Of a DNA stretch of 64,000 bases, positions 1 through 64,000 are shown one piece after another. The notes below the pieces were generated by a model. The model was not told where the DNA came from. It made no database searches and saw nothing but the letters and a program-made list of their open reading frames with translations. Positions within the stretch are counted from its first letter, which is position 1; each line of letters opens with the position of its first letter. Source of the stretch: Chelativorans sp. J32. GTDB taxonomy: Bacteria; Pseudomonadota; Alphaproteobacteria; Rhizobiales; Rhizobiaceae. A program made the position numbers and the translations under genes. Location: assembly GCF_000518985.1 (NCBI RefSeq), contig NZ_JAEQ01000004.1, positions 1-64,000 of the forward strand, in the 5' to 3' direction.

Positions 1-524
1 CGCCGCCGGGCAAGCTCCTTCGCAAGGCAGCGCATGAGCCCCACCTGCGCATGCTTGGCAATGATGTAGGCATAGACGCCAGCGTCTCCTCTCATCGCTG
101 CCACGCTGGAGGTGATGACGACTGCACCCCCGTCGCGCATATGCGGAACGACATGCTTGGCTGCCAGATAGGCACCCTTCACATGTACCGCCATTACCGC
201 TTCGAACACATCGTCGGGATAATCGGCGATGGGACGAACCACGCCGAAATTGCCGGCATTCGAAAAGAGAATATCGATCGGGCCGAAAGCCTGGACCGCC
301 CGTTCCACATAGGCGGCCGTTTCGGCTGCGTTCGAGACGTCAGCCGCGGCCCAGGCAAGCCGGTCGCGCTCTCCAAGCTGCGCGGCGACGGCCTGAAGTG
401 CCTCGACATCCCGATCGACCAGGAAGACCCCTGCGCCTTCAGACAGAAACAAGCGCGCGGTGGCGCTGCCGATACTGCCTGCACCGCCCGTGACGACGCA
501 GCTCTTGCCCTCGAGTCTTCCCAT
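1..524 (-). CDS. SDR-family oxidoreductase, 3' part cut by window edge
   Basis: The N-terminal 174 residues of a short-chain dehydrogenase are present; the gene runs off the left edge. The cofactor loop TGGAGSIG sits near residues 12-19, followed by a conserved NAG motif near residue 90. The catalytic Ser lies in VITSSVA and the active-site pair in YIIAK, so this is a classical NAD(P)-dependent SDR. The start is the ATG at 522-524, 15 bp downstream of the end of the aldehyde dehydrogenase gene, making it the last visible gene of the minus-strand catabolic cluster. A role as alcohol or hydroxy-acid dehydrogenase in that pathway is inferred from position; the substrate cannot be read from sequence. 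Confidence 0.85.
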   Translation of the reverse strand, partial: MGRLEGKSCVVTGGAGSIGSATARLFLSEGAGVFLVDRDVEALQAVAAQLGERDRLAWAAADVSNAAETAAYVERAVQAFGPIDILFSNAGNFGVVRPIADYPDDVFEAVMAVHVKGAYLAAKHVVPHMRDGGAVVITSSVAAMRGDAGVYAYIIAKHAQVGLMRCLAKELARR

Positions 525-539
525 TGCAATGTCCCCCGC

Positions 540-1994
540 TCAGAACGGGTAATGTATCGGGCCGTCCTGGACGGTGATCCAGCGCAGTTCGGTGAACTCG
601 TGGATGCCGGCGCTTCCGCCGAAGCGGCCCCAGCCCGAGGCTTTCACGCCGCCGAAGGGCATCTGCGCCTCATCATGCACGGTCGGGCCGTTTATATGAC
701 AGATGCCAGACTGGATGCGCCGTGCAACGGCCATCGCGCGGTTCACGTCGCGGCCGAAGACAGCGGCGGAGAGCCCGTATTCGGTATCGTTCGCCACGCG
801 CACGGCCTCCTCCACGCTGCCGGCGCGGATCACCGCCACAACCGGCCCAAAGCTCTCCTCCGAATAGATGCGCATGGAGGGGGTCACCTTGTCGAGTACG
901 GTTGCCTGGATGATCGTGCCGTCCACACCGCCGCCGGCAGCCAGCACGGCGCCTTTGCCGACAGCGTCGCCGATGAGCTGGCCGATGCGGCTTGCAGCCG
1001 CCCCATCCACCACGCAGCCAAGCGGCGCATTCCCCTGGCGCGGGTCGGCCGCCTTCAGCGTCTTCGCCTTTGCGCCCAAGGCGCCGACGAATTCGTCGGC
1101 AATCTTTTCATCGACCACGATCCGATCAGTTGACATGCAGATTTGGCCCTGGTTCATGAACGAGCCGAAGGCAGCGGCGGCCACTGCAGCATCGAGATCA
1201 GCATCGTCGAGGACCACGAGCGGTGCCTTGCCGCCGAGCTCCATCAGCGCGGGCTTGAGGTGGCGGCTGGAAAGCTCGGCGATAATACGGCCGACGCGCG
1301 TGGAGCCAGTGAAATTGACGCGCCGCACAGCCGGCTGTGCGATCAGTGTCTCCACGATTTCCGCCGCATCTTCCGGGGCATTGGAAACGGCGTTGAGCAC
1401 GCCCTTCGGCAAACCGGCCTCGTTCAGCGCCCGCACGATGAGGCTGTGCGTGCGCGGGCAAATCTCCGACGTCTTCATCACCACGGTGTTGCCGCATGCA
1501 AGCGGGGTGGCAATCGAGCGCACGCCGAGGATGATCGGCGCATTCCATGGGGCGATCGAAAGCACGACCCCCGCGGGCTGGCGGATCGCCATGGCGAAGG
1601 AGCCCGGCCGGTTGGAAGGAATGATTTCGCCCTTGATCTGGGTGGTGAGCGCCGCCGCCTCGCGCAGCATATCGGCGGCAAGCCCGACATTGAACAAAGC
1701 CCAACCGACGGTGGCACCGATCTCGGCCGCCATCGCCGCGACGAAATCATCGGCCATCTCCTGCAGCCGGTCCGCCGCCTTCGACAGGATCGCGCGCCGC
1801 TCACCGGGGCTTGTCTGCGACCAGGCAGGGAAGGCGGCGGCAGCGGCATCCACGGCAGCAACCGCGTCGTCCGCGCTTGCCGCCGCCGCCCGCGTGGCGA
1901 CGTCGCCCGTCACCGGGTTGTGGCGCTCGAAGGCGCGGCCGTCGGTGGCCGAGCGCTCCTCGCTGTCGATGATCAGTCCAAGCACATCCATCAT
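540..1994 (-). CDS. NAD(P)-dependent aldehyde dehydrogenase (aromatic-aldehyde type)
   Basis: An ALDH-superfamily enzyme of 484 residues that oxidises an aldehyde to its acid. The catalytic Cys is in MNQGQICMSTDR and the general-base Glu in MELGGKAPLVV; the NAD-binding FTGSTRVGR and the PFGG signature near the C-terminus are intact. The overall sequence resembles the vanillin/salicylaldehyde/benzaldehyde dehydrogenase branch, which is a family-level impression only. GGAG lies just before tandem ATGs at 1989-1994; an in-frame TTG at 2009 is an alternative start that would overlap livF. It lies directly after the Liv transporter genes and probably handles the aldehyde formed by the upstream ThDP enzyme or dioxygenase. 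Confidence 0.9.
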   Translation of the reverse strand: MMDVLGLIIDSEERSATDGRAFERHNPVTGDVATRAAAASADDAVAAVDAAAAAFPAWSQTSPGERRAILSKAADRLQEMADDFVAAMAAEIGATVGWALFNVGLAADMLREAAALTTQIKGEIIPSNRPGSFAMAIRQPAGVVLSIAPWNAPIILGVRSIATPLACGNTVVMKTSEICPRTHSLIVRALNEAGLPKGVLNAVSNAPEDAAEIVETLIAQPAVRRVNFTGSTRVGRIIAELSSRHLKPALMELGGKAPLVVLDDADLDAAVAAAAFGSFMNQGQICMSTDRIVVDEKIADEFVGALGAKAKTLKAADPRQGNAPLGCVVDGAAASRIGQLIGDAVGKGAVLAAGGGVDGTIIQATVLDKVTPSMRIYSEESFGPVVAVIRAGSVEEAVRVANDTEYGLSAAVFGRDVNRAMAVARRIQSGICHINGPTVHDEAQMPFGGVKASGWGRFGGSAGIHEFTELRWITVQDGPIHYPF

Positions 1995-2005
1995 AGTCTC
2001 CATCT

Positions 2006-2725
2006 TCAAGCGTCAGCCGCCATTCCGAGAAAGGCGCGCTGGACAACGGGATCCTCCCGGAGGGAGGCAGCCGTCCCATTTCCAACCATGCGCCCGGCCT
2101 CAAGCACATAGCCGCGGTCCGCCAGGTCCAGGCTCTTGCGGACGCTCTGCTCGACGATGAGCAGTGCCATGCCCGCGTGCCGGATCTGCTTTAGGGCCGA
2201 GAACAGTTCACCCACCATGACCGGGGCAAGCCCCAGGCTCGGCTCATCGAGCATCAGAAGCCGCGGCGCGGACATCAGCGCGCGGCCGATGGCCACCATC
2301 TGCTGCTCGCCGCCCGACATGGTGGCGACCCTCTGGTGGCGCCGTTCGACGAGGCGCGGGAAGAGCTGGTAGACCAGGTCGCGATTGCGCGGGGCCTCTT
2401 TCCGCGCCCGGTGTGCATAGGCGCCGAGGTCCAGGTTTTCCGAAACAGTGAGATCGCCGAAAATGCCGCGGCCTTCGGGCACAAGCGCAATGCCTGCTTC
2501 CAGCACCTCATGGGCGGGAATGCCTGTAAGCGGCTTGTCGTCGAGCGCAACACCCGCACCGGGTGCCGGCTGCACCAGCCCGGCGATGGCCTTGAGCAGG
2601 GACGATTTTCCCGCACCGTTGGCACCCAGGATCACCACCGCCTCGCCCGTAGCCACGCGGATCGAAACATCGGTAAGCGCCACATGCTTGCCATAGCTCA
2701 CGGAAAGGCGCGCGACATCAAGCAT
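2006..2725 (-). CDS. livF: Branched-chain-amino-acid-type ABC transporter ATPase LivF
   Basis: The 239-residue ATP-binding subunit of a HAAT/Liv-type importer. It has Walker A GANGAGKSS, the signature MSGGEQQMVAIGRAL and Walker B RLLMLDEPSLGLAP. The start is the ATG at 2723-2725, which overlaps the livG stop by 8 bp; the longer open frame has no family support before MLDVARLSV. It pairs with LivG at the cytoplasmic face of LivHM. Systems of this family also import aromatic acids and other carboxylates, and the surrounding catabolic genes suggest such a substrate rather than leucine. Confidence 0.93.
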   Translation of the reverse strand: MLDVARLSVSYGKHVALTDVSIRVATGEAVVILGANGAGKSSLLKAIAGLVQPAPGAGVALDDKPLTGIPAHEVLEAGIALVPEGRGIFGDLTVSENLDLGAYAHRARKEAPRNRDLVYQLFPRLVERRHQRVATMSGGEQQMVAIGRALMSAPRLLMLDEPSLGLAPVMVGELFSALKQIRHAGMALLIVEQSVRKSLDLADRGYVLEAGRMVGNGTAASLREDPVVQRAFLGMAADA

Positions 2726-3449
2726 CCTCACCTCCCAAATAGGCTTGGACCACTTCTGGGTTCTCCAGCACCTTGGCCGTATTTCCCTCGGCGATCTTGA
2801 CGCCCGCATTCATCACGACCGCGCGGCCGCAAAGCGCGCGCACGGCCTCCATCACATGCTCGACAAGGAGGATCGTCACGCCCTTCTCCCTGAGACCGGC
2901 AATGAGATCGATCCCGACCCTGAGTTCCCCGGGATTGAGACCTGCCAGCCACTCATCGAGCAGCAGGAGACGCGGCTCGGCGGCAAGCGCTCGTGCAAGC
3001 TCCATGCGCTTCTGGTCGATGTAGGTGAGATCAGCGGCGCTTTCCCGGCCGCGTCCGGAGAGGCCCACTTCCTCAAGCAGCGCATCAGCTCTTTCTTTCG
3101 CCTCCACGCCCCATAGCCGCTCGCGGCGGAAGGCGAGTGCCGCCAGCACATTTTCGGCCACGGTCAGCGAGGGCAGGATGCGCACGAGTTGGAATGTGCG
3201 CGCCACGCCGAGTGCGGCGATCTTGTGCGCAGGCAGGCCGGAAAGCCTTGCTCCTGCAAGCTCGATCGCGCCCGCGCTAGGCTTGAAGCTGCCGGAGATC
3301 ATGTTGAGCACGGTGGTCTTGCCAGAACCGTTGGGCCCGAGCAGGCCGGTTATCTCGCCTGCCGCGACGTCGAAGCTCACATTCTTTACGGCGACGAGCC
3401 CGCCGAAGCGTTTGGAAAGGGAGGAGACGGTCAGCAGCGCTGCTGTCAT
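2718..3449 (-). CDS. livG: Branched-chain-amino-acid-type ABC transporter ATPase LivG
   Basis: The second ATPase subunit of the Liv-type importer, 243 residues. Walker A is GPNGSGKTT, and Walker B with the D-loop is RLLLLDEWLAGLNP. The signature loop reads LTYIDQKRMELARAL, lacking the usual LSGGQ, a variation common in LivG proteins. Its ATG lies inside the 3' end of livM (4-bp overlap) and its stop overlaps livF, so the transporter genes are translationally coupled. Confidence 0.92.
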   Translation of the reverse strand: MTAALLTVSSLSKRFGGLVAVKNVSFDVAAGEITGLLGPNGSGKTTVLNMISGSFKPSAGAIELAGARLSGLPAHKIAALGVARTFQLVRILPSLTVAENVLAALAFRRERLWGVEAKERADALLEEVGLSGRGRESAADLTYIDQKRMELARALAAEPRLLLLDEWLAGLNPGELRVGIDLIAGLREKGVTILLVEHVMEAVRALCGRAVVMNAGVKIAEGNTAKVLENPEVVQAYLGGEDA

Positions 3450-4402
3450 GGCTTGCTCTCCGCTTCCACGGGAACGATGCGCTTCTCGCCGCCTCGTGTC
3501 TTGAGGTGCATTTCCGCGAATGCAAAGACGCCCTTGGGTAGCGCGAAGACGATGGCGATGAAGAGAAGCCCGAGCAGAATCGAATAATGGTTCGGGAAAT
3601 TAGCGGAGAGCCACTCGAACAGGAGAAAGAGCGGCACGGCCCCCAGCGCCGGCCCCCACAAGCGCGAGGCTCCACCCAGAAGGGCCATGACCAGCGTGAG
3701 GAAGGAGACGGTGGGATTGAACACGATCGCCGGCTCGATATAGGTCCAGCGCGGCGCCTGGATCGCACCCACGAGAGTGACGATCACCGAGGAGAGCGCG
3801 AAGAGTGCGAGCTTCGTGCGGGCAAGGTCAATGCCAAGATGCGCCGCCACCACCTCGTCGTCGGCGATCACCCGAAGAGCAAGCCCCAGCCGCGAACGGT
3901 CGATGCGCCAGGTGATGAAGAGGGTCGCCGCCGCGAGCGCCAGAAGCTGCCAGTAGATGTGCTCCGGGCCGAGATCCATGAAGATGTAGCGGCCGAGCGT
4001 GCCCGTCACGTTGATCTCGTACCAGGTGACGAGCTGTCGAACGAGTTCGGCAAGGCCGAAGGTGAAGATGACGAAATAGACGCCGGCGAGCCTGAGCGTG
4101 GAAAGCCCGACGGCGAGCGCCAGGCCGAGGCCAGCTAGAGCAGCGACCAGAAGGACCAGCGGGTAGGGCAGCACCTCGTTCAAGGCAGCGACCGCATAGG
4201 CGCCCACGCCGAAGAAGGCGACGGTCGCCAGGGAGACATAGCCGGTGCGGCCGGAAAACAGCCCCCAGGCACTGGCAAGCGTCACATAGCCGAGGAGGCC
4301 GATGAGCAGGCCCAGCCCGTACGCTTCAAGGAAGAACGGAGCCGCGGCAAGAACGGCAAGGGTGAGGGCGAAGATCGCCCAGACGAACGCACCCTTCATC
4401 AT
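3446..4402 (-). CDS. livM: Branched-chain-amino-acid-type ABC transporter permease LivM
   Basis: An inner-membrane permease of 318 residues with about eight to nine hydrophobic segments. The LivM-type motifs (GYVSLATVAFFGVGAYAVA near the N-terminus and the cytoplasmic EAA-like stretch VIADDEVVAAHLGIDL) are visible. Tandem ATGs at 4397-4402 overlap the livH stop at 4399-4401, so either could be used; the frame continues upstream inside livH without coding support. It forms the membrane channel with LivH. Confidence 0.9.
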   Translation of the reverse strand: MMKGAFVWAIFALTLAVLAAAPFFLEAYGLGLLIGLLGYVTLASAWGLFSGRTGYVSLATVAFFGVGAYAVAALNEVLPYPLVLLVAALAGLGLALAVGLSTLRLAGVYFVIFTFGLAELVRQLVTWYEINVTGTLGRYIFMDLGPEHIYWQLLALAAATLFITWRIDRSRLGLALRVIADDEVVAAHLGIDLARTKLALFALSSVIVTLVGAIQAPRWTYIEPAIVFNPTVSFLTLVMALLGGASRLWGPALGAVPLFLLFEWLSANFPNHYSILLGLLFIAIVFALPKGVFAFAEMHLKTRGGEKRIVPVEAESKP

Positions 4403-5268
4403 CTTGCCCTTCCGAAGAGGCCCGAGGGGCGCCAAAGCAGCACGCCCAGGAAGATGAAATAAACGGCGGCAAGCGTCAGTCCCGGGCTGACATAGGTGGC
4501 GACCAGAGTCTCCACGAGGCCGAGGAGAAGGCCCGCCGAAAGCGCGCCGGCGAGATTTCCCACGCCGCCGAGGATCACCACGATTAGCGCCTTCATGGTG
4601 AAGATCACGCCGGAGCTAGCCGTGAAGGTCTGGTACATGGAAATGACGACGCCACCGCACGTGGCCAACGCGCCCCCGAGCGCGAAAGCAAAGCGGGCGG
4701 CACGATCAGCGTCAATGCCGACCAGAGGAGCGGATTGCGGGGCCACCGAAACGGCGCGGAGGGCAGTCCCCCATAAAGTGCGCGTCAGGAGAAGATAGAG
4801 CCCGCCGCCGAGCACGAGCGCGAGGATGAGAGCCGTCAGCCTGTTGGCTGCCACGCTCGAACCAAGAATGTCGATGCCGAAATTCATGTAGGTGTAGCTG
4901 ATGTAATTGCCGCCGAAGAAGACCAGCATCACCCCCTGGATGACAAAGAGCAGGCCGAAGGTGGCGAGAATCGAGTCCACCTCCAGCGAGGCTCTTCCCT
5001 TCGAGCGTTTCACCAGCGGATGAAGCATCAAACCATAGATCAGATAGCTCAGGGCAAAGCCTGCAGGGGCTGCAACAAGCAGGCTTACAAGCGGAGCAAC
5101 CCCTAGCGTGCTGTTCAGCACAAAGGCGAGGAAGGCGGCGGCGATGATCGTCTCGCCATAGGCCAGGTTCATGATGCGCGCGATGCCGTATTGGATCGTG
5201 AGACCCATGGCGAGAAGCGCATAGGTGCCGCCAAGCACCAGTCCATTGATGATGGTGGTGACGAGCAT
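4399..5268 (-). CDS. livH: Branched-chain-amino-acid-type ABC transporter permease LivH
   Basis: The permease partner of LivM, 289 residues and strongly hydrophobic. The N-terminal block NGLVLGGTYALLAMGLTIQYG followed by RIMNLAYGE is diagnostic of LivH proteins, and the cytoplasmic loop ALRAVSVAPQSAPLVGIDADR is the ATPase-contact region. It starts 20 bp after livK ends, with the gene order livK-H-M-G-F intact. Confidence 0.92.
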   Translation of the reverse strand: MLVTTIINGLVLGGTYALLAMGLTIQYGIARIMNLAYGETIIAAAFLAFVLNSTLGVAPLVSLLVAAPAGFALSYLIYGLMLHPLVKRSKGRASLEVDSILATFGLLFVIQGVMLVFFGGNYISYTYMNFGIDILGSSVAANRLTALILALVLGGGLYLLLTRTLWGTALRAVSVAPQSAPLVGIDADRAARFAFALGGALATCGGVVISMYQTFTASSGVIFTMKALIVVILGGVGNLAGALSAGLLLGLVETLVATYVSPGLTLAAVYFIFLGVLLWRPSGLFGRAR

Positions 5269-5288
5269 CGGCCGCCCTCCCGATCCGC

Positions 5289-6512
5289 TTACTTCCAGGA
5301 TGCCTTGGGCAGGATTGCCTCGGACACGCCCTCACGGTCGACCGGAGCCACGGCGACGAAGTTCCCGTTCTGCCACTGCCCGCCGAACCAGAGGGTGCGG
5401 AGCTGGTTGTCCTCGAGTTTCACTTCACCCAGCACCGTCTGGAATGCGCCGTTGGAGAGCTCGTCGGAGACGGCCTCGCGGTCGAGGCCGCGCCGCTTGA
5501 TCGCTTCCTGCAGCATCTGCAGGCTGGCATAGGTAACGACGCTGCCCCAGAGGTCGGGCGCCCGGCCGATCACCTCCTCATGCCGCTTGCGGTAGGCCAC
5601 ATTCGCCTCGTTCTTGGGGTCGATGCCGCCAAGGCTCATGATGCCTTCCGCATTGGCGCCGAGATCGGGCCCGAAATTCGGAAAGGCCGCGCCGACGCCC
5701 AGATAAAGCACTTTGGGATTGAACTTGGCGACCTGTGCCTGCTGAGTGATCGCAAAGGTTTCCGGCGGATAGGAAAAGGCCACGAAGGTATCCGCTCCGC
5801 TGGCGGCCGCCTCGTTGATCATGGAGGTGAAGTCCGTGGTGCCGACCGGATAGGTCACATCATAAACCACCTCGAGCTCGGCCTCGTTGAAGGAAGGCCG
5901 CGCGGCCGTGACGAGATCGACGCCGAACCCGTCGGCTACCGAGATCATGGCAATCTTGTTGTTGATCTTTCCCTCGCCGATCGCCTTCTTGAGAAGCCCT
6001 GCGAGCGCGTCGGTGTAGTCGCTTCCGCCGCCGAGCATCCAGAAGCTGCGCTTCCAGCGCTTCACGAAATCCGGTGCTTTGTCCGTCACCGAGGAGACGG
6101 CAAGCTGCGGGTAGCCGAAGCGGTCGAACATCGGTGCCACGGCAAGATTGAAACCGGTGCCCCACGGCGGCAGGATGAAATCCACCTGGTCCTGCGTGGC
6201 GAGGCGCTCGGTTGCGCGCACCACCTCCTCGGCCGACGAGCGGTCGTCATATTCGATCACTTCGATCGGCAGGCGCGTACCGTCCGGCAGCTCCAGGCCG
6301 CCTGCGTCGTTCACCTCCTTAACCCAAAGCTGATAGTTCGGAATTGTGGTGATGCCGGCGCCACCGGCATTGCCGCCCGTCTTTGAAATCGCATAGCCGA
6401 TCTTCACCGAGGCACGGTCCTGCGCACCGGCAGGCATGGCCGCGGCAATCGCGAACATGCAGGCGGAAATGCCAAGCGTGCGCAGGATTGCCCTGCGGGG
6501 CAAATTGATCAT
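5289..6512 (-). CDS. Periplasmic substrate-binding protein of the Liv-type importer
   Basis: A 407-residue type I periplasmic binding protein (Peripla_BP_6 family). The start at 6510-6512 is set by a GGGAGGA ribosome site and is followed by a signal peptide with basic residues, a hydrophobic core and a likely cleavage after PAGAQD. The mature protein opens with VKIGYAISKTGG, the usual first beta strand. It should deliver the substrate to LivHMGF. A 221-bp leader separates it from the upstream cupin gene and carries both an inverted repeat and the 26-bp candidate AraC element, so this operon likely has its own promoter. The ligand is unknown; an aromatic compound is inferred from context. Confidence 0.9.
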   Translation of the reverse strand: MINLPRRAILRTLGISACMFAIAAAMPAGAQDRASVKIGYAISKTGGNAGGAGITTIPNYQLWVKEVNDAGGLELPDGTRLPIEVIEYDDRSSAEEVVRATERLATQDQVDFILPPWGTGFNLAVAPMFDRFGYPQLAVSSVTDKAPDFVKRWKRSFWMLGGGSDYTDALAGLLKKAIGEGKINNKIAMISVADGFGVDLVTAARPSFNEAELEVVYDVTYPVGTTDFTSMINEAAASGADTFVAFSYPPETFAITQQAQVAKFNPKVLYLGVGAAFPNFGPDLGANAEGIMSLGGIDPKNEANVAYRKRHEEVIGRAPDLWGSVVTYASLQMLQEAIKRRGLDREAVSDELSNGAFQTVLGEVKLEDNQLRTLWFGGQWQNGNFVAVAPVDREGVSEAILPKASWK

Positions 6513-6531
6513 GGTACGTCCTCCCTGTACG

Positions 6532-6549
6532 GCTTCGATATGTCGAAGC
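6532..6549. repeat. Perfect inverted repeat in the binding-protein leader
   Basis: The sequence shows GCTTCGA-TATG-TCGAAGC, a perfect 7-bp stem with a 4-nt loop, 20 bp upstream of the binding-protein start codon. It could form an RNA hairpin in the leader or be a protein-binding palindrome. It has no T-run, so it is not a normal terminator. Confidence 0.5.
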
Positions 6550-6642
6550 TCGCCATCCCTCTGGTTTTGGCCAGAACCTCTCTTCGCCTTGGCCAACCCG
6601 CATGTGAGGCTAGCACGCTGACTTCAGAACAGAATGGAAGTT

Positions 6643-6668
6643 TTCGGCGAAGAATTGTACTTTTCGCG
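6643..6668. promoter_or_regulatory. Candidate AraC-family operator upstream of the Liv-type operon
   Basis: This 26-bp stretch matches 12075-12100 at 20 of 26 positions in the same orientation. It has a 5' block TTCgGCGA and a 3' block TTGtACTTTTCGCG. It starts 131 bp upstream of the binding-protein start codon; the partner starts 123 bp upstream of dctP. Two conserved blocks about one helical turn apart fit binding by the two helix-turn-helix motifs of one AraC-type domain. The role is inferred. Confidence 0.55.
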
Positions 6669-6733
6669 TGTTGGCGTGAGGCCGCAGCTTCGTACGCATC
6701 CCGCGTGCTCGGCAAACGGCCTCACCGCCCGAT

Positions 6734-7267
6734 CTATCGGAACAGCAAGTCCACGTAGTCCGCGCCGATCCCAACCTTCTCATAATGGTTGCGGCACATT
6801 TCTATGTAGTTGTGGACGTCAAAGAAGCCGTCGGGCTCGCCATTTTCGTCCAGCCAGATGAGCGGGCCCTTCACCTGGAAAAACACTCGCATTGGATCCG
6901 GATGGTCGTAAGCGACAAGCGTATGCCCCTCGCCGGGCGTCTCATAGACGAAATCGCCGGCCGTCGCCGTCCAGTCGTGTTCCAGATAGCCCCACTTGCC
7001 GGAGATCGTGTAAGCGAACACTTCGTGCGGGTGATAATGGCGGTTCACCAGCCCGGCCTTCTTGGCCATCAGGATATCGCACCATTTGTTCTGCGTGGGC
7101 GAGATCCACAGCGGGCGCGAAAACACGGTATCGGTGAACGGCACATAATAGCGCTCGTCTTCTGTCGGCGCGTTGGAGAGATAAACCTCGGGCTTCGCAT
7201 CGCGCTGAAAGACCTTTTCGATGGGCTTCAGGTCGCGCCAGAATTCGGTAGTGGGCGCTTCGGGCAT
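6734..7267 (-). CDS. 2,4'-dihydroxyacetophenone dioxygenase-like cupin
   Basis: A 177-residue single-domain cupin resembling the 2,4'-dihydroxyacetophenone dioxygenase (DAD) family, Fe(II) enzymes that cleave the bond between two oxygenated carbons of an aryl ketone to give an aromatic acid plus formate. The cupin core is visible as H77-Y-H79-PHE, E96 in WGYLEHDW and H115 in GEGHTLV, the expected positions of metal ligands. It starts 14 bp after the ThDP enzyme gene and belongs to the same transcript. The exact substrate is unknown; the family resemblance and the aldehyde dehydrogenase nearby favour an aryl ketone. It could also be a cupin acting on a related acid. Confidence 0.8.
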   Translation of the reverse strand: MPEAPTTEFWRDLKPIEKVFQRDAKPEVYLSNAPTEDERYYVPFTDTVFSRPLWISPTQNKWCDILMAKKAGLVNRHYHPHEVFAYTISGKWGYLEHDWTATAGDFVYETPGEGHTLVAYDHPDPMRVFFQVKGPLIWLDENGEPDGFFDVHNYIEMCRNHYEKVGIGADYVDLLFR

Positions 7268-7281
7268 TGGATTCTCCTTCT

Positions 7282-9009
7282 TTACGAACGCACTTTCACA
7301 TCGAGCAGCGCAAGGCCGCGCTTCTCCTCCGCGTGGCGGATGGCTTCTGTCAGGGCTTGGGGCAGGTCGGCTCCGTTCTCAACGCGACGCGCCCAGGCGC
7401 GGCTGGCCTCGGCGACCCGGGTGAAGTCCGGCACGGGTGCAAGCTGCGTGAGCGGCATCGCGTTGGCGCGCGCCGCATAGCCCTGCGGGTATAGGCCGAG
7501 CACTGACTGGCGCACGGCGCCCCATTCGGCATTGTTGGTGATCAGGACGACGATGGGCAGGTTCAGCGCCTCGGCAACCTGGTGACAGACGACCGGGTTG
7601 GAGAACATGTAGGACCCGTCGCCCATGGTGGCGACGATCAGACGGTTCCGATCGGCAAGCTGCATGCCGAGGGCGGCAGGAAACGACCAGCCGAGCCCAC
7701 CGGCATGCGGCTCTTGATACCAGGCGCGGTGATGGTCGAGGGACATTGGGGCAAGTGGGCAACCAAGCTCCGAAAGCACCGTTGCTCCCCGGCCTTCCAG
7801 CGCACGCGAAAGGCAAAGGCTTGCCCATTCCTTCGTCATCGTGCCGTGACAGCCCGCTTCTGCGTCTGCGAGCACACGCTGGCGCGTTTCCCTGTTGGCG
7901 TGTGCAACCGCCTCGCGCCGGCTCAGACGCTTTTCCTCTTGTTCCGCTTTGAACCGCTCCAAGGCTCGCTTGAGGGCGAGGATCCCTTCAGAGAGTTCGC
8001 AGGCGATGGAAATGGAGGAGCGGAAATTGCGGACCGGAATGCGCGAGGAAAGTGGGTCCGGCCCCATCTGGATCACAGTGGCACGGTCCAGCGGCGTATG
8101 GACGTTTGGCGACCAGGGCGCCAGCGAATCCAGGACCAGGATGGCGTCCGCCTTTTCGAGGAGCGGTGCGGGATTCATGTCGGCGGCCATGGGGTGATCA
8201 GTCGGAAGGGCGAGCTGCACCGCCCAATACTGGCAAACGGGGATGCCCCACTCGTCCGCCATCTCGCCAAGTGCCCGGAAGGCTTCCGCACTGCCTGCTC
8301 CATGCTGTGCGAAGATCACCGGGTGCTTGGCCTCGGCCAGCACACGCGCGGCCTCCTCGACCAAGGCTACGCTCGGGTACACCGTCGCGGGCTTCATGAT
8401 GGGCGGCTGATCTAGCCCCGCGCGAGGGGCCGCCTCGCACAACACCTCGCGCGGCAGGCTGACATAGACAGGACCGCGCGGGGTGGAGTTGGCAATGGCG
8501 AATGCCCGGTCGACGATCTCCTGCGTCTGCTCGGGGAAACGCAGCTCGTAATCCCATTTGGAAGCCTCGCGCACCAGTGCGGTTTGGTCGCGCATTTCCT
8601 GGCCCCAGCCGATGGGCACGGTGCGCGCGCCAAAGCGGCCCTGTTCCAAGGTTGGCGTCCGACCCGAAAAGAGCAGAACGGGCACGCGCTCCACGGCGGC
8701 ATTGATCGCGCCGATTGCGCAGTTCGCAAGCCCGACATTTGTATGCGCGATCACGGCCTGGCTGCGGCCGCTCGCAAGATAATAGCCGTGCGCCATGGCC
8801 ATGGCCGCCGTTTCGTGCGGTACGACAACGGCTTGCGGAAGGTCGATCTCTTTGGCTGCAGCCTCTGCCAGTCCCTCGATGATTGGGGGGAAATCCGTAC
8901 CGGAATTGGCGAAGATGTAGTCCACGCCGACGGCTTTCAGTCGCGCGAGCAGCGCGCCTCCGGCGGTAATGGTGTCGAATGGGACATTCCCTTCGGGGGT
9001 GCTATCCAT
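7282..9009 (-). CDS. Thiamine-diphosphate-dependent enzyme (acetolactate synthase/benzoylformate decarboxylase superfamily)
   Basis: A 575-residue ThDP enzyme with the full three-domain layout. The N-terminal pyrimidine-binding domain carries the cofactor-activating Glu in HETAAMAMAHGYY (about residue 66). A central Rossmann-like domain follows, then a C-terminal pyrophosphate domain with the GDGSYMFSN...NN motif that binds Mg-ThDP. It has no transmembrane or regulatory extension. Such enzymes decarboxylate 2-oxo acids or cleave/ligate hydroxyketones. Placed between the TRAP genes and the dioxygenase-like cupin, it probably acts on the imported compound or its first product and yields an aldehyde. 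It is not a housekeeping acetolactate synthase, since no small subunit lies nearby. Confidence 0.82.
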   Translation of the reverse strand: MDSTPEGNVPFDTITAGGALLARLKAVGVDYIFANSGTDFPPIIEGLAEAAAKEIDLPQAVVVPHETAAMAMAHGYYLASGRSQAVIAHTNVGLANCAIGAINAAVERVPVLLFSGRTPTLEQGRFGARTVPIGWGQEMRDQTALVREASKWDYELRFPEQTQEIVDRAFAIANSTPRGPVYVSLPREVLCEAAPRAGLDQPPIMKPATVYPSVALVEEAARVLAEAKHPVIFAQHGAGSAEAFRALGEMADEWGIPVCQYWAVQLALPTDHPMAADMNPAPLLEKADAILVLDSLAPWSPNVHTPLDRATVIQMGPDPLSSRIPVRNFRSSISIACELSEGILALKRALERFKAEQEEKRLSRREAVAHANRETRQRVLADAEAGCHGTMTKEWASLCLSRALEGRGATVLSELGCPLAPMSLDHHRAWYQEPHAGGLGWSFPAALGMQLADRNRLIVATMGDGSYMFSNPVVCHQVAEALNLPIVVLITNNAEWGAVRQSVLGLYPQGYAARANAMPLTQLAPVPDFTRVAEASRAWARRVENGADLPQALTEAIRHAEEKRGLALLDVKVRS

Positions 9010-9030
9010 CGTCTCGGCCCTGTTTGGCGT

Positions 9031-10350
9031 CTATCGTAAAAGGTGCGGCAGGAACAGCGTGATCGCGGGGAAGGCGACGAGCAGGGTGATGCGCACCATC
9101 TCAGCGCCCAAGAAGGGCATCACGCCCTTGAAGGTTTCCCGCATGGGCACATCCCTCGCCATGGCGCTGATGACGAAGACGTTAAGCCCGACCGGCGGCG
9201 TGATGAGACCAAGCTCCACCACGATCAGGATGATGATGCCAAACCAGATCTTCGTGTCGTTCGGGCTGAGCCCGAAGTCGAGCCCGGCCATCACCGGCCA
9301 GAAGAATGGGATGGCCAAGATTACCATCGACAGGCTGTCCATGAGGCAGCCCAGAATGAGGAACACGACGATGACGAGGATCAGGATCGTCATGGGTGCA
9401 AGCCCGCTCGTTTGCAGCATTTCGGCGCCGGCCTGGGGCACGCCGGCTCGCGACATGAAGATTTTCAGAAGCTCTGCGCCGAGGAGGATGAGGAAGATCA
9501 TGCCGCTGTTGCTTGCCGTCTCAAGCAAGCTGTCGCGCAGCCCGGCAAGGCTCAGCCGCCGCGCCGCGAAGCCATAGGCCAGCACCAGGAAGACGCCGAT
9601 GGCGGCCGCTGCCGTCGGATTATAGATCCCGGCATAGATGCCGCCAATGACCGCTCCAAACACCACCAGGACCGGAATGACGCCGATGGTGGCCGATCGG
9701 AGCTCGGATGCGCTGACCGGCTCCCCCTTCGGGCCTGCGCCAGGAACGAAGCGTACGTAAAGCGCCACGGTCGCCAGAAACATCGCCGTCGCAAGAAGCC
9801 CTGGAATGAGCGCGGCGGCGAACATGGTGACGATGTTCACCTCGACGATGATGGCGTAGACGATCAGCACGATCGAGGGTGGGATGAGGATGCCGAGCGT
9901 GCCACCGGCGGCGATGGTGCCCGTCGCGAGCGCGCCGGAATAATTATAGCGCCGGAGTTCCGGCAGGGCGACCTGACCCATGGTCGAGGCGGTTGCGGTC
10001 GACGAGCCGCATACGGCGCCAAAACCTGCGCAGGCGGCCACCGCTGCCATAGCCACGCCGCCGCGCAGGCCACCGAACCACGCATTCGCCGCCCGAAAAA
10101 GATCCGTCGAAAGGCCGGAGCGTGAGGCAAGTCCACCCATCAAAAGGAACATGGGAAGGACCGACAGGTCGTAATTCGAGAACTGGGCGTAGGCCAGGTC
10201 CTTGAGCTGATTGAGGACGACCGTCGGTCCCGACTGGTATGCGACGCCGCCGATGCCGACGAGTATCATTGTGTAGGCGATCGGCACCCGCAGCGCGATC
10301 AAAGCAAGCAATATGCCGAGGCCGAGAAGTCCGATAAGCAGGCTGGTCAT
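9031..10350 (-). CDS. dctM: TRAP transporter large permease (DctM family)
   Basis: The 439-residue large membrane subunit of a tripartite ATP-independent periplasmic transporter, with about 12 hydrophobic segments. Characteristic blocks include FLLMGGLASRSGLS near residue 90, GTLGILIPPSIVLIVYA in the middle and the closing LITPPVGLNVFV. The start is the ATG at 10348-10350, 4 bp beyond the dctQ stop. It uses an ion gradient to move the DctP-bound ligand. Confidence 0.93.
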   Translation of the reverse strand: MTSLLIGLLGLGILLALIALRVPIAYTMILVGIGGVAYQSGPTVVLNQLKDLAYAQFSNYDLSVLPMFLLMGGLASRSGLSTDLFRAANAWFGGLRGGVAMAAVAACAGFGAVCGSSTATASTMGQVALPELRRYNYSGALATGTIAAGGTLGILIPPSIVLIVYAIIVEVNIVTMFAAALIPGLLATAMFLATVALYVRFVPGAGPKGEPVSASELRSATIGVIPVLVVFGAVIGGIYAGIYNPTAAAAIGVFLVLAYGFAARRLSLAGLRDSLLETASNSGMIFLILLGAELLKIFMSRAGVPQAGAEMLQTSGLAPMTILILVIVVFLILGCLMDSLSMVILAIPFFWPVMAGLDFGLSPNDTKIWFGIIILIVVELGLITPPVGLNVFVISAMARDVPMRETFKGVMPFLGAEMVRITLLVAFPAITLFLPHLLR

Positions 10351-10354
10351 CGGT

Positions 10355-10909
10355 TCAGCTCCTCGCCCCGAGGGCTCGCATGCTACGGATGCCATCGACA
10401 AGGGTGACGCAGGAGGCTGCTGCGAGCAGCGCGATGGACACGAGGATCGGCGGGAATGCCGTCCAGAGCGGCAGCCGCAGGACGGGCGTTACCTCCTGAA
10501 AGCGGACGTAACTTTGAAAACCCTTCGACATCTGCACGAAAAGAACGATCGCGAAGGCAAGGGCAAAAAGCGAAGAGAAAGCGCTCATCGCCTTCTTGGC
10601 CCGTTCGCTCATGCCTTCGGTGAAGAAGTCGACCGTGATGTTCGAGCCGGTGATTTGGCAATAGGGCAGGAACATGAAGACAGCCACCGCCGTGAGATGC
10701 TTGACGAGCTCATAGTCGGCGGCGAGGGGCCGCCCGAGGATGACGTTCGAGGCGGCGCTTACCGCCGCCATGACAGCAAGGATGAGGATCAGCGCGCCCC
10801 CGAGGATCGCCCACCAGCGGGTGGCCGTTTCGATCAGCACCGCAGCACGTATCGGGGGCGGGGAGGCAGGCGGCGATGCGCCCGCCTCGTGCCGCTTGCT
10901 CTCGCTCAA
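10355..10909 (-). CDS. dctQ: TRAP transporter small permease (DctQ family)
   Basis: The 184-residue small permease with four hydrophobic helices, expected for DctQ. The conserved region between helices 2 and 3 (GSNITVDFFTEGMSERAKKAM) is recognisable. The ATG overlaps the dctP stop by 4 bp (ATGA), showing translational coupling. An alanine/proline-rich cytoplasmic N-terminus of about 25 residues precedes helix 1. Confidence 0.88.
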   Translation of the reverse strand: MSESKRHEAGASPPASPPPIRAAVLIETATRWWAILGGALILILAVMAAVSAASNVILGRPLAADYELVKHLTAVAVFMFLPYCQITGSNITVDFFTEGMSERAKKAMSAFSSLFALAFAIVLFVQMSKGFQSYVRFQEVTPVLRLPLWTAFPPILVSIALLAAASCVTLVDGIRSMRALGARS

Positions 10910-11952
10910 GATTGGCGCGCCGCCAGCGCCTGCTTGGCGGCTTCTACCAGAGCGGAGGCGTCAAAGCCCGCATTCGCACGCTCCTCCACCCACCGGTCGA
11001 CGACGGGCGCAAGCACCGCGTTGAACGACGCCATCTCTTCTTCGGTAAGGATGACATGCTCATTGCCTTCCTCCACTGCGAGCGCGATTCCACGATCGTC
11101 GATATTGCGCCAGATCTGCCCCACTTCGCGCAGCCAGTCCTCGCCGCTGTGCTTGCTGAAGACCTCCTTGAGGTCGTCCGGCAACTCCTCCCACCGGGCC
11201 TTGTTCATCGAGACCTGGAAAGTGGTCGTGCCAAAGCGATTGTTGTTCGGCCCTTCAATCTGATACTGCGTCGTCTCCCAGAGCTGCAGGGCGGGAATGA
11301 TCTCCCATGGGATGAGCGCACCATCGACGGCGTTGGTGGAAAGCGCCTGCGGCAGGTCGGGGACCGGCATGGTGACCGGCGTGGCACCCATGGCCTCGAC
11401 GACGGCGTTGCCGGTCGGCCCTGGCACCCGCAGCTTTTTGCCCTTGGTATCATCGGGTGAGCGGACCAGGTCCGTCGCCATCTGTATCGCCTGTCCGGCA
11501 TGGACGTGCAAAAACAGCACCTGCACATCGGCGAACTCGGGCGCGAGCTGGTTCTCGAAGAGATCGCGCATGGCGAGGTTCGTGGCAGCGATATCGTTGG
11601 TGAAAATTGTCGGCAGCTCAAAAACCTCCGAGCGCGGGAAGAGACCCGGTGTATAGCCATTCACCGTCCAGATGATGTCCACGACCCCTTCCGCCACCTG
11701 ACGGAACAGCTGGTTCGGCGCGCCGCCCAGCGACATGGAGGGATAGAACTCGACCTTCACCCGGCCGCCGGAATCCTCCTCGATCCGCTTGGCCCAGGGC
11801 TCCAGCATCTGTGTTTGCGCGGGGGCTTTGGGCCCGAGGAAATGGTGCAGCTTGAACGTATACTCCGCGCTTTGCGCAAAGCTGGACCGGATATAGGCCG
11901 GCAGCGCGATGGCAGACGCTGCGCCGGCGAGAAAGTCTCTACGCCTGATCAT
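10906..11952 (-). CDS. dctP: TRAP transporter periplasmic solute-binding protein (DctP family)
   Basis: A 348-residue extracytoplasmic receptor. The N-terminus has RRRDFL followed by a hydrophobic stretch ending SSFAQS, a plausible Tat signal peptide. Family motifs are present: the conserved ligand-carboxylate-binding Arg region KKLRVPGPTGN and VSMNKARWEELPDDL. It is the first gene of the dctPQM-ThDP-cupin transcript and faces the divergent AraC regulator across 171 bp. TRAP receptors of this kind bind organic acids, so the ligand is likely a carboxylate. Confidence 0.92.
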   Translation of the reverse strand: MIRRRDFLAGAASAIALPAYIRSSFAQSAEYTFKLHHFLGPKAPAQTQMLEPWAKRIEEDSGGRVKVEFYPSMSLGGAPNQLFRQVAEGVVDIIWTVNGYTPGLFPRSEVFELPTIFTNDIAATNLAMRDLFENQLAPEFADVQVLFLHVHAGQAIQMATDLVRSPDDTKGKKLRVPGPTGNAVVEAMGATPVTMPVPDLPQALSTNAVDGALIPWEIIPALQLWETTQYQIEGPNNNRFGTTTFQVSMNKARWEELPDDLKEVFSKHSGEDWLREVGQIWRNIDDRGIALAVEEGNEHVILTEEEMASFNAVLAPVVDRWVEERANAGFDASALVEAAKQALAARQS

Positions 11953-12074
11953 TTATTCCTCCCTCCTGGACATCTTGCAAATGGCAAGCTTCCGGTGTGC
12001 AGATCACGCTCCTCCGCCCGCACACCGGACGTAATCCTAGCCTAGGACAGCCCAAGAATGAAGGAATAGACATA

Positions 12075-12100
12075 TTCAGCGATTTTTTGCACTTTTCGCG
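12075..12100. promoter_or_regulatory. Candidate AraC-family operator in the dctP-araC intergenic region
   Basis: The second copy of the 26-bp element also found at 6643-6668. Conserved blocks are TTCaGCGA and TTGcACTTTTCGCG. It lies 123 bp upstream of dctP and ends 23 bp before the araC start, so one site could activate the TRAP operon and autoregulate the regulator. Confidence 0.55.
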
Positions 12101-12123
12101 GTCTATCGGCATGAGGGGAACCG

Positions 12124-12990
12124 ATGACCAATCTGTGGCAGAAGTCGCCGCCTGATCTCGAAATCCAGCTCCTACGGGGCGAGTTGGCGGATGGGGAGTG
12201 GACTCTTCCCGATTCCGGTTACCGCGCCTTCGTCTTCCTCTCTGGCAGTGGTGTCGTGCGTGTTGCGGGGGGCGAGGTATCTTTCGCAGCACCCTGCCTC
12301 ATCTGGCTGCAAGCAAAGCGTGGCACCAAATTGCGCATAGGCGCGGGTTCACGCGGGATCTCGCTGTCAGTCTCCGAGATCAGCTTCGCGCGGGCGGTGG
12401 GCATGGGTCCGAACGCGCAGGCAATCCGCGAGGCGCTTTCGCATTCCCTCCTGGTCGTGAAACTCGAGCCGAAGCAGGCGCGCCGGCTGGCGGACAATGT
12501 GGAAGATATGCTTGATGAGAGCCTGCAGGAATGGCCGGGGATGGACGATGCCGTACGTCACCGGCTGGCATTGTTCCTCATCGGGGCCTGGCGGCTTTCC
12601 GGTCCGGTGATGCGCGAAAGCCAGCCCTTGCCACGCACGATCATGCACCGGTTCCTGCATGCGGTGGAGTTGCACCTGCGCGACCACTGGACGATCGCTC
12701 GCTACGCCGAAGAGGTTGGGGTGACGGCGGAGCGGCTCAATGTGACGGTCCGGCGCGTGGCCGGCCGTTCGCCGCTCGCGATCATCCACGCGCGGCTCGT
12801 CGAAGAAGCCATCAGCCTTTTGGAGGGAAGCAGCCTTCCCGTCGCCGAGATTGCAGAAACGCTTGGTTTCCAGGATCCGGCCTATTTCAGCCGGTTCTTC
12901 AAGCGTGAGACAGGCCGTTCGCCCAACAAGCACCGCCAGCACTCAGCGCTTCGCGCGCACAGCCGTCACTCCTTTGCCGCCTGGCCTTAG
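12124..12990 (+). CDS. AraC-family transcriptional regulator
   Basis: A 288-residue regulator with an N-terminal cupin-like sensing domain and a C-terminal AraC domain with two helix-turn-helix motifs. The first helix-turn-helix is around WTIARYAEEVGVTAERLNVTVRR; the second contains PVAEIAETLGFQDPAYFSRFFKRETG, the family signature. It is transcribed away from dctP and is the only regulator of the left cluster in this window. The two 26-bp repeats are its best candidate targets. The inducer is probably the substrate or an early intermediate, which is an inference. Confidence 0.9.
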   Translation: MTNLWQKSPPDLEIQLLRGELADGEWTLPDSGYRAFVFLSGSGVVRVAGGEVSFAAPCLIWLQAKRGTKLRIGAGSRGISLSVSEISFARAVGMGPNAQAIREALSHSLLVVKLEPKQARRLADNVEDMLDESLQEWPGMDDAVRHRLALFLIGAWRLSGPVMRESQPLPRTIMHRFLHAVELHLRDHWTIARYAEEVGVTAERLNVTVRRVAGRSPLAIIHARLVEEAISLLEGSSLPVAEIAETLGFQDPAYFSRFFKRETGRSPNKHRQHSALRAHSRHSFAAWP

Positions 12991-13014
12991 CCCGGCTGGT
13001 ACTCGTGCTCTTCA

Positions 13015-13740
13015 TCATTGGGCCGGTGCGAACCGCGCGATGAGCGTATGGCTGTCGCCGGGATAGGTCAGGCGCACGAAGGTGATCGGGCCGGCATGGC
13101 TCCAGGTGCGGCGCTCGACGACGAGGCAGGCGGTACCCTTCGGCAGTTCCAAAAGACGCGCCGCCTCGGCCGGCGCACCCATGGCCTGGATGCGATTTTC
13201 GGCGGCACTCCAAGGCACCTGGGCGATAAGCCATTGGCCCGGCGCGTTCGTTGCAAAATCGGTGTCGGCGGCCTCGGGGACTGCGCCGGCATTGATGCGG
13301 CGCTCCTCCACGCAGAAGGGTCTGGCACCGGCCCTGTGGACGGCCAGAAGCTCGATCATGGGCGTGGGCTGGTCCAGTTCCATCAGACGCCGGTCCTCCG
13401 CATTTGAGCGCCGGTCCTTGCGTGAAATCAGCGTGTAGGCATATGGCAGGCCGAGGGATTTCACCTCCGCCTCGATATCATGCAGTTCCAGAACCGCCGA
13501 TTGCGCGCGTGGTCGGGTTACGAAGCTGCCGGCTTTGCGGTGGCGCTCGATCAGCCCGGCCTTGGCAAGCTGGGTCATGACCTTGTTCACCGTCATGCGC
13601 GAGCAACCATAATGCTCGGCCAGATCGACCTCGAACGGCAGACGAAAGCCCGGAGGCCATTCACCGGACACGATCCGTCCTTCGATCTCCCTCAGGATGG
13701 TCTGATGGAGGGTCGCCTCCTTGCCCGTACCGTTTGCCAC
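13015..13740 (-). CDS. hutC: Histidine utilisation repressor HutC (GntR/UTRA)
   Basis: A 241-residue GntR-family repressor. The N-terminal winged helix (LPFEVDLAEHYGCSRMTVNKVMTQLAKAGLIERHRKAGSFV region) is followed by a UTRA ligand-binding domain ending in TYPGDSHTLIARF, typical of HutC. HutC represses hut genes and is released by urocanate in characterised species. The gene lies downstream of hutF on the same strand with a 76-bp gap and converges on araC with 24 bp between stop codons. Confidence 0.92.
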   Translation of the reverse strand: MANGTGKEATLHQTILREIEGRIVSGEWPPGFRLPFEVDLAEHYGCSRMTVNKVMTQLAKAGLIERHRKAGSFVTRPRAQSAVLELHDIEAEVKSLGLPYAYTLISRKDRRSNAEDRRLMELDQPTPMIELLAVHRAGARPFCVEERRINAGAVPEAADTDFATNAPGQWLIAQVPWSAAENRIQAMGAPAEAARLLELPKGTACLVVERRTWSHAGPITFVRLTYPGDSHTLIARFAPAQ

Positions 13741-13816
13741 GTCGCCTTCGCTCTAGTTGTGCCCAGCGTTCACTAGCCCATCGGAGCGACAATCGGAATC
13801 CGATTTCGTAGCGGAT

Positions 13817-15160
13817 CTATTCGTTGAGTTCCGCCATTGCCTTCGCGAAACGTGCGGTGATCGCATCGCGCCGGCGATGCCGGCCACCTTCGACCTGCCT
13901 GGCGCCGCCGACCCATACGCAGTCCACCTTTATGCCGCGGGCGAAGACGAAATGATCAAGCACCTTCTCCATCGGCAGATAATCCGCGGCGGAAAGGTCG
14001 AGCGTCAGAAAATCGGCCGGGGAGCCGGTCTCAATGCCGCTGGTCGTGCCCAGCGCCTGGGCCCCGCCGCACAGCGCCTGCTGGTAAAGGTTCAAACCGG
14101 TCGACCGACCGGGAGCGGCCAGCACGTTCCGCGAGCGATGCGCCAGACGCTGCGAATATTCCAGCATGCGCAATTCTTCTGCCACCGAGATCAGGATGTT
14201 GCTGTCCGAGCCGACACCGAAACGGCCGCCAGCTGCAACGAAGTCAGGGGCGGCAAAGACCCCGTCTCCCAGATTGGCCTCGGTGATCGGGCACAAGCCA
14301 GCAACCGCGCCGCTTTCCCCCATACGGGCGATTTCGTCCTTGGTCATGTGGGTGGCGTGGATCAGGCACCAATGGTCATCGAGCTGCATATTATCGAGCA
14401 GCCATTGCACCGGACGCTTGCCGGACCACTGGACGCAGTCTTCTACCTCCTTCACCTGCTCGGCAACATGGATATGCACCGGGCCGCCCTTGGCGGATGG
14501 AACGACCAGCTTCAGTTCCTCCGGCGTCGCCGCTCTGAGACTGTGCGGAGCAACACCGAGCACCGCGCAAGGCAAACCGGAGACGATCTCTTCCGATCGC
14601 TCCATCAGTCGGGCGAACGCGTCGATATCGTGGATGAAGCGCCGCTGGCCTTCGATGGGCGCTGCCCCGCCGAAACCTGAATGGGCGTAGAACACGGGCA
14701 GCAATGTGAGGGCGATGCCCGTCTCGGCGCTGGCGACACCGATGCGCGCGGCCATCTCGGCCGGATCGGCATAGGCGGAGCCGTCCGCATCGTGGTGTAG
14801 ATAGTGGAATTCGCCGACGCGACAGAAGCCCGCCTCGAGCATTTCCATATAGAGCCGGGCGGCGACGGCCTCGACATGGTCCGGCGTCATCTTCAGGGCG
14901 ACGCGGTACATCTCGGTGCGCCAGCTCCAGAAACTGTCCTCGCCAAGCCCGCGCGTCTCCGCCAGGCCTGCCATCGCGCGCTGGAAGGCGTGGCTGTGCA
15001 GGTTAGGCATCGCCGGCAGCACGAAGCGATGGCGCTCGTCACCAGCCTGTGGCGGCACGCCCCTTTCCACGCGTTCGATTCCCGCCTTCGAGAAGGCGAT
15101 ACGCACATCGCGTGCCAGGCCTTCCGGCAGCAGGGCACTCTCGGCATGGATGACTGTCAT
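13817..15160 (-). CDS. hutF: Formimidoylglutamate deiminase HutF
   Basis: A 447-residue amidohydrolase-superfamily enzyme that converts N-formimino-L-glutamate to N-formyl-L-glutamate and ammonia. Metal-site motifs are visible: PNLHSHAFQRAMAG near residue 55 and HIHVAEQ, LIHATHM and GVGSDSN further on. Its presence with hutG defines the five-step histidine pathway. It is divergent from hutI across a 114-bp region that contains a HutC-like site. Confidence 0.95.
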   Translation of the reverse strand: MTVIHAESALLPEGLARDVRIAFSKAGIERVERGVPPQAGDERHRFVLPAMPNLHSHAFQRAMAGLAETRGLGEDSFWSWRTEMYRVALKMTPDHVEAVAARLYMEMLEAGFCRVGEFHYLHHDADGSAYADPAEMAARIGVASAETGIALTLLPVFYAHSGFGGAAPIEGQRRFIHDIDAFARLMERSEEIVSGLPCAVLGVAPHSLRAATPEELKLVVPSAKGGPVHIHVAEQVKEVEDCVQWSGKRPVQWLLDNMQLDDHWCLIHATHMTKDEIARMGESGAVAGLCPITEANLGDGVFAAPDFVAAGGRFGVGSDSNILISVAEELRMLEYSQRLAHRSRNVLAAPGRSTGLNLYQQALCGGAQALGTTSGIETGSPADFLTLDLSAADYLPMEKVLDHFVFARGIKVDCVWVGGARQVEGGRHRRRDAITARFAKAMAELNE

Positions 15161-15216
15161 TGTGGTACCCTCCCAGGCGCGATGCTGAACTTTACGGCTT
15201 GCGCCGCTTTCGATTA

Positions 15217-15226
15217 AGTATATACA
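15217..15226. promoter_or_regulatory. Candidate HutC operator between hutF and hutI
   Basis: The sequence AGTATATACA contains the perfect 8-bp palindrome GTATATAC. Characterised HutC proteins bind sites of the TGTA-N2-TACA type; this differs at one position. Its location between the divergent hut transcripts suits control of both. Confidence 0.5.
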
Positions 15227-15274
15227 TAACAGCAGTACAGAGCTGACGCAACGCGCTTGTCGGGGAGAGCATCA

Positions 15275-16501
15275 GTGGCAAAAGGCGATCGCATCTGGAC
15301 CAATGCGCGGCTGGCGACGCTGGATCCCGGTCGGCTGGGACTGGGGATTGTAGAAGGAGGAGCGGTTGCCGTTCGCGATGGCCGCATCCTGTTCGCCGGG
15401 CCGGCGGCGGAGCTACCGTCCAGCGAGCTTACCGGCGCCGAGACGATCGATTGTGATGGTCGCTGGGTGACGCCTGGCCTGATCGATTGCCATACGCATC
15501 TGGTTCATGCCGGAAATCGGGCGCGCGAGTTCGAGATGCGGCTGGCCGGCGCGTCCTATGAGGAGATTGCGCGGGCCGGCGGCGGTATCGTCTCCTCTGT
15601 CAGCAGCGTTCGCTCCACCGATGAAGACGGCCTTGTTCGCGAGAGCCTTCCGCGTCTCGACGCGCTGCTTGCAGAAGGCGTAACGACGGTCGAGATCAAG
15701 TCCGGCTATGGCCTGACGGTTGCCGACGAATTGAAGATGCTGAGCGCGGCCCGCAAGTTGAGCGAAAAGCGCGACGTGGCCATCGTCACCACTTATCTGG
15801 GCGCTCATGCGACGCCCGCCGAATACAAGGGCCGCAATGGCGATTTCCTGCGCGAAGTGGTGTTGCCCGGGTTGGAAGCAGCCCATGCGGAAGGCTTGAT
15901 CGACGCTGTGGACGGCTTCTGCGAAGGCATCGCTTTCTCGCCTGAGGACATGCGGCTGGTGTTCGACGCCGCAGAAAAGCTGGGCCTGCCGGTGAAGCTG
16001 CATGCCGACCAGCTTTCGAACTTGCACGGAGCGGCCCTGGCCGCAGAGTATGGCGCGTTGTCGGCGGATCATCTGGAATATACGGACGAGGAAGGCGCTG
16101 CAGCCATGGCCAAGGCCGGTACTGTTGCGGTGCTGCTGCCCGGTGCCTTCTATTTCATCCGCGAAACGAAGAAGCCACCGGTCGAGCTGTTCCGCAAGCA
16201 TGGCACGCCCATGGCGCTCGCCACCGACTGCAATCCGGGCACCTCGCCGCTCACCTCGTTGCTCCTCACCATGAATATGGGCGCGACCCTGTTCGCCCTC
16301 ACGGTGGAGGAATGCATCGCCGGCATCACCCGCGAGGCGGCCGGGGCGCTCGGCAAGCTTGACGACATCGGCACGCTGCAACCGGGCAAGGCAGCAGACC
16401 TTGCCATATGGGATATCGCCGAGCCGGCGGAGCTTGTTTACCGCATCGGCTTCAACCCGCTGCACTCCCGCATCCGCGCCGGCCGCGATGCAACGTTCTG
16501 A
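15275..16501 (+). CDS. hutI: Imidazolonepropionase HutI
   Basis: The enzyme of step 3 of histidine degradation, opening 4-imidazolone-5-propionate to formiminoglutamate; 408 residues. Metal-binding [12 protein letters not shown] and the downstream [13 protein letters not shown] and [10 protein letters not shown] motifs are intact. The start is taken as GTG at 15275 because GGGGAG sits 8 bp upstream; a TTG at 15257 is in frame but precedes that site. It is the first gene of the hutI-H-G-U-D operon. Confidence 0.94.
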
Positions 16502-16519
16502 GACTCGAGGGAACCGTCC

Positions 16520-18055
16520 ATGACCATCACGCTTCATCCCGGTTCGGTGCCGCTCGCCGATCTGGCAGCCATCTACTGGACCGGAGAGAACGCCGTTCTC
16601 GACCGCAGCTTCGATGCGGGCATCGAGAAGGCAGCGGCGCGAATTGCCGCAATCGCGGCCGGCAACGAGCCGGTCTATGGCGTCAACACCGGTTTTGGAA
16701 AACTGGCCTCGATCAAGATCGACGCCGCGGATACCGCTACCCTCCAGCGCAATCTGATCCTGTCGCATTGCTGCGGCGTGGGTGCGCCGCTGCCCGAAAA
16801 CATCGTGCGCCTGATCATGGCGCTGAAGCTCATCTCCTTGGGAAGGGGCGCATCGGGCGTTCGGCTCGAGCTGGTGCGGTTGATCGAGGGTATGCTGGCT
16901 AAGAACGTGCTGCCGCTGATACCCGAAAAAGGGTCGGTCGGTGCTTCCGGCGACCTTGCGCCGCTTGCCCATCTGGCCGCCGTGATGATGGGGGAAGGGG
17001 AGGCGTTTTTCCAGGGCGAACGTGTGTCCGGTCTCGAGGCGCTCAGACGCGCCGGGCTCACGCCGGTTGTGCTCGCCGCCAAGGAAGGCCTCGCTCTCAT
17101 CAATGGCACGCAGGCCTCGACCGCGCTCGCGCTGGCCGGCCTTTTTCGCGCCCATCGCGCGGCGCAGGCGGCGCTGATTACCGGCGCGCTCTCCACCGAT
17201 GCAGCTATGGGCTCATCCGCCCCCTTTACCGAGGACATCCATACGCTGCGCGGCCATAAGGGCCAGATCGACACCGCTGCTGCGCTTCGCGCCCTGCTTG
17301 AAGGCTCGGCCATCCGCCAGAGCCACCTCGATGGCGACGAGCGCGTGCAGGACCCCTATTGCATCCGCTGCCAGCCGCAGGTCGATGGCGCCTGCCTTGA
17401 CCTTCTGCGCCAAGCTGCCCGCACACTGGAGATCGAGGCCAACGCCGTCACCGACAACCCGCTGGTCCTGTCCGACGAAAGCGTCGTATCGGGCGGCAAT
17501 TTCCATGCAGAGCCGGTGGCTTTTGCTGCCGATCAGATAGCCATCGCCATCTGTGAGATCGGCGCCATCGCGCAGCGCCGCATCGCGCTTCTGGTCGATC
17601 CGGCGCTTTCCTACGGCCTGCCGCCTTTCCTCGCCCGTAATCCGGGGCTGAACTCCGGGCTGATGATCGCTGAAGTAACCTCGGCCGCGCTGATGAGCGA
17701 AAACAAGCAGATGTCGCATCCGGCTTCGGTCGACTCCACGCCGACCTCGGCCAACCAGGAGGATCACGTCTCCATGGCCTGCCACGGTGCGCGGCGCCTC
17801 TTGCAGATGACCGAGAATCTGTTCGGCATAGTCGGCATCGAGGCACTCGCCGGCGCGCAGGGCGTAGAATTGCGTGCCCCGCTGACCACGAGCCCGGAAC
17901 TTCAGAAGGCGATCGCCTGTCTGCGGGGCGCCGTGCCGGCGCTCGAGGACGATCGCTACATGGCGCCCGATCTCACCGCCGCCGCCCGTCTCGTGGCAGA
18001 TGGGACATTGGGCGCAAGCGTTTCGGCCGGGCTTCTGCCGGCATTGGAGGGTTGA
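16520..18055 (+). CDS. hutH: Histidine ammonia-lyase HutH
   Basis: A 511-residue enzyme deaminating L-histidine to trans-urocanate. The Ala142-Ser143-Gly144 triad in [15 protein letters not shown] forms the MIO prosthetic group, and Tyr53 in [10 protein letters not shown] matches the catalytic tyrosine of characterised enzymes. Length is normal for the family. It abuts hutG (stop at 18053-18055, next ATG at 18056). Confidence 0.97.
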
Positions 18056-18859
18056 ATGAGCGCCGTCGTTGAAGTGACCCGCGGCTCTTCGCCGGTCATC
18101 CTCGGTTTTCCTCACACCGGTCTTGAGGCTCCGGTCGAGATCCGGGAGCGGCTGAACGAAAACGGGTTGCTGCTCGCCGACACCGACTGGCACCTGCATA
18201 GGCTTTACGAAGGGCTGCTGCCTAACGCCACCACGGTGTGCGCGACCTTCCATCGTTACGTCATCGACGCGAACCGCGATCCGGAGGGCGCCAGCCTCTA
18301 TCCCGGCCAGAACACCACCGGGCTGGTGCCGCTGACCGATTTCGACGGCAAACCGATCTGGAAGGATGGGGCTGAGCCGACCGAGGCTGACATCGCTGCC
18401 CGGCGCGACGCCTTTCACCGGCCCTATCACCAAGCGCTTGCCGCCGAGGTCGAGCGTGTCAGGGCAGAGCACGGGGTAGCGGTGCTTTATGACTGCCATT
18501 CTATCCGCTCGCTGATCCCTTTCCTTTTCGAAGGCAGGCTGCCGGATTTCAACATCGGCAGTGATGGCGGCGCGACCTGCGATGCGGCCATAGAGGCGGC
18601 AGTGGTTACCGGGGCGGAGCAGGCCAAAGGCTACACCCATGTGCTCAACGGCCGTTTCCGCGGGGGCTGGACGACACGCCATTACGGCCGCCCGGCGGAC
18701 AATGTGCATGCCATCCAGATGGAGCTGGCGCAGATCGAATACCTCGCCAGCGAGACGGTCCCCTTCGACTACGACACGGCAAAAGCCGAGCGGCTCCGTC
18801 CGCACCTGCAGGCCATTCTCGAACGCATCGAAAAGGTCGCGCTCGAACTGAAACGCTGA
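18056..18859 (+). CDS. hutG: N-formylglutamate deformylase HutG
   Basis: A 267-residue N-formylglutamate amidohydrolase releasing glutamate and formate, the last step of the five-step pathway that HutF feeds. Recognisable are FPHTG near residue 20, DTDWHLHRLYEG, YVIDANRDPEGASLYPGQNTTGL and the metal region YDCHSI. It lies immediately after hutH without a gap and 9 bp before hutU. Confidence 0.94.
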   Translation: MSAVVEVTRGSSPVILGFPHTGLEAPVEIRERLNENGLLLADTDWHLHRLYEGLLPNATTVCATFHRYVIDANRDPEGASLYPGQNTTGLVPLTDFDGKPIWKDGAEPTEADIAARRDAFHRPYHQALAAEVERVRAEHGVAVLYDCHSIRSLIPFLFEGRLPDFNIGSDGGATCDAAIEAAVVTGAEQAKGYTHVLNGRFRGGWTTRHYGRPADNVHAIQMELAQIEYLASETVPFDYDTAKAERLRPHLQAILERIEKVALELKR

Positions 18860-18868
18860 GAGGAACCC

Positions 18869-20542
18869 ATGACCAATCCCCGCCACAATGAACGCGAGGT
18901 CCGCGCACCACGCGGCAACGAGCTCAACGCCAAGAGCTGGATGACCGAAGCGCCTCTGCGCATGCTGATGAACAATCTCGACCCGGACGTGGCGGAGCGC
19001 CCGCACGAACTGGTCGTCTATGGCGGCATCGGCCGCGCGGCCCGCACCTGGGACGATTTCGACCGCATCATTGCCACGCTCAAGACGCTTACCGAGGAAG
19101 AGACGCTGCTCGTCCAGTCGGGCAAGCCGGTCGGCGTGTTCCGCACCCACAAGGATGCGCCGCGGGTTCTGATCGCCAATTCCAACTTGGTGCCGCACTG
19201 GGCGACCTGGGATCATTTCAACGAACTGGATAAGAAGGGTCTCGCCATGTACGGCCAGATGACCGCCGGTTCGTGGATCTATATCGGCGCGCAGGGTATC
19301 GTTCAGGGCACCTATGAAACCTTCGTCGAAGCCGGCCGCCAGCATTATGACGGTAACCTCAAGGGCAAGTGGATCCTGACCGGCGGCCTCGGCGGCATGG
19401 GCGGCGCACAGCCGTTGGCGGCCGTCATGGCAGGTGCCTGCTGTCTTGCCGTCGAATGCGATGAAAGCCGCGCCGACTTCCGCCTGCGCACCCGCTATGT
19501 TGACGAGAAGACCCATAGCCTCGATGAAGCGCTGGCCAAGATCGGCGCATGGACCAAGGCGGGCGAAGCCAAGTCCATCGCGCTTATCGGCAATGCGGCC
19601 GAAGTCTTCCCGGAGCTCGTCAAGCGCGGTGTGCGGCCCGACATCGTCACCGACCAGACCTCTGCGCACGACCCGGTGCACGGCTATCTGCCTATCGGCT
19701 GGACCGTCGCCGAATGGCGCGCGAAACAGGAAAGCGATCCGAAAGGCGTTGCGAAGGCCGCTCGCGCCTCGATGAAGGTGCAGGTCCAAGCCATGCTTGA
19801 CTTCTGGAACGCCGGCATCCCGACGGTCGATTACGGCAACAATATCCGTCAGATGGCGCTCGAAGAAGGTCTGGAAGACGCATTTGCTTTCCCGGGCTTC
19901 GTGCCTGCCTATATCCGCCCGCTCTTCTGCCGCGGCATCGGGCCTTTCCGCTGGGCCGCCCTTTCCGGCGATCCGGAAGATATCGCCAAGACCGACGCCA
20001 AGGTGAAGGAGCTGCTGCCGGACAACAAGCACCTGCACAACTGGCTCGACATGGCGAAGGAGCGCATCGCGTTTCAAGGCCTGCCTGCGCGCATTTGCTG
20101 GGTCGGCCTCGGCGACCGTCACCGACTCGGCCTTGCCTTTAACGAGATGGTCAGGAATGGCGAATTGAAAGCGCCGATCGTGATCGGACGCGACCATCTC
20201 GATAGCGGCTCCGTCGCTTCACCCAACCGGGAAACCGAGGCAATGAAGGACGGTTCGGACGCGGTGTCCGACTGGCCGCTGCTCAACGCCCTGCTCAACA
20301 CGGCCTCGGGCGCGACCTGGGTATCTCTGCACCATGGCGGCGGCGTCGGAATGGGCTTCAGCCAGCATGCGGGCATGGTGATCTGCTGCGACGGCTCCGA
20401 TGATGCGGCGCGCCGTATCGAGCGCGTGTTGTGGAACGATCCGGCCAGCGGCGTTATGCGCCACGCTGATGCCGGCTATGACATTGCGGTGGATTGGGCC
20501 AGGGAAAAGGGCCTGCGTTTGCCGGCGATCCTCGGCAACTGA
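18869..20542 (+). CDS. hutU: Urocanate hydratase HutU
   Basis: A 557-residue NAD+-dependent urocanase (step 2), of full family length. Visible motifs include the glycine-rich [13 protein letters not shown], the active-site region [11 protein letters not shown] with its conserved Cys, and [14 protein letters not shown] near the C-terminus. The ribosome site GAGAGGAACCC precedes the ATG. Gene order I-H-G-U-D places it fourth in the operon. Confidence 0.97.
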
Positions 20543-20550
20543 GGCAGGGA

Positions 20551-21114
20551 ATGAAGATCGCCCGCCGCGCCGACCACAAGCGCATGGCATGGAAGAACGG
20601 GAAGGGCCTTACCGAGGAGGTGGCGGCCTTCCCGCCCGGCAGCGATGTCGACAGCTTCGAGTGGCGGCTTTCGATTGCCCATGTCGCGGCCGATGGCCCC
20701 TTCTCGGTCTTTCCGGGCATTGATCGAACCATCGCCCTCTTGGATGGATCGGGCCTGGTGCTTAATTTGCCGGGCGGAAGCGTGACGGAGCTTTTGTCCG
20801 GCGGCACGCCCTTTTCCTTCCCGGGCGAATGGGAAATCGCCAGCCGCAATTCCGCTGGTCCCACCATCGACCTCAACATCATGACGCGGCGCGGGTGCTG
20901 CACTCATGCGATGCGGCGCCTGACGCTGGCTCCAGGCGAAAGCTTTACGACGCCAGCCTTCGGCTGGGTGGTGTTCAACACGCCCGCTACAATCGAAGCG
21001 CATGGGTCAGCGCTGTCGATTGACCGCTTTGACGCGCTCTCGCTGACCGTTAGCGAAAGCTTTGTGAATCACGCCGAAAATCCCATTGAAATCCTGGACG
21101 TGCAGATCAGCTGA
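20551..21114 (+). CDS. hutD: HutD family protein
   Basis: A 187-residue cupin-like HutD protein. The N-terminal pattern RMAWKNGKGLTEEVAAFPPGS and the central WRLSIAHVAADGPFSVFPGIDR are family hallmarks. HutD has been proposed to limit hut flux in Pseudomonas, but its biochemical function is not settled. The start at 20551 follows AGGCAGGGA, 8 bp after hutU. Confidence 0.9.
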   Translation: MKIARRADHKRMAWKNGKGLTEEVAAFPPGSDVDSFEWRLSIAHVAADGPFSVFPGIDRTIALLDGSGLVLNLPGGSVTELLSGGTPFSFPGEWEIASRNSAGPTIDLNIMTRRGCCTHAMRRLTLAPGESFTTPAFGWVVFNTPATIEAHGSALSIDRFDALSLTVSESFVNHAENPIEILDVQIS

Positions 21115-21166
21115 CAGGTCAGGCAAATCCTGAGCAGCCATGATCGAGACGCCCTTCTTCTCCTAA

Positions 21167-22543
21167 TCAGGGCCGGATCAGATCCGCAATTTCTCCCAGA
21201 GAGACCGGCCGAAGCGGCGGGCGGATCGTCAGATAACCAGCCTCGTCCATGGCCAGGCCGCTTGTCGCAGCGGTGAGGCTGGTGAGCGTCATGCCGCAGA
21301 TCCGACCTTGGCACGGTCCCATGCCGCTGCGCAGGAATGCCTTGACCTGGTTCGGGCCGGCGCTGCCTGTATCGATTGCTCTGCGGATCTCACCACAGGT
21401 CACCTCTTCGCAGCGGCAGGCGATGACTTCATCCGGCGGAGAAAATAGAGCAGCGCGCGGCCGATAAAGCCTATCGAGCAGGGGACGGGGAGCAAGATGG
21501 GCACGCCGCTCGCGGTGAGTGATGTTGCGCAGGTGTTCGTCCACCGGCCGACCAAGCTTCTCAAGGATGGACATGGCCGCGAGGCGCCCTTCAAGCAATG
21601 CAACGGTGGCACCGCCGATGCCTCCGGCGTCGCCCGCGACATACACGCCATTCATAGAGCTTTGCATATGGACGTCACGCAGCGGATGGAAGGCCGCGCC
21701 AACCTCCGACCAACGCATTTGGCACCCCAAGGAACGCGTCATATGCGATTCCGGGATAACTCCTTCATGAAGACCGACATGACCTGCGGGCAGGCAATGC
21801 GAGGCTCCGCGGCTTTGAAAGCGGACTTCCAATGCTTCTCCCGCGCTCTCAATGCGAAGGTCCTGCGGGCGTTCATGGAATTTGATGCCGGCGCGCCGGA
21901 GCGTCCATAAAAGCTTCAGTCCCTTCATCAGATAAGATGGACCGCGCCCACTCAGCGCGCGAGGCAGATGCGGCAAGGCGCGAAACAGCGCACCCGTATC
22001 GCCGGTGTCGATAAGCGTCAGGTCGCGCTTGCCGGCTGCAAGACACTGGGCGGCATAGAGATAGAAGAGCGGGCCTGTGCCGATCAGAACAAGGGCGCCA
22101 TCCGGCAAAAGCCCGTCGCGCTTAAGCAGGATCTGAAGCCCGCCGATTGTCGTCACACCAGGAAGCGTCCAGCCGGGTACCGGAACGGGGCGCTCCATCG
22201 CCCCTGTGGCAATCAGGAGATGGTGGGCCCGTTCCTGACGGATGCCAGTTTTGTCCTTCAACCAGACGGTGCCGTCAGCTTCAACGCGCCAGGCCTGGGT
22301 TTCGAATGCAAGATGTGCCGGACTTGCACGCAGGCGGGCAGCTTCGGCCTTTCCCATGAGATAGTCCGGCCCGAGGATTCGTGAGCGGCTTTCCGGAATG
22401 GTCTCGATCCCGCGCCAGATCTGGCCACCAGGGCCGGGAGCTTCGTCAACGAGAAGAACCCGTGCGCCGTTTTCTGCCAAGAGGCTCGCGCCTCCGACAC
22501 CTGCCGGCCCGGCGCCGATGACGATGGCGTCCCACGCAGTCAT
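21167..22543 (-). CDS. FAD/NAD(P)-binding subunit of a three-component amine/imino-acid dehydrogenase, with BFD-like domain
   Basis: A 458-residue flavoprotein related to HcnB, octopine/nopaline oxidase subunit A and one subunit of D-hydroxyproline dehydrogenase. It has two dinucleotide folds (VIGAGPAGVGGASLLAENGA at residue ~6 and VLIGTGPLFYLYAAQ mid-protein). A C-terminal BFD-like segment carries CRCEEVTCGEI and GMGPCQGRICG, cysteines suited to a [2Fe-2S] cluster. It overlaps the 2Fe-2S gene by 4 bp and is the last gene of the seven-gene operon. It probably passes electrons from the DAO subunit to an acceptor; the substrate is set by that partner. Confidence 0.87.
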   Translation of the reverse strand: MTAWDAIVIGAGPAGVGGASLLAENGARVLLVDEAPGPGGQIWRGIETIPESRSRILGPDYLMGKAEAARLRASPAHLAFETQAWRVEADGTVWLKDKTGIRQERAHHLLIATGAMERPVPVPGWTLPGVTTIGGLQILLKRDGLLPDGALVLIGTGPLFYLYAAQCLAAGKRDLTLIDTGDTGALFRALPHLPRALSGRGPSYLMKGLKLLWTLRRAGIKFHERPQDLRIESAGEALEVRFQSRGASHCLPAGHVGLHEGVIPESHMTRSLGCQMRWSEVGAAFHPLRDVHMQSSMNGVYVAGDAGGIGGATVALLEGRLAAMSILEKLGRPVDEHLRNITHRERRAHLAPRPLLDRLYRPRAALFSPPDEVIACRCEEVTCGEIRRAIDTGSAGPNQVKAFLRSGMGPCQGRICGMTLTSLTAATSGLAMDEAGYLTIRPPLRPVSLGEIADLIRP

Positions 22544-22869
22544 TCCGGCTCTCCTGAGGCATCGCGGCGCGCACCGATTTGACGTTCGACCACCATTCCT
22601 GCACGCGGGGTCGTCATGCATGCCCGCTGATTGTCATGTCCGTCGACGCGCAGCAGGCATTCGTAGCAGACTCCCATCAGACACCAGGGTCCTCGCTGAC
22701 TTCCCGAAACCGGCGTTTCGCGAAAATACGTGATCCCTGCCGCCATCAGCGCCCCGGCAAGGGACTCGCCTGACCGGAAGGACACGGGACGGCCCTCGAA
22801 CTGGAATTCGGCAGATTCGGGTCCGGGCACCGGCCCATCATCAAGTCGTCTGAACGGCAAAACGTACAC
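22540..22869 (-). CDS. [2Fe-2S] ferredoxin-like subunit of the amine/imino-acid dehydrogenase
   Basis: A small ferredoxin-like protein of about 109 residues, like HcnA and the LhpF/OoxA-associated subunits. The cluster ligands are C-x4-C-x2-C in CLMGVCYEC followed by the distal Cys in RACMT. The start is uncertain: GTG at 22867-22869 is used here, with TTG at 22858-22860 as a short alternative. Either overlaps the end of the DAO gene. Its stop overlaps the next gene as ATGA. Confidence 0.8.
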
Positions 22870-23956
22870 TCCGCATGGAACGGGGCGCGGGGCCAAGATG
22901 GCCTTCCGCCAATGCCGGGCCCAATTCAAGCCCATGAAGGCTGGCGAGGGTGACCCCGCTATGACAGGTGACGACAAACGCGCCAGGCATCTCAGGCGCC
23001 TCCTCATAGATCGGCAATCCGTCCGGGCTCATGATTCGCAGCGCACCCCAGGCGCGCAGCAGACGCGCCGAACGGAGCGCCGGAAAGAGCCGTGTCCCGG
23101 TCCGGCAAAGCCGGGCGATGGTTTCCATGTCGGTGCCAGTCGAAAAACCTGCATCCTCGTGCGAGCTGCCCAGCAGCACCGTCCCCTCTGAAGTCTGGCG
23201 GATCGTATTGGTGGGATGGCGAAGAAATGGAGCCACGCGATCTGTAGCCACGATCTGCCCGCGTTCGGGGCGCAGTCCCAGCTCAAGCCCGATCTGGCTC
23301 GCTAAGCGATTGGCTCCCAGTCCGGCCGCGATGGCGAGGCGGCGGCCAGTGAATTCACAACCTGTGGCATCGCTCACGATGAAACCCAGGTCTCGGTCGT
23401 GGCGTATCCGTTCAGCGGTGAAATTCACCACGATCTCGCCGCCATGGGTTCGGAACGCATTTTGCAGTGCCCGAAGAGTTAGCAGCGGGCTGACTTCTCC
23501 ATCGAGATTGGAAAGCGAGGCGCCGCGAACTTCGGGGCCGATACCGGGAGCGATTTCGCGCAGGGACTCACGGTCGAGAAGCTCGATGCAGATATCGGCG
23601 CCTTCCGCCTTCGATCGGGATATGAGCGCGCGGCGCGCCTCCATTTCATCCTCGGAGAGGCAGAAATGCAGCCCTCCGCCACCGCGCCAGCCTATGTCGA
23701 TACCTGTCTCCTCCTGCAGGATCGCGGAGAATTCCGGCCAAAGCTGCCCAGCGCGAATCGACCAATGCATGTAATCGGGATGGCCCAGCCCCTTTCCCTG
23801 CAGCCAGACGAGGCCGAAATTTCCGCGGGAGGCGCGGTGGGCAATATCGCCTTCATCCAGCAAGGTAACCCGCGCGCCCTCACGCGCAGCTCCCCAGGCG
23901 AGTGCCGAGCCAATCAGACCGCCGCCGATGACAATGAGGTCGTTACCGGCCGTCAT
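22841..23956 (-). CDS. FAD-dependent oxidoreductase of the DAO family (catalytic subunit)
   Basis: A 371-residue glycine/D-amino-acid-oxidase-type flavoprotein. The FAD-binding [28 protein letters not shown] is at the N-terminus, and a DAO C-terminal region contains the flavin-contact stretch [14 protein letters not shown]. The 2Fe-2S and FAD/BFD genes follow directly, so it is probably the substrate-oxidising subunit of a heterotrimer like D-hydroxyproline or opine dehydrogenases. The start at 23954-23956 has GGA 8 bp upstream; an ATG at 23962 is an alternative. Oxidation of an amino or imino acid to an imine is a family-based inference. Confidence 0.86.
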
Positions 23957-24674
23957 GAGCATAGTCCGGCGGCGCGAGCGAAAGATGCATCCAACGCACC
24001 AGCGTAACGATGTCGTAGACAGGTACGCCGAAGCGGCGCGAGACGAACGCGGAATAGGGCGGTAGGTTCGCGCATTCGAAGATCAGCGCTCCCACCTCGG
24101 GATGCCGGGCGAGAAGGCCGGCCACCACTTCGACCACTTCGGCCTCCTGCGCGGCGGCATCCACCTCGGCTGCCTGTTCACGCATATTGCGCCGCAAGGG
24201 GCCGTCAAAAGCCAAGGCCGCCATAGGCAAACCGGGTGCGGCGCCAATGCCGCGGAAATGGCGCTCCGTCAGCGCGTCCGCATCGGAGACCACGAGCCCC
24301 GGCTTCTTTCCCGCCGGGAGGATGCGTTCCACCATGGGAATCTGGAGGAGGGCCGACGAGAGGAAGGGTACGGGCGAGTGGCGCGTAAGCTCGTCTTGCA
24401 CGGCAGCCAGAAAGCCACAACTCGTCGTGATGGCTGTGCAACCGAGGGCAACAAGATCATCAATCGCCGCGCGGAAGGCCTCTAGCGAATGGCGCGGGTC
24501 GCCTTCGATCACATCGGCCGGGCGGACGCCGCGCACCACCCGGAACTGCACCGGGAACGGCCAGGTGCCCGCATGGGCGATATCGCCCGGAAGCCGCTGA
24601 AAGCCGGTGTCGAGCACGATTATGCCAATCATGGTGCCATGAACGACGCGGCGGGGTAGGGCGGGCAGGGTCAT
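23943..24674 (-). CDS. Aspartate/glutamate racemase-superfamily protein
   Basis: A 243-residue protein with the two-cysteine layout of cofactor-independent racemases: Cys in TTSCGFL (about residue 85) and Cys in FECANLPPY (about residue 203). The superfamily also contains hydantoin racemases, maleate isomerases and arylmalonate decarboxylases, so racemisation is the default call rather than proven. The ATG at 24672-24674 has GGAGAA upstream and overlaps the ubiX stop. Next to a D-amino-acid-type oxidase, conversion of an imported L-compound to its D-form is a natural role (inference). Confidence 0.78.
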
Positions 24675-25264
24675 TGTGATTCTCCGGCAAGGCTATCCTT
24701 CAGTCCGGCCCAGCGCCGAACAGCGCCGGTATCTATATCGAAGAGATCGAGTGCGCGGGCCGTCGAATGAGTGACGACTTCGTCGAGGTTCTGCGGCTTT
24801 GCATAAAATGCGGGAACCGGCGGCATGATGATCGCCCCCATTCGGGTGAGCGCAGCCATCGTCTCGATATGCCCGAGATGCAGCGGCGTTTCGCGCAGCA
24901 TCAGGACCAGGCGCCGACGCTCCTTAAGCACTACATCGGCTGCTCGGCTCATCAGAGTCGAGGTCACTCCGGTGGCGATCTCGGACATGGTCTTCACCGA
25001 ACAGGGTGCGATCAGCATGCCCATCGTGCGGAAAGAGCCACTGGCGATCGTGGCTCCGATATCGGTGTGCGGGTAGACTACGTCGGCATGCCCTTCGATA
25101 TCGGCCTTCTGCAGGCCGAGCTCTTGTTTCAATGTAAGGAGCGCCGACCGGCTGACGACCAGATGTGTCTCCACACCGGCCGCCCTGGCAAGGTCGAGCG
25201 CGCGAAGCCCATAGGCCGCTCCCGACGCGCCGGATATGCCGATCACGAGCCTCCGCCGGTCCAT
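24671..25264 (-). CDS. UbiX-type flavin prenyltransferase
   Basis: A 197-residue UbiX/Pad1-family protein that prenylates FMN to make prFMN, the cofactor of UbiD-type decarboxylases. The flavin loop GISGASGAAYGLRAL is at the N-terminus. PCSVKTMSEIATGV and the C-terminal MRETPLHLGHIETM and PPVPAFY are classical UbiX blocks. The ATG at 25262-25264 lies 1 bp after the UbiD gene. Because it is embedded in this operon, it most likely serves the adjacent UbiD protein rather than ubiquinone synthesis. Confidence 0.92.
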   Translation of the reverse strand: MDRRRLVIGISGASGAAYGLRALDLARAAGVETHLVVSRSALLTLKQELGLQKADIEGHADVVYPHTDIGATIASGSFRTMGMLIAPCSVKTMSEIATGVTSTLMSRAADVVLKERRRLVLMLRETPLHLGHIETMAALTRMGAIIMPPVPAFYAKPQNLDEVVTHSTARALDLFDIDTGAVRRWAGLKDSLAGESQ

Positions 25265-25265
25265 G

Positions 25266-26591
25266 TCAGGCACCAGGGAACCAGTCGGAGAGGCGGATGT
25301 CATCGACCATGCGCAGGCGCTTGCGCTCGAATTCCTTCTCACGTCCCCAGGGCTTGGTGGCATCGACCAGGAGACGGCCCCAATGATCCTTGGCCTCGTC
25401 GCGATAGAAGGAGGGCGTTTCCGGAATGATCATCATGTCCTTGTCGGGGCGGCAGCGGGTCAGGATAGCCCATTGGACATCGTCCATGTCGTAGATGTCC
25501 ACATCGGTATCGACGACGGTGATCTGCTTTGCCCAGATCGGCTCCGCGCCGATCGTCGCGAGCATCACCTGGCGGGCATGACCTTCGAACTGCGGTTCGA
25601 TCTGTATGATGGCATGGTTCACGAAGGGCTGGCAGGTGACGTTGACGATGCCCGGAAGCGCAGCGCTCAGACGCTGGTAGATATTGGCCGAGACGGAAAG
25701 TTCCAGCGTCAGCACTTCTTCGGGCGAGCCGCAGAGGATCGAGTGGAACATCGCGTCCTTACGTACGGTGACGCCCAGCACCTCGAATACGGCGTTGGGA
25801 CCTACGGGGACATAGTAACCCATGAACTCGCCGAAGGGACCTTCGGGCCGGCGTTCGTTGGGTAGGAAACGCCCCTCGATCACCACCTCGGTCTCGGCGG
25901 GAACCTCAAGGTCGATATGGTTGCACTTGCGCATCGGGATCGGGCGCCCGCGCAGACGGGCTGCAACCTCCAACTCGTCCACGTCGTAAGGCAATGGCGC
26001 AGCCGCGGTCAGAAATGCATGAGCGGGCGGTCCGACCAGCATCGCCGCCTCAAGCGGCTTGCCCATCTTCTCGGCCTTCTCGTGGTAGATGGTCAGATGA
26101 TGGCGCGGAGCGAGGCGGCAACGCAACTCGCCGTCATTGATATACATGGAACGGTGGTAAGAGAGGTTTCCAACACCGGTCTCCGGGTCCTTGGCGATGA
26201 ACATTGCCGAGGTGAAATAGGGGGCGCCATCACGGTCGGAATAGGTGATCAGCGGCAGGTCCGAAAGCCTGACCTCCTCATACCCGGGCGTCGCGGTGGC
26301 AGGAACGAGCGGCTCCTTCATCTCGGCGGAGCCGAGCGAGGACAGCTTGCTCCATTGCCGGCAGAAGTCACCCGCATCGATCCCGATCACCTCGCCCAGC
26401 CGCTCTCGGGTGCTGTAGACATTGGTGACTACCGGAAAGCGGGTGCCCTTCACATTGGTGAACATCACCGGCTTCGCCCATTTCTTTTGGGCCAAATGGG
26501 TGACCGCAGCCAACTCGTGCGCGGGATCGATCTCGCGTTCGACGACCAGCAGGTCGCCACGTTCCTGCAGTTTACGGACGAATTCTCTCAT
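25266..26591 (-). CDS. UbiD-family prFMN-dependent (de)carboxylase
   Basis: A 441-residue UbiD-family enzyme, shorter than the roughly 490-residue housekeeping UbiD. Family regions are present: GVGNLSYHRSMYINDGE (prFMN/Mn site), LAPRHHLTIYHEKAE, LPYDVDELEVAA and the catalytic acidic stretch EVVIEGRFLP-x-ERRPEGPFGEFMGYY. UbiD enzymes remove CO2 from aromatic, heteroaromatic or alpha,beta-unsaturated acids. It starts by a 4-bp overlap with the GntR regulator gene. Its substrate is unknown, but it should be a conjugated carboxylic acid formed in or entering this pathway. Confidence 0.9.
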   Translation of the reverse strand: MREFVRKLQERGDLLVVEREIDPAHELAAVTHLAQKKWAKPVMFTNVKGTRFPVVTNVYSTRERLGEVIGIDAGDFCRQWSKLSSLGSAEMKEPLVPATATPGYEEVRLSDLPLITYSDRDGAPYFTSAMFIAKDPETGVGNLSYHRSMYINDGELRCRLAPRHHLTIYHEKAEKMGKPLEAAMLVGPPAHAFLTAAAPLPYDVDELEVAARLRGRPIPMRKCNHIDLEVPAETEVVIEGRFLPNERRPEGPFGEFMGYYVPVGPNAVFEVLGVTVRKDAMFHSILCGSPEEVLTLELSVSANIYQRLSAALPGIVNVTCQPFVNHAIIQIEPQFEGHARQVMLATIGAEPIWAKQITVVDTDVDIYDMDDVQWAILTRCRPDKDMMIIPETPSFYRDEAKDHWGRLLVDATKPWGREKEFERKRLRMVDDIRLSDWFPGA

Positions 26592-27358
26592 GCGAGGCTC
26601 CTCGTAGTGGACCTGGCGGCCCTTGCTGGAGTGGTGGCGATGCGGTTCGTGCGCGCCTCATGGGTCGAGCGCAGGCGATAGCGATCGCCGGGATAAAAGA
26701 AGCGGCTGCGGGTCACTGGAATTCCTTCGCGCCACGTGGAGCGGTCGAGCAGCAGGCACGGCTGGTTGATGTCGATCTGCAGATATTGACGCGTTTCCTC
26801 ATCGGCACGGATGGCGCGGATCGTGTTGTCGACCATCGTCACCGAGGTCTCGCGCAGGAGCCAGGCATGCGGCGTCGTTCTTGAGAAATCCTGCTCGATA
26901 TAAGCCGGGGCCTCAGCGCCGTTGACATAGCGATCTTCAAGCTGGATCGGCGTACCGTCTTCTAGATGCAGGAGGCGGGAGTGGAAGACTGGCTCCCCGG
27001 GCGGGAGCTGAAGCATGTTGCGCCCGGGGCTGTCCTTGTCCAGGACCTCATGCTCAATGACGAGACAGCTATGCACGCCGCCGGAGAGGGCCACTTCCTC
27101 GGAAATATCCGAAAGGTTGAATACCGCGCATTGCGTGCGGGGGCCGATCACAAACGTGCCCCGACCCTGGACGCGAATGAGTACTCCGTCGGCCTGAAGC
27201 TCCCGTAGCGCACGGCGCACAGTCAGGCGTGAGGCGCCGAACTCCCCGGCCAGCTCATCCTCGGAGGGCAGCTGGAAATTGGCCGGCCATTCTTCGGTTT
27301 CGATCCGCCGGTCGATTGCGCTCTTAATCTGCTCATAAAGGGGTAGGTCGGAGGGCAC
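26588..27358 (-). CDS. GntR-family (HutC/UTRA) regulator 1 of the catabolic island
   Basis: A winged-helix GntR domain (LPSEDELAGEFGASRLTVRRALRELQ region) followed by a UTRA domain ending FFYPGDRYRLRS. By eye roughly two thirds of residues match the regulator at 35453-36226. The GTG at 27356-27358 is chosen because homology to that paralogue begins there; the frame stays open further upstream into AT-rich DNA without coding support. It is the first gene of the seven-gene operon. A palindrome at 27367-27391 sits just upstream, suggesting autoregulation. Confidence 0.86.
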   Translation of the reverse strand: MPSDLPLYEQIKSAIDRRIETEEWPANFQLPSEDELAGEFGASRLTVRRALRELQADGVLIRVQGRGTFVIGPRTQCAVFNLSDISEEVALSGGVHSCLVIEHEVLDKDSPGRNMLQLPPGEPVFHSRLLHLEDGTPIQLEDRYVNGAEAPAYIEQDFSRTTPHAWLLRETSVTMVDNTIRAIRADEETRQYLQIDINQPCLLLDRSTWREGIPVTRSRFFYPGDRYRLRSTHEARTNRIATTPARAARSTTRSLA

Positions 27359-27366
27359 GTGTGCGT

Positions 27367-27391
27367 CCAAAAATGATATCACTATGGTTGG
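27367..27391. promoter_or_regulatory. Palindromic candidate operator for the GntR/UTRA pair (site 1)
   Basis: CCAA...TTGG arms flank an AT-rich core containing AATGATATCACTAT. The 14-bp core is identical, on the opposite strand, to the core of the palindrome at 36331-36353, and both palindromes share the same centre. It lies 8 bp upstream of the regulator 1 start codon, in the divergent intergenic region. Confidence 0.6.
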
Positions 27392-27567
27392 CAAACATAC
27401 ACATATGATCCTTGTTCTAAAATCAAGCCATTTTTGCTGCCTTCCAGAAAACCCGCATTTCGGCCTGAAAGTCCTCCCTGGTGCGGAAAAGTTGCTCATT
27501 TTTTAAGCGTCCACGGGATCATTCCCGGCGGAGTGCCCATTTTTTAGGCGGATATGAATATGAATTT

Positions 27568-27591
27568 ATACCAACAGATTTGGTATTGACA
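27568..27591 (+). promoter_or_regulatory. Perfect inverted repeat abutting a -35 box of the divergent operon
   Basis: ATACCAA-N5-TTGGTAT is a perfect 7-bp inverted repeat at 27568-27586. Its last base is the first base of TTGACA (27586-27591), a consensus -35 for rightward transcription toward the aldehyde dehydrogenase gene. A protein bound here would compete with polymerase or contact it. It differs from the GATATC-centred palindromes. Confidence 0.5.
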
Positions 27592-27707
27592 GGGGAGTTA
27601 TAAATATCATTTTGTATCTAAACAGACGTTATTAATGCGCCATTGGCGCGGCCACGCATTGCCTCGGTGCTATGACCCCGATCCGGCATTGCGAGAGGGG
27701 AGAGGTC

Positions 27708-29198
27708 ATGTCCGCCGAAAGTCTACCGAAACTGTCCATGTATATTGACGGCCAGTGGGTTCCGCCCGCTTCTGGTGAATATATCGAGACGGTCGATCCC
27801 TTCACGGGCGCGCCTTGGGCGTTGATCCCGCGCGGCAATGCCGAGGATGCTGATCGAGCGATCCAAGCCGCTCACCGGGCCTTCACCCAGGGCCCGTGGG
27901 GGAAGATGCATCCCACCGATCGCGCCCGCATTATCCAGCGCTTCGCCTCGCTGATCGAGGAGCATGCGGATTCTCTCGCTGAGATCGAAGTGCGGGACAA
28001 TGGCCGCCTTCTCGAGGAGATGAGGCATCAGATCCGGTACATCCCCCGCTGGTATCACTACTACGCCGGCTATGCCGATAAGATCGAAGGGACCGTTCAT
28101 CCCTGCGACAAACCGGCATTGAGCTTCTCGCGCCATGAGCCGTTGGGTGTCTGCGTCGGAATCGTTCCCTGGAACGCGCCGCTCCTGTTGTTCTCCCTCA
28201 AGGCGGCCCCGGCGCTGGCCGCGGGGAACACATTGGTTATGAAGCCTGCAGAATTCACTTCGGCCACCGCGCTCAAGCTGATGGAGTTGGTGGAGAAGGC
28301 GGGCTTCCCCGCCGGCGTCATCAACGTGGTTACAGGCTATGGCCCGGAGGTCGGGGAGCCGCTGGTCATCCATCCTTTGACGCGGCATCTCGGCTTCACC
28401 GGTTCAACCAAGACCGGCTCCTATCTCTATTCGCTCGCGGCGAAGGATGTGAAGCGGGTGAGTCTGGAGCTGGGCGGCAAATCCCCGAACATCGTCTTCG
28501 GCGATGCAAATCTCGACAATGCGGTGCGCGGCGTGGTCGGAGGTATTTTCGGTGCCGTGGGTCAGACCTGCATCGCAGGCTCCAGGCTCCTCGTGCATCG
28601 CTCGATTCACGACGAGTTCCTGGAGAAGCTCGCGGCTTTCACGAAGACTGCCCGCGTGGGCGACCCGCGGAAGGTCGAAACACAGATCGGCCCTATTGCC
28701 AACAAAATGCAATATGACCGTGTGCTCGGCTATATCGACATCGCGCGTCAGGAGGGGGCCGAACTTATCCTTGGTGGCAAGCGCCCTGATCTGGAGGAGT
28801 GCCGAACCGGCCTTTTCATTGAACCCACGATCTTCGCGGGTGTGAACAACGATATGCGTATTGCGCGTGAAGAGGTCTTTGGGCCTGTCCTGGCCGCAAT
28901 ACCTTTCGATGAACCGGAAGAGGCCCTGGCCATCGCCAATGATAGCGAATTCGGGCTCGCGGCCGGAATCTGGACGGCCGACATGCGGCTCGCGTTGAAA
29001 ATGTCGGAGCGCCTGGAGGCCGGCAGCGTCTGGGTCAACACCTACCGGGATATTTCCTACACGACCCCCTTTGGCGGCTACAAGAAGAGCGGCATCGGCC
29101 GTGAGAATGGCGTGGCGGGCATTTATGAGTATCTGCAGACCAAGGCCGTTTGGCTCTCGACGGCGGAAGAGATCGCCAATCCCTTTGTCATTGGATGA
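27708..29198 (+). CDS. Aldehyde dehydrogenase of the catabolic island
   Basis: An ALDH-superfamily enzyme of 496 residues. FTGSTKTGSYL binds NAD, LELGGKSPNIVF carries the Glu base, the catalytic Cys is in GQTCIAGSRLLVH, and PFGGYKKSGIGRENG is the C-terminal signature. The ATG at 27708 has a strong GAGAGGGGAGAGG ribosome site; an in-frame ATG at 27672 lies upstream of it. It is the first gene of the rightward operon and sits 12 bp before the ThDP enzyme gene, which fits oxidation of the aldehyde that enzyme would release. Confidence 0.9.
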   Translation: MSAESLPKLSMYIDGQWVPPASGEYIETVDPFTGAPWALIPRGNAEDADRAIQAAHRAFTQGPWGKMHPTDRARIIQRFASLIEEHADSLAEIEVRDNGRLLEEMRHQIRYIPRWYHYYAGYADKIEGTVHPCDKPALSFSRHEPLGVCVGIVPWNAPLLLFSLKAAPALAAGNTLVMKPAEFTSATALKLMELVEKAGFPAGVINVVTGYGPEVGEPLVIHPLTRHLGFTGSTKTGSYLYSLAAKDVKRVSLELGGKSPNIVFGDANLDNAVRGVVGGIFGAVGQTCIAGSRLLVHRSIHDEFLEKLAAFTKTARVGDPRKVETQIGPIANKMQYDRVLGYIDIARQEGAELILGGKRPDLEECRTGLFIEPTIFAGVNNDMRIAREEVFGPVLAAIPFDEPEEALAIANDSEFGLAAGIWTADMRLALKMSERLEAGSVWVNTYRDISYTTPFGGYKKSGIGRENGVAGIYEYLQTKAVWLSTAEEIANPFVIG

Positions 29199-29210
29199 CG
29201 CGCGGGTGAA

Positions 29211-30917
29211 ATGATGAGAAAAGGCGCCGAGATCCTCGCCGACGAACTTGCCCTGAATGGGGTCGATATCGTCTATCACGTCCCGGGCGAGAGCTTTCTC
29301 GTCGCGCTCGATGCGCTGGCCACTCGCCACCCGGGAATTCGCTCCATCAGCTGCCGCCACGAGAATGGAGCGGCACAGATGGCCGAGGCCCATGGCAAAC
29401 TCACCGGCAGGCCGGGGGTGGCCTTTGTAACCCGCAGCCCCGGGGCGACCAATGCCGTGAACGGGGTGCATACGGCGTTTCAGGATTCCTCACCGATGAT
29501 CCTGATCGTAGGGCAGGTCAAGCGCTCGATATTAGAGCGCGAAGCGTTCATGTCCTACGACTTTCGCACCATGTTCGCCCCCATGACGAAATGGGTGGGG
29601 CAGATCGACGATCCGGCGCGCATTCCGGAATTCGTCCAGCGCGCATGGACCACCGCACTTTCAGGACGCAAGGGACCCGTGGTCCTGGTTGTTCCGGAGG
29701 ATGTGCTTGAGGAAATGAGTGATGTCGCGCCCTCGGTTCGTCCCGCCGCGCCTTCCCATGCCGGCACGCCGCGGGAGGAGGATCTGCAGCAGATCTTCGC
29801 GATGCTGGCCGATGCGAAGAAGCCGCTCGTGGTCGTCGGTGGTTCGGATTGGAGCGAGGCCGCCCGCGAGGATATCCAGCGCTTTGCGACCGTTCATGGC
29901 CTGCCAGTCGTGACTACCTTCCGGCGACGCGACATCATCGACCACCGGCTGGATTGCTATGTGGGCGAGATCGGCATTGGCTCGAATCCGGCGCTTCTGG
30001 CTCACATCCGCGAGACCGATTTCATCCTGATGCTAAACGACGCGCTAAGCGATGTGAACACGATCGGCGCGGGCTACATGGAGGGTTTCACCCTCTTCTC
30101 GATCCCGCATCCGAAGCAGAAGGTCGTTCATGTCATGGCCGATCACGGTGACCTGAACCGGGTCTTCCAGGTCGATCTGGCGCTGGTGGCGGACAACGAT
30201 GCCTGTGCCCGGGCGTTGGCGGCATATCCGGCTTCTCCGCGCCCTGAACATCGGGAATGGTGCGGGAAATTGCGAGCGACATTGATGGAGGAGCGCGTAC
30301 CTCAGCCGTGCCCCGGCGATATAGACCTGCCGGGCGTGATGGGCTGGCTGCGTAAGCGCTTACCCGAGGATGCCATCGTCACCAACGGCGTAGGCGCCTA
30401 CGCTACCTGGAGCCAGCGTTATTTCCCGCATTATCGCTTGCACACCCAACTCGGCCCGATCAGCGGCTCGATGGGATATTCGCTGCCTGCAGCGATCTCG
30501 GCCAAGATCGCATATCCCGAGCGGGTGGTGGTGGATTTTGTCGGCGACGGTTGCTTCCAGATGAGCAGCGAAGAACTGGCGACCGCGGTCCAATATGGCG
30601 CAAACATCATCATCGTCCTCTACAACAACGGGCTCTACGGCACGATCCGCATCCATGAGGAGAACCGGCTGGAGGGACGTGCCAACGGCACCGATCTCGT
30701 CAACCCGGATTTCCTGATGCTCGCCAAGGCCTATGGCGCGCATGGCGAGCGCGTTACCAAAACCGAGGAATTCGCACCTGCCTTCGAGCGCTGTCTTGCA
30801 GCTGGAAAGCCCGCTCTCATCGAAATGGTGATCGACCCTGAAGCGATCCACTGCCGCTATTCCCTTAGCGATCTGCGCGCACGACGTGAGGCCAGAGCGC
30901 GAGAGAGAGGAGCTTGA
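29211..30917 (+). CDS. Thiamine-diphosphate-dependent enzyme of the catabolic island
   Basis: A 568-residue ThDP enzyme of the acetolactate synthase/2-oxoacid decarboxylase superfamily. The activating Glu is in RHENGAAQMAEAHGKL (about residue 50). The ThDP/Mg motif starts GDGCFQMSSEE and ends IVLYNNGLYG. The 'RSPGATN' loop resembles acetolactate-synthase-like proteins, but no regulatory subunit is adjacent. With an aldehyde dehydrogenase upstream, decarboxylation or C-C cleavage of a 2-oxo acid is the likely role. Tandem ATGs at 29211 and 29214 are both possible starts. Confidence 0.83.
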   Translation: MMRKGAEILADELALNGVDIVYHVPGESFLVALDALATRHPGIRSISCRHENGAAQMAEAHGKLTGRPGVAFVTRSPGATNAVNGVHTAFQDSSPMILIVGQVKRSILEREAFMSYDFRTMFAPMTKWVGQIDDPARIPEFVQRAWTTALSGRKGPVVLVVPEDVLEEMSDVAPSVRPAAPSHAGTPREEDLQQIFAMLADAKKPLVVVGGSDWSEAAREDIQRFATVHGLPVVTTFRRRDIIDHRLDCYVGEIGIGSNPALLAHIRETDFILMLNDALSDVNTIGAGYMEGFTLFSIPHPKQKVVHVMADHGDLNRVFQVDLALVADNDACARALAAYPASPRPEHREWCGKLRATLMEERVPQPCPGDIDLPGVMGWLRKRLPEDAIVTNGVGAYATWSQRYFPHYRLHTQLGPISGSMGYSLPAAISAKIAYPERVVVDFVGDGCFQMSSEELATAVQYGANIIIVLYNNGLYGTIRIHEENRLEGRANGTDLVNPDFLMLAKAYGAHGERVTKTEEFAPAFERCLAAGKPALIEMVIDPEAIHCRYSLSDLRARREARARERGA

Positions 30918-31020
30918 ACGCGGCAGGACATTGGAATTTGCCGAGCCCGACGCAGAAGCGGGCCGGTGCAAGATCGACGGAAGAGATCCGCTCGATCAAC
31001 CACCCCCCAGAGGAGTTAAG

Positions 31021-32043
31021 ATGAAAACCAGACATATCCTTACAGGCCTCGCTCTTTCGGTCGCCTGGGTCGGAACCGCGGCTGCCGATGATTGCATGCT
31101 CCGCGTCACCACCTGGGGCGGCAGCTACCAGGCGACGTATGAGTCGGTCGCGGCTGCATTCGAGGAAAAATACGACTGCAAGATCGAATGGGTTGTGGGC
31201 GCAAGCCCGGATCACCTGATCAAAGCTCGCCTCGGCCAGGTTGATGTGGTGACGAACACGCTGCTGAATTCGATCGCGGGCGAGAAGGAAGGCCTCTGGC
31301 TGCCTCTCGATCCAGCCAAGATTCCCAACATGGCCAATCTTTACGAGAACGCCGTGTATTCCGAACATACGGTCTTTGCGAATGTCGGTGACTATGTTCT
31401 CGCCTACAACACGGACAAGATCTCCGAACCGCCGGCCAGCTGGGACGATCTTTGGAAACCCGACTATAAAAACAGCGTCGTGATTTATGGCGTCGATCAC
31501 ATCCCGACGCTGAGCCTATTGGTGATGAAGGCCGAGCAGAACGGCGGTAGCATCGACAACATCGATCCGGGCATTGACCGGATGGCCGAACTGATCAAGA
31601 GCGGCAATCTGATCGGCATGCTCGATGTGGAAAGCCAGATGGTCTCGCTCTTCGAGACAGGCGATGCTTCGATCGGCATGCTGGCCACCGGCCGAATGAA
31701 GGATCTGCTCTCGAAGGGCGCGAAGAACGTCAAGTTCGTGCGGCCTGAGGAAGGCACTTTCCCGCTTATCACGAGCGTGAATATCCATAAGGATACTCCC
31801 AATCCCGACATGGCGGCGAATTTCGTGAACTATATCCTCAGCCCCGAGGTACAGGTTGCCTTCGCCACCCGCAATTTATATGCACCGACGGTGAAGAATG
31901 CCGAAGTGCCGGAGGATTTCGAGTTCCGCGAGCTTCTCGTGCTAAATGAAGCCTTCGGCCGTCTCTACTTGCCCGATCAGGAAAAGATCACCGCCAACAA
32001 GGCCGACTGGCAGCAACGGCTGAACCAGAAGGCCAGGCGCTAA
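31021..32043 (+). CDS. Periplasmic solute-binding protein, polyamine/opine-type ABC importer
   Basis: A 340-residue extracellular solute-binding protein of the PotD/spermidine-putrescine-type family. A Sec signal peptide (MKTRHILTGLALSVAWVGTAAA) is followed by LRVTTWGGSYQ, the usual first strand. The start at 31021 follows AGAGGAG. It is the ligand receptor for the ATPase and permeases downstream. This family binds polyamines, opines and other cationic or amino-acid-like compounds, which fits the oxidase genes on the other side of the island; the actual ligand is unknown. Confidence 0.88.
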   Translation: MKTRHILTGLALSVAWVGTAAADDCMLRVTTWGGSYQATYESVAAAFEEKYDCKIEWVVGASPDHLIKARLGQVDVVTNTLLNSIAGEKEGLWLPLDPAKIPNMANLYENAVYSEHTVFANVGDYVLAYNTDKISEPPASWDDLWKPDYKNSVVIYGVDHIPTLSLLVMKAEQNGGSIDNIDPGIDRMAELIKSGNLIGMLDVESQMVSLFETGDASIGMLATGRMKDLLSKGAKNVKFVRPEEGTFPLITSVNIHKDTPNPDMAANFVNYILSPEVQVAFATRNLYAPTVKNAEVPEDFEFRELLVLNEAFGRLYLPDQEKITANKADWQQRLNQKARR

Positions 32044-32055
32044 CAGAAAAATGCC

Positions 32056-32082
32056 GGGGCGGCCCCGATGTCGGGCCGCCCC
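32056..32082 (+). other. Intercistronic GC-rich stem-loop after the binding-protein gene
   Basis: GGGGCGGCCC-N7-GGGCCGCCCC forms a perfect 10-bp stem without a T-run, 12 bp after the binding-protein stop codon. Hairpins in this place in binding-protein operons commonly stabilise the upstream message or thin out transcription, so the receptor is made in excess over the membrane parts. That role is inferred here. Confidence 0.65.
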
Positions 32083-32133
32083 GCCTCGCAATATCCTAAG
32101 AGAACTTATGCCAATGGCCCGCGTAGCGCTGAG

Positions 32134-33237
32134 ATGAAGCACAGCATGTCTAATGATGCCATTCAAGTCCTGGGAGTCATCAAGCGCTACGGCGCGACGA
32201 CGGCCGTCGACAATGTCTCCTTCAATGTCGCCCAAGGCGAATTCGTCTCGCTCCTCGGACCCAGTGGCTGCGGCAAAACCACGACGCTCAGGATGATCGC
32301 GGGATTCATCGAGCCTTCTGGCGGGGTACTCCGCGTCCATGATCGCGATGTCACTCACCTGCCGCCCAACAAGCGCGACCTGGGCTTCGTCTTCCAGAAT
32401 TATGCGCTCTGGCCGCATATGACAGTGGCCGAGAATGTGGGATTCGGTCTGAAGCTGCGGAAGAAGAGCCGCGCCTTCATTCGCGACAAGATCGCGGAAT
32501 CTCTCTCCGTGACGGGCCTGTCGGGCTATGAGGACCGGTTGCCCCGCCAGCTGTCGGGCGGCCAGCAGCAGCGGGTGGCTCTGGCGCGCGCGCTTGCGCT
32601 CGAGCCGCAGGTCCTGCTGATGGACGAGCCGCTCTCCAATCTCGATCGCGCACTACGCGTTACCATGCGGCGTGAGCTCAAGGAGCTGCAGGCGCGGATG
32701 AAGATGACCACGCTGTACGTGACGCATGATCAAGAAGAAGCGCTGTCGCTGTCGAACCGCGTCGTGATCATGAACAGGGGAAAGGTCGAACAGGTCGCCG
32801 CGCCGTACGAGCTCTATGAAAATCCCGCAACGAGCTTCGTCGCCGATTTCGTCGGCGTAACGAATTTCCTCGAGGGTACGGCGCTCGGCATGGATGGAAA
32901 ATCGGTGGGCGTGAAACTGGCCTCGGGGCAGGTTCTCCGCGCGATCGCAAAGGAGGCAGTCACCTCGGGTACCCAGGTGCGCGCGCTGATCCGGCCGGAG
33001 CGGGTGACGCTTATGACCGCGTCTATCGAAGGCGAGAACGTGCTGACTGGCCGCGTCATCCTCTCCGAATATTTCGGGGCTGTGCTCCGCTATTCGGTGC
33101 AGCTCGACAGCGGCGAGGTTCTGCGCTCGGAGGTCCACAATTTCGACGGCTTCATCGAGGATGGCGCCAGGGTGTGGATTTGCGTCCTGCCGGAGCATTT
33201 GCGCGTGATTCCCCAAGAAACGGCAGCGCTGACATGA
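32134..33237 (+). CDS. ABC importer ATPase (PotA-like)
   Basis: A 367-residue ATPase of the spermidine/putrescine type. It has Walker A GPSGCGKTT, signature LSGGQQQRVALARAL, Walker B VLLMDEPLSNLDRAL, the H-loop in YVTHDQEEAL and a C-terminal TOBE-like domain (residues ~280-360). The start is unsure: ATG at 32134 is given, ATG at 32146 (MSNDAIQ) is equally possible; neither has a strong ribosome site. The stop overlaps the next gene (ATGA), so it is coupled to the permeases. Confidence 0.92.
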   Translation: MKHSMSNDAIQVLGVIKRYGATTAVDNVSFNVAQGEFVSLLGPSGCGKTTTLRMIAGFIEPSGGVLRVHDRDVTHLPPNKRDLGFVFQNYALWPHMTVAENVGFGLKLRKKSRAFIRDKIAESLSVTGLSGYEDRLPRQLSGGQQQRVALARALALEPQVLLMDEPLSNLDRALRVTMRRELKELQARMKMTTLYVTHDQEEALSLSNRVVIMNRGKVEQVAAPYELYENPATSFVADFVGVTNFLEGTALGMDGKSVGVKLASGQVLRAIAKEAVTSGTQVRALIRPERVTLMTASIEGENVLTGRVILSEYFGAVLRYSVQLDSGEVLRSEVHNFDGFIEDGARVWICVLPEHLRVIPQETAALT

Positions 33238-34094
33238 TCCGGCGCATTCTTCCCCCTCTGGCGCCGGCTTTGATCGCGCTGCTGATCTTCGTCGCCTTCC
33301 CGATGCTTTGGGTTCTGCGCACCAGTTTCAACGAATTGGCCGGCGGAGCCTATGTCGTCGATGCGCTGACGCTCGATAACTACACCCGGTTTCTTGGCGA
33401 CCCCTGGTATCTCGTCAATACGCTGTGGTTCTCGATCCGAATTGCCATTGTCACCACGGTTATTTCGGTGGTCTGCGCCTATCCGGTCGCGCTCTATATC
33501 GCAAAGACCACGGGCTTTCAGCGCAACATCCTGATAGCGCTGATCATGGCACCGCTCCTGATCGGCCTCGTGACACTGGTCTATGGCTGGATCGTGATTT
33601 TCAGGGGAGGCGGGCTGCTAAACTCGCTGATGATCGCACTCAGGATCTATGACGACCCGGTCCGCTATATGTGGGACATCAAGGGCGTGGTGATCCTGCT
33701 CGTTTATATCGGCACGCCATATGTGGTGCTTTCTCTCCTCGATTCGATCGAGCGGATCAGCCCCTTCCTCGTCGAGGCGGCGCGCAATGTTGGTGCCAGT
33801 CGTTGGACCGCCTTCTGGAAGATCGTGTTCCCGATGACCATGCCCGGGCTTTATGCAGGGCTTGTCATCGTCTTCTCGCTGAATTTCTCGGCATTTGCGG
33901 TGCCGCTGATGGTCGGCGACAGCAATACGCAGATGATCGGGCTGATCGTCTATCGAGAGGCGTTGCTGAACAACGATTTGCCCTTCGCGTCTGCGTTGTC
34001 GGTAATCATGGTGGCGGTAAATGCGCTGATACTTGCCGGGATGGCCGCGCTGTTCGGGCGCCTGATACTCAATCGACTGGAGGCAAAGCGGTGA
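33234..34094 (+). CDS. ABC importer permease 1 (PotB-like)
   Basis: A 286-residue inner-membrane permease with about six hydrophobic helices. The cytoplasmic EAA loop reads VEAARNVGASRWTAFWKIVFPMTMPGL, which contacts the ATPase. The ATG at 33234 overlaps the ATPase stop by 4 bp. It pairs with the next permease. Confidence 0.92.
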   Translation: MIRRILPPLAPALIALLIFVAFPMLWVLRTSFNELAGGAYVVDALTLDNYTRFLGDPWYLVNTLWFSIRIAIVTTVISVVCAYPVALYIAKTTGFQRNILIALIMAPLLIGLVTLVYGWIVIFRGGGLLNSLMIALRIYDDPVRYMWDIKGVVILLVYIGTPYVVLSLLDSIERISPFLVEAARNVGASRWTAFWKIVFPMTMPGLYAGLVIVFSLNFSAFAVPLMVGDSNTQMIGLIVYREALLNNDLPFASALSVIMVAVNALILAGMAALFGRLILNRLEAKR

Positions 34095-34885
34095 TCCGGC
34101 TGGACCTTGGCACAGCCGCGCTACGGCTCATTACGCTGCTCATGATGGCTTTTCTGGTTTTCCCGATCGCGGTGACGCTGGTCGTGGCGGTCAATCCACG
34201 TGAGTTCATCCTGCCGCCGAACGGTTTCACGCTCGACTGGTTCAAAGCGGCCTGGAGTTCGCAAACCTTCCTGCGCGGCATGGGGGTAAGCCTCGTGCTC
34301 GGGATCTCGGCAGCCTTCCTCGCCAATGCGCTTGCGCTGCCGGCCGCCATGGCGCTGGTGCGCAACAATTTCGCGGGCAAGGCGGCGATCAACATCGTCC
34401 TCATGTCGCCATTGCTGATCCCGACGACGATTTTCAGTCTTGCGCTCTACATCTATTTCGTGCGAATCGGCTATGGGTCAGGCCTTGTGCCGCTGCTGGT
34501 GGGCCATACCATTCACATCATGCCCTATGCGCTGCGGATCCTGACGGCGAGCTTGCATAATCTCGATCCGTCCTATGAAGAGGCGGCCGCTATTGTTGGG
34601 GCAGGGCGCATCCGGACGTTGTTCTCGGTGACGCTGCCGGTCATCCGCACAGGACTGGTGTCGAGTTTCGCGCTTTGCTTCATCCTGTCCTGGAATGACT
34701 TCCCGATTTCGGTATTCCTGGCCCCGCCGGGCTGGACACCGCTGCCGGTTGAGCTCTTCTCTTATATCAAGTTCCAATATGATGCCGTCGCAGCGGCGCT
34801 GGCGAGCTCACTGATCCTGCTATCGGCGCTAGCCATTGTAATCATCGATCGATTGGCGGGATTGCGTCGCGTCGTGCGATCCTAA
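34091..34885 (+). CDS. ABC importer permease 2 (PotC-like)
   Basis: The second permease, 264 residues, again with six helices and an EAA loop (EEAAAIVGAGRIRTLFSVTLPVIRTGL). The start is a GTG at 34091-34093 overlapping the previous stop as GTGA. It closes the four-component importer; RidA follows 92 bp downstream. Confidence 0.9.
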   Translation: MIRLDLGTAALRLITLLMMAFLVFPIAVTLVVAVNPREFILPPNGFTLDWFKAAWSSQTFLRGMGVSLVLGISAAFLANALALPAAMALVRNNFAGKAAINIVLMSPLLIPTTIFSLALYIYFVRIGYGSGLVPLLVGHTIHIMPYALRILTASLHNLDPSYEEAAAIVGAGRIRTLFSVTLPVIRTGLVSSFALCFILSWNDFPISVFLAPPGWTPLPVELFSYIKFQYDAVAAALASSLILLSALAIVIIDRLAGLRRVVRS

Positions 34886-34977
34886 GCGACCATAGCCGGG
34901 CATCTAGAGAATGTCCGGCACTATCCCCGACCTTGTAGCCGCGGGCGCTCGCCATGGGTGCAGCAAAGGAGACATTC

Positions 34978-35358
34978 GTGAAAAACCGTATATTCGCCGG
35001 CGTTCCTTCCGAGGAGGCCGCAGGTTATGCGAAGGCTGTTATCGATGGCACAACCATCCATGTTTCGGGCACGACCGGACGCGATCCTGCTTCCGGAGCT
35101 TTCCCCGAGGACGCGGGCCAGCAAGCGAGGAATTGCCTTGCCTCGATCGATGCGGCTTTGCGACAGGCCGGAGCGAGCCTCTCGAACGCGGTCGTCTGCA
35201 GGGTCTATGTTGTCGACCAGGCCACTGCGGCCGAGGTGACGCCCGTGCTGGGCGAGGTCTTCCGCGATATTCGGCCGACGAACACCCTGTTGATTTGCCA
35301 AATCCCCGCTCCAGGCGCGAAGGTGGAAATCGAGATTACAGCCTCGATTGCTGCGTAA
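34978..35358 (+). CDS. RidA/YjgF family enamine/imine deaminase
   Basis: A 126-residue RidA-family protein, which hydrolyses reactive enamine/imine intermediates to ketones and ammonia. GTTGRDPASGAFPEDAGQQARNCLASID and the closing NTLLICQIPAPGAKVEIEITA match the family, although the usual catalytic Arg region reads RPTNTLL, where RPAR-x-T is common. GTG at 34978 is preferred because AAGGAG lies 6 bp upstream; an ATG at 34954 is in frame. In this island it suits clean-up of the imine made by the DAO-type oxidase. Confidence 0.88.
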   Translation: MKNRIFAGVPSEEAAGYAKAVIDGTTIHVSGTTGRDPASGAFPEDAGQQARNCLASIDAALRQAGASLSNAVVCRVYVVDQATAAEVTPVLGEVFRDIRPTNTLLICQIPAPGAKVEIEITASIAA

Positions 35359-35376
35359 TTTGATTGAACCTATAGC

Positions 35377-35408
35377 GCGGCAGCCGGGGGCTGGGGGCTG
35401 GCTGCCGC
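35377..35408. terminator. Stem-loop between convergent ridA and regulator 2
   Basis: GCGGCAGCC at 35377-35385 pairs with GGCTGCCGC at 35400-35408, a perfect 9-bp stem with a 14-nt loop, between two convergent genes. There is no clear U-tract, so termination is plausible but not certain. Confidence 0.45.
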
Positions 35409-35452
35409 CTTTCGAAGACGATCGTCCGGCGGTTTACACAAGCTGACCGTCT

Positions 35453-36226
35453 CTATCGAATTCTCCTCGAGGACCCGGACGGTGTAAGTGCGGCTCTGTG
35501 CGCGCCCGGTGCTGCGGTTGCCTCATGGGCGCTGCGCAGCCGATAACGGTCACCTGGATAAAGAAAGCGGCTGCGCGTGACCGGAACGTCGCCGCACCAC
35601 GTGCGCCGGTCGACCAGAAGGCAGGGTTGATTGGCATCGATCTGAAGGAGCGCGCATGCTTCCTCGTCCGGCCGGATAGCGCGGATCGTATTGTCTATGA
35701 AGGTGACTTCGGTTGTGCCCAGCAGGTAGGCATGCGGGGTTATGCGCGTGAAATCCTGCTTCAGGTAGTCTGGTGCCATGGCTGCGTTGACGAAGCGGTC
35801 TTCAAGCTGAATGGGGGTACCGTCCTCGGTGTGAAGCAGGCGTGAATGATAGACCGTCGCTCCTGGCCCGACCGGCAGCAGATTGGCCAAGGGACTGTCC
35901 GACGGGAGCGCGCCAAGCGACACGACGCGGCTCAGGTGAACCCCGCCGCTTTCTTCGATTTCCTCGGACACGTCCTGGAGGTTGAAGATTGCGCATTGCA
36001 TGCGCGGTCCGATGACAAAAGTGCCGCGGCCTTGGATGCGGACCAGCATTCCCTCGGTCTGCAGTTCGCGCAGCGCGCGGCGGACCGTTAGACGTGAAGC
36101 GCCGAACTCGGCCGCCAAAATTTCCTCTCCCGGAACCTGAAAGTCGGCAGGCCATTCCTGCTGTTGGATGCGCTTCTCAATCGCCATCTTGATCTGCTCA
36201 TAGAGCGGCTGACCGGATTGGCTCAC
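35453..36226 (-). CDS. GntR-family (HutC/UTRA) regulator 2 of the catabolic island
   Basis: A 257-residue GntR/UTRA regulator, closely similar to the protein at 26588-27358 along its whole length: identical LTVRRALRELQ recognition helix, then GRGTFVIGPR and DGTPIQLEDR. The start is the GTG at 36224-36226 with GAAGGAG 5 bp upstream; an ATG at 36253 is in frame but behind the ribosome site. It converges on the importer operon. The shared recognition helix and shared palindrome core suggest that both regulators bind the same sites. Confidence 0.88.
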   Translation of the reverse strand: MSQSGQPLYEQIKMAIEKRIQQQEWPADFQVPGEEILAAEFGASRLTVRRALRELQTEGMLVRIQGRGTFVIGPRMQCAIFNLQDVSEEIEESGGVHLSRVVSLGALPSDSPLANLLPVGPGATVYHSRLLHTEDGTPIQLEDRFVNAAMAPDYLKQDFTRITPHAYLLGTTEVTFIDNTIRAIRPDEEACALLQIDANQPCLLVDRRTWCGDVPVTRSRFLYPGDRYRLRSAHEATAAPGAHRAALTPSGSSRRIR

Positions 36227-36330
36227 ATTCTCTCCTTCGGGATTCACACCCATGGGCCGGACTTCCGGCACCCTAGCTTTATTTAGACCAGCTTGTTGCA
36301 TAGTCCCTAGCGCAATAACACACTTCTTAA

Positions 36331-36353
36331 GACTAATAGTGATATCATTAGTC
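36331..36353. promoter_or_regulatory. Palindromic candidate operator for the GntR/UTRA pair (site 2)
   Basis: GACTAAT-N9-ATTAGTC is a perfect 7-bp inverted repeat whose centre contains GATATC. The stretch ATAGTGATATCATT is identical to the complement of the core at 27367-27391. It lies 105 bp upstream of the regulator 2 start codon, in an otherwise quiet AT-rich patch. Confidence 0.65.
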
Positions 36354-36635
36354 GCAGAAAAGAGGCTTCGTCTGTGGGGCGATTGAGGAACGCGGCCCGG
36401 CGATCCTCTGGGGGGAGCGAACCGTTCCAGCGTGCGTATTGAGGAGCACGGCTGCGGGCGGCCACTTTAACGATCTGAAGCGAGTGAACGCGCATCTTAT
36501 ATCCGTCGCCTATCCCATACTCGACGGCATCGGCGCCTGAGTGACACCCGCCTCCGCCCGGCATCGGACCTGTAGGCGAGCTGAGCGCAGCCGATCCCCG
36601 CTTCCGCCGCGACGAAGGCTTGGTGCAATCGTTCC

Positions 36636-37420
36636 TCAGCGGGGTTCGTCGTTCAATGATGGAGACTCGGAGATCCATAGACGAATACGACCGCGTCCCG
36701 TGCGGATGAGCTGGATGGGGGCCGCCTTCTCTTCGAGCCGCCGCCGCAGGAGAAGAAGTCGCGTTTCGAGGTTGTCCTTGTAATCGGGCAGGCGCAGCTT
36801 ATTCGTCAGGCGGATCTCCCTGTTGGTGAATTCCGTCCGCCCTTCGCGCAGGTAGCGGCGCAGGAGATGGACGAGCAGGCGGCCCGCCACCCCTTTGATG
36901 ATATACTCGTTTTCGATGAAGATGCTGTCATCATAGGGATGATGGATGACCTGGAACGGGCGCCCCGCCGGTTGGGAAACTTCCGTGGAGGGGAGGGCGG
37001 CAGCGACTCCCTCTCCAACCTCGCTTTCGGCGAGCGTGATCGCCCCTGCAGCCTGCGCGGCAATAATGGCGAGCGCGGCCTGATCTTCTCGCGTGAAGGC
37101 GAAGCGTTTCTGGCTTTCTACAAAGAGAACTCCCCCAGGAGCCCATGAGCGACCATCGGCAATGCCATTTGACTCATGGCCTCAGGCAATCCCGGCAGTT
37201 GGATGGTGCGGGTGCGGTTTTCCTCGGCAACCGGGGTGCGGATGCGGAGCCGAAGCGCCGCACACGGCTCATATCGCTCACCCGTAGGGAACGGCATTCC
37301 GCCGCTGCAGTCCCGATCAGGCCTTTCCCAATGGCGACCTCGGAACCGACGCCCGTGCGCTCATAGCCGCGACTCCGGAAAGTGCGGAAACGGCCAGCAT
37401 CCTCATGACGGCCAATACCG
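36636..37420 (-). pseudogene. Decayed GAF-domain protein gene
   Basis: Three minus-strand reading frames join into one GAF-like protein. Segment 1 (about 37413-37253) reads HEDAGRFRTFRSRGYERTG and GSEVAIGKGLIGTAA. Segment 2 (about 37250-37155) reads RIRTPVAEENRTRTIQLPG and MSQMALPMVAHG. Segment 3 (about 37135 to the stop at 36636) begins GVLFVESQKRFAFTREDQAAL and continues into a basic C-terminal domain. The order matches a GAF domain (GVGSEV...GLIG, LPMVAHG, GVLFVES) interrupted by at least two frameshifts. The N-terminus and start are missing. The C-terminal 110 residues, with IENEYIIKGVAGRLL and RLTNKLRLPDYKDN, may be a winged-helix output domain. Confidence 0.65.
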
Positions 37421-38058
37421 GCCAGCCGGTCAAGACGGACATCTCGCTAAAGGGATTTGCAGCCGCCTATCGCCGATTGATTGAACTGGCCGCAGACTGA
37501 AGACAAAGGGCACGGAGCCAGTCATTAGGCGGGTCTCGATCCCAGCTGCCACAGAGCACGCCTGGCTGACCTCCACACCCCTGACATGGCGGCTGGGCAG
37601 TGCGGCATCTATCGTCCGGGCGCTCGTGCCGCGCCACATTTACCAGCGGCTCGAAAGGGCGGGGTTTACCGCCTCGGCCGCCCCACGGCAGCTCCGGCCT
37701 TTCGCGATGATAACATCGAGCTCGGCCCTGACAGCCCGTGCATCGGCCAGCATATGACGGGCTGGCGAACGAACCTGCGACATCGAATGGAACTTCGGCG
37801 GCAGGCGCCAGCTTGGAGTCGAGGTCTTGAGGAACTTCAACAGGAACGCAAACATGCACCGCCCCCGGCAAACATATCGATAGGTGTCGCGTTTGGGACG
37901 ATAACTGTTTGCAGCTTTGCTCTACCTCAATGCGGTAGCGGAGGCTTCAGTTCGGTGCAAACAGACCTCTGAAATAAAGCCTTGCATAAGGCTACCCGTC
38001 ATCCGCTTAAGGCACGAGGCGCCGCACAGGACTCGAAAACAATACGATCGGAAATCGA

Positions 38059-38904
38059 ATGGCAGCTGATATTCCTACAACACCTTTGCCATCCGGCGAG
38101 CAGGTTCCCGTATTGGGGCAGGGGACCTGGTTCATGGGTGAGGATAGACGCCGGCGCGACCAAGAGGCCGACGCGTTGAGGCTCGGCATCGATCTGGGAA
38201 TGACATTGATCGACACAGCCGAAATGTATGCGGATGGCGGAGCGGAGGCAGTCGTTGGCGACGCGATCAATGGACGGCGCGACAAGATTTTCCTTGTGAG
38301 CAAGGTGCTGCCCTCGAATGCGTCTCGGCAGGGCACCATCCGCGCCTGTGACAACAGCCTCAAGCGCTTGAAATGCGAGACGATCGATCTTTACCTGCTT
38401 CATTGGCGCGGCGGTTACCCATTGGAAGAGACCATCGCCGGCTTTGAAGACCTCAGGCAGGCCGGAAAGATCAGGCATTGGGGCGTCAGCAATTTCGATA
38501 CCGATGACATGGAGGAACTCGTCCTTGCCCCGGGTGGCCACCACGTCGCCACCAACCAGATCCTCTACAACCTTACGCGACGCCGACCCGAATTTGATCT
38601 GATGCCATGGTGCCGGGAACGAAAGATACCCCTCATGGCATATTCACCGATCGAGCAAGGAAGGCTGCTTGGGAACAAGGTGCTTGGTAACATTGCCAAG
38701 GAATGCGATACCACGCCGGCGGCCGTGGCGCTCGCATGGGTGTTAAGCCGCGAGGGCATCATCGCGATTCCGAAATCGAGCAACCCCGTTCACCTTCGCG
38801 AAAACCGGAAGGCCGTCGACCTCAAGCTCTCAGCGGAGCAAATCGCAACGCTGGACCACGCTTTTGCTGCGCCAACGCGTAAGGTGCAGCTCGAAATGCT
38901 TTAG
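38059..38904 (+). CDS. Aldo/keto reductase
   Basis: A 281-residue AKR-fold NADPH-dependent oxidoreductase. The catalytic tetrad is visible: Asp in LIDTAEMY, Tyr in the same block (AEMYADGGAE), Lys in FLVSKVLP and His in YLLHWRG. The cofactor region IPKSSNPVHLREN is near the C-terminus. It is similar to the YeaE/2,5-diketogluconate reductase-like group. It stands alone between the decayed region and the tRNA gene; the substrate is unknown. Confidence 0.9.
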   Translation: MAADIPTTPLPSGEQVPVLGQGTWFMGEDRRRRDQEADALRLGIDLGMTLIDTAEMYADGGAEAVVGDAINGRRDKIFLVSKVLPSNASRQGTIRACDNSLKRLKCETIDLYLLHWRGGYPLEETIAGFEDLRQAGKIRHWGVSNFDTDDMEELVLAPGGHHVATNQILYNLTRRRPEFDLMPWCRERKIPLMAYSPIEQGRLLGNKVLGNIAKECDTTPAAVALAWVLSREGIIAIPKSSNPVHLRENRKAVDLKLSAEQIATLDHAFAAPTRKVQLEML

Positions 38905-39109
38905 GCAGAACGAATAAGGAGGCGGCGCGAGGTCTTTCTAAGGAGTATCCCGACGATCCCGGTTCAGATCACTTCTTCCGAACCTGCGCGGGTGGGCTTC
39001 TCGCATGCCATATCGAAGAGCCCGTAACCGAATGGCAGAATCGAAGAAGTCCGTCTGTGGGGGATTCAGTGAGGCTGCGAACCCAACGCTGTTAAGTTCA
39101 TGATTTGGC

Positions 39110-39186
39110 TGGTCGGAGTGGCAGGATTTGAACCTGCGACCCCCTCGTCCCGAACGAGGTGCGCTACCAGACTGCGCTACACTCCG
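39110..39186 (-). tRNA. tRNA-Pro (anticodon CGG)
   Basis: Read on the minus strand it folds completely. Acceptor CGGAGTG pairs with CACTCCG, D-stem GCGC/GCGC, anticodon stem CCTCG/CGAGG with loop TTCGGGA (anticodon CGG), T-stem GCAGG/CCTGC with loop TTCAAAT, discriminator A and an encoded CCA. All 77 nt are accounted for. Confidence 0.97.
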
Positions 39187-39269
39187 CAACCAGACGGCGG
39201 GCTTATAACTGTCGAATGTAAGCTTCGCAAGCCGAAACGATGTAAACACCGACTAAAATCGCATCGCGA

Positions 39270-40733
39270 TCAATAGGGACTCGCAACGTCGCCGGTCTCC
39301 ACATAGACCGACTTGATCTGTGAATATTGGTCGAGTGCCGCAAGGGCGTTCTCCCTCCCGATTCCCGAATTCTTCATGCCTCCAAAAGGAAGCTCGATCG
39401 GCGTCAGATTGTAATTGTTGATCCAGCAGGTACCCGCCTGCAATTCTGCGACCACGCGGTGTGCGCGCGAAAGGTCGCGCGTGAAGACACCGGCGGCGAG
39501 GCCGAATTCCGTGTCATTGGCGCGGGCGATCACCTCGTCTTCCGTCTCGAATGTGAATACGCACATGACCGGCCCGAAGATCTCCTCGCGCGCGATTCGC
39601 ATGCCGTCGTGGACTTCGGTGAAAATCGTTGGTTCAACGAAAAAGCCGCTCTCGAACCCCTGCAGGCGAGGGGCTGTGCCTCCATAATGGAGCCTTGCAC
39701 CTTCTTCGCGCCCAATCTCGATATAGGACATCACGCGCTCGCGTTGGGAGGCGGAGATGAGTGGGCCAAGACGCGTATCCGGGTCAAGCGGATCCCCCAA
39801 GCGTATCGCGCGCGTGCGCTCCGTGAGCCGGCGGAGGAATTGACCCTGGATGCCCTTCTGCACGAATACGCGCGTGCCGTTGGAGCAGATCTGGCCGGCT
39901 GAATAGAAATTGCCGAGCATTGCTCCGCCGACGGCATTTTCCACGTCCGCGTCGTCGAAGACGATGAGCGGCGACTTGCCGCCCAGTTCCATAGTCGCAT
40001 GCTTCATATTCGCGCCTGCGAGTGCCAGCACTTGTCTGCCGGTTGCGACGGAGCCTGTCAGCGAGATTTTTGCGATGCCGGGATGGCTCGCGAGCGCGGC
40101 ACCTGTTTTGCCGTCACCCTGGATCACGTTGAAGAGCCCGTCCGGCAGTCCGGCCTCGGTGAGGATTTCCGCCAGTGATAGCGCCGAAAGCGGTGTGTTT
40201 TCCGAGGGCTTGAACACCATGGCATTGCCGGCTGCAAGCGCCGGCGCGGCCTTCCAGGCCGCGATCTGGATCGGATAATTCCAGGCTCCGATGCCGACAC
40301 ACACGCCAAGTGGCTCGCGCCTCGTATAGCCGAAGGAGCCGCCAAGATCGATATGGTCGCCATTGTAGGCCGCTATGGCGCAGCCGAAGAATTCGAGCGC
40401 GTCGGCCGCCGAGGCGGGGTCGGCGACCAGTGTTTCCCGCAGCGCCTTGCCGGTGTCCAGCGTTTCGAGCCGCGCCAGTTCCTCGTTGCGGGCGCGCAGG
40501 ATCTCGGCGGCCTTGCGCAGGACGCGGCCGCGCTCCATCGGTTTGACGCGCGCCCAGGCGGCTTGCGCTTCGCGCGCCGATTCGACGGCAAGTTCTATGA
40601 TGTTGGGCGTGGCCAGATGCAGCCGGGCGATGGTTTCGGCGGTTGCGGGATAAAGCACTTCGAGCGGGCTGCCCTGCGTGTCCTCCACGAAGCTGCCATT
40701 GATATAATGCGAGGCCTTTGGCTGTGCGCGCAT
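39270..40733 (-). CDS. betB: Betaine aldehyde dehydrogenase BetB
   Basis: A 487-residue ALDH oxidising betaine aldehyde to glycine betaine. It opens [21 protein letters not shown]. Motifs are [12 protein letters not shown] (cofactor), [16 protein letters not shown] (Glu base), the Cys in [12 protein letters not shown] and [16 protein letters not shown]. It is 14 bp downstream of betA, giving the order betI-betA-betB. Proposed product: the osmoprotectant glycine betaine or a catabolic intermediate of choline. Confidence 0.94.
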
Positions 40734-40747
40734 TCCTGCCTCCTAGC

Positions 40748-42400
40748 TTACCGGTCCGAATCCTGCCACCGCGGATTGATCCATGGCTGCAGATTAGAGG
40801 GAGGCAGGAGCGGTTTGTCCAGAATATGATCGGCGGCCTTTTCGCCCACCATAATGGTGGGAGCGTTGAGATTGCCGTTGGTGATCCGCGGGAAGATCGA
40901 CGAGTCGGCGACCCTCAGCCCCTCCACGCCGATAACGTTCAAGTTTGGGTCGACGACGCTCATAGGGTCGTCGCGGGCGCCCATTCGGCAGGTGCCGCAG
41001 GGGTGATATGCGGTTTCCACATGCTCGCGAACGAAATCGTCAAGTGCCTCGTCCGACTGGATATGGTTTCCCGGCGAGATCTCGTGATCGCAATAGGGAG
41101 CGAAGACAGGTTGTGCAAAGATCTCTCGGGTAAGCCTTATACAGCGCCGGAAGTCGGCCCAATCCTCCTCGTGGGACATGTAGTTGAAGCGGATCCTCGG
41201 CGGCTCCTTAGGGTCGGGCGAGGCCAGCCTGACAACGCCGCGCGATTTCGACCGCATCGGCCCCACATGGGCCTGGAAACCGTGCACCTTGGCGACAGCC
41301 CTGCCGTCATAACGGATTGCCGCGGGGAGGAAGTGGTACTGGATGTCGGGATAATCCACGCCCGCGCCGGATCGCACGAAAGCTGCCGCCTCGAAATGGT
41401 TCGTGGAGCCGAGCCCCGATTTGAAGAGCAGCCATTCTATGCCGATCAGTGCCTTTGAAAAAAGGTTCAGGCTGGAATGGAGCGTGATGGGCTTGCGACA
41501 GGCCTGCTGGATGTAAAGCTCCAAATGGTCCTGCAGGTTCTGCCCGACGCCCGGCCTGTCCGCCACCACCTCGATGCCGAACCGGCGCAACTCTTCTGCA
41601 GGCCCTATGCCTGAAAGCATGAGCAGCTTGGGCGAATTGATCGAGGAGGCGCTTATGATCACTTCACGTCGCGCTTTAATGACCTGAATCGAATTGTGAG
41701 CTTCGACCTCGACACCGTCTGCCCGTTGATTCTCGATGCGAACGCGCCGCGCAAAGCCCCTGACGAGACTCACGTTTTTGCGCTTGAGCGCCGGCTTCAG
41801 ATAAGCATTCGCCGCCGACCAGCGGCGCCCCATATGAATGGTCTGCTCCATCGGCCCGAACCCCTCCTGCTTCGAGCCGTTATAGTCCCCGGTTATCTCG
41901 AATCCCGCCTCGCGGCCCGCTTCGATAAAGGTCCGGTAGAGCGGGTTGAGCCGCGTGCCGCGCTGTACATGGAGCGGGCCGTCGGTACCGCGCCAGCCGT
42001 CCTCGCCGCCCTTCACGTTCTCCATGCGCTTGAAGTAGGGCAGCACGTCGGCGAAGGACCAGCCCTCGGCGCCGATCTCGGCCCAATGGTCGAAATCGCG
42101 CGCGTGTCCGCGCACATAGACCATGCCGTTGATGGAAGACGATCCGCCGATCACCTTGCCGCGCGGGGTGGCGAGCACTCGGCCGCCGAGATGTGGCTCG
42201 GGCTCGGTGCGAAAACCCCAATCGTAACGGCGCATATTCATAGGGAAGGAGAGAGCGGCCGGCATCTGAATGAGCGGCCCGAAATCGCTGCCGCCATATT
42301 CGATCACAATGACCGAATGCTCTCCGCTCTCGGAAAGCCGATAGGCGAGGGCGCAACCGGCGGATCCCGCACCGACAATTATATAGTCAGCCTCACGCAT
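40748..42400 (-). CDS. betA: Choline dehydrogenase BetA
   Basis: A 550-residue GMC-family flavoprotein oxidising choline to betaine aldehyde. The FAD fold [16 protein letters not shown] is at the N-terminus. GMC signatures [18 protein letters not shown] and [16 protein letters not shown] follow, and the active-site region HPCGTCRMG lies near the C-terminus. The ATG overlaps the betI stop by 8 bp, so synthesis is coupled to the repressor gene. Confidence 0.94.
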
Positions 42401-42980
42401 CGCCGCTGCTTCGCAGCTGCAGGAAGAGATAGTCTTCCACCAGGGCGATGGCGGATTGCGGATCGGGAGGGCCGTCCTTGAGCGCGCGGCGGATATAGAG
42501 CCCGTCGATCAGCGCGGCGATACCTTCGGCCGTGCGTTCCGCTTCCGATGCCGGCATGAGGGGCCTAAGAGCGAAGACGAGGTTCGAATGGAGCCGGCGC
42601 GCATAGACGCGCAGCAGCCGCCGCAGCGATGACGCGCGCTGGGCCTCCACATAGAAGGTGAGCCATGCGGCGATCACTTCCGGCCGGAACTGCTTTGCGG
42701 AAAAGTTCACCTGGATGATGGCGCGCACGCGTTCGTGACCGGAGAGCCCGGAGATTGCATTACGGAGGTCGCGACCAAGCTCCATGAGGACATGGCGCAT
42801 GCTAGCGAAGATCAGATCTTCCTTGGCGCCAAAATAGTGATGCGCGAGGGCAGGAGACACGCCGGCCCTGCCGGCGATCTCCGCCATGGTGACGTCAAGG
42901 GACCCGCGCTCTCCGATAGCATCGATTGCCGCATCGATGAGCGCGCGGCGGCGGAGCGGTTCCATTCCGATCCTGGGCAT
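42393..42980 (-). CDS. betI: Transcriptional repressor BetI (TetR family)
   Basis: A 195-residue TetR-type repressor. The helix-turn-helix ([27 protein letters not shown]) and the BetI-like start [19 protein letters not shown] identify it. BetI is known to repress bet genes and respond to choline. It is the first gene of the betIAB operon and has an imperfect palindrome 20 bp upstream. Confidence 0.93.
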
Positions 42981-42999
42981 CGCGGAAGTTTAAATTTAA

Positions 43000-43015
43000 T
43001 TGACTGATCAATCAA
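43000..43015. promoter_or_regulatory. Candidate BetI operator
   Basis: TTGACTGATCAATCAA is a 16-bp palindrome with one mismatched pair, placed 20 bp upstream of betI in an AT-rich stretch. Known BetI boxes are TTGA/TCAA-ended palindromes of similar composition, and the location fits autorepression. Confidence 0.6.
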
Positions 43016-43145
43016 CAACAGTGCGATCCTGGCGCAGAACGAGGGCGCACCCCCGCGACCACAAGCTCCCGACGTGCTATCGTTCCCCGATCGCCAAGGA
43101 GGGGAAGATGACGGCAGAGAGACGTCTCGGTGCTGGGGTGAGGAA

Positions 43146-43886
43146 ATGATGCCGGTTGCCGTGGTCACCGGCGGAGCTGCCGGCGCGGGACTGGCGGTTG
43201 CCGAGCGGCTGCTGGATGACGGGTGGAAGGTGGCCGTCATAGACGCCGATCCGTCCGCACTTGCTGAAGCCGAAGACCTCCTACGGGGCGAAGAGGCTAT
43301 CTTCCTCGCGGCGGATGTGACGGACGAGGACGAGATCGCTGAGGCTTTTGATCAGGTGGTGGATTCCTTCGGTCCCCTTTCTGCCCTGGTGAATGCCGCA
43401 TGTGCCAGGCGGGAGGCGCCATTCGAGGAGATGAGCGCAGAACTTCTGCGCGAGGTTCTCGAAATCAATCTGGTCGGGCCCTTTGTCGCCGCGGAGGCGG
43501 CGTTGGAGCGAATGGAGGACGGGCTTTCGATCGTCAATCTCATCTCGGTCACCGGCTTGCGCGCCAGCAGCGGCGCTGCCGCGTTGGGCGCCTCGCAGGC
43601 GGGCCTCAAGATGATGACGGAAGCAATGGCTCTGGAGCTGGGCAGCCGGAGCGTGCGGGTGAATTGCGTCGCGATCGGCTTGATGGAGTCCTCGTCCCCT
43701 TTCATCCATGATGCCGAGCGTCAGCGCCCGTGGCTGGATCGCACGCCTCTCGGCCGTCCGGTCAGCGTGCGGGAGGTGACGGCGGCGGTTGCCTATCTTC
43801 TCTCGCCTGAGTCGGCCTCCATCACCGGCCATACCCTGGTGATCGATGGCGGCTTTTCCGCCGCCGGTCTGTTGCCCGATGAATGA
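43146..43886 (+). CDS. SDR-fold protein lacking the catalytic Tyr and Lys
   Basis: A 246-residue protein with the SDR Rossmann fold: VVTGGAAGAGLAVAERLL at the N-terminus, LAADVTDEDEI and a C-terminal PESASITGHTLVIDGGFS as in active SDRs. The active site is altered. Where family members have Y-x-A-S-K, this has L-G-A-S-Q (GAAALGASQAGLK), so both Tyr and Lys are gone while the Ser of LISVTG remains. It may be a binding or regulatory protein, or use another chemistry. The start follows GAGGAA at tandem ATGs 43146/43149. It lies divergent from betI. Confidence 0.85.
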   Translation: MMPVAVVTGGAAGAGLAVAERLLDDGWKVAVIDADPSALAEAEDLLRGEEAIFLAADVTDEDEIAEAFDQVVDSFGPLSALVNAACARREAPFEEMSAELLREVLEINLVGPFVAAEAALERMEDGLSIVNLISVTGLRASSGAAALGASQAGLKMMTEAMALELGSRSVRVNCVAIGLMESSSPFIHDAERQRPWLDRTPLGRPVSVREVTAAVAYLLSPESASITGHTLVIDGGFSAAGLLPDE

Positions 43887-43973
43887 TCAACGGCGAGAAA
43901 TCTAAAAAACGCGCTTGATCTTCAAGATCATAGTGCCTTAAGGCGCGGCACTCGGTTCTGATCTGGTGAAACG

Positions 43974-44981
43974 ATGGATAATCCGGTGCTGGTTGAGGTG
44001 CTGCGTGGCGGCTTGGTGGAAAGCCGGCATCGTGGCGCGGTGGCTGTGGTCGATGCAGATGGCAAATCGGTCATGGAGATCGGCAATATCGAGCGGGCTA
44101 CGTTCCCGCGTTCGGCCGTGAAAGCCATTCAGGCGCTGCCGCTGCTGGAGAGCGGTGCTGCGGACGCTTTTGGGTTTAGCGATCGCGAAATCGCCCTTGC
44201 CTGTGCGTCGCATTCGGGCGAACCGGACCATACGGAACTGGCGCGGCAGATGTTAGCCAAGGCCGGTCTCGACGAGAGTGCATATGAATGCGGGGCCCAC
44301 TGGCCAACGGCGCACCGCGCCACCGTCGAACTCGCCCGCTCCGGAGGCTCACCTACGCAACTCCACAACAACTGTTCGGGCAAGCATGCCGGCTTCCTCT
44401 GCACGTGTGTGCATCGAGGCATCGACCATCATGGCTATGTGGCCCAAGGGCACCGAATGCAGGAGATGGTGCGCGAGGCGCTCGAATCAGTGACCGGCGC
44501 GACACACGACATCGACGTCTGCGGCACGGATGGCTGCTCGATCCCGACCTATGCCGTTCCGCTCAGGAACCTCGCCCTGGGTTTCGCGCGCATGGCAACC
44601 GGGAACGGGTTGTCGCGGGAGCGCGCGGCTGCGGCCAGGCGCATTTTCGCAGCATGCATGGCGGAGCCCTTTTACGTGGCGGGCACCGGAAGGGCCGATA
44701 CGGACATGATGGAAGCGGGCAGGGGGCGCATATTCACCAAGACCGGCGCCGAAGGCGTGTTCTGCGCCGCCATTCCCGAACTGGGCTTCGGCATAGCGAT
44801 CAAATGCGACGATGGTGCCACGCGGGCCTCTGAAGTGATGATCGCCGAAACGCTCGCAAAGCTTCTACCCGAAGGCGACCGGCTGCGCTCCAGCCTCGCG
44901 GCGATGGCCCGCCCCGTCCTGAAGAACTGGCGAGGGATCGAGGTTGGCGGCCTCAGACCGACGGAAGCTCTGGCCGGGTAG
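43974..44981 (+). CDS. L-asparaginase, Rhizobium etli (AnsA/ReAV) type
   Basis: A 335-residue class-3 L-asparaginase unrelated to the E. coli enzymes. The catalytic Ser47-x-x-Lys50 pair sits in FPRSAVKAIQ. The metal ligands C134 (HNNCSGKH), K137 and C188 (CGTDGCSIP) correspond, one residue shifted, to C135/K138/C189 of the R. etli enzyme. It hydrolyses asparagine to aspartate and ammonia. It appears monocistronic, 87 bp after the SDR gene; the start codon has no strong ribosome site. Confidence 0.92.
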   Translation: MDNPVLVEVLRGGLVESRHRGAVAVVDADGKSVMEIGNIERATFPRSAVKAIQALPLLESGAADAFGFSDREIALACASHSGEPDHTELARQMLAKAGLDESAYECGAHWPTAHRATVELARSGGSPTQLHNNCSGKHAGFLCTCVHRGIDHHGYVAQGHRMQEMVREALESVTGATHDIDVCGTDGCSIPTYAVPLRNLALGFARMATGNGLSRERAAAARRIFAACMAEPFYVAGTGRADTDMMEAGRGRIFTKTGAEGVFCAAIPELGFGIAIKCDDGATRASEVMIAETLAKLLPEGDRLRSSLAAMARPVLKNWRGIEVGGLRPTEALAG

Positions 44982-45206
44982 CGGGCTGCACAAAGGGCCG
45001 CTCTAAGAGCGCATTCTGGGCTCCACGACAGGCATAGTGCGCTCGGCCGTGGCTACAGCCACAGCTCTCGAAACCTTACCGCGAGGTCGCGGAAGAATGC
45101 CGCAGTCAGCTCTTCATCGATCTCGCCGGCGAGTGTCACCTTGTATTGATCAATGATTTTCGCGCGGCATTCAGCTGCCGTTTGAGGGCGGCCCCGGGCG
45201 AGGGCG
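44982..45206. other. Intergenic stretch with a possible coding remnant
   Basis: No intact gene. On the minus strand, an open frame ending at 45053-45055 encodes ECRAKIIDQYKVTLAGEID followed by EELTAAFFRDLAVRFRELW, with coding-like composition. It has no ATG and overlaps the end of the GFA gene. It could be the tail of a lost gene. Confidence 0.35.
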
Positions 45207-45614
45207 TCAGTCGGTCTCGAACGCAGGCAGATCCTTGAGACCGTCTACCGCCCACGGGATGGAAGAGCGGCACCACATCTGACGCTTCGGCCGGATGTCC
45301 CGGCGCTGGTTGATGCTGCCCCACCGGATGCCCCAAAGTGTTTTTTCCGGATCCTCGCCACAGACGAAAACGGGGGAGCCGCATTCAGGGCAGAAATACT
45401 GCCGTCGCGTGCGCCCGCTCTCCGCCGTCTTCAGATAGACTTTGGGCGGATTGCCTGTCATCCTGATATTGTCCGGCGACGTCACCACCGTCACGCGATA
45501 AGGGGAACCTGAAAGCTTCTGGCAATCGGTGCAATGACAGACCGTGACCCGCTCCGGATCGATTTCGGCCTCATAGCTTACATAGCCGCAGTGGCAGCGC
45601 CCATCGATCTTCAT
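45207..45614 (-). CDS. GFA/CENP-V family zinc protein
   Basis: A 135-residue glutathione-dependent formaldehyde-activating (GFA/CENP-V) family protein. Zinc-binding cysteines are arranged as CHCG near residue 7, CHCTDCQ near 27-33 and CPEC near 80. Many members have unknown substrates; direct S-hydroxymethylglutathione synthase activity should not be assumed. The ATG at 45612-45614 is used; a TTG at 45638 is in frame. It stands alone between an intergenic remnant and corA. Confidence 0.87.
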   Translation of the reverse strand: MKIDGRCHCGYVSYEAEIDPERVTVCHCTDCQKLSGSPYRVTVVTSPDNIRMTGNPPKVYLKTAESGRTRRQYFCPECGSPVFVCGEDPEKTLWGIRWGSINQRRDIRPKRQMWCRSSIPWAVDGLKDLPAFETD

Positions 45615-45669
45615 TATGCCATCTTCCGGATTTGCCAAACCGAGCGGCAGGTTAGCCTATGGCGGCGGC

Positions 45670-46662
45670 TTAGAACCAGCCTTTTCTCCAGAAAAAATAG
45701 AGGGGCAGGATGGCCGATAGCACCATGGCGCAGAGCGCAAGGGGATAGCCCCAGGGGGCGCCGAGTTCCGGCATGAAATGGAAGTTCATGCCATAGATGG
45801 AGGCGATCAGCGTGGGTGGCATCAGGCCTACCGACGCAATGGAGAAGATCTTGATGATCGCGTTCTGCTCGACCGAGATCAGACCGACGATCGTATCGAG
45901 CAGGAAGGTGATCTTGTTCGACAGGAAATCGAGATAGTTTTCGAGCGAGCGGACGTCTCGCTCCAGCGAATCCAAGCGGCCGCGCAGTTCCTTGCGCGGT
46001 TGTCCATTCTCCAGCGTCGTCCTCAAATAGGCAAGCAGGCGGCTGATTCCGGAAAGACTTTCGCGGACTTTCGACAGGAAGGCGCCCAGCCCGCCGATAC
46101 GGGTCAGTGTGCGGCGGAATTCCCGGGTGCTCATTGGCCGCTCACCGGCATGCCGGTGAAGGATGGAGTTGGACGCGCGTTCGATCTCTTCCGTGGCTCC
46201 CTCCAGGATGTCGGCTAGCCGGTCGGTGATCGTGTCGATCAGGCCCAGCAAAACCGATGCCCCGGTGCATTGGTGATCGAGCAGGCCGTTGCCGGGCTTC
46301 GTCGTACGAGCCACGAAGATCGCAAAAGCTTTCGGCTCGCTATAGCGGACGGTGACCAGCCGCTTGTTGGCGAGCACGAAGGAGACGGGGGCGATGGTGC
46401 GATGCTCGCTGTCGGTCGCGTGCAGCACAGGCGTCGTGAAGTATTGCACGCCCTCTTCCATATAGAAACGGCTCGACTCCTCGATTTCCACCATGTCCCT
46501 GTCGGTCGGGATCGAGGCGCCGATCCACTGCTCCACAGCCTTGTCCTCGTCGGCGGTGGGATTGAGCAGGTCGATCCACAATGTCTTGGGAGGTAGCTTA
46601 TCGCCCGGCTTCAATTCGGCGCCTTCGAGGCGATCTCCGTCGAGGGTATAGACCTGGATCAT
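45670..46662 (-). CDS. corA: CorA-family Mg2+/Co2+ transporter
   Basis: A 330-residue CorA channel. A large cytoplasmic N-terminal domain (residues 1-270) precedes two C-terminal helices. The YGMNF signature at the pore mouth is followed by the HFMPELGAPWGYPLAL loop and helix, and a basic RKGWF tail. The start at 46660-46662 (MIQVYTLDGDRL) lies 31 bp downstream of the mutB stop, so read-through from the mutase operon is possible. Confidence 0.92.
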   Translation of the reverse strand: MIQVYTLDGDRLEGAELKPGDKLPPKTLWIDLLNPTADEDKAVEQWIGASIPTDRDMVEIEESSRFYMEEGVQYFTTPVLHATDSEHRTIAPVSFVLANKRLVTVRYSEPKAFAIFVARTTKPGNGLLDHQCTGASVLLGLIDTITDRLADILEGATEEIERASNSILHRHAGERPMSTREFRRTLTRIGGLGAFLSKVRESLSGISRLLAYLRTTLENGQPRKELRGRLDSLERDVRSLENYLDFLSNKITFLLDTIVGLISVEQNAIIKIFSIASVGLMPPTLIASIYGMNFHFMPELGAPWGYPLALCAMVLSAILPLYFFWRKGWF

Positions 46663-46693
46663 CGTATTGCCCGGTGGAGTATTCCCCCGGAGG

Positions 46694-48838
46694 TTATGCG
46701 GCGGAAAGGTTGCTGATCGGTTCAAGCAATCGGTCGACCAGCCGCACGGCCGCTTCGGCGATCACGGTGCCCGGGGGGAAGATCTCGGACGCGCCTGCCT
46801 TTCGCACTGCGTCGAAATCGTCAGGTGGGATAACGCCGCCCGCCACGATAAGAATGTCGTCCCGGCCAAGACGTTCCAGCGCCTGCTTGAGTCCCGGAAT
46901 AAGCGTAAGATGTCCAGCGGCGAGAGATGAGACCCCGACGACGTGAACATCCTTCTCGGCGGCGAGCTTTGCCACTTCCTCGGGCGTTTGGAACATTGCG
47001 CCGACCGTAACGTCAAAACCAAGATCGCTGAAGGCCGTTGCGATCACCTTTTGCCCGCGGTCATGGCCGTCCTGACCAATTTTCGCAATCAGGATGCGTG
47101 GCGCCCCTCCAGTCTTCTCGCGGAAGGCGGCAACCTTGTGCTCTGCCTGCGCCACAGCATTGTTTTCGCCTATCTCCTTTCGATAGACGCCTGAGATTGT
47201 GCGTATCTCGGCCACGTGACGGCCGAACACCTTCTCGAGGGCGAGGGAGATCTCGCCCACAGTGGCCTGCGCCCGCGCAGCGCGGATGGCAAAGTCAAGC
47301 AGATTGCCGCCCTGTTCGGCAGCCTTCGTCAGGTCGGCCAGCGCCGATTCGACTTTTGCGACGTCACGCGTCCCCTTGAGTTGCTGCAGTTTCGAGAGTT
47401 GGCGTGCCCGCACTTCGGCATTGTCCACCTTGAGCACATCGACCTGGATGTCTTCCTCCGGTCGGAACTGGTTGACGCCAATCACGGGTTGCTCGCCGGA
47501 ATCGATGCGCGCCTGCGTGCGGGCCGCCGCCTCCTCCACGCGCAGTTTCGGTACGCCCTTCTCGATGGCCGCAGCCATACCGCCCAAGCTCTCCACCTCC
47601 TCGATATGCGACAGGGCGCGGGCGGCAAGGTCGTGAGTAAGGCGTTCGACGAAGAAGGAGCCGCCCCAGGGATCGATGGTACGGGTGGTACCAGATTCGA
47701 TCTGGAGCACGAGCTGGGTATTGCGCGCGATCCGGGCAGAGTGGTCCGTCGGCAGGGCCAGCGCCTCGTCGAAGGAATTGGTATGCAGCGATTGCGTATG
47801 GCCCTGGGTGGCCGCCATCGCCTCGACCATGGTGCGCACGATATTGTTGTAGGGATCCTGTGCAGCCAAGGACCAACCGGAAGTCTGGCAATGCGTCCTG
47901 AGCGCCAATGAGCGCGGGTCTTTTGGAGAAAAATTCTTCTTCACAAGCGCAGCCCAGATGAGGCGAGCCGCCCGCATCTTCGCCACTTCCATGAAGAAAT
48001 TCATGCCGATGGCCCAGAAGAACGACAATCTGGGGGCAAATTGGTCGATATCGAGGCCCGCAGCGATGCCCGAACGCGCATATTCGATGCCGTCGGCGAT
48101 GGTATAGGCGAGCTCCAGATCCGCCGTCGCTCCCGCCTCCTGCATGTGATAGCCGGAGATCGAGATCGAGTTGAACTTCGGCATGTGCTGCGCCGTGTAG
48201 GCGAAGATGTCGGAGATGATCCGCATCGAGGGCTTGGGCGGGTAGATATAGGTATTGCGGACCATGAACTCCTTGAGGATGTCGTTCTGGATGGTTCCGG
48301 CGAGGTCTTTCTGGGCGACGCCCTGTTCCTCCGCCGCCACGATGTAGAGCGCCATGATCGGCAGTACGGCGCCGTTCATCGTCATGGAGACGGTCATTTG
48401 ATCGAGCGGTATGCCGTCGAAGAGCTGGCGCATGTCCAGGATGGAATCGATTGCGACCCCTGCCATGCCGACATCCCCTGCGACCCGTGGGTGATCGCTG
48501 TCATAGCCGCGGTGCGTGGCAAGGTCGAAGGCAATGGAAAGGCCTTTCTGACCTGCCTGGAGATTGCGCCGGTAGAATGCATTCGACTCCTCAGCTGTCG
48601 AGAAGCCGGCATATTGGCGGATGGTCCAGGGCCGTTGGACATACATCGTGGGGTAAGGCCCGCGGATGAACGGAGCGAAGCCTGGATAGGCGTCCAGATA
48701 AGGCAGGTTCCTGATATCGGCTTCGCCATAAGCCCGGCGGATCGAAATGCCTTCGGGAGTAGCCCAACGATCCTGTGGTCGTTCCCTATCCGTCTTGGCC
48801 GGCGGCGACCAGGCCATCGCGGAAAAATCGGGGATCAT
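46694..48838 (-). CDS. mutB: Methylmalonyl-CoA mutase, large (B12-binding) subunit
   Basis: A 714-residue catalytic subunit interconverting methylmalonyl-CoA and succinyl-CoA in propionate catabolism. The N-terminal TIM-barrel contains [25 protein letters not shown] and [21 protein letters not shown]. The C-terminal cobalamin domain has the DGHDRG motif whose His coordinates cobalt, followed by [10 protein letters not shown] and AGGVIPPDD. It overlaps mutA by 4 bp. Confidence 0.97.
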
Positions 48839-50274
48839 GCAGGCTCTCCGAGACCCTCATCCATGCGAGATGCCGCGAGAGGAACGCAGGCGACGGCTCC
48901 ATCGTTCGGGACCGGCTGACGCTCAGCCGGCAGGGTGGTGAAGGTGCGTTCCTGCCCCAGCCTGTATAGCGTGGTGCCGACTATGTTGCGGGTGCCCTTG
49001 CGGAACTCGGCAAGACGCTTTGCCCGCGCCGCAGCTACACGCCTTTGGATGTGCCCCGCCGCCAGGCTCCTGAGCACGCCACCTTCTCTCTCGATCTGGC
49101 GGAACTCCTCCCAAGCCCTTTCACAGAGGCCGTCGGTCAGCGATTCGACGGCTCCCGAGCCGGCGGCCGGATCGGCCACGAAATCAAGGCGGCTCTCACC
49201 GGCAAGGATGAGTTGCCCATTGCGGGCAAGTCGGCGTGCAAACCCGTCGGGCAACCCATGGGTGATGGTATGGGGCAGGACAGAGATGGAATCGGCGCCA
49301 CCCGTGGCTGCGGCAAATGCGGCGATGGTGGTGCGCAGGATGTTCGTTTCGGGATCGCGCGCCGTCATCATACGGTAGGAGGTTTCGGCGTGGATCGTTA
49401 CCGGGGCCGGGTCGATCGCACAGGCTTCCAGCATCCTCGTCCAAAGTTTCCGCAAAGCCCTGATCTTTGCGGTGGACAGGAACTGGTCCTGATCGACACT
49501 CACCGCAAAGCCGATATGCGGGACGGCGTAGACCAGCGGCTGGCGCGCCTCCTCGAACATCCTGAGGTGGGACACGGCAGAAGCGAGCATGATGCCGAGT
49601 TCCTGCGCCTCCGTCGCGCCGGCATTATGGAACACGCGGCCATCGGCTTCGAGCAGGATACCGGGCAAGGAAAGGGCGAAATAACCCGCCAGCGACTGCG
49701 GCATGGACGCCTCGAGCGCCTCGATCGACATACGAAGCCAGCCCGTTCCGGCAAAGAGCGATGCGGGATCGATGCCGAAGGAAAGGCTGAGCCGCTGGAC
49801 GTCCGCCTTGTTCTTCTTCAGAACGTCCACGAGCCAGTCGACGGAAGCCCTGCTTTGGGGATGCACGTCGATTCTAAGGTGAACGTCTTGCAGGGGCAGA
49901 CCGTCGAGCGCGGTTTCGAGCGCTTCCGGCGTGGCGGGCAGGCCGTAACGGAACGCATTCGGGGCGCCGGCGAAGATGATGGAAAGGCCGGTAGCGCCTT
50001 GTGCGAGATCCTCCCTGGCCTGGGCGTTGGCACGCGCGGGATCCGGATCGTCCAAGCGCTGGATCAGCTTCCATGTGGAGACGGGATCAACGCGCGTCAG
50101 AGCGGAGCCGCCGGCGGCGCGCTCGTAAAGCGGCTCGATGGGCAACTGATCGTCCGTGTGGCGGATCAGGGAAGAATAATCCGTATCCTTACCCAGCGAC
50201 TTGGCGACAAGCTCGAGCCACTGCCGGCGATCGACAGACGGAAAGTCTGCATTTGTAAGGACCGACCGATCCAT
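48835..50274 (-). CDS. mutA: Methylmalonyl-CoA mutase, small subunit
   Basis: The 479-residue non-catalytic subunit of heterodimeric mutase, with a barrel domain ([13 protein letters not shown], then the [19 protein letters not shown] region) but no DxHxxG motif. The start at 50272-50274 follows GAGGAGAA. mutA-mutB order with a 4-bp overlap is the standard arrangement. The C-terminus is short compared with mutB, as expected. Confidence 0.93.
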
Positions 50275-50452
50275 CGTTTCTCCTCGCATTCTAAAGGAGA
50301 GTTTAGGATGATGCGCGGCCTGCTGCAATGCACCTTTGCGTGGGAGCCGGGTAACCAATCCGAGAGACATCAAGCAAGAATGCGTTGTGGGATGAAACCG
50401 TGCTGGCTATACCGGGGAACGAGCATGCCGACTCTGCATACGAGGGAGTGAG

Positions 50453-51988
50453 ATGGCGGATCAGGACAGCATTTTCATCGGTGCGAGCCGGCACAAGGAC
50501 GACAGCTATCAGCGGCCGGAACAGCTTCTCCTTGGATATGCCAATCGGCACGGGCTCGTCACCGGAGCCACGGGCACCGGGAAAACAGTAACGCTTCAGG
50601 TCCTGGCCCAAGGCTTTTCCGATGCGGGCGTGCCTGTCTTCTGTGCCGACGTGAAGGGCGACCTCTCCGGCATCGCAATGCCCGGCGAGCAGAAGGATTT
50701 TCTTCTCAAGCGCGCCGAGGAGGTGAAGCTCGACCCCTATACCTTCGAGGGCTGCCCCGTGATCTTCTGGGACATCTTCGGCGAAAAGGGTCATCCGATC
50801 CGCGCCACGATTTCCGAAATGGGCCCCTTGCTTCTCTCCCGGCTCATGAACCTCACGGAGGCGCAGGAGGGCGTCCTCAACATCGCTTTCCGCATCGCCG
50901 ACGAGGAAGGACTTCTTCTGCTGGATCTGAAGGATCTTCAGGCGCTGCTCACCAATATCGCCGAGCGGGCGGATGAAATCTCCGCGCGATACGGGAATGT
51001 CAACAAGCAGTCGGTCGGCGCGATCCAACGGTCGCTGCTCATTTTGGAGCAGCAGGGAGGCGATCATTTCTTTGGCGAGCCGGCGCTTCAAATCGCCGAC
51101 CTGATGCGCACCACGCGTGACGGGCGGGGAATTGTGAGTGTGCTTGCCGCCGACAAGCTGATGATGAATCCGCGCCTCTACTCCACCTTCCTGCTTTGGC
51201 TTCTGTCGGAGCTGTTCGAGGAATTGCCGGAGGTGGGCGACCCGGACAAGCCCAAGCTCGTCTTCTTCTTTGACGAGGCCCATCTTCTCTTCGACGAGGC
51301 GCCGAAGGCGCTCGTCGATCGGGTGGAGCAGGTGGTCCGGCTCATCCGCTCGAAAGGCGTCGGCGTTTATTTCGTCACGCAAAATCCGCTCGACGTGCCC
51401 GAGACCGTGCTCGCCCAGCTCGGCAACCGTGTCCAGCACGCGCTTCGCGCCTACACGCCGCGCGAGCAGAAGGCGGTGAAAACGGCGGCCGATACCTTCC
51501 GCCCCAATCCCGAATTCGATTCTTTCGAGACGATCACGCAGCTCGGTGTCGGAGAGGCCCTGGTTTCCACCCTGGAGCAGAAGGGCATCCCCTCGGTCGT
51601 GCAGCGGACGCTGATCCGGCCGCCATCTTCGCGCATGGGACCGATCACTGATGCCGAGCGTCAGTCGGCCATTCAGGGAAGCCCGGTTGCCGGCCAGTAT
51701 GACAAGGCGGTCGACCGCGAATCCGCTTTCGAGATCCTGCAGAAACGAGCGCAGGCCAAAGCGGCCGAGGCTCAGCAGGAAGAGGAGCCGCAATCGGGCG
51801 GCGGGTGGACGCTGCCCGACTTTGGCGGGAGCCGGACATCAACCGGCCGGAAAAGCTCCGGACGCAGCTCCTATCGCCGGCAGACGGTGACTGAGGCGGC
51901 GATCAAATCCGTTGTGCGCTCGGTGGGGACCGCGCTTGGCCGTGAGATCATCCGCGGGGTTCTGGGGAGCTTGACGAGAAAGCGGTGA
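50453..51988 (+). CDS. HerA/YjgR-like (DUF853) P-loop ATPase
   Basis: A 511-residue protein of the YjgR group within the HerA/FtsK ATPase family. Walker A GATGTGKT is at residues 38-45 and Walker B KLVFFFDEAHLLFDE near residue 265. The tail is low-complexity: glutamine/glutamate-rich, then serine/arginine-rich, around residues 430-480. Members are widespread with no firmly assigned function; DNA translocation is inferred from the fold. It is not next to a NurA nuclease or a defence gene, so I see no reason to call it a phage-defence system. Confidence 0.87.
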   Translation: MADQDSIFIGASRHKDDSYQRPEQLLLGYANRHGLVTGATGTGKTVTLQVLAQGFSDAGVPVFCADVKGDLSGIAMPGEQKDFLLKRAEEVKLDPYTFEGCPVIFWDIFGEKGHPIRATISEMGPLLLSRLMNLTEAQEGVLNIAFRIADEEGLLLLDLKDLQALLTNIAERADEISARYGNVNKQSVGAIQRSLLILEQQGGDHFFGEPALQIADLMRTTRDGRGIVSVLAADKLMMNPRLYSTFLLWLLSELFEELPEVGDPDKPKLVFFFDEAHLLFDEAPKALVDRVEQVVRLIRSKGVGVYFVTQNPLDVPETVLAQLGNRVQHALRAYTPREQKAVKTAADTFRPNPEFDSFETITQLGVGEALVSTLEQKGIPSVVQRTLIRPPSSRMGPITDAERQSAIQGSPVAGQYDKAVDRESAFEILQKRAQAKAAEAQQEEEPQSGGGWTLPDFGGSRTSTGRKSSGRSSYRRQTVTEAAIKSVVRSVGTALGREIIRGVLGSLTRKR

Positions 51989-52030
51989 CATCCCGCGAAA
52001 GCAGCGATTTGGGCAGCGCGGCTGCCGGTA

Positions 52031-52060
52031 ATCACCTCTCCCGCAAAGAGGAGAGGTGAT
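52031..52060. terminator. 11-bp stem-loop between convergent genes
   Basis: ATCACCTCTCC (52031-52041) pairs perfectly with GGAGAGGTGAT (52050-52060) over an 8-nt loop. It lies between the convergent HerA-like and L,D-transpeptidase genes. There is no U-tract, so it may act as a bidirectional RNA 3'-end structure rather than a classical terminator. Confidence 0.5.
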
Positions 52061-52114
52061 GGTGCAGGAGCGGTGTGGTTACAAAACCGGCGGGACTAGG
52101 CCAGTCGGAACGGT

Positions 52115-52867
52115 TCAGACCGTCCTGAGGCCGTTCGTCACCAGAACCGGTGTGCCGTCGGGGACACGGTCGTAAAGATCGATCACATCCTGATTGATCA
52201 TGCGCACGCAGCCGGACGAGACGGACTTGCCGATCGACCACCATTCGGGCGAGCCATGGATGCGATAGAGCGTATCCTTGCCATCCTGGTAGAGATAGAG
52301 CGCGCGTGCGCCGAGCGGGTTCATGATGCCCGGCTCCATGCCGCCGCGCCACTCGCCGGTCGCCTTGTCGTACTCGGTCTTGTATTTCTCCAGCTCCGGC
52401 TGGCGCTGGATCATCTCTGCCGGTGGATGCCATTTCGGCCACATGGCCTTGCGCTCGATCTGGGCACGGCCAGCCCAGGCGAAGCCCTCACGGCCTAGTC
52501 CCACGCCATAACGCAGGGCACGACCGCCGCCCCGCACCAGATAGAGAAAATGCTGAGAGGTATCGATGACGATGCTGCCCGGCGCCTCACCCGTGGGATC
52601 GGCAACCTCCTGCCGGAGATAGCGGGGATCCATTTTCGAGACCGGGACGGCCGGGATCTGGTAACCGCTGTCCGCCATCGCGCCATACATCTCCGATGTC
52701 GGGCGCGGCTCGAAAGCTGGCGGGGGAGGAGGAGTGGGCCTGAAGGATACGACGGGAGGCGCAGAGGGCACGTTCACGCAGCCCGAGAGGGATGCGGCGC
52801 CAACCAAAGTGGCCGTCAGAAAGCTGCGGCGGGAAAATGTGCGGGAAGATTCATCAATTGAGGACAT
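52115..52867 (-). CDS. L,D-transpeptidase lipoprotein (YkuD domain)
   Basis: A 250-residue peptidoglycan-modifying enzyme. The N-terminus has SRRSFLTATLVGAASLSGC, a twin-arginine plus lipobox signal with the lipidated Cys at residue 30. A proline-rich linker (PTPPPPPAFEP) precedes the YkuD domain. The catalytic motif spans HGSPEWWSIGKSVSSGCVRM, with the His and the nucleophilic Cys intact. It makes 3-3 cross-links or attaches proteins to the wall in the periplasm; which of the two cannot be told from sequence. Confidence 0.92.
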   Translation of the reverse strand: MSSIDESSRTFSRRSFLTATLVGAASLSGCVNVPSAPPVVSFRPTPPPPPAFEPRPTSEMYGAMADSGYQIPAVPVSKMDPRYLRQEVADPTGEAPGSIVIDTSQHFLYLVRGGGRALRYGVGLGREGFAWAGRAQIERKAMWPKWHPPAEMIQRQPELEKYKTEYDKATGEWRGGMEPGIMNPLGARALYLYQDGKDTLYRIHGSPEWWSIGKSVSSGCVRMINQDVIDLYDRVPDGTPVLVTNGLRTV

Positions 52868-53061
52868 GGCTCAGGATCTCGGGAGGGAACGCGCAAGCGA
52901 TGCAGGAGGACACAAACGGTCGGCTAATACTCGGATAACCGGGGAATTCATGGGCGTGCAAATCCAACCTTGTCGTCTCGGAAGCAAGCTGGAAACTCGA
53001 TTATGACGTTATTGTTCGCCGCCTATTGCAATTCTGCAACGCACTCTTGCTCACGTTTCGG

Positions 53062-53724
53062 TCATCGCGTCGTAAGCAAGCCCTCAAGCGAGGGCAGGAT
53101 GAATTGCGGCGGATGATCGCGATATTCATCCGGCTGATCGCTTCGGTTGATCCACACGGTGCGAAACCCGAAGCGGGTGGCGCCCGCCACGTCCCAGCGG
53201 TTGGCCGACTGGAACGAGATGGCGTCGGGATAGACGCGGAGCGCCGTGGTGACCAGCTCGTAGACGCTCGGATGCGTCTTGAACTTGCGGACCATATCGG
53301 CGGAAAAGACGTCGTCCACGACCGTGCCGAGCGCGGAGGAGCGCAGCGCCGACTCGAGCATGGCAGGTGACCCATTGGAAAGGACGCAGAGCCGTGCGCC
53401 TGACGCTTTCAACGCGGACAGCACAAGCGGTACCTCGGGATAGCAGTCGAGGTGCCAATAGGCTTCGAGGAGCTTGGATTTCAGAGCGGGATCTACCGAG
53501 GGAACCTTTCGGAAGGCGAAATCGAGCGCGCGCTCCGTCATCGCCCAGAAGTCGGCATAGTCGCCCATGAGCGTGCCGACCCAGGAATATTCGAGCTGCT
53601 TGGCGCGCCAGACGTCCGAAAGGATCTGCCCTTCCGGACCGATTTCTCCCGCATATCGGCGAACGGCTGAATGCACGTCGAAAAGTGTGCCGTAAGCATC
53701 AAAGACAAAGGCTGAAAATCGCAT
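53062..53724 (-). CDS. (S)-2-haloacid dehalogenase (HAD superfamily, type II)
   Basis: A 220-residue HAD-type haloacid dehalogenase. The nucleophile Asp9 lies in FVFDAYGTLFDV. Further residues of the characterised enzymes are in place: Arg in VWRAKQLEYSW, Ser/Asn in VLSNGSP, Lys in FKTHPSVYEL and S-x-N-x-x-D in SANRWDVAGA. This supports hydrolysis of 2-halo acids to 2-hydroxy acids rather than a generic phosphatase. The start at 53722-53724 gives the family's usual N-terminus. It is separated from sodB by 301 bp of divergent spacer. Confidence 0.9.
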   Translation of the reverse strand: MRFSAFVFDAYGTLFDVHSAVRRYAGEIGPEGQILSDVWRAKQLEYSWVGTLMGDYADFWAMTERALDFAFRKVPSVDPALKSKLLEAYWHLDCYPEVPLVLSALKASGARLCVLSNGSPAMLESALRSSALGTVVDDVFSADMVRKFKTHPSVYELVTTALRVYPDAISFQSANRWDVAGATRFGFRTVWINRSDQPDEYRDHPPQFILPSLEGLLTTR

Positions 53725-54025
53725 TGGTATCCCGCATCGGCACTCTTGCTGCGCCGGCCATGCAAGAATTCCGAGAAATGCTTTCAAAAGCCTGAAGGCC
53801 GTTTCCCGGACGTTCCACATATGAATTTGGTCCGCTTGTGAACCTCGTCAAGCGGCAAGCAGGGATGAGTGGCCAAGAGGGTGATGATTGTCTAAATGGA
53901 GGGTTAAGTTCGTTCGACGCGAATCCGATCACCTGTTAAGAGATCATCAGGGAACGGTTGCCAAAACGGGCTGCCCACCCCATCTGCGGTTCGTGGATTT
54001 CAACCACTTTCTGAGGGAGACGAAC
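53725..54025. other. Divergent spacer between haloacid dehalogenase and sodB
   Basis: A 301-bp non-coding spacer. GAGGGAGACG just before 54026 is the sodB ribosome site. I see no Fur/Mur-like palindrome or other clear operator. Confidence 0.5.
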
Positions 54026-54628
54026 ATGGCCTTTGAACTGCCGGACCTGCCGTACGACTATGAGGCTCTGCAGCCTTATATGTCGAGGGAAACCCTGGAG
54101 TTCCATCACGATAAGCATCACAAAGCTTATGTGGATACCGGCAATAAGCTGGCCGCTGAAGCGGGACTCGACAATCTCTCGTTGGAGGAGATCGTCAAGC
54201 AGTCCTATGGCAAGAATCAGCCCCTCTTCAACAATGCCGGCCAGCACTTCAATCACGTTCATTTCTGGAAATGGATGAAGAAGGACGGCGGCGGCAAGAG
54301 CCTTCCGGGCGCCTTGCAGAGCGCCGTCGACAGCGATCTCGGCGGTTATGACAAATTCCGCGCCGATTTCGTGCAGGCCGGCATGACGCAGTTCGGCTCG
54401 GGCTGGGCCTGGGTTGCCTTCAAGGACGGCAAGCTCCAGATCATGAAGACGCCGAACGGGGAAAATCCGCTCGTGCATGGCGGCACCCCGATCCTGGGCG
54501 TCGATGTTTGGGAGCACTCCTATTACATCGATTATCGCAATGGCCGGCAGAAGTATCTGGAAGCCTTCGTGGACAATCTCGTGAACTGGGACTACGTCCT
54601 GGAACTCTACGAGAAGGCGCGCGGCTGA
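54026..54628 (+). CDS. sodB: Superoxide dismutase (Fe type)
   Basis: A 200-residue Fe/Mn-superfamily superoxide dismutase. Metal ligands are visible: His in LEFHHDKHHKAY, His in FNHVHFWKW, and Asp/His in GVDVWEHSYYIDYRN. The N-terminus (MAFELPDLPYDYEALQPYMS) is typical of alphaproteobacterial cytosolic SodB without a signal peptide. Metal preference (Fe versus Mn) is a family-level call. The start at 54026 has GAGGGAG 8 bp upstream, and a strong terminator follows the gene. Confidence 0.93.
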   Translation: MAFELPDLPYDYEALQPYMSRETLEFHHDKHHKAYVDTGNKLAAEAGLDNLSLEEIVKQSYGKNQPLFNNAGQHFNHVHFWKWMKKDGGGKSLPGALQSAVDSDLGGYDKFRADFVQAGMTQFGSGWAWVAFKDGKLQIMKTPNGENPLVHGGTPILGVDVWEHSYYIDYRNGRQKYLEAFVDNLVNWDYVLELYEKARG

Positions 54629-54651
54629 GGGCCCAATACAATCACGGAAAG

Positions 54652-54680
54652 ACCCGGCCTCGCGCCGGGTTTTTCTTTTT
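54652..54680 (+). terminator. Rho-independent terminator of sodB
   Basis: ACCCGGC-CTCGC-GCCGGGT forms a 7-bp GC-rich stem followed by TTTTCTTTTT, 23 bp after the sodB stop codon. Confidence 0.9.
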
Positions 54681-54790
54681 GGTGGGGTAAAATATGCCAG
54701 CGTTCTGTTCGTCGCGGGCAGGGCATGGAGCCTCGGTTGACCGGGGCATTGACGCCTGAATGTTTCAAAGCCGCGGCGCTTTTCAACCGG

Positions 54791-56893
54791 CTACTCGGTG
54801 AAACCGACCGCCTTCAGCATGAAGGCGTAGCTCAGCGCCGTTTCTTCCAGTTGGGAAAAGCGTCCTGAAGCGCCGGCATGGCCGGCTTCCATATTCACCC
54901 GCAGCAGAACGGGATTCTCGCTCGTATTGTAATCACGCAGCCGTGCGACCCATTTCGCGGGCTCCCAGTATGTCACGCGCGGGTCCGTCAGGCCTGCGAG
55001 GGCAAGAATGGCCGGATATGGCTGAGGACGCACATTGTCGTAGGGCGAGTAGGCGGCGATCGTCTCGTAGTCCTGCTTGCTGGTTATCGGGTTTCCCCAT
55101 TCCGGCCATTCTGGCGGTGTCAGGGGAAGCGTATCGTCAAGCATGGTGTTGAGCACATCGACGAAGGGCACGGCCGCAACAAGCGCACGAAAATCCTGTG
55201 GCGCCAGGTTGGCGACGGCCCCGATCAGCATGCCACCCGCCGAGCCGCCTTCGGCAACCAGTCGATCGTGGCTCGTGTAGCCGAGCGAAACGAGATGGCG
55301 GGCGCAGGCGATGAAATCGGTGAAAGTGTTGGTTTTCTTCTCGCGCTTGCCATCTTCGTACCAGGCGAAGCCCTTGTCCTTTCCGCCACGGATATGGGCG
55401 ATGGCATATACGAAGCCGCGATCAACCAATGACAGGCAATTTGTACGGAACGAGGCGCTGATGGTGATGCCGTAGGCGCCGTAGCCGTTGAGAAAGCAGG
55501 GAGCCGAGCCGTCGAGTGGGAGACCGCGGCGGTGGACGAGGGAAATAGGCACCTGCTCGCCATCCGGCGCGGTCGCCATGAGCCTGCGCGTAACGTAGTC
55601 TTCCGGATTGTGGCCGGAAGGCACTTCCTGGGTCTTGAGGAGGTCGCGCTCGCGGGTGCGCATGTCGTAATCGAATTCCTGCGCCGGCGTGGTCATCGAG
55701 GAATAGGAGAAGCGGAAGACATCCGTGTCGTATTCATACGAGCCGTAGAGGCCCAGGGAGTAGGCCTCCTCCTCGAATGCGATCACATGTTCTTCTCCGG
55801 ATTTGCGCTCGCGTACGACGATCCGGGGCAGGCCGTCCTTGCGTTCGAGCCTGACGAGGAAATCCTTGAAAGCAATGAAGGACATGATGAGCCGGCCGGG
55901 CTCGTGGGGAACGACTTCGCGCCAATTGGCCGGAGAAGGATCGGCCGCCGGGGCGGTCATGATCTTGAAATCCTTCGCCCCGTCCCGGTTGGTAAGGATG
56001 AAGAACTCCTCGCCCGCGGGTTCGAAATCGTAGCGGATGCCGGGCTCGCGCGGCGCAATGAGGCGAGGCTCTGCATCGGGATCGTTGGCGGGCAGGATGC
56101 GATATTCGCTCGTTTCGTGGTCGTGGATCGAGATGAAGATCCAGTCGTCCAGCCGGCTGCCGAAGACATGCATGAAGAAGCCGGGATCCGTTTCCTCATA
56201 GACAAGCCGATCTTCCCCGGAATCCTGGCCGATTGCGTGATAGAAAATCTTCGAAGGCCGGTGATTGTCGTCCAGGCGGGCGTAATAGAAGCCGCTGGAG
56301 TCGGCCGTGAACGTTCCGGAGCCATTCGTGCCCTCGACATGATCCTCCAGATCGGTTTTGGTCTCGAGGTCGCGCAGGCGCAACGTGAAATACTCCGAGC
56401 CTTTGTCGTCGATGCTCCAAAGGAGATAGCGATGGTCAGGGGAGTGGCCCACGCCGCCGATGTGGAAATATGCCGTGCCTTCAGCCTCCGCGTCGCCGTC
56501 CAGGAGTACCTCCTCGGACCCTCCTTCGCGCTCGGTGCGGAAGAAACGTGGATGCTCGCCGCCTTGCCTGTAAGCAGTTCCGTAGGCAAAAGGACCATCC
56601 TTCATCGGCACGGAACTCTCGTCTTCCTTGATGCGGCCCTTCATCTCCGCGAAGAGAAGCTGCTGCAGCTCCTTGGTGTCCGCCATCATCCCTTCCTGGT
56701 AAGCGTTCTCGGCTTCCAGATGCGCGCGGATATCCGACGCAAGCGATGAGGAATCTCTCAGCACTTCCTGCCAGTTCTCTGCCCTAAGCCAGCCATATTC
56801 GTCGGTCCGGGTGTATCCATGCCGTGTGTCGGAGGCGGGCCGCTTCTCGGCGCGCGGCGCTTCGAAGGACGGGAAAGAGCTATGGGAAGCCAT
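54791..56893 (-). CDS. ptrB: Oligopeptidase B (prolyl oligopeptidase family S9A)
   Basis: A 700-residue serine oligopeptidase cutting short peptides after basic residues, cytosolic, with no signal peptide. An N-terminal beta-propeller precedes the alpha/beta-hydrolase domain. The nucleophilic Ser is in EGGSAGGMLIG, the Asp in LTDPRVTYWEPAKW and the His in EAGHAGASGRF. HGYTRTDEYGWLR near residue 25 is the family's N-terminal block. It is convergent with sodB. Confidence 0.92.
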   Translation of the reverse strand: MASHSSFPSFEAPRAEKRPASDTRHGYTRTDEYGWLRAENWQEVLRDSSSLASDIRAHLEAENAYQEGMMADTKELQQLLFAEMKGRIKEDESSVPMKDGPFAYGTAYRQGGEHPRFFRTEREGGSEEVLLDGDAEAEGTAYFHIGGVGHSPDHRYLLWSIDDKGSEYFTLRLRDLETKTDLEDHVEGTNGSGTFTADSSGFYYARLDDNHRPSKIFYHAIGQDSGEDRLVYEETDPGFFMHVFGSRLDDWIFISIHDHETSEYRILPANDPDAEPRLIAPREPGIRYDFEPAGEEFFILTNRDGAKDFKIMTAPAADPSPANWREVVPHEPGRLIMSFIAFKDFLVRLERKDGLPRIVVRERKSGEEHVIAFEEEAYSLGLYGSYEYDTDVFRFSYSSMTTPAQEFDYDMRTRERDLLKTQEVPSGHNPEDYVTRRLMATAPDGEQVPISLVHRRGLPLDGSAPCFLNGYGAYGITISASFRTNCLSLVDRGFVYAIAHIRGGKDKGFAWYEDGKREKKTNTFTDFIACARHLVSLGYTSHDRLVAEGGSAGGMLIGAVANLAPQDFRALVAAVPFVDVLNTMLDDTLPLTPPEWPEWGNPITSKQDYETIAAYSPYDNVRPQPYPAILALAGLTDPRVTYWEPAKWVARLRDYNTSENPVLLRVNMEAGHAGASGRFSQLEETALSYAFMLKAVGFTE

Positions 56894-57042
56894 GGCAAGA
56901 ACTCCTGAAAGTCATAGATTAATTAGCGGCGAAACGAAATTTGGCTCGGGGGTCAACCCCGAGAAACTATGTTTTACGAGATTGAGTGTTAAACCCGGCC
57001 AGCGGTACTGCCCGCTAGCCGGGGACGAGACTGGCTTGCCGT

Positions 57043-57450
57043 CTACTGTTCTTCGAATTTCAAGGCGGTTCCATTCATGCAGTAACGCAGGCCCGTGGGC
57101 GCCGGTCCGTCATCGAAGAGGTGGCCCAGATGCGAATCGCAATCCGCACAGCGCACCTCCACTCGGGTCATCAAAAAGGAATTGTCCTTGTGCAGGGTGA
57201 CCGCATCCGTGTCCGCCGGTGCGTAAAAGCTCGGCCATCCGGTACCGGAATCATATTTGGTTTCCGACGAGAAAAGAGGCCGGCCGCAGGCTACGCAGCG
57301 ATAAAGACCTTGGCGCTTGTTATCCCAATAGGGTCCGGTAAAAGCGCGCTCCGTCCCGTGTTCGCGCGTGACATGATATTGCTCCGGCGTAAGTTCCTTG
57401 CGCCATTCTTCGTCCGATTTCTGAATTTTCGTACGCGTTTCGCCCGTCAT
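57043..57450 (-). CDS. msrB: Peptide methionine (R)-S-oxide reductase MsrB
   Basis: A 135-residue repair enzyme reducing the R-sulfoxide of methionine. Two zinc-binding CxxC pairs (CVAC and CADC), the substrate block [11 protein letters not shown] and the catalytic Cys in [11 protein letters not shown] are all intact. Start at 57448-57450 because GGAG lies 7 bp upstream; an ATG at 57456 overlaps that site. It is divergent from the Mrp operon. Confidence 0.95.
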
Positions 57451-57624
57451 GATCATGCTCCGTTTGCACCGTTATGTAGGTGAGGTGAAACTCTTTTTGG
57501 AGTGCGATACCAGCAGGCTATACAACCCGTGAATATCCCAACGGATTGCCGCACTCGCCTTGCCCGCGTGGAAATGAACGTCTATGTGACGACGTTGTGT
57601 TTGAGGGAATGGTAATGCATTCAC

Positions 57625-57653
57625 CTCTTTAGGGGCATTCTGAGCAAAGAGGA
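57625..57653 (+). promoter_or_regulatory. Hairpin able to sequester the mrpA ribosome-binding site
   Basis: CCTCTTT at 57625-57631 is perfectly complementary to AAAGAGG at 57647-57653. The second arm contains the Shine-Dalgarno AGAGG for the ATG at 57658. A folded leader would hide the ribosome site of the first antiporter gene. The stem is visible; the control role is inferred. Confidence 0.5.
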
Positions 57654-57657
57654 ACCG

Positions 57658-59994
57658 ATGGCAGCAGAAGGGCAGTGGCTGACTTTCCTTGCTCTCATCT
57701 TGCCTTTCCTCGGTGCCGCGGTCGCTCCGCTCCTTACACGCGTTCTAAAGCACAATGCCGCTTGGGTGCTGGCGCTCATTCCCGCCTTCCTCTTTTTTCA
57801 TTTCGCGGGCTTCCTGGAGCTGGTCTCGCAGGGACAGGCGGTCGCCGGCGGATACCCGTGGGTGGAGAGCCTGAACCTCGATTTTTCCTGGTATCTGGAC
57901 GGCCTCTCGCTCACCTTCATTCTTCTTATTTCCGGCATCGGCATTCTGATCGTGCTCTATTCCGGCGGCTATTTGAAGGGTCATCCGCAACAGGGCCGCT
58001 TCTTCTCCTTCATTCTCATGTTCATGGGGGCGATGCAGGGATTGGTTGCTGCCGACTCCTTCCTGATGCTGTTCGTTTTCTGGGAACTGACATCGATCGC
58101 CTCCTTTCTGCTGATCGGCTTCGATCATAAGCGCGAGGCCGCGCGGCGCGCCGCGCTTCAAGCGCTCGTGGTGACAGGAGGAGGCGGGCTGGCGCTCCTG
58201 GCCGGGCTCATTCTTATCGCGCAAGTCACCGGCGTCCACTCGCTTTCCATGCTGCTTTCGACCGGGGATACGCTGAGGCAGGCGCCGCTTTATCTGGCGG
58301 TGCTGCTTTTGGTGCTTGGCGGCGCCTTCACCAAATCGGCGCAGTTTCCGCTGCATTTCTGGTTGCCGAATGCCATGGAAGCGCCCACGCCGGTTTCCGC
58401 CTATCTTCATTCAGCCACCATGGTGAAGGCAGGCGTCTACCTGCTCATGAGACTCAACCCGGTGATTGGCGGGACGCCTATCTGGGAGACCGTTCTGCCG
58501 ATCTTCGGCGGGACCACGCTGATCGTCGGCACATTGCTTGCCCTGCGCCAGACGGATTTGAAACTGATGCTGGCCTATACGACGGTGGCCTCGCTCGGGC
58601 TGCTCGTCATGCTGACAGGGTTCGGCTCGGAGATCGCGATAGCCGCAGCTGTGCTCTACCTGATCGCGCACTCCATGTTCAAAGGCGCGCTGTTCATGGT
58701 CGCAGGCATCATCGACCACGAGACCGGAACGCGCGACATAACCCAGCTTGGCGGCATCGGTCGCGCAATGCCGGTCACCTTTGGCGCGGCAGTGCTTGCG
58801 GCGTTCTCGATGGGCGGTCTGCCGCCCACCTTCGGGGTCCTGGCCAAGGAAGAGATTTATGCGGGGCTTGTCGACGGCACATGGGCCGCACTTCTGACGG
58901 CGGTTGCGATCGTCGGCAATGCGCTGATGTTCACCATAGGCTTTGCAGTCGCCCTGAAACCATTCCTGGGGGATCGGGTCGAGACGCCCAGGCCTCCGCA
59001 CGAAGGGCCCGCTCTCCTGTGGATCGGCCCGGCGGTGCTTTCCCTGGCCGGACTCCTGACCGCGCTGCTTTCGTCCCTCAGCCATCAATTCCTCTCAAGT
59101 CCCATGGCGAGCGCCGTGGCCGGAGAGCAGGTATCCGTGTCGATCTCTGTGGTCCCGCATTTCGGATTGCCGCTGTTTCTCTCCTTGGTCACGATCGCGC
59201 TTGGGTTGGTCTTTTATCTCGCGATCGGCAGAGGGCGTAACGTGATGGCAGCGGTGCTCACGGCGATCGGCTGGGGACCCGATAGGGGCTTCGACCAGCT
59301 CTACCGCGGCGTCGTTCGGATCGCGGCCATCGTCACGGGCATTATCCAGAACGGTCGCCTCGACTTTTACATGACGGCGACATTTCTTGCATTGGCGGTC
59401 GCACTGCTCGTGCCGATGATCGGCTTCAACGAACTGCCTGCCATGCCGACCTTCGCTTCTCTCTATTTTTACGAATGGACGGTGCTCGCCATTGCCTTTA
59501 TCGGCCTCGGCGCGGTGATCTATGCGCGAAACCGCCTTACGGCGATCGTTTCCCTGGGCATCCAGGGTTTCGCCGTGGCGCTTCTTTTCATGTTGCTCGG
59601 CGCGCCGGATCTCTCCTTCACCCAGTTCATGGTCGAAACACTGTCGGTCGTGATCCTTGCACTCGTAATGACTAGACTGCGGCTTTCGCCTGCGGACCAC
59701 CGGCCGCTCGGTCAGAAGATGCTCGACTGCTCCGTTGCGGTTCTCTGCGGCGTTGCACTGGGGCTGCTTCTCCTGCGGGTCAGCCAAGTGCCCTTCGACG
59801 CAGCGCTTAGCGATTTCTTCGCCGCAAATTCGCGGGTGATCGCCCATGGCCGCAATATCGTGAACGTCATCATCGTGGATTTCCGCGGGCTCGATACTTT
59901 GGGCGAGATCACGGTGGTCATGGTGACGGGGCTTGCCATTCTGGCGCTCGTGCGCATACGCGCCGGCAAGCCTGCGGCCAATAAGGACGCTTGA
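57658..59994 (+). CDS. mrpA: Mrp/Pha monovalent cation/H+ antiporter subunit A
   Basis: The 778-residue core subunit. About 16-18 N-terminal helices follow the NuoL-type proton channel, with [18 protein letters not shown]-like, [30 protein letters not shown] and [16 protein letters not shown] blocks. The C-terminal MbhD/E-like extension contains [23 protein letters not shown]. It is not fused to subunit B, which follows as a separate gene 1 bp later. The complex exports Na+ or K+ in exchange for protons in alkaline or saline conditions. Confidence 0.94.
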
Positions 59995-59995
59995 G

Positions 59996-60415
59996 ATGCG
60001 TACGCTGATCTTTCGGACCACCGCTCCCTATCTCGCAAGCCTGATGGTGCTTTTCTCCATCTTTGTGCTGTTGCGTGGGCACAACGAGCCGGGCGGTGGC
60101 TTCATCGGGGGGCTAATCGCTGCTTCCGCCTTCGCGATCTATGGCATCGCCTGCGGCGTTCCATCCGTGCGGCGGGCGCTTTACTTCCATCCGATGGCGA
60201 TTTCCGGCTTCGGTCTGCTGCTCTCGGCGAGTTCCGGTATCCTCTCCCTGTTCCAGCAGGTTCCGTTCCTCACCGGCATCTGGACGACGGTCGACGTACT
60301 GGGAGTTCCGGTGGATCTCTCCACGGTCATGGCATTCGACATCGGCGTCTACCTTGTGGTGGTCGGATCGATCACCTCGATCGCGCTGACGCTCGAGGAA
60401 AGGGAGGATGTCTGA
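59996..60415 (+). CDS. mrpB: Mrp/Pha antiporter subunit B
   Basis: A 139-residue membrane subunit with four helices and the family block [25 protein letters not shown]. The ATG at 59996-59998 follows the mrpA stop by 1 bp, and its stop overlaps the mrpC start. Essential partner of subunit A in characterised Mrp systems. Confidence 0.92.
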
Positions 60416-60792
60416 TGGAGGCCATTCTCGCGGTGACGGTTGGGATCTTCTTCGCCGTCTCGATTTATCTGATGCTCTCGAAGCATATCATACGCATCCT
60501 GCTGGGTGTGGCCATCTTCGGCAATGCCGTGAACCTCACGATCTTCACGACCGGCCGGGTCGTGCGCGAAGTTCCTCCCATCATCCCGGAAGGGGTGACG
60601 GTACCGCCCGGAATCACCGCCAACCCGCTGCCGCAGGCGCTGATCCTGACCGCAATCGTGATTTCCTTTTCCTTCTTCGCCTTCCTGCTCGTTCTTGCTT
60701 TTCGCACCTATCAAGAACTCGGCACGGATGACACGGACGGCATGCGTGTCGCCGAGCCCAAAGGCGAAGAACTCCCACCATTGGGGTACTGA
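60415..60792 (+). CDS. mrpC: Mrp/Pha antiporter subunit C
   Basis: A 125-residue NuoK-like subunit with three helices. SIYLMLSKHIIRILLGVAIFGNAVNL and the late block NPLPQALILTAIVISFSFFAF are the family signature. It shares one base with the mrpB stop, in the standard A-B-C-D order. Confidence 0.93.
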   Translation: MEAILAVTVGIFFAVSIYLMLSKHIIRILLGVAIFGNAVNLTIFTTGRVVREVPPIIPEGVTVPPGITANPLPQALILTAIVISFSFFAFLLVLAFRTYQELGTDDTDGMRVAEPKGEELPPLGY

Positions 60793-60797
60793 ACGGG

Positions 60798-62357
60798 ATG
60801 GCCGTGCCTGGAAGCGAAACTCTCGATCTCTCGCGCGCCATGGTGCTGGCCGCGCCAAGCCTTGCCGATTGGCTCGTCGTCGCGCCAGTGGTGATCCCGA
60901 TCATCGTTGGCGCAGTGCTGCTGATGTTTCGGCACGAAACAAAGATCCAGGCAGGCGTAGCGATCGTCGGCTTGGCAGCCATGCTGATCTCGAACGTGCT
61001 TCTCCTGTCGCGGATCCTGGACGCAGGGCCCGTGGTGATGACAATGGGGCGGTGGCTGCCGCCCTTTGGCATCTCCTTCACGGCCGATGTGCTCGGCGCC
61101 TCGCTTGCACTTACGGCCACGCTGGTGGCGCTCATCTGCGCGCTCTATTCGATTTCGGACATCGGCACCCTTGGGCGGCGCTACGGCTTTTATCCCTTCC
61201 TCATGCTGATGATGGCCGGGGTGAGCGGATCCTTCCTCACCGGCGACATCTTCAATCTATATGTCTGGTTCGAGGTCTTCCTCATCTCGTCCTTCGGGCT
61301 CCTTATCCTTGGTTCGGAGCACAGGCAGCTCGACGGCGCTACCAAATACGCCATCCTCAACCTGATCGGGACCACCTTGTTCCTGACGGCAACGGCTCTG
61401 CTTTACGGCGTATTCGGCACGCTCAACATGGCCGATATCGCGGTCAAGGCCGGGAACGTCCGGGAGGGCGCGCCACTGATCACGCTCGCCGTTTTCTTCC
61501 TGCTGGCATTCGGCATGAAGGCGGCGGCATTCCCGGTCAATTTCTGGCTTCCCGCTTCCTATCATACGCCGCGCATCGTGACGGCCGCGCTCTTCGGCGC
61601 CATCCTGACGAAGATCGGCGTCTACGCCTTGCTGCGCGTCGTGGTGATGCTCTTCCCGCTCGAACGGGCGATTTTGTCGGGTGTCATCGCATGGGTGGCT
61701 GCGGCGACCATGATCCTTGGCGTGCTGGGTGCGCTGGCGCAAACGGACATCAGACGCGCTTTGGGTTTCCTCGTCATTTCCAGCGTGGGCAACATACTGG
61801 TGGGGCTGGCGCTCGGCTCGGGCGAGGGGCTTGCAGGAAGCATCTTCTATACATTCCACTCCATGATCGTGACGGCAGCCCTCTACCTGCTTGCCGGCAC
61901 GATGAAGGGGCTTGGGGGGAGCTATTCGCTGCGGTCGCTGTCGGGCCTTTACGCGGCTCACCCCATGATTGCAGCCTTTGCGCTGCTCCTGATGCTCGCT
62001 TCTGCAGGATTGCCGCCGGCTTCGGGACTTTGGCCGAAGATCCTGCTGGTGCAAGCCTCCCTTGATGCAGGGCAGGGCTGGTTGGCCTTTGCCGTCCTAT
62101 TATCGGGCTTCCTCACGACCGTGGCGCTCGGTCGGGTCTTCATCCTCACCATCTGGCGGCAGCATGAGGGTGAGGCGCTTGTCGAGAAAACCTCGCCGAT
62201 GTTCGGCTATGTCACATTGGGTGTCCTCGCCGTCGCTGTGATATTCATGGGGCTTTATCCGCAGCCGGTCATCGATATCGCCGAGAATGCGGCCCGTGGT
62301 CTCCTCGATGGTTCTCTTTATATCGACGCCGTGTTTCCGGGGGGACAGCGGCCATGA
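60798..62357 (+). CDS. mrpD: Mrp/Pha antiporter subunit D
   Basis: A 519-residue NuoN/M-like channel subunit with about 14 helices. FNLYVWFEVFLISSFGLL carries the conserved membrane Glu, and FGMKAAAFPVNFWLPASYHTPRIVTAALFGAILTKIG the conserved Lys residues of the proton path. The ATG at 60798 is 5 bp after mrpC. The stop overlaps mrpE. Confidence 0.94.
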   Translation: MAVPGSETLDLSRAMVLAAPSLADWLVVAPVVIPIIVGAVLLMFRHETKIQAGVAIVGLAAMLISNVLLLSRILDAGPVVMTMGRWLPPFGISFTADVLGASLALTATLVALICALYSISDIGTLGRRYGFYPFLMLMMAGVSGSFLTGDIFNLYVWFEVFLISSFGLLILGSEHRQLDGATKYAILNLIGTTLFLTATALLYGVFGTLNMADIAVKAGNVREGAPLITLAVFFLLAFGMKAAAFPVNFWLPASYHTPRIVTAALFGAILTKIGVYALLRVVVMLFPLERAILSGVIAWVAAATMILGVLGALAQTDIRRALGFLVISSVGNILVGLALGSGEGLAGSIFYTFHSMIVTAALYLLAGTMKGLGGSYSLRSLSGLYAAHPMIAAFALLLMLASAGLPPASGLWPKILLVQASLDAGQGWLAFAVLLSGFLTTVALGRVFILTIWRQHEGEALVEKTSPMFGYVTLGVLAVAVIFMGLYPQPVIDIAENAARGLLDGSLYIDAVFPGGQRP

Positions 62358-62827
62358 AGCTCTTTCTCATCAATGTCATCCTGGCATTCGCGTGGATGGC
62401 GGTCAGCGGATCTTTCTCGCTCGCCAATATGATATTCGGTTTTCTGCTGGGTGGGTTTGCGCTCTATCTCATCCGGGAGCAGGTGGGCTCTCTCGGCTAT
62501 TTCCGACGCACCGCCAAGCTTATCTCACTGGGATGGCTGTTTCTTTATGAACTCGTTCTTTCAGCCTGGAAGGTAGCAAAGCTGGTGCTATCACCGAAAA
62601 TGGACCTGAAGCCCGGCATCTTTTCCTACCCGCTCACCGTAGAGCGCGATTTCGAGATCACGCTGTTGGCGAATCTCATTACGTTGACGCCGGGCACGCT
62701 TTCCGTCGATGTTTCGGAAGATCGCAAAACGCTCTACGTTCACGCGTTGGATTGCTCCGACGTGGAGCAGTTGCGCCGGGACATCTCGCAGGGTTTCGAA
62801 CACCGGATCAAGGAGGCATTCCGATGA
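62354..62827 (+). CDS. mrpE: Mrp/Pha antiporter subunit E
   Basis: A 157-residue subunit with two or three helices at the N-terminus and a soluble C-terminal half. [26 protein letters not shown] is the diagnostic block. It overlaps mrpD and mrpF by 4 bp each. Confidence 0.93.
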
Positions 62828-63159
62828 TAACGGGTGAGGCCTATCTGGCTTTCGCGGAACTTGCCGCTCTTGCCATCCTAAGCTTGTCCTTCCTCTTGAC
62901 GGTCGTTCGCGTTCTACGCGGGCCTGCTCTACCGGATCGTGTTGTGGCGCTGGATATGCTGGTCGCGATCGCGATCGGCTTCATCGCGGTGATCGGGATC
63001 AAGACCGGTTATACGCTCTATCTGGATATCGCCATTGCGCTGGGCCTTGTGGGCTTTCTCGCAACGGTCGCCTTCGCGCGTTTCGTCATGAGCCGCCGGT
63101 ATGAAGAAGAGTTTGTCTCGCGCGATCCGCTCGGCATTTATAGGGACAAGGCAGAATGA
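62824..63159 (+). CDS. mrpF: Mrp/Pha antiporter subunit F
   Basis: A 111-residue subunit with three helices. [25 protein letters not shown] is the conserved MrpF segment. The start at 62824 overlaps the mrpE stop (ATGA). Confidence 0.92.
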
Positions 63160-63509
63160 TCGGTCTTATCCAAAATCTACTGGTCGGAACGCTCATACTG
63201 ATCGGCGCTTTCTTTGCGCTTGCTGCCTCGATCGGAATTTTGCGCCTCCCTGACCTTTATACGCGAATGCATGCGGCTTCCAAGGCGGGAACCCTGGGAT
63301 CGGGCGTTATGCTTATCGCGCTTGCGCTTTATGCCGATGATCACGCAACTGTGACCCGCGCCCTTGCAGGCGTGGTCTTCTTTCTTTTGACTGCTCCTAT
63401 TTCGGCACATCTACTGGCCAAGGCCGCTTATGCGGCCGGATATCGCCTCTGGTCTGGCTCGGTCCATGATGATATGAGCGCAACCAAGGTTTCCAAAGGA
63501 TCCAAATAG
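63156..63509 (+). CDS. mrpG: Mrp/Pha antiporter subunit G
   Basis: A 117-residue subunit with three helices; [30 protein letters not shown] and [18 protein letters not shown] are family hallmarks. It closes the seven-gene operon, overlapping mrpF by 4 bp. Confidence 0.93.
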
Positions 63510-63900
63510 ACTGGAAATTCTCCTCATCAGTTTTTTGTCAAATGAATCCATTTTCCACACTTATGGCGTAATCCACAGCTACTGGAATCTCTGCCCGAAC
63601 CAGCATTTTACAGTCCAGATTGAAGTTGGGGAATTTTCCCCATTGAAATCATTATTATTGCGCCTTATTTGCCACTGAAGCGATTTGTGTGGCAGCGTAT
63701 CGGCTTGATTGAGAGATAAGTATTAAGGCTATAAAACTAACCTTTGTCTGAAAAAGTTTGTGAGTTGACGTTCTTTTATAAGTGGTCGATATGCCGATCC
63801 GCAAAACTACCAATGAGAATTAGATTTGAGAGACTAATCGTTCGAGGGAGGGTGAATGTATAGGAATGGGGGTGGGGCACCGTTTATGCTGGGGAAAGAT
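63510..63900. other. AT-rich upstream region of mucR
   Basis: A 391-bp region, clearly more AT-rich than its surroundings, with no coding frame. Ros/MucR proteins bind AT-rich DNA and control their own genes, so this is a natural autoregulatory site. A candidate promoter lies at 63765-63793. An imperfect TTTCCA/TGGAAA pair just before it around 63491-63513 could end the mrp transcript, but it is weak. Confidence 0.5.
63765..63793 (+). promoter_or_regulatory. Candidate promoter of mucR
   Basis: TTGACG and GATATG are separated by 17 bp, close to alphaproteobacterial housekeeping promoters. The start codon is 108 bp downstream. Confidence 0.35.
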
Positions 63901-64000
63901 ATGGAAATGGATGAGCAAAACACAAAGAATGATGACGTGCTTATGGAGCTCACGGCGGATGTCGTCGCGGCCTATGTAAGCAACAATCCAGTGCCGGTTT
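63901..64000 (+). CDS. mucR: MucR/Ros-family zinc-finger regulator, 5' part cut by window edge
   Basis: The first 33 residues of a MucR/Ros-type regulator. The stretch LMELTADVVAAYVSNNPVPV matches the conserved N-terminus of rhizobial MucR proteins; the zinc finger lies beyond the edge. GGGGAAAG precedes the ATG at 63901; ATGs at 63886 and 63907 are in frame. These regulators control exopolysaccharide, motility and cell-cycle genes in relatives. Confidence 0.85.
   Translation, partial: MEMDEQNTKNDDVLMELTADVVAAYVSNNPVPV

Follow-up and report, generated by a model that had tools for sequence, protein, structure and literature searches.

Among UbiD-family decarboxylases, the UbiX-dependent HmfF and HudA act on five-membered heteroaromatic acids (furan and pyrrole carboxylates), and AnInD (indole-3-carboxylate decarboxylase, 7p9q), an enzyme for which we know of no amino-acid pathway, acts on a nitrogen heteroaryl acid. 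A second group of described systems, the D-hydroxyproline and opine oxidases, consists of trimeric enzymes with DAO, [2Fe-2S], and FAD alpha subunits, and such trimeric DAO-type enzymes take secondary amines. The Lhp/Hyp hydroxyproline pathway includes pyrroline-4-hydroxy-2-carboxylate deaminase and KGSA dehydrogenase, and in the route formed by L-pipecolate oxidase and an aldehyde dehydrogenase (ALDH), FAD oxidizes a cyclic secondary amine, the ring opens, and the ALDH traps the aldehyde. The locus described here, in a window of 64,000 nucleotides from Chelativorans sp. J32, encodes the same three oxidase subunits but differs from the D-hydroxyproline and opine systems in carrying UbiD/UbiX and a ThDP enzyme, while family scans of the cluster proteins found no hydroxyproline deaminase. 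Its UbiD, unlike HmfF and HudA, sits within amino-acid catabolism genes (oxidase, ThDP enzyme, and ALDH), and the route proposed below would add ThDP and UbiD steps to a scheme that, in the L-pipecolate case, has no decarboxylations.

Gene calls and family scans placed 15 genes in one divergent unit at 21167-36253 (Table 1), with a minus-strand arm of seven overlapping or abutting genes (21167-27358) and a divergent plus-strand operon (27672-35358) for the ALDH, the ThDP enzyme, a four-gene ABC importer, and a Rid-like protein. The arrangement given in the original prediction was thereby borne out. Its gene set is real as listed, although its coordinates left out the hut operon, whose last gene reaches 21114, and it was silent on this hut neighbor, on the HutC-type regulators, on a second type of front end, and on a tryptophan-tied paralogous cluster in the same genome.

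Table 1. Features of the cluster and of the adjacent hut operon, with positions in the window
Feature	Position	Strand	Evidence
Complete hut operon	13015-21114	both	HutC, HutF, HutI, HutH, HutG, HutU models over cut-off; HutD by Pfam
HutC	13015-13740	-	
HutF	13817-15160	-	
HutI	15275-16501	+	
HutH	16520-18055	+	
HutG	18056-18859	+	
HutU	18869-20542	+	
HutD	20551-21114	+	
Oxidase FAD/NAD alpha subunit	21167-22543	-	PF07992, PF04324, PF17806 (Pfam; scan on longer ORF 21167-22621)
Oxidase [2Fe-2S] small subunit	22540 to about 22869 (start uncertain)	-	Pfam PF13510, 2.3e-24 (longer ORF)
DAO catalytic subunit, glycine-oxidase-like	22841-23962	-	Pfam PF01266, 199 bits
Asp/Glu-racemase family protein	23943-24674	-	PF01177; NF005679, 293.7 bits (cut-off 231)
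UbiX flavin prenyltransferase	24671-25264	-	TIGR00421, 222.9 bits (cut-off 108.9; longer ORF 24671-25363)
UbiD prFMN decarboxylase, clade A	25266-26591	-	TIGR00148, 314.5 bits (cut-off 244.85)
GntR/HutC-family regulator 1	26588-27358	-	TIGR02018, 260 bits (cut-off 220; longer ORF 26588-27499)
Predicted operator AATGATATCACTA preceding regulator 1	27372-27384	+	Exact match, genome search
Aldehyde dehydrogenase (ALDH)	27672-29198	+	PF00171, 590 bits
ThDP enzyme, PRK08199 subfamily	29211-30917	+	NF006052, 791.9 bits (cut-off 539)
ABC importer binding protein, PotD-like	31021-32043	+	PF13343/PF13416 (longer ORF)
ABC importer ATPase	32134-33237	+	PF00005 + TOBE_2 (longer ORF)
ABC importer permease 1	33234-34094	+	PF00528 (longer ORF)
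ABC importer permease 2	34091-34885	+	PF00528 (longer ORF)
Rid-family imine/enamine deaminase (likely)	34954-35358	+	TIGR00004, 3.4e-13, 49.9 bits (cut-off 106.25)
GntR/HutC-family regulator 2	35453-36253	-	TIGR02018, 262.6 bits (cut-off 220; longer ORF)
Predicted operator AATGATATCACTA preceding regulator 2	36337-36349	-	Exact match, genome search

The UbiD matched all three family domains (N, Rift, and C; PF20695, PF01977, and PF20696) and carries the motifs SYHR and EGPFGE, which we take to be the conserved Arg and Glu of the active-site network; most aligned homologues keep both, and a few vary nearby (SFSR, SFCR, and DGPFGE). A UbiX scoring above its family cut-off adjoins it, so the flavin prenyltransferase partner is present. 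The nearest solved enzymes of this UbiX-dependent family are two HmfF entries (6h6v among them; HmfF has 33.6% identity over the alignment) and then AnInD (29.7% identity); the cluster UbiD is thus closest to decarboxylases of five-ring heteroaromatic acids, enzymes that take simple furan, pyrrole, or indole acids. Where HmfF has the functional residues H296 and R304, the aligned cluster protein has E292 and V300, so its pocket differs from the HmfF pocket; position 292 is acidic in every assigned locus, with E throughout clade A and D throughout the sister clade B. HudA, described as a pyrrole-2-carboxylate decarboxylase, is reported to turn imidazole-4-carboxylate into imidazole with 1.3% converted (available text of PMC7976604). 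That conversion speaks for the histidine pathway proposed below, but the electron-poor imidazole is a poor HudA substrate, which counts against it.

The DAO, [2Fe-2S], and FAD alpha genes adjoin, the mark by which trimeric DAO-type amine dehydrogenases were recognized. The alpha subunit combines Pyr_redox_2, BFD [2Fe-2S], and sarcosine-oxidase-alpha A3 domains; the small subunit, for which there are candidate starts, has a counterpart in Paracoccus denitrificans annotated as a (2Fe-2S)-binding protein of 104 aa; and the DAO subunit matched seven solved chains at 1e-10, all glycine oxidases. No match to the racemase was found among PDB sequences at E 0.01, and its sequence contains two cysteine motifs, TSCGF and FECANLP, whose cysteines we take to be the catalytic-type pair of Asp/Glu racemases. 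For the ThDP enzyme, the best matches were acetolactate synthases, and benzoylformate decarboxylase was absent both among the matches listed (25 of 56 models) and among three chains at 1e-60. The ALDH scored under the cut-off of every NCBIfam model among the matches listed (25 of 42), reaching 390.9 bits with the KGSA dehydrogenase model (cut-off 770). As for the RidA predicted in the divergent operon, the TIGR00004 E value and a Sinorhizobium meliloti relative annotated as RidA family speak for it, but the bit score lies under the cut-off (Table 1).

The two cluster regulators are paralogues (65% identical) that both exceed the cut-off of the HutC repressor model, and the best solved match of regulator 1 is the HutC effector domain 2pkh; they are 31% identical to the separate HutC of the window, which scores better on that model (285.5 bits). 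Exact copies of the palindrome AATGATATCAYT occur at only two places in the 4.70-Mb genome, each preceding one cluster regulator, which argues for a closed regulon. Beyond this genome, 20 exact sites were found in 17 of the 49 clade A loci (~0.06 expected), which are related by descent, and none in 28 clade B loci. These searches point to a closed regulon with a predicted operator. The cluster resembles the neighboring Hut pathway in its HutC-family regulators but differs in its enzymes, and a search of the window's hut operon for the palindrome found none.

We then compared loci across genomes, counting 77 of 88 (49 in clade A and 28 in clade B, with the window added to give 50 clade A loci for the hut count), with a Fisher test that counts related loci as independent. 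Left out were L001-L004 (own genome), L084, L086, and L087 (duplicating L016, L022, and L085 by species or by record), and L066, L068, L075, and L080 (UbiD not recovered by the gene caller). The gene set turns up again in scattered genomes, most of them proteobacterial, and the annotations of plasmids from P. denitrificans and S. meliloti have the matching gene order, in P. denitrificans minus the Rid gene. A conserved core of regulator, UbiD, UbiX, and ALDH is joined to exchangeable front ends: type I, present in the window, comprises the racemase, trimeric DAO, Rid, ThDP enzyme, and Pot-like importer, while type II comprises an amino-acid importer and a monomeric DAO without the ThDP enzyme; regulator and operator are common to both. 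UbiX, ALDH, regulator, ThDP enzyme, racemase, and DAO were all present in 10 of the 49 non-duplicate clade A loci, indicating that the arrangement is not chance. Racemase and DAO accompanied UbiD in 14 of 49, so that a lack of co-conservation between UbiD/UbiX and the oxidase, which would have spoken against the predicted combination, was not what we saw. Together, these comparisons give good support to the notion that the gene set forms one unit.

Seventeen of the 49 clade A loci, some being short contigs, have UbiD with neither front end. Such loci would suit two independent neighbors, namely a pathway for amino-acid oxidation (racemase, DAO, Rid, ThDP enzyme, and ALDH) and a UbiD/UbiX pair clearing an aromatic acid by-product, e.g., pyrrole-2-carboxylate from a hydroxyproline-like substrate, an acid that HudA is described as decarboxylating (PMC7976604). 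We consider this arrangement improbable, since regulator, UbiD, UbiX, and ALDH are kept together with one operator while the oxidase is swapped, no hydroxyproline deaminase was found among the cluster proteins, and UbiD, ALDH, ThDP enzyme, and Rid recur in a diverged cluster next to an amine oxidase of a different kind, although no UbiX was called there. Pyrrole-2-carboxylate from hydroxyproline was likewise dropped as the UbiD substrate because the cluster has no deaminase.

The hut operon ends 53 bp from the cluster. With the window included, 15 of 50 clade A loci have hut or hut-like genes near UbiD, vs. 0 of 28 in clade B, and no hut gene is present in the examined stretch of the other 35. 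Nine of the 15 (the window and eight more) have a urocanase of at least 78% identity, and six have paralogues or single genes. The linkage takes at least three arrangements. L011 and L014 carry a second full HutF inside the type II operon, with another HutF in each genome, and urocanase paralogues are found three genes from UbiD in L040 (54% identity) and one gene away in L048 (52%). A link between the cluster and histidine is therefore likely, and the hut genes nearby, with the HutC-type regulators, lead us to read the clade A UbiD as a candidate for taking a ring carboxylate off histidine.

The same genome holds a clade B cluster with UbiD, ThDP enzyme, ALDH, Rid, and an amine oxidase that differs from the window's; no UbiX was called, and a second tryptophan 2,3-dioxygenase is present together with kynureninase. 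From this tryptophan link, the sister UbiD may be read as taking a ring carboxylate off tryptophan. The dioxygenase is near the clade B UbiD in 4 of 23 genomes, three having the same order; in the three besides the present genome it lies 9-12 kb away, and L121, the one of these with neighbors scanned, has an arylformamidase beside it. The remaining clade B loci have other partner genes, and a kynureninase-like match in L055 (29%) is not backed by a family model. In four clade B loci, an HpaB-like monooxygenase occurs with HyuA/HyuB-like hydrolases, and clade A locus L044 has an HpaB-like monooxygenase (model matches under cut-off). The monooxygenases and hydrolases, of the kind needed to cleave an unsubstituted ring, and the simple acids taken by the closest solved UbiD enzymes favor another reading, in which the starting compound is a heteroaryl amine or amino acid of simple structure and UbiD yields a bare imidazole-, pyrrole-, or indole-type heterocycle that exits or is degraded elsewhere, hut adjacency reflecting shared regulator descent only. 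We regard this as unlikely: family scans of the window cluster found no monooxygenase or ring-cleaving gene, the exact operator is nowhere else in the genome, and the second HutF, the urocanase paralogues, and the second tryptophan dioxygenase with kynureninase would go unexplained.

The importer, predicted to be of polyamine type, does resemble Pot proteins but scored under the PotA cut-off (353.5 vs. 482) and narrowly under that of the potA subfamily (335.2 vs. 355.6), as did the binding protein with PotD (39.6 vs. 582 bits) and PotF (33.9 vs. 636). A polyamine substrate is thus unsupported and was dropped, as was a residue-level reading of the PotD-like pocket, for which the alignments were too distant. 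For the type II binding protein, the closest models are those for lysine/arginine/ornithine, again under cut-off. Uptake and catabolism of a polyamine or arginine-family compound, to which the PotD/PotA likeness and these models lean, seems to us quite improbable, given the unmet cut-offs; moreover, no breakdown route for polyamines or arginine is known to us to require a prFMN decarboxylase. The same idea draws on S. meliloti gene names, SMa2203-9 (potABCD4) and SMa2195-97 (satABC) being described as putative putrescine and arginine importers, respectively, and as symbiosis genes, with nitrogenase activity 55% lower upon satABC deletion (available text of PMC7268258). By gene order and descriptions, satABC appears to be the type II importer and potABCD4 the type I importer of the matching locus, and the deletion phenotype (PMC7268258) makes a substrate screen directly testable in a model organism.

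We tentatively propose, as a reading somewhat short of probable, that the cluster is a dedicated catabolic unit returning ring-substituted histidine to the Hut pathway. Gene content, the shared regulon, co-conservation, hut linkage, and the tryptophan-linked sister cluster are observations; the individual reactions, a ring carboxylate as the UbiD substrate, and the identity of the adduct are our inferences. The substrate would enter via the ABC transporter and be epimerized by the Asp/Glu-type racemase, after which the trimeric DAO would oxidize the ring-adjacent C-N bond and the imine would open, aided by Rid, to an aryl-glyoxylate (2-oxo acid). ThDP-dependent decarboxylation would then give the ring aldehyde and the ALDH the ring carboxylate, which UbiD, with its cofactor from UbiX, would remove as CO2 to leave free histidine for HutHUIFG to degrade as a nutrient. 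In type II loci, a monomeric DAO acting on R-CH2-NH-X would enter directly at the aldehyde without the ThDP enzyme, both types converging on ALDH, UbiD, regulator, and operator. The predicted order (import, epimerization, oxidation, Rid, ThDP, ALDH, and prFMN steps) is compatible with the co-conservation, and, as suggested, a conjugate of an aromatic amino acid may be the target; nothing seen here pointed to the opine-like alternative.

Several observations weigh against this histidine pathway: the acetolactate synthase matches of the ThDP enzyme, the PotD-like binding protein, the HmfF pocket residues that are not kept, the 35 of 50 clade A loci without a hut gene in the examined stretch, the 17 of 49 with neither front end, an exact operator in no more than 17 of 49, the other partner genes at further clade B loci, and a dioxygenase link in only 4 of 23 genomes. 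Other UbiD substrates were set aside, namely imidazoleacetate (from histidine or histamine), whose carboxyl is on an sp3 carbon off the ring, a position that does not suit prFMN chemistry as we know it, and urocanate, which leaves the ALDH without explanation. Titles and abstract openings on imidazoleacetaldehyde/histamine catabolism and methylhistidine contained no matching gene set.

The simplest substrates fitting both types would be cyclic histidine adducts, with formaldehyde (spinacine) for type II and with glyoxylate (the 4-carboxylate) for type I, and we hypothesize that these are the substrates. More broadly, though we find it doubtful, bacteria may have two parallel salvage pathways, assembled from like kinds of enzymes, for Pictet-Spengler carbonyl adducts of the two amino acids with heteroaromatic rings that form such adducts, one for histidine (clade A) and one for tryptophan (tetrahydro-beta-carboline carboxylates, clade B), in which UbiD would strip the last adduct carbon from the ring as CO2 and the amino acid would pass to the hut or kynurenine genes. 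Starting from identical substrates, the oxidase could instead aromatize the cyclic histidine adduct and UbiD decarboxylate the fused aromatic acid (imidazopyridine, or beta-carboline in clade B); this would be straightforward UbiD chemistry, but it leaves the ThDP enzyme and ALDH without a role and the hut or kynurenine enzymes without a product, and we allow it only a slight chance. Spinacine is reported to arise spontaneously from histidine and formaldehyde, in cells too (available text of PMC9814826).

The cluster looks like a previously unknown route by which modified histidine is imported and its modification trimmed stepwise. If the return of ring-substituted histidine to the Hut pathway is true, the histidine-formaldehyde adduct would have a biological fate, two S. 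meliloti symbiosis importers would be re-read, away from arginine and putrescine, and prFMN decarboxylases would gain a new use in the regeneration of a free amino acid.

Gene calls bore out the original prediction of seven overlapping or abutting minus-strand genes and a divergent operon, and family scans assigned the former to an FAD alpha subunit, a [2Fe-2S] subunit, DAO, an Asp/Glu racemase, UbiX, UbiD, and a GntR/HutC regulator. The divergent side encodes ALDH, a ThDP enzyme of the PRK08199 group, an ABC importer, and a Rid-like protein, followed by a second GntR/HutC regulator. On inspection of its sequence, the racemase contains two cysteines, and the closest solved enzymes to UbiD are HmfF and AnInD. 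The Rid-like protein scored below its model cut-off (49.9 versus 106.25 bits) and its Sinorhizobium meliloti relative is annotated as RidA, on which grounds it is likely a Rid protein. The cluster converges with a complete hut operon, leaving 53 bp between the end of that operon and the first gene of the cluster. Regulators 1 and 2 both exceeded the HutC model cut-off of 220 (260 and 262.6 bits), with the HutC effector domain 2pkh as the top solved match for regulator 1, and are 65% identical to each other versus just 31% to the window's own HutC. We conclude that the cluster is a real, conserved catabolic unit, which very probably constitutes a single pathway under one regulator pair. On its far side lie a tRNA-Pro and genes for betaine aldehyde dehydrogenase, choline dehydrogenase, and then possibly BetI.

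Features located in the window and in related loci
Feature	Sequence	Position	Context	Source
hut operon, complete, HutC to HutD	window	13015-21114	convergent to cluster	family models, Pfam
Seven minus-strand genes	window	21167-27358	minus strand	gene calls
Divergent operon	window	27672-35358		gene calls
Second regulator	window	35453-36253	after divergent operon	gene call
tRNA-Pro	window	39110-39186		
tRNA-Pro to choline/betaine genes	window	39110-42965	genes downstream of tRNA-Pro
Exact operator sites	window	27372; 36337	each before a regulator
M20 hydrolase and urocanase paralogue	L040	1871-4800
M20 hydrolase and urocanase paralogue	L048	1618-4166
DUF2390 (TIGR02444) protein	L006	11961-12485	with clade A UbiD
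Molybdenum hydroxylase	L045	3080-5317	one small gene ahead of UbiD

To assess conservation, we searched genome contigs for UbiD; 152 of 171 candidate stretches encoded a relative, and 79 loci were kept from the best 80. Residue 292 of UbiD divides these loci into clade A (E, the window type; 60-95% identity to the window UbiD, the truncated L054 excepted) and a sister clade B (D; 46-52%). Among the 49 non-duplicate clade A loci, 40 carry UbiX, 33 ALDH, and 31 the regulator; some absences fall on short contigs, with 41 loci spanning at least 15 kb and ALDH found in 32 of these. UbiX, ALDH, regulator, ThDP enzyme, and racemase plus DAO occur jointly in 10/49. The front ends fall into two types: racemase with trimeric DAO (type I, 14/49), and a PAAT-family amino-acid importer with monomeric DAO (type II, 21/49), with both in three loci and neither in 17. 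Apart from the three mixed loci, racemase and trimeric DAO were not found in type II loci. A choline/betaine-family importer replaces the PAAT importer in two distinct loci (L019 and L022), and an NMT1-type importer occurs in 7/49.

The distribution of the cluster is sporadic: a UbiD of at least 67% identity was found in 6/397 genomes of the order, own genome included, and in 1/385 of the class, namely the own genome itself. Three of the six were already among those seen; another yielded L136, an additional type I locus with neither a matched Rid gene nor the exact operator. In Pseudohalocynthiibacter (L086), the cluster lies on a conjugative plasmid, flanked by transposase and type IV secretion genes, a position that fits sporadic spread. 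Two further associations were observed. A DUF2390 protein, which could be accessory to prFMN maturation or to the pathway, accompanies clade A UbiD in 24/49 loci and clade B UbiD in 0/28; the own genome holds a single copy on a different contig. In a Rokubacteria MAG (L045), a CO-dehydrogenase/xanthine-dehydrogenase-family molybdenum hydroxylase precedes a 66% identical UbiD.

Many regulator/ALDH intergenic stretches of related loci contain the palindrome AATGATATCATT or a near variant. Exact ARTGATATCAYT sites numbered 26 in 1.64 Mb (loci plus window); 24 of them are intergenic, and for 22 the starts of a regulator gene and of an ALDH gene are both no more than 400 bp away. With repeats removed, 20 exact sites remained in 17/49 clade A loci versus 0.06 expected from composition, these sites not being independent because the loci share descent; none occurred in clade B loci (0/28, repeats removed). 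Within the own genome (4.70 Mb), the two sites before the cluster's regulators are the only exact ones; allowing one mismatch added one further match elsewhere, and a reversed control pattern, at the same tolerance of one mismatch, gave two. In the window alone, four matches with two mismatches allowed, versus 1.19 expected, are unremarkable; the argument is carried by the whole-genome and cross-genome results and not by the window count.

We then examined the genes adjoining UbiD. Hut or hut-like genes lay within 15/50 clade A stretches, including the window, versus 0/28 of clade B (Fisher p = 0.0007, uncorrected for kinship, the window not being blindly chosen). Nine of the 15 (the window, L006, L015, L017, L020, L021, L037, L039, and L043) encode a urocanase of at least 78% identity; the other six have one hut gene or a paralogue, such as the HutI-like gene of L050 and the HutG-like gene of L054. 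The arrangement varies. In the window, L043, L015, and L037, the hut genes and the oxidase side meet tail to tail, with a regulator intervening in L015 and L037; in L039 the hut genes are near the oxidase side. L017 has them next to the importer, and two type II loci, L006 and L020, have them behind UbiX, in opposite orientations. L011 and L014 each carry a full HutF within the type II operon, with another HutF within 17 kb of HutU in the same genome. Near UbiD and an M20 hydrolase, L040 and L048 encode urocanase paralogues (54% and 52% identity) that retain the catalytic stretches and carry substitutions in the pocket, e.g., M131Y. L040 adds a CoA-transferase and an acyl-CoA dehydrogenase, and these gene sets are perhaps a route for modified urocanate.

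The own genome also carries a clade B UbiD, on a separate contig, in a cluster with ALDH, a ThDP enzyme, a Rid protein (64% identity to that of the window), a racemase-like reading frame of 112 aa, an amine oxidase (the L059 relative matches PF01593), and a product resembling, below cut-off, peptide-importer binding proteins; UbiX was not called there. This cluster includes kynureninase (287 bits, cut-off 246) and the genome's second copy of tryptophan 2,3-dioxygenase (422 bits, cut-off 391). The dioxygenase exceeded its cut-off in 14/23 clade B UbiD genomes and lay within 12 kb of UbiD in four, the own genome included, the other three sharing an identical gene order. In L121, the one of these three whose surrounding genes were scanned, its flanking neighbours are arylformamidase (322 bits against a cut-off of 223) and a transaminase for aromatic amino acids. 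Within loci, dioxygenase or kynureninase matched in 0/50 of clade A versus 3/28 of clade B, one weakly (p = 0.04, uncorrected), and a TrpX-like binding protein in clade B fell far under its cut-off (160 of 390 bits). Clade B is not uniform, since in other loci (L061, L062, L069, and L078) its UbiD is instead accompanied by genes resembling HpaB and HyuA/HyuB. An amine oxidase also occurs among such loci, the primary-amine oxidase of L061 exceeding its model cut-off.

Among the papers listed from open full text, which mostly excludes subscription journals, neither a title nor the opening of an abstract describes such a UbiD/histidine/spinacine/carboline pathway. The S. meliloti locus (L085) matches the order of SMa2207, SMa2209, and SMa2211, given in PMC12542648 as an ABC ATPase, a binding protein, and a ThDP-requiring protein; the genome record is unannotated, and tags were assigned by gene order and description. 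PMC7268258 is reported to name SMa2203-9 potABCD4 and SMa2195-97 satABC, count both among symbiosis-essential transport genes induced in symbiosomes, and give 55% lower nitrogenase activity without satABC. The PAAT ATPase that adjoins this locus in L085 shares 88% identity with the ATPase of a type II cluster, which fits satABC.

Types I and II both lead to ALDH and UbiD and have a common operator; they should therefore share one aldehyde and one inducer. Type II would make the aldehyde directly from an amine, R-CH2-NH-X, and type I would convert R-CH(NH-X)-COOH to a 2-oxo acid and, via ThDP decarboxylation, to the aldehyde. UbiD substrates bear their carboxyl on a ring or double bond; R would therefore be an aromatic ring and the product R-H. 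The hut-adjoining clade would thus yield histidine, and the kynurenine-gene-adjoining clade tryptophan. Both amino acids form cyclic adducts in which X is their own alpha carbon, with formaldehyde giving R-CH2-NH and glyoxylate R-CH(NH)-COOH. These match exactly the structures deduced for types II and I, respectively. That carbonyl adducts are the substrates is a testable guess, and a rather doubtful one. Spinacine, the formaldehyde adduct of histidine, is documented in PMC9814826 as arising spontaneously when cells encounter a source of formaldehyde, and PMC7976604 describes weak decarboxylation of imidazole-4-carboxylate, and none of imidazole-2-carboxylate, by HudA. That the UbiD of the cluster supplies histidine to Hut has, in our estimation, chances a little short of even, and is likely enough to bet on.
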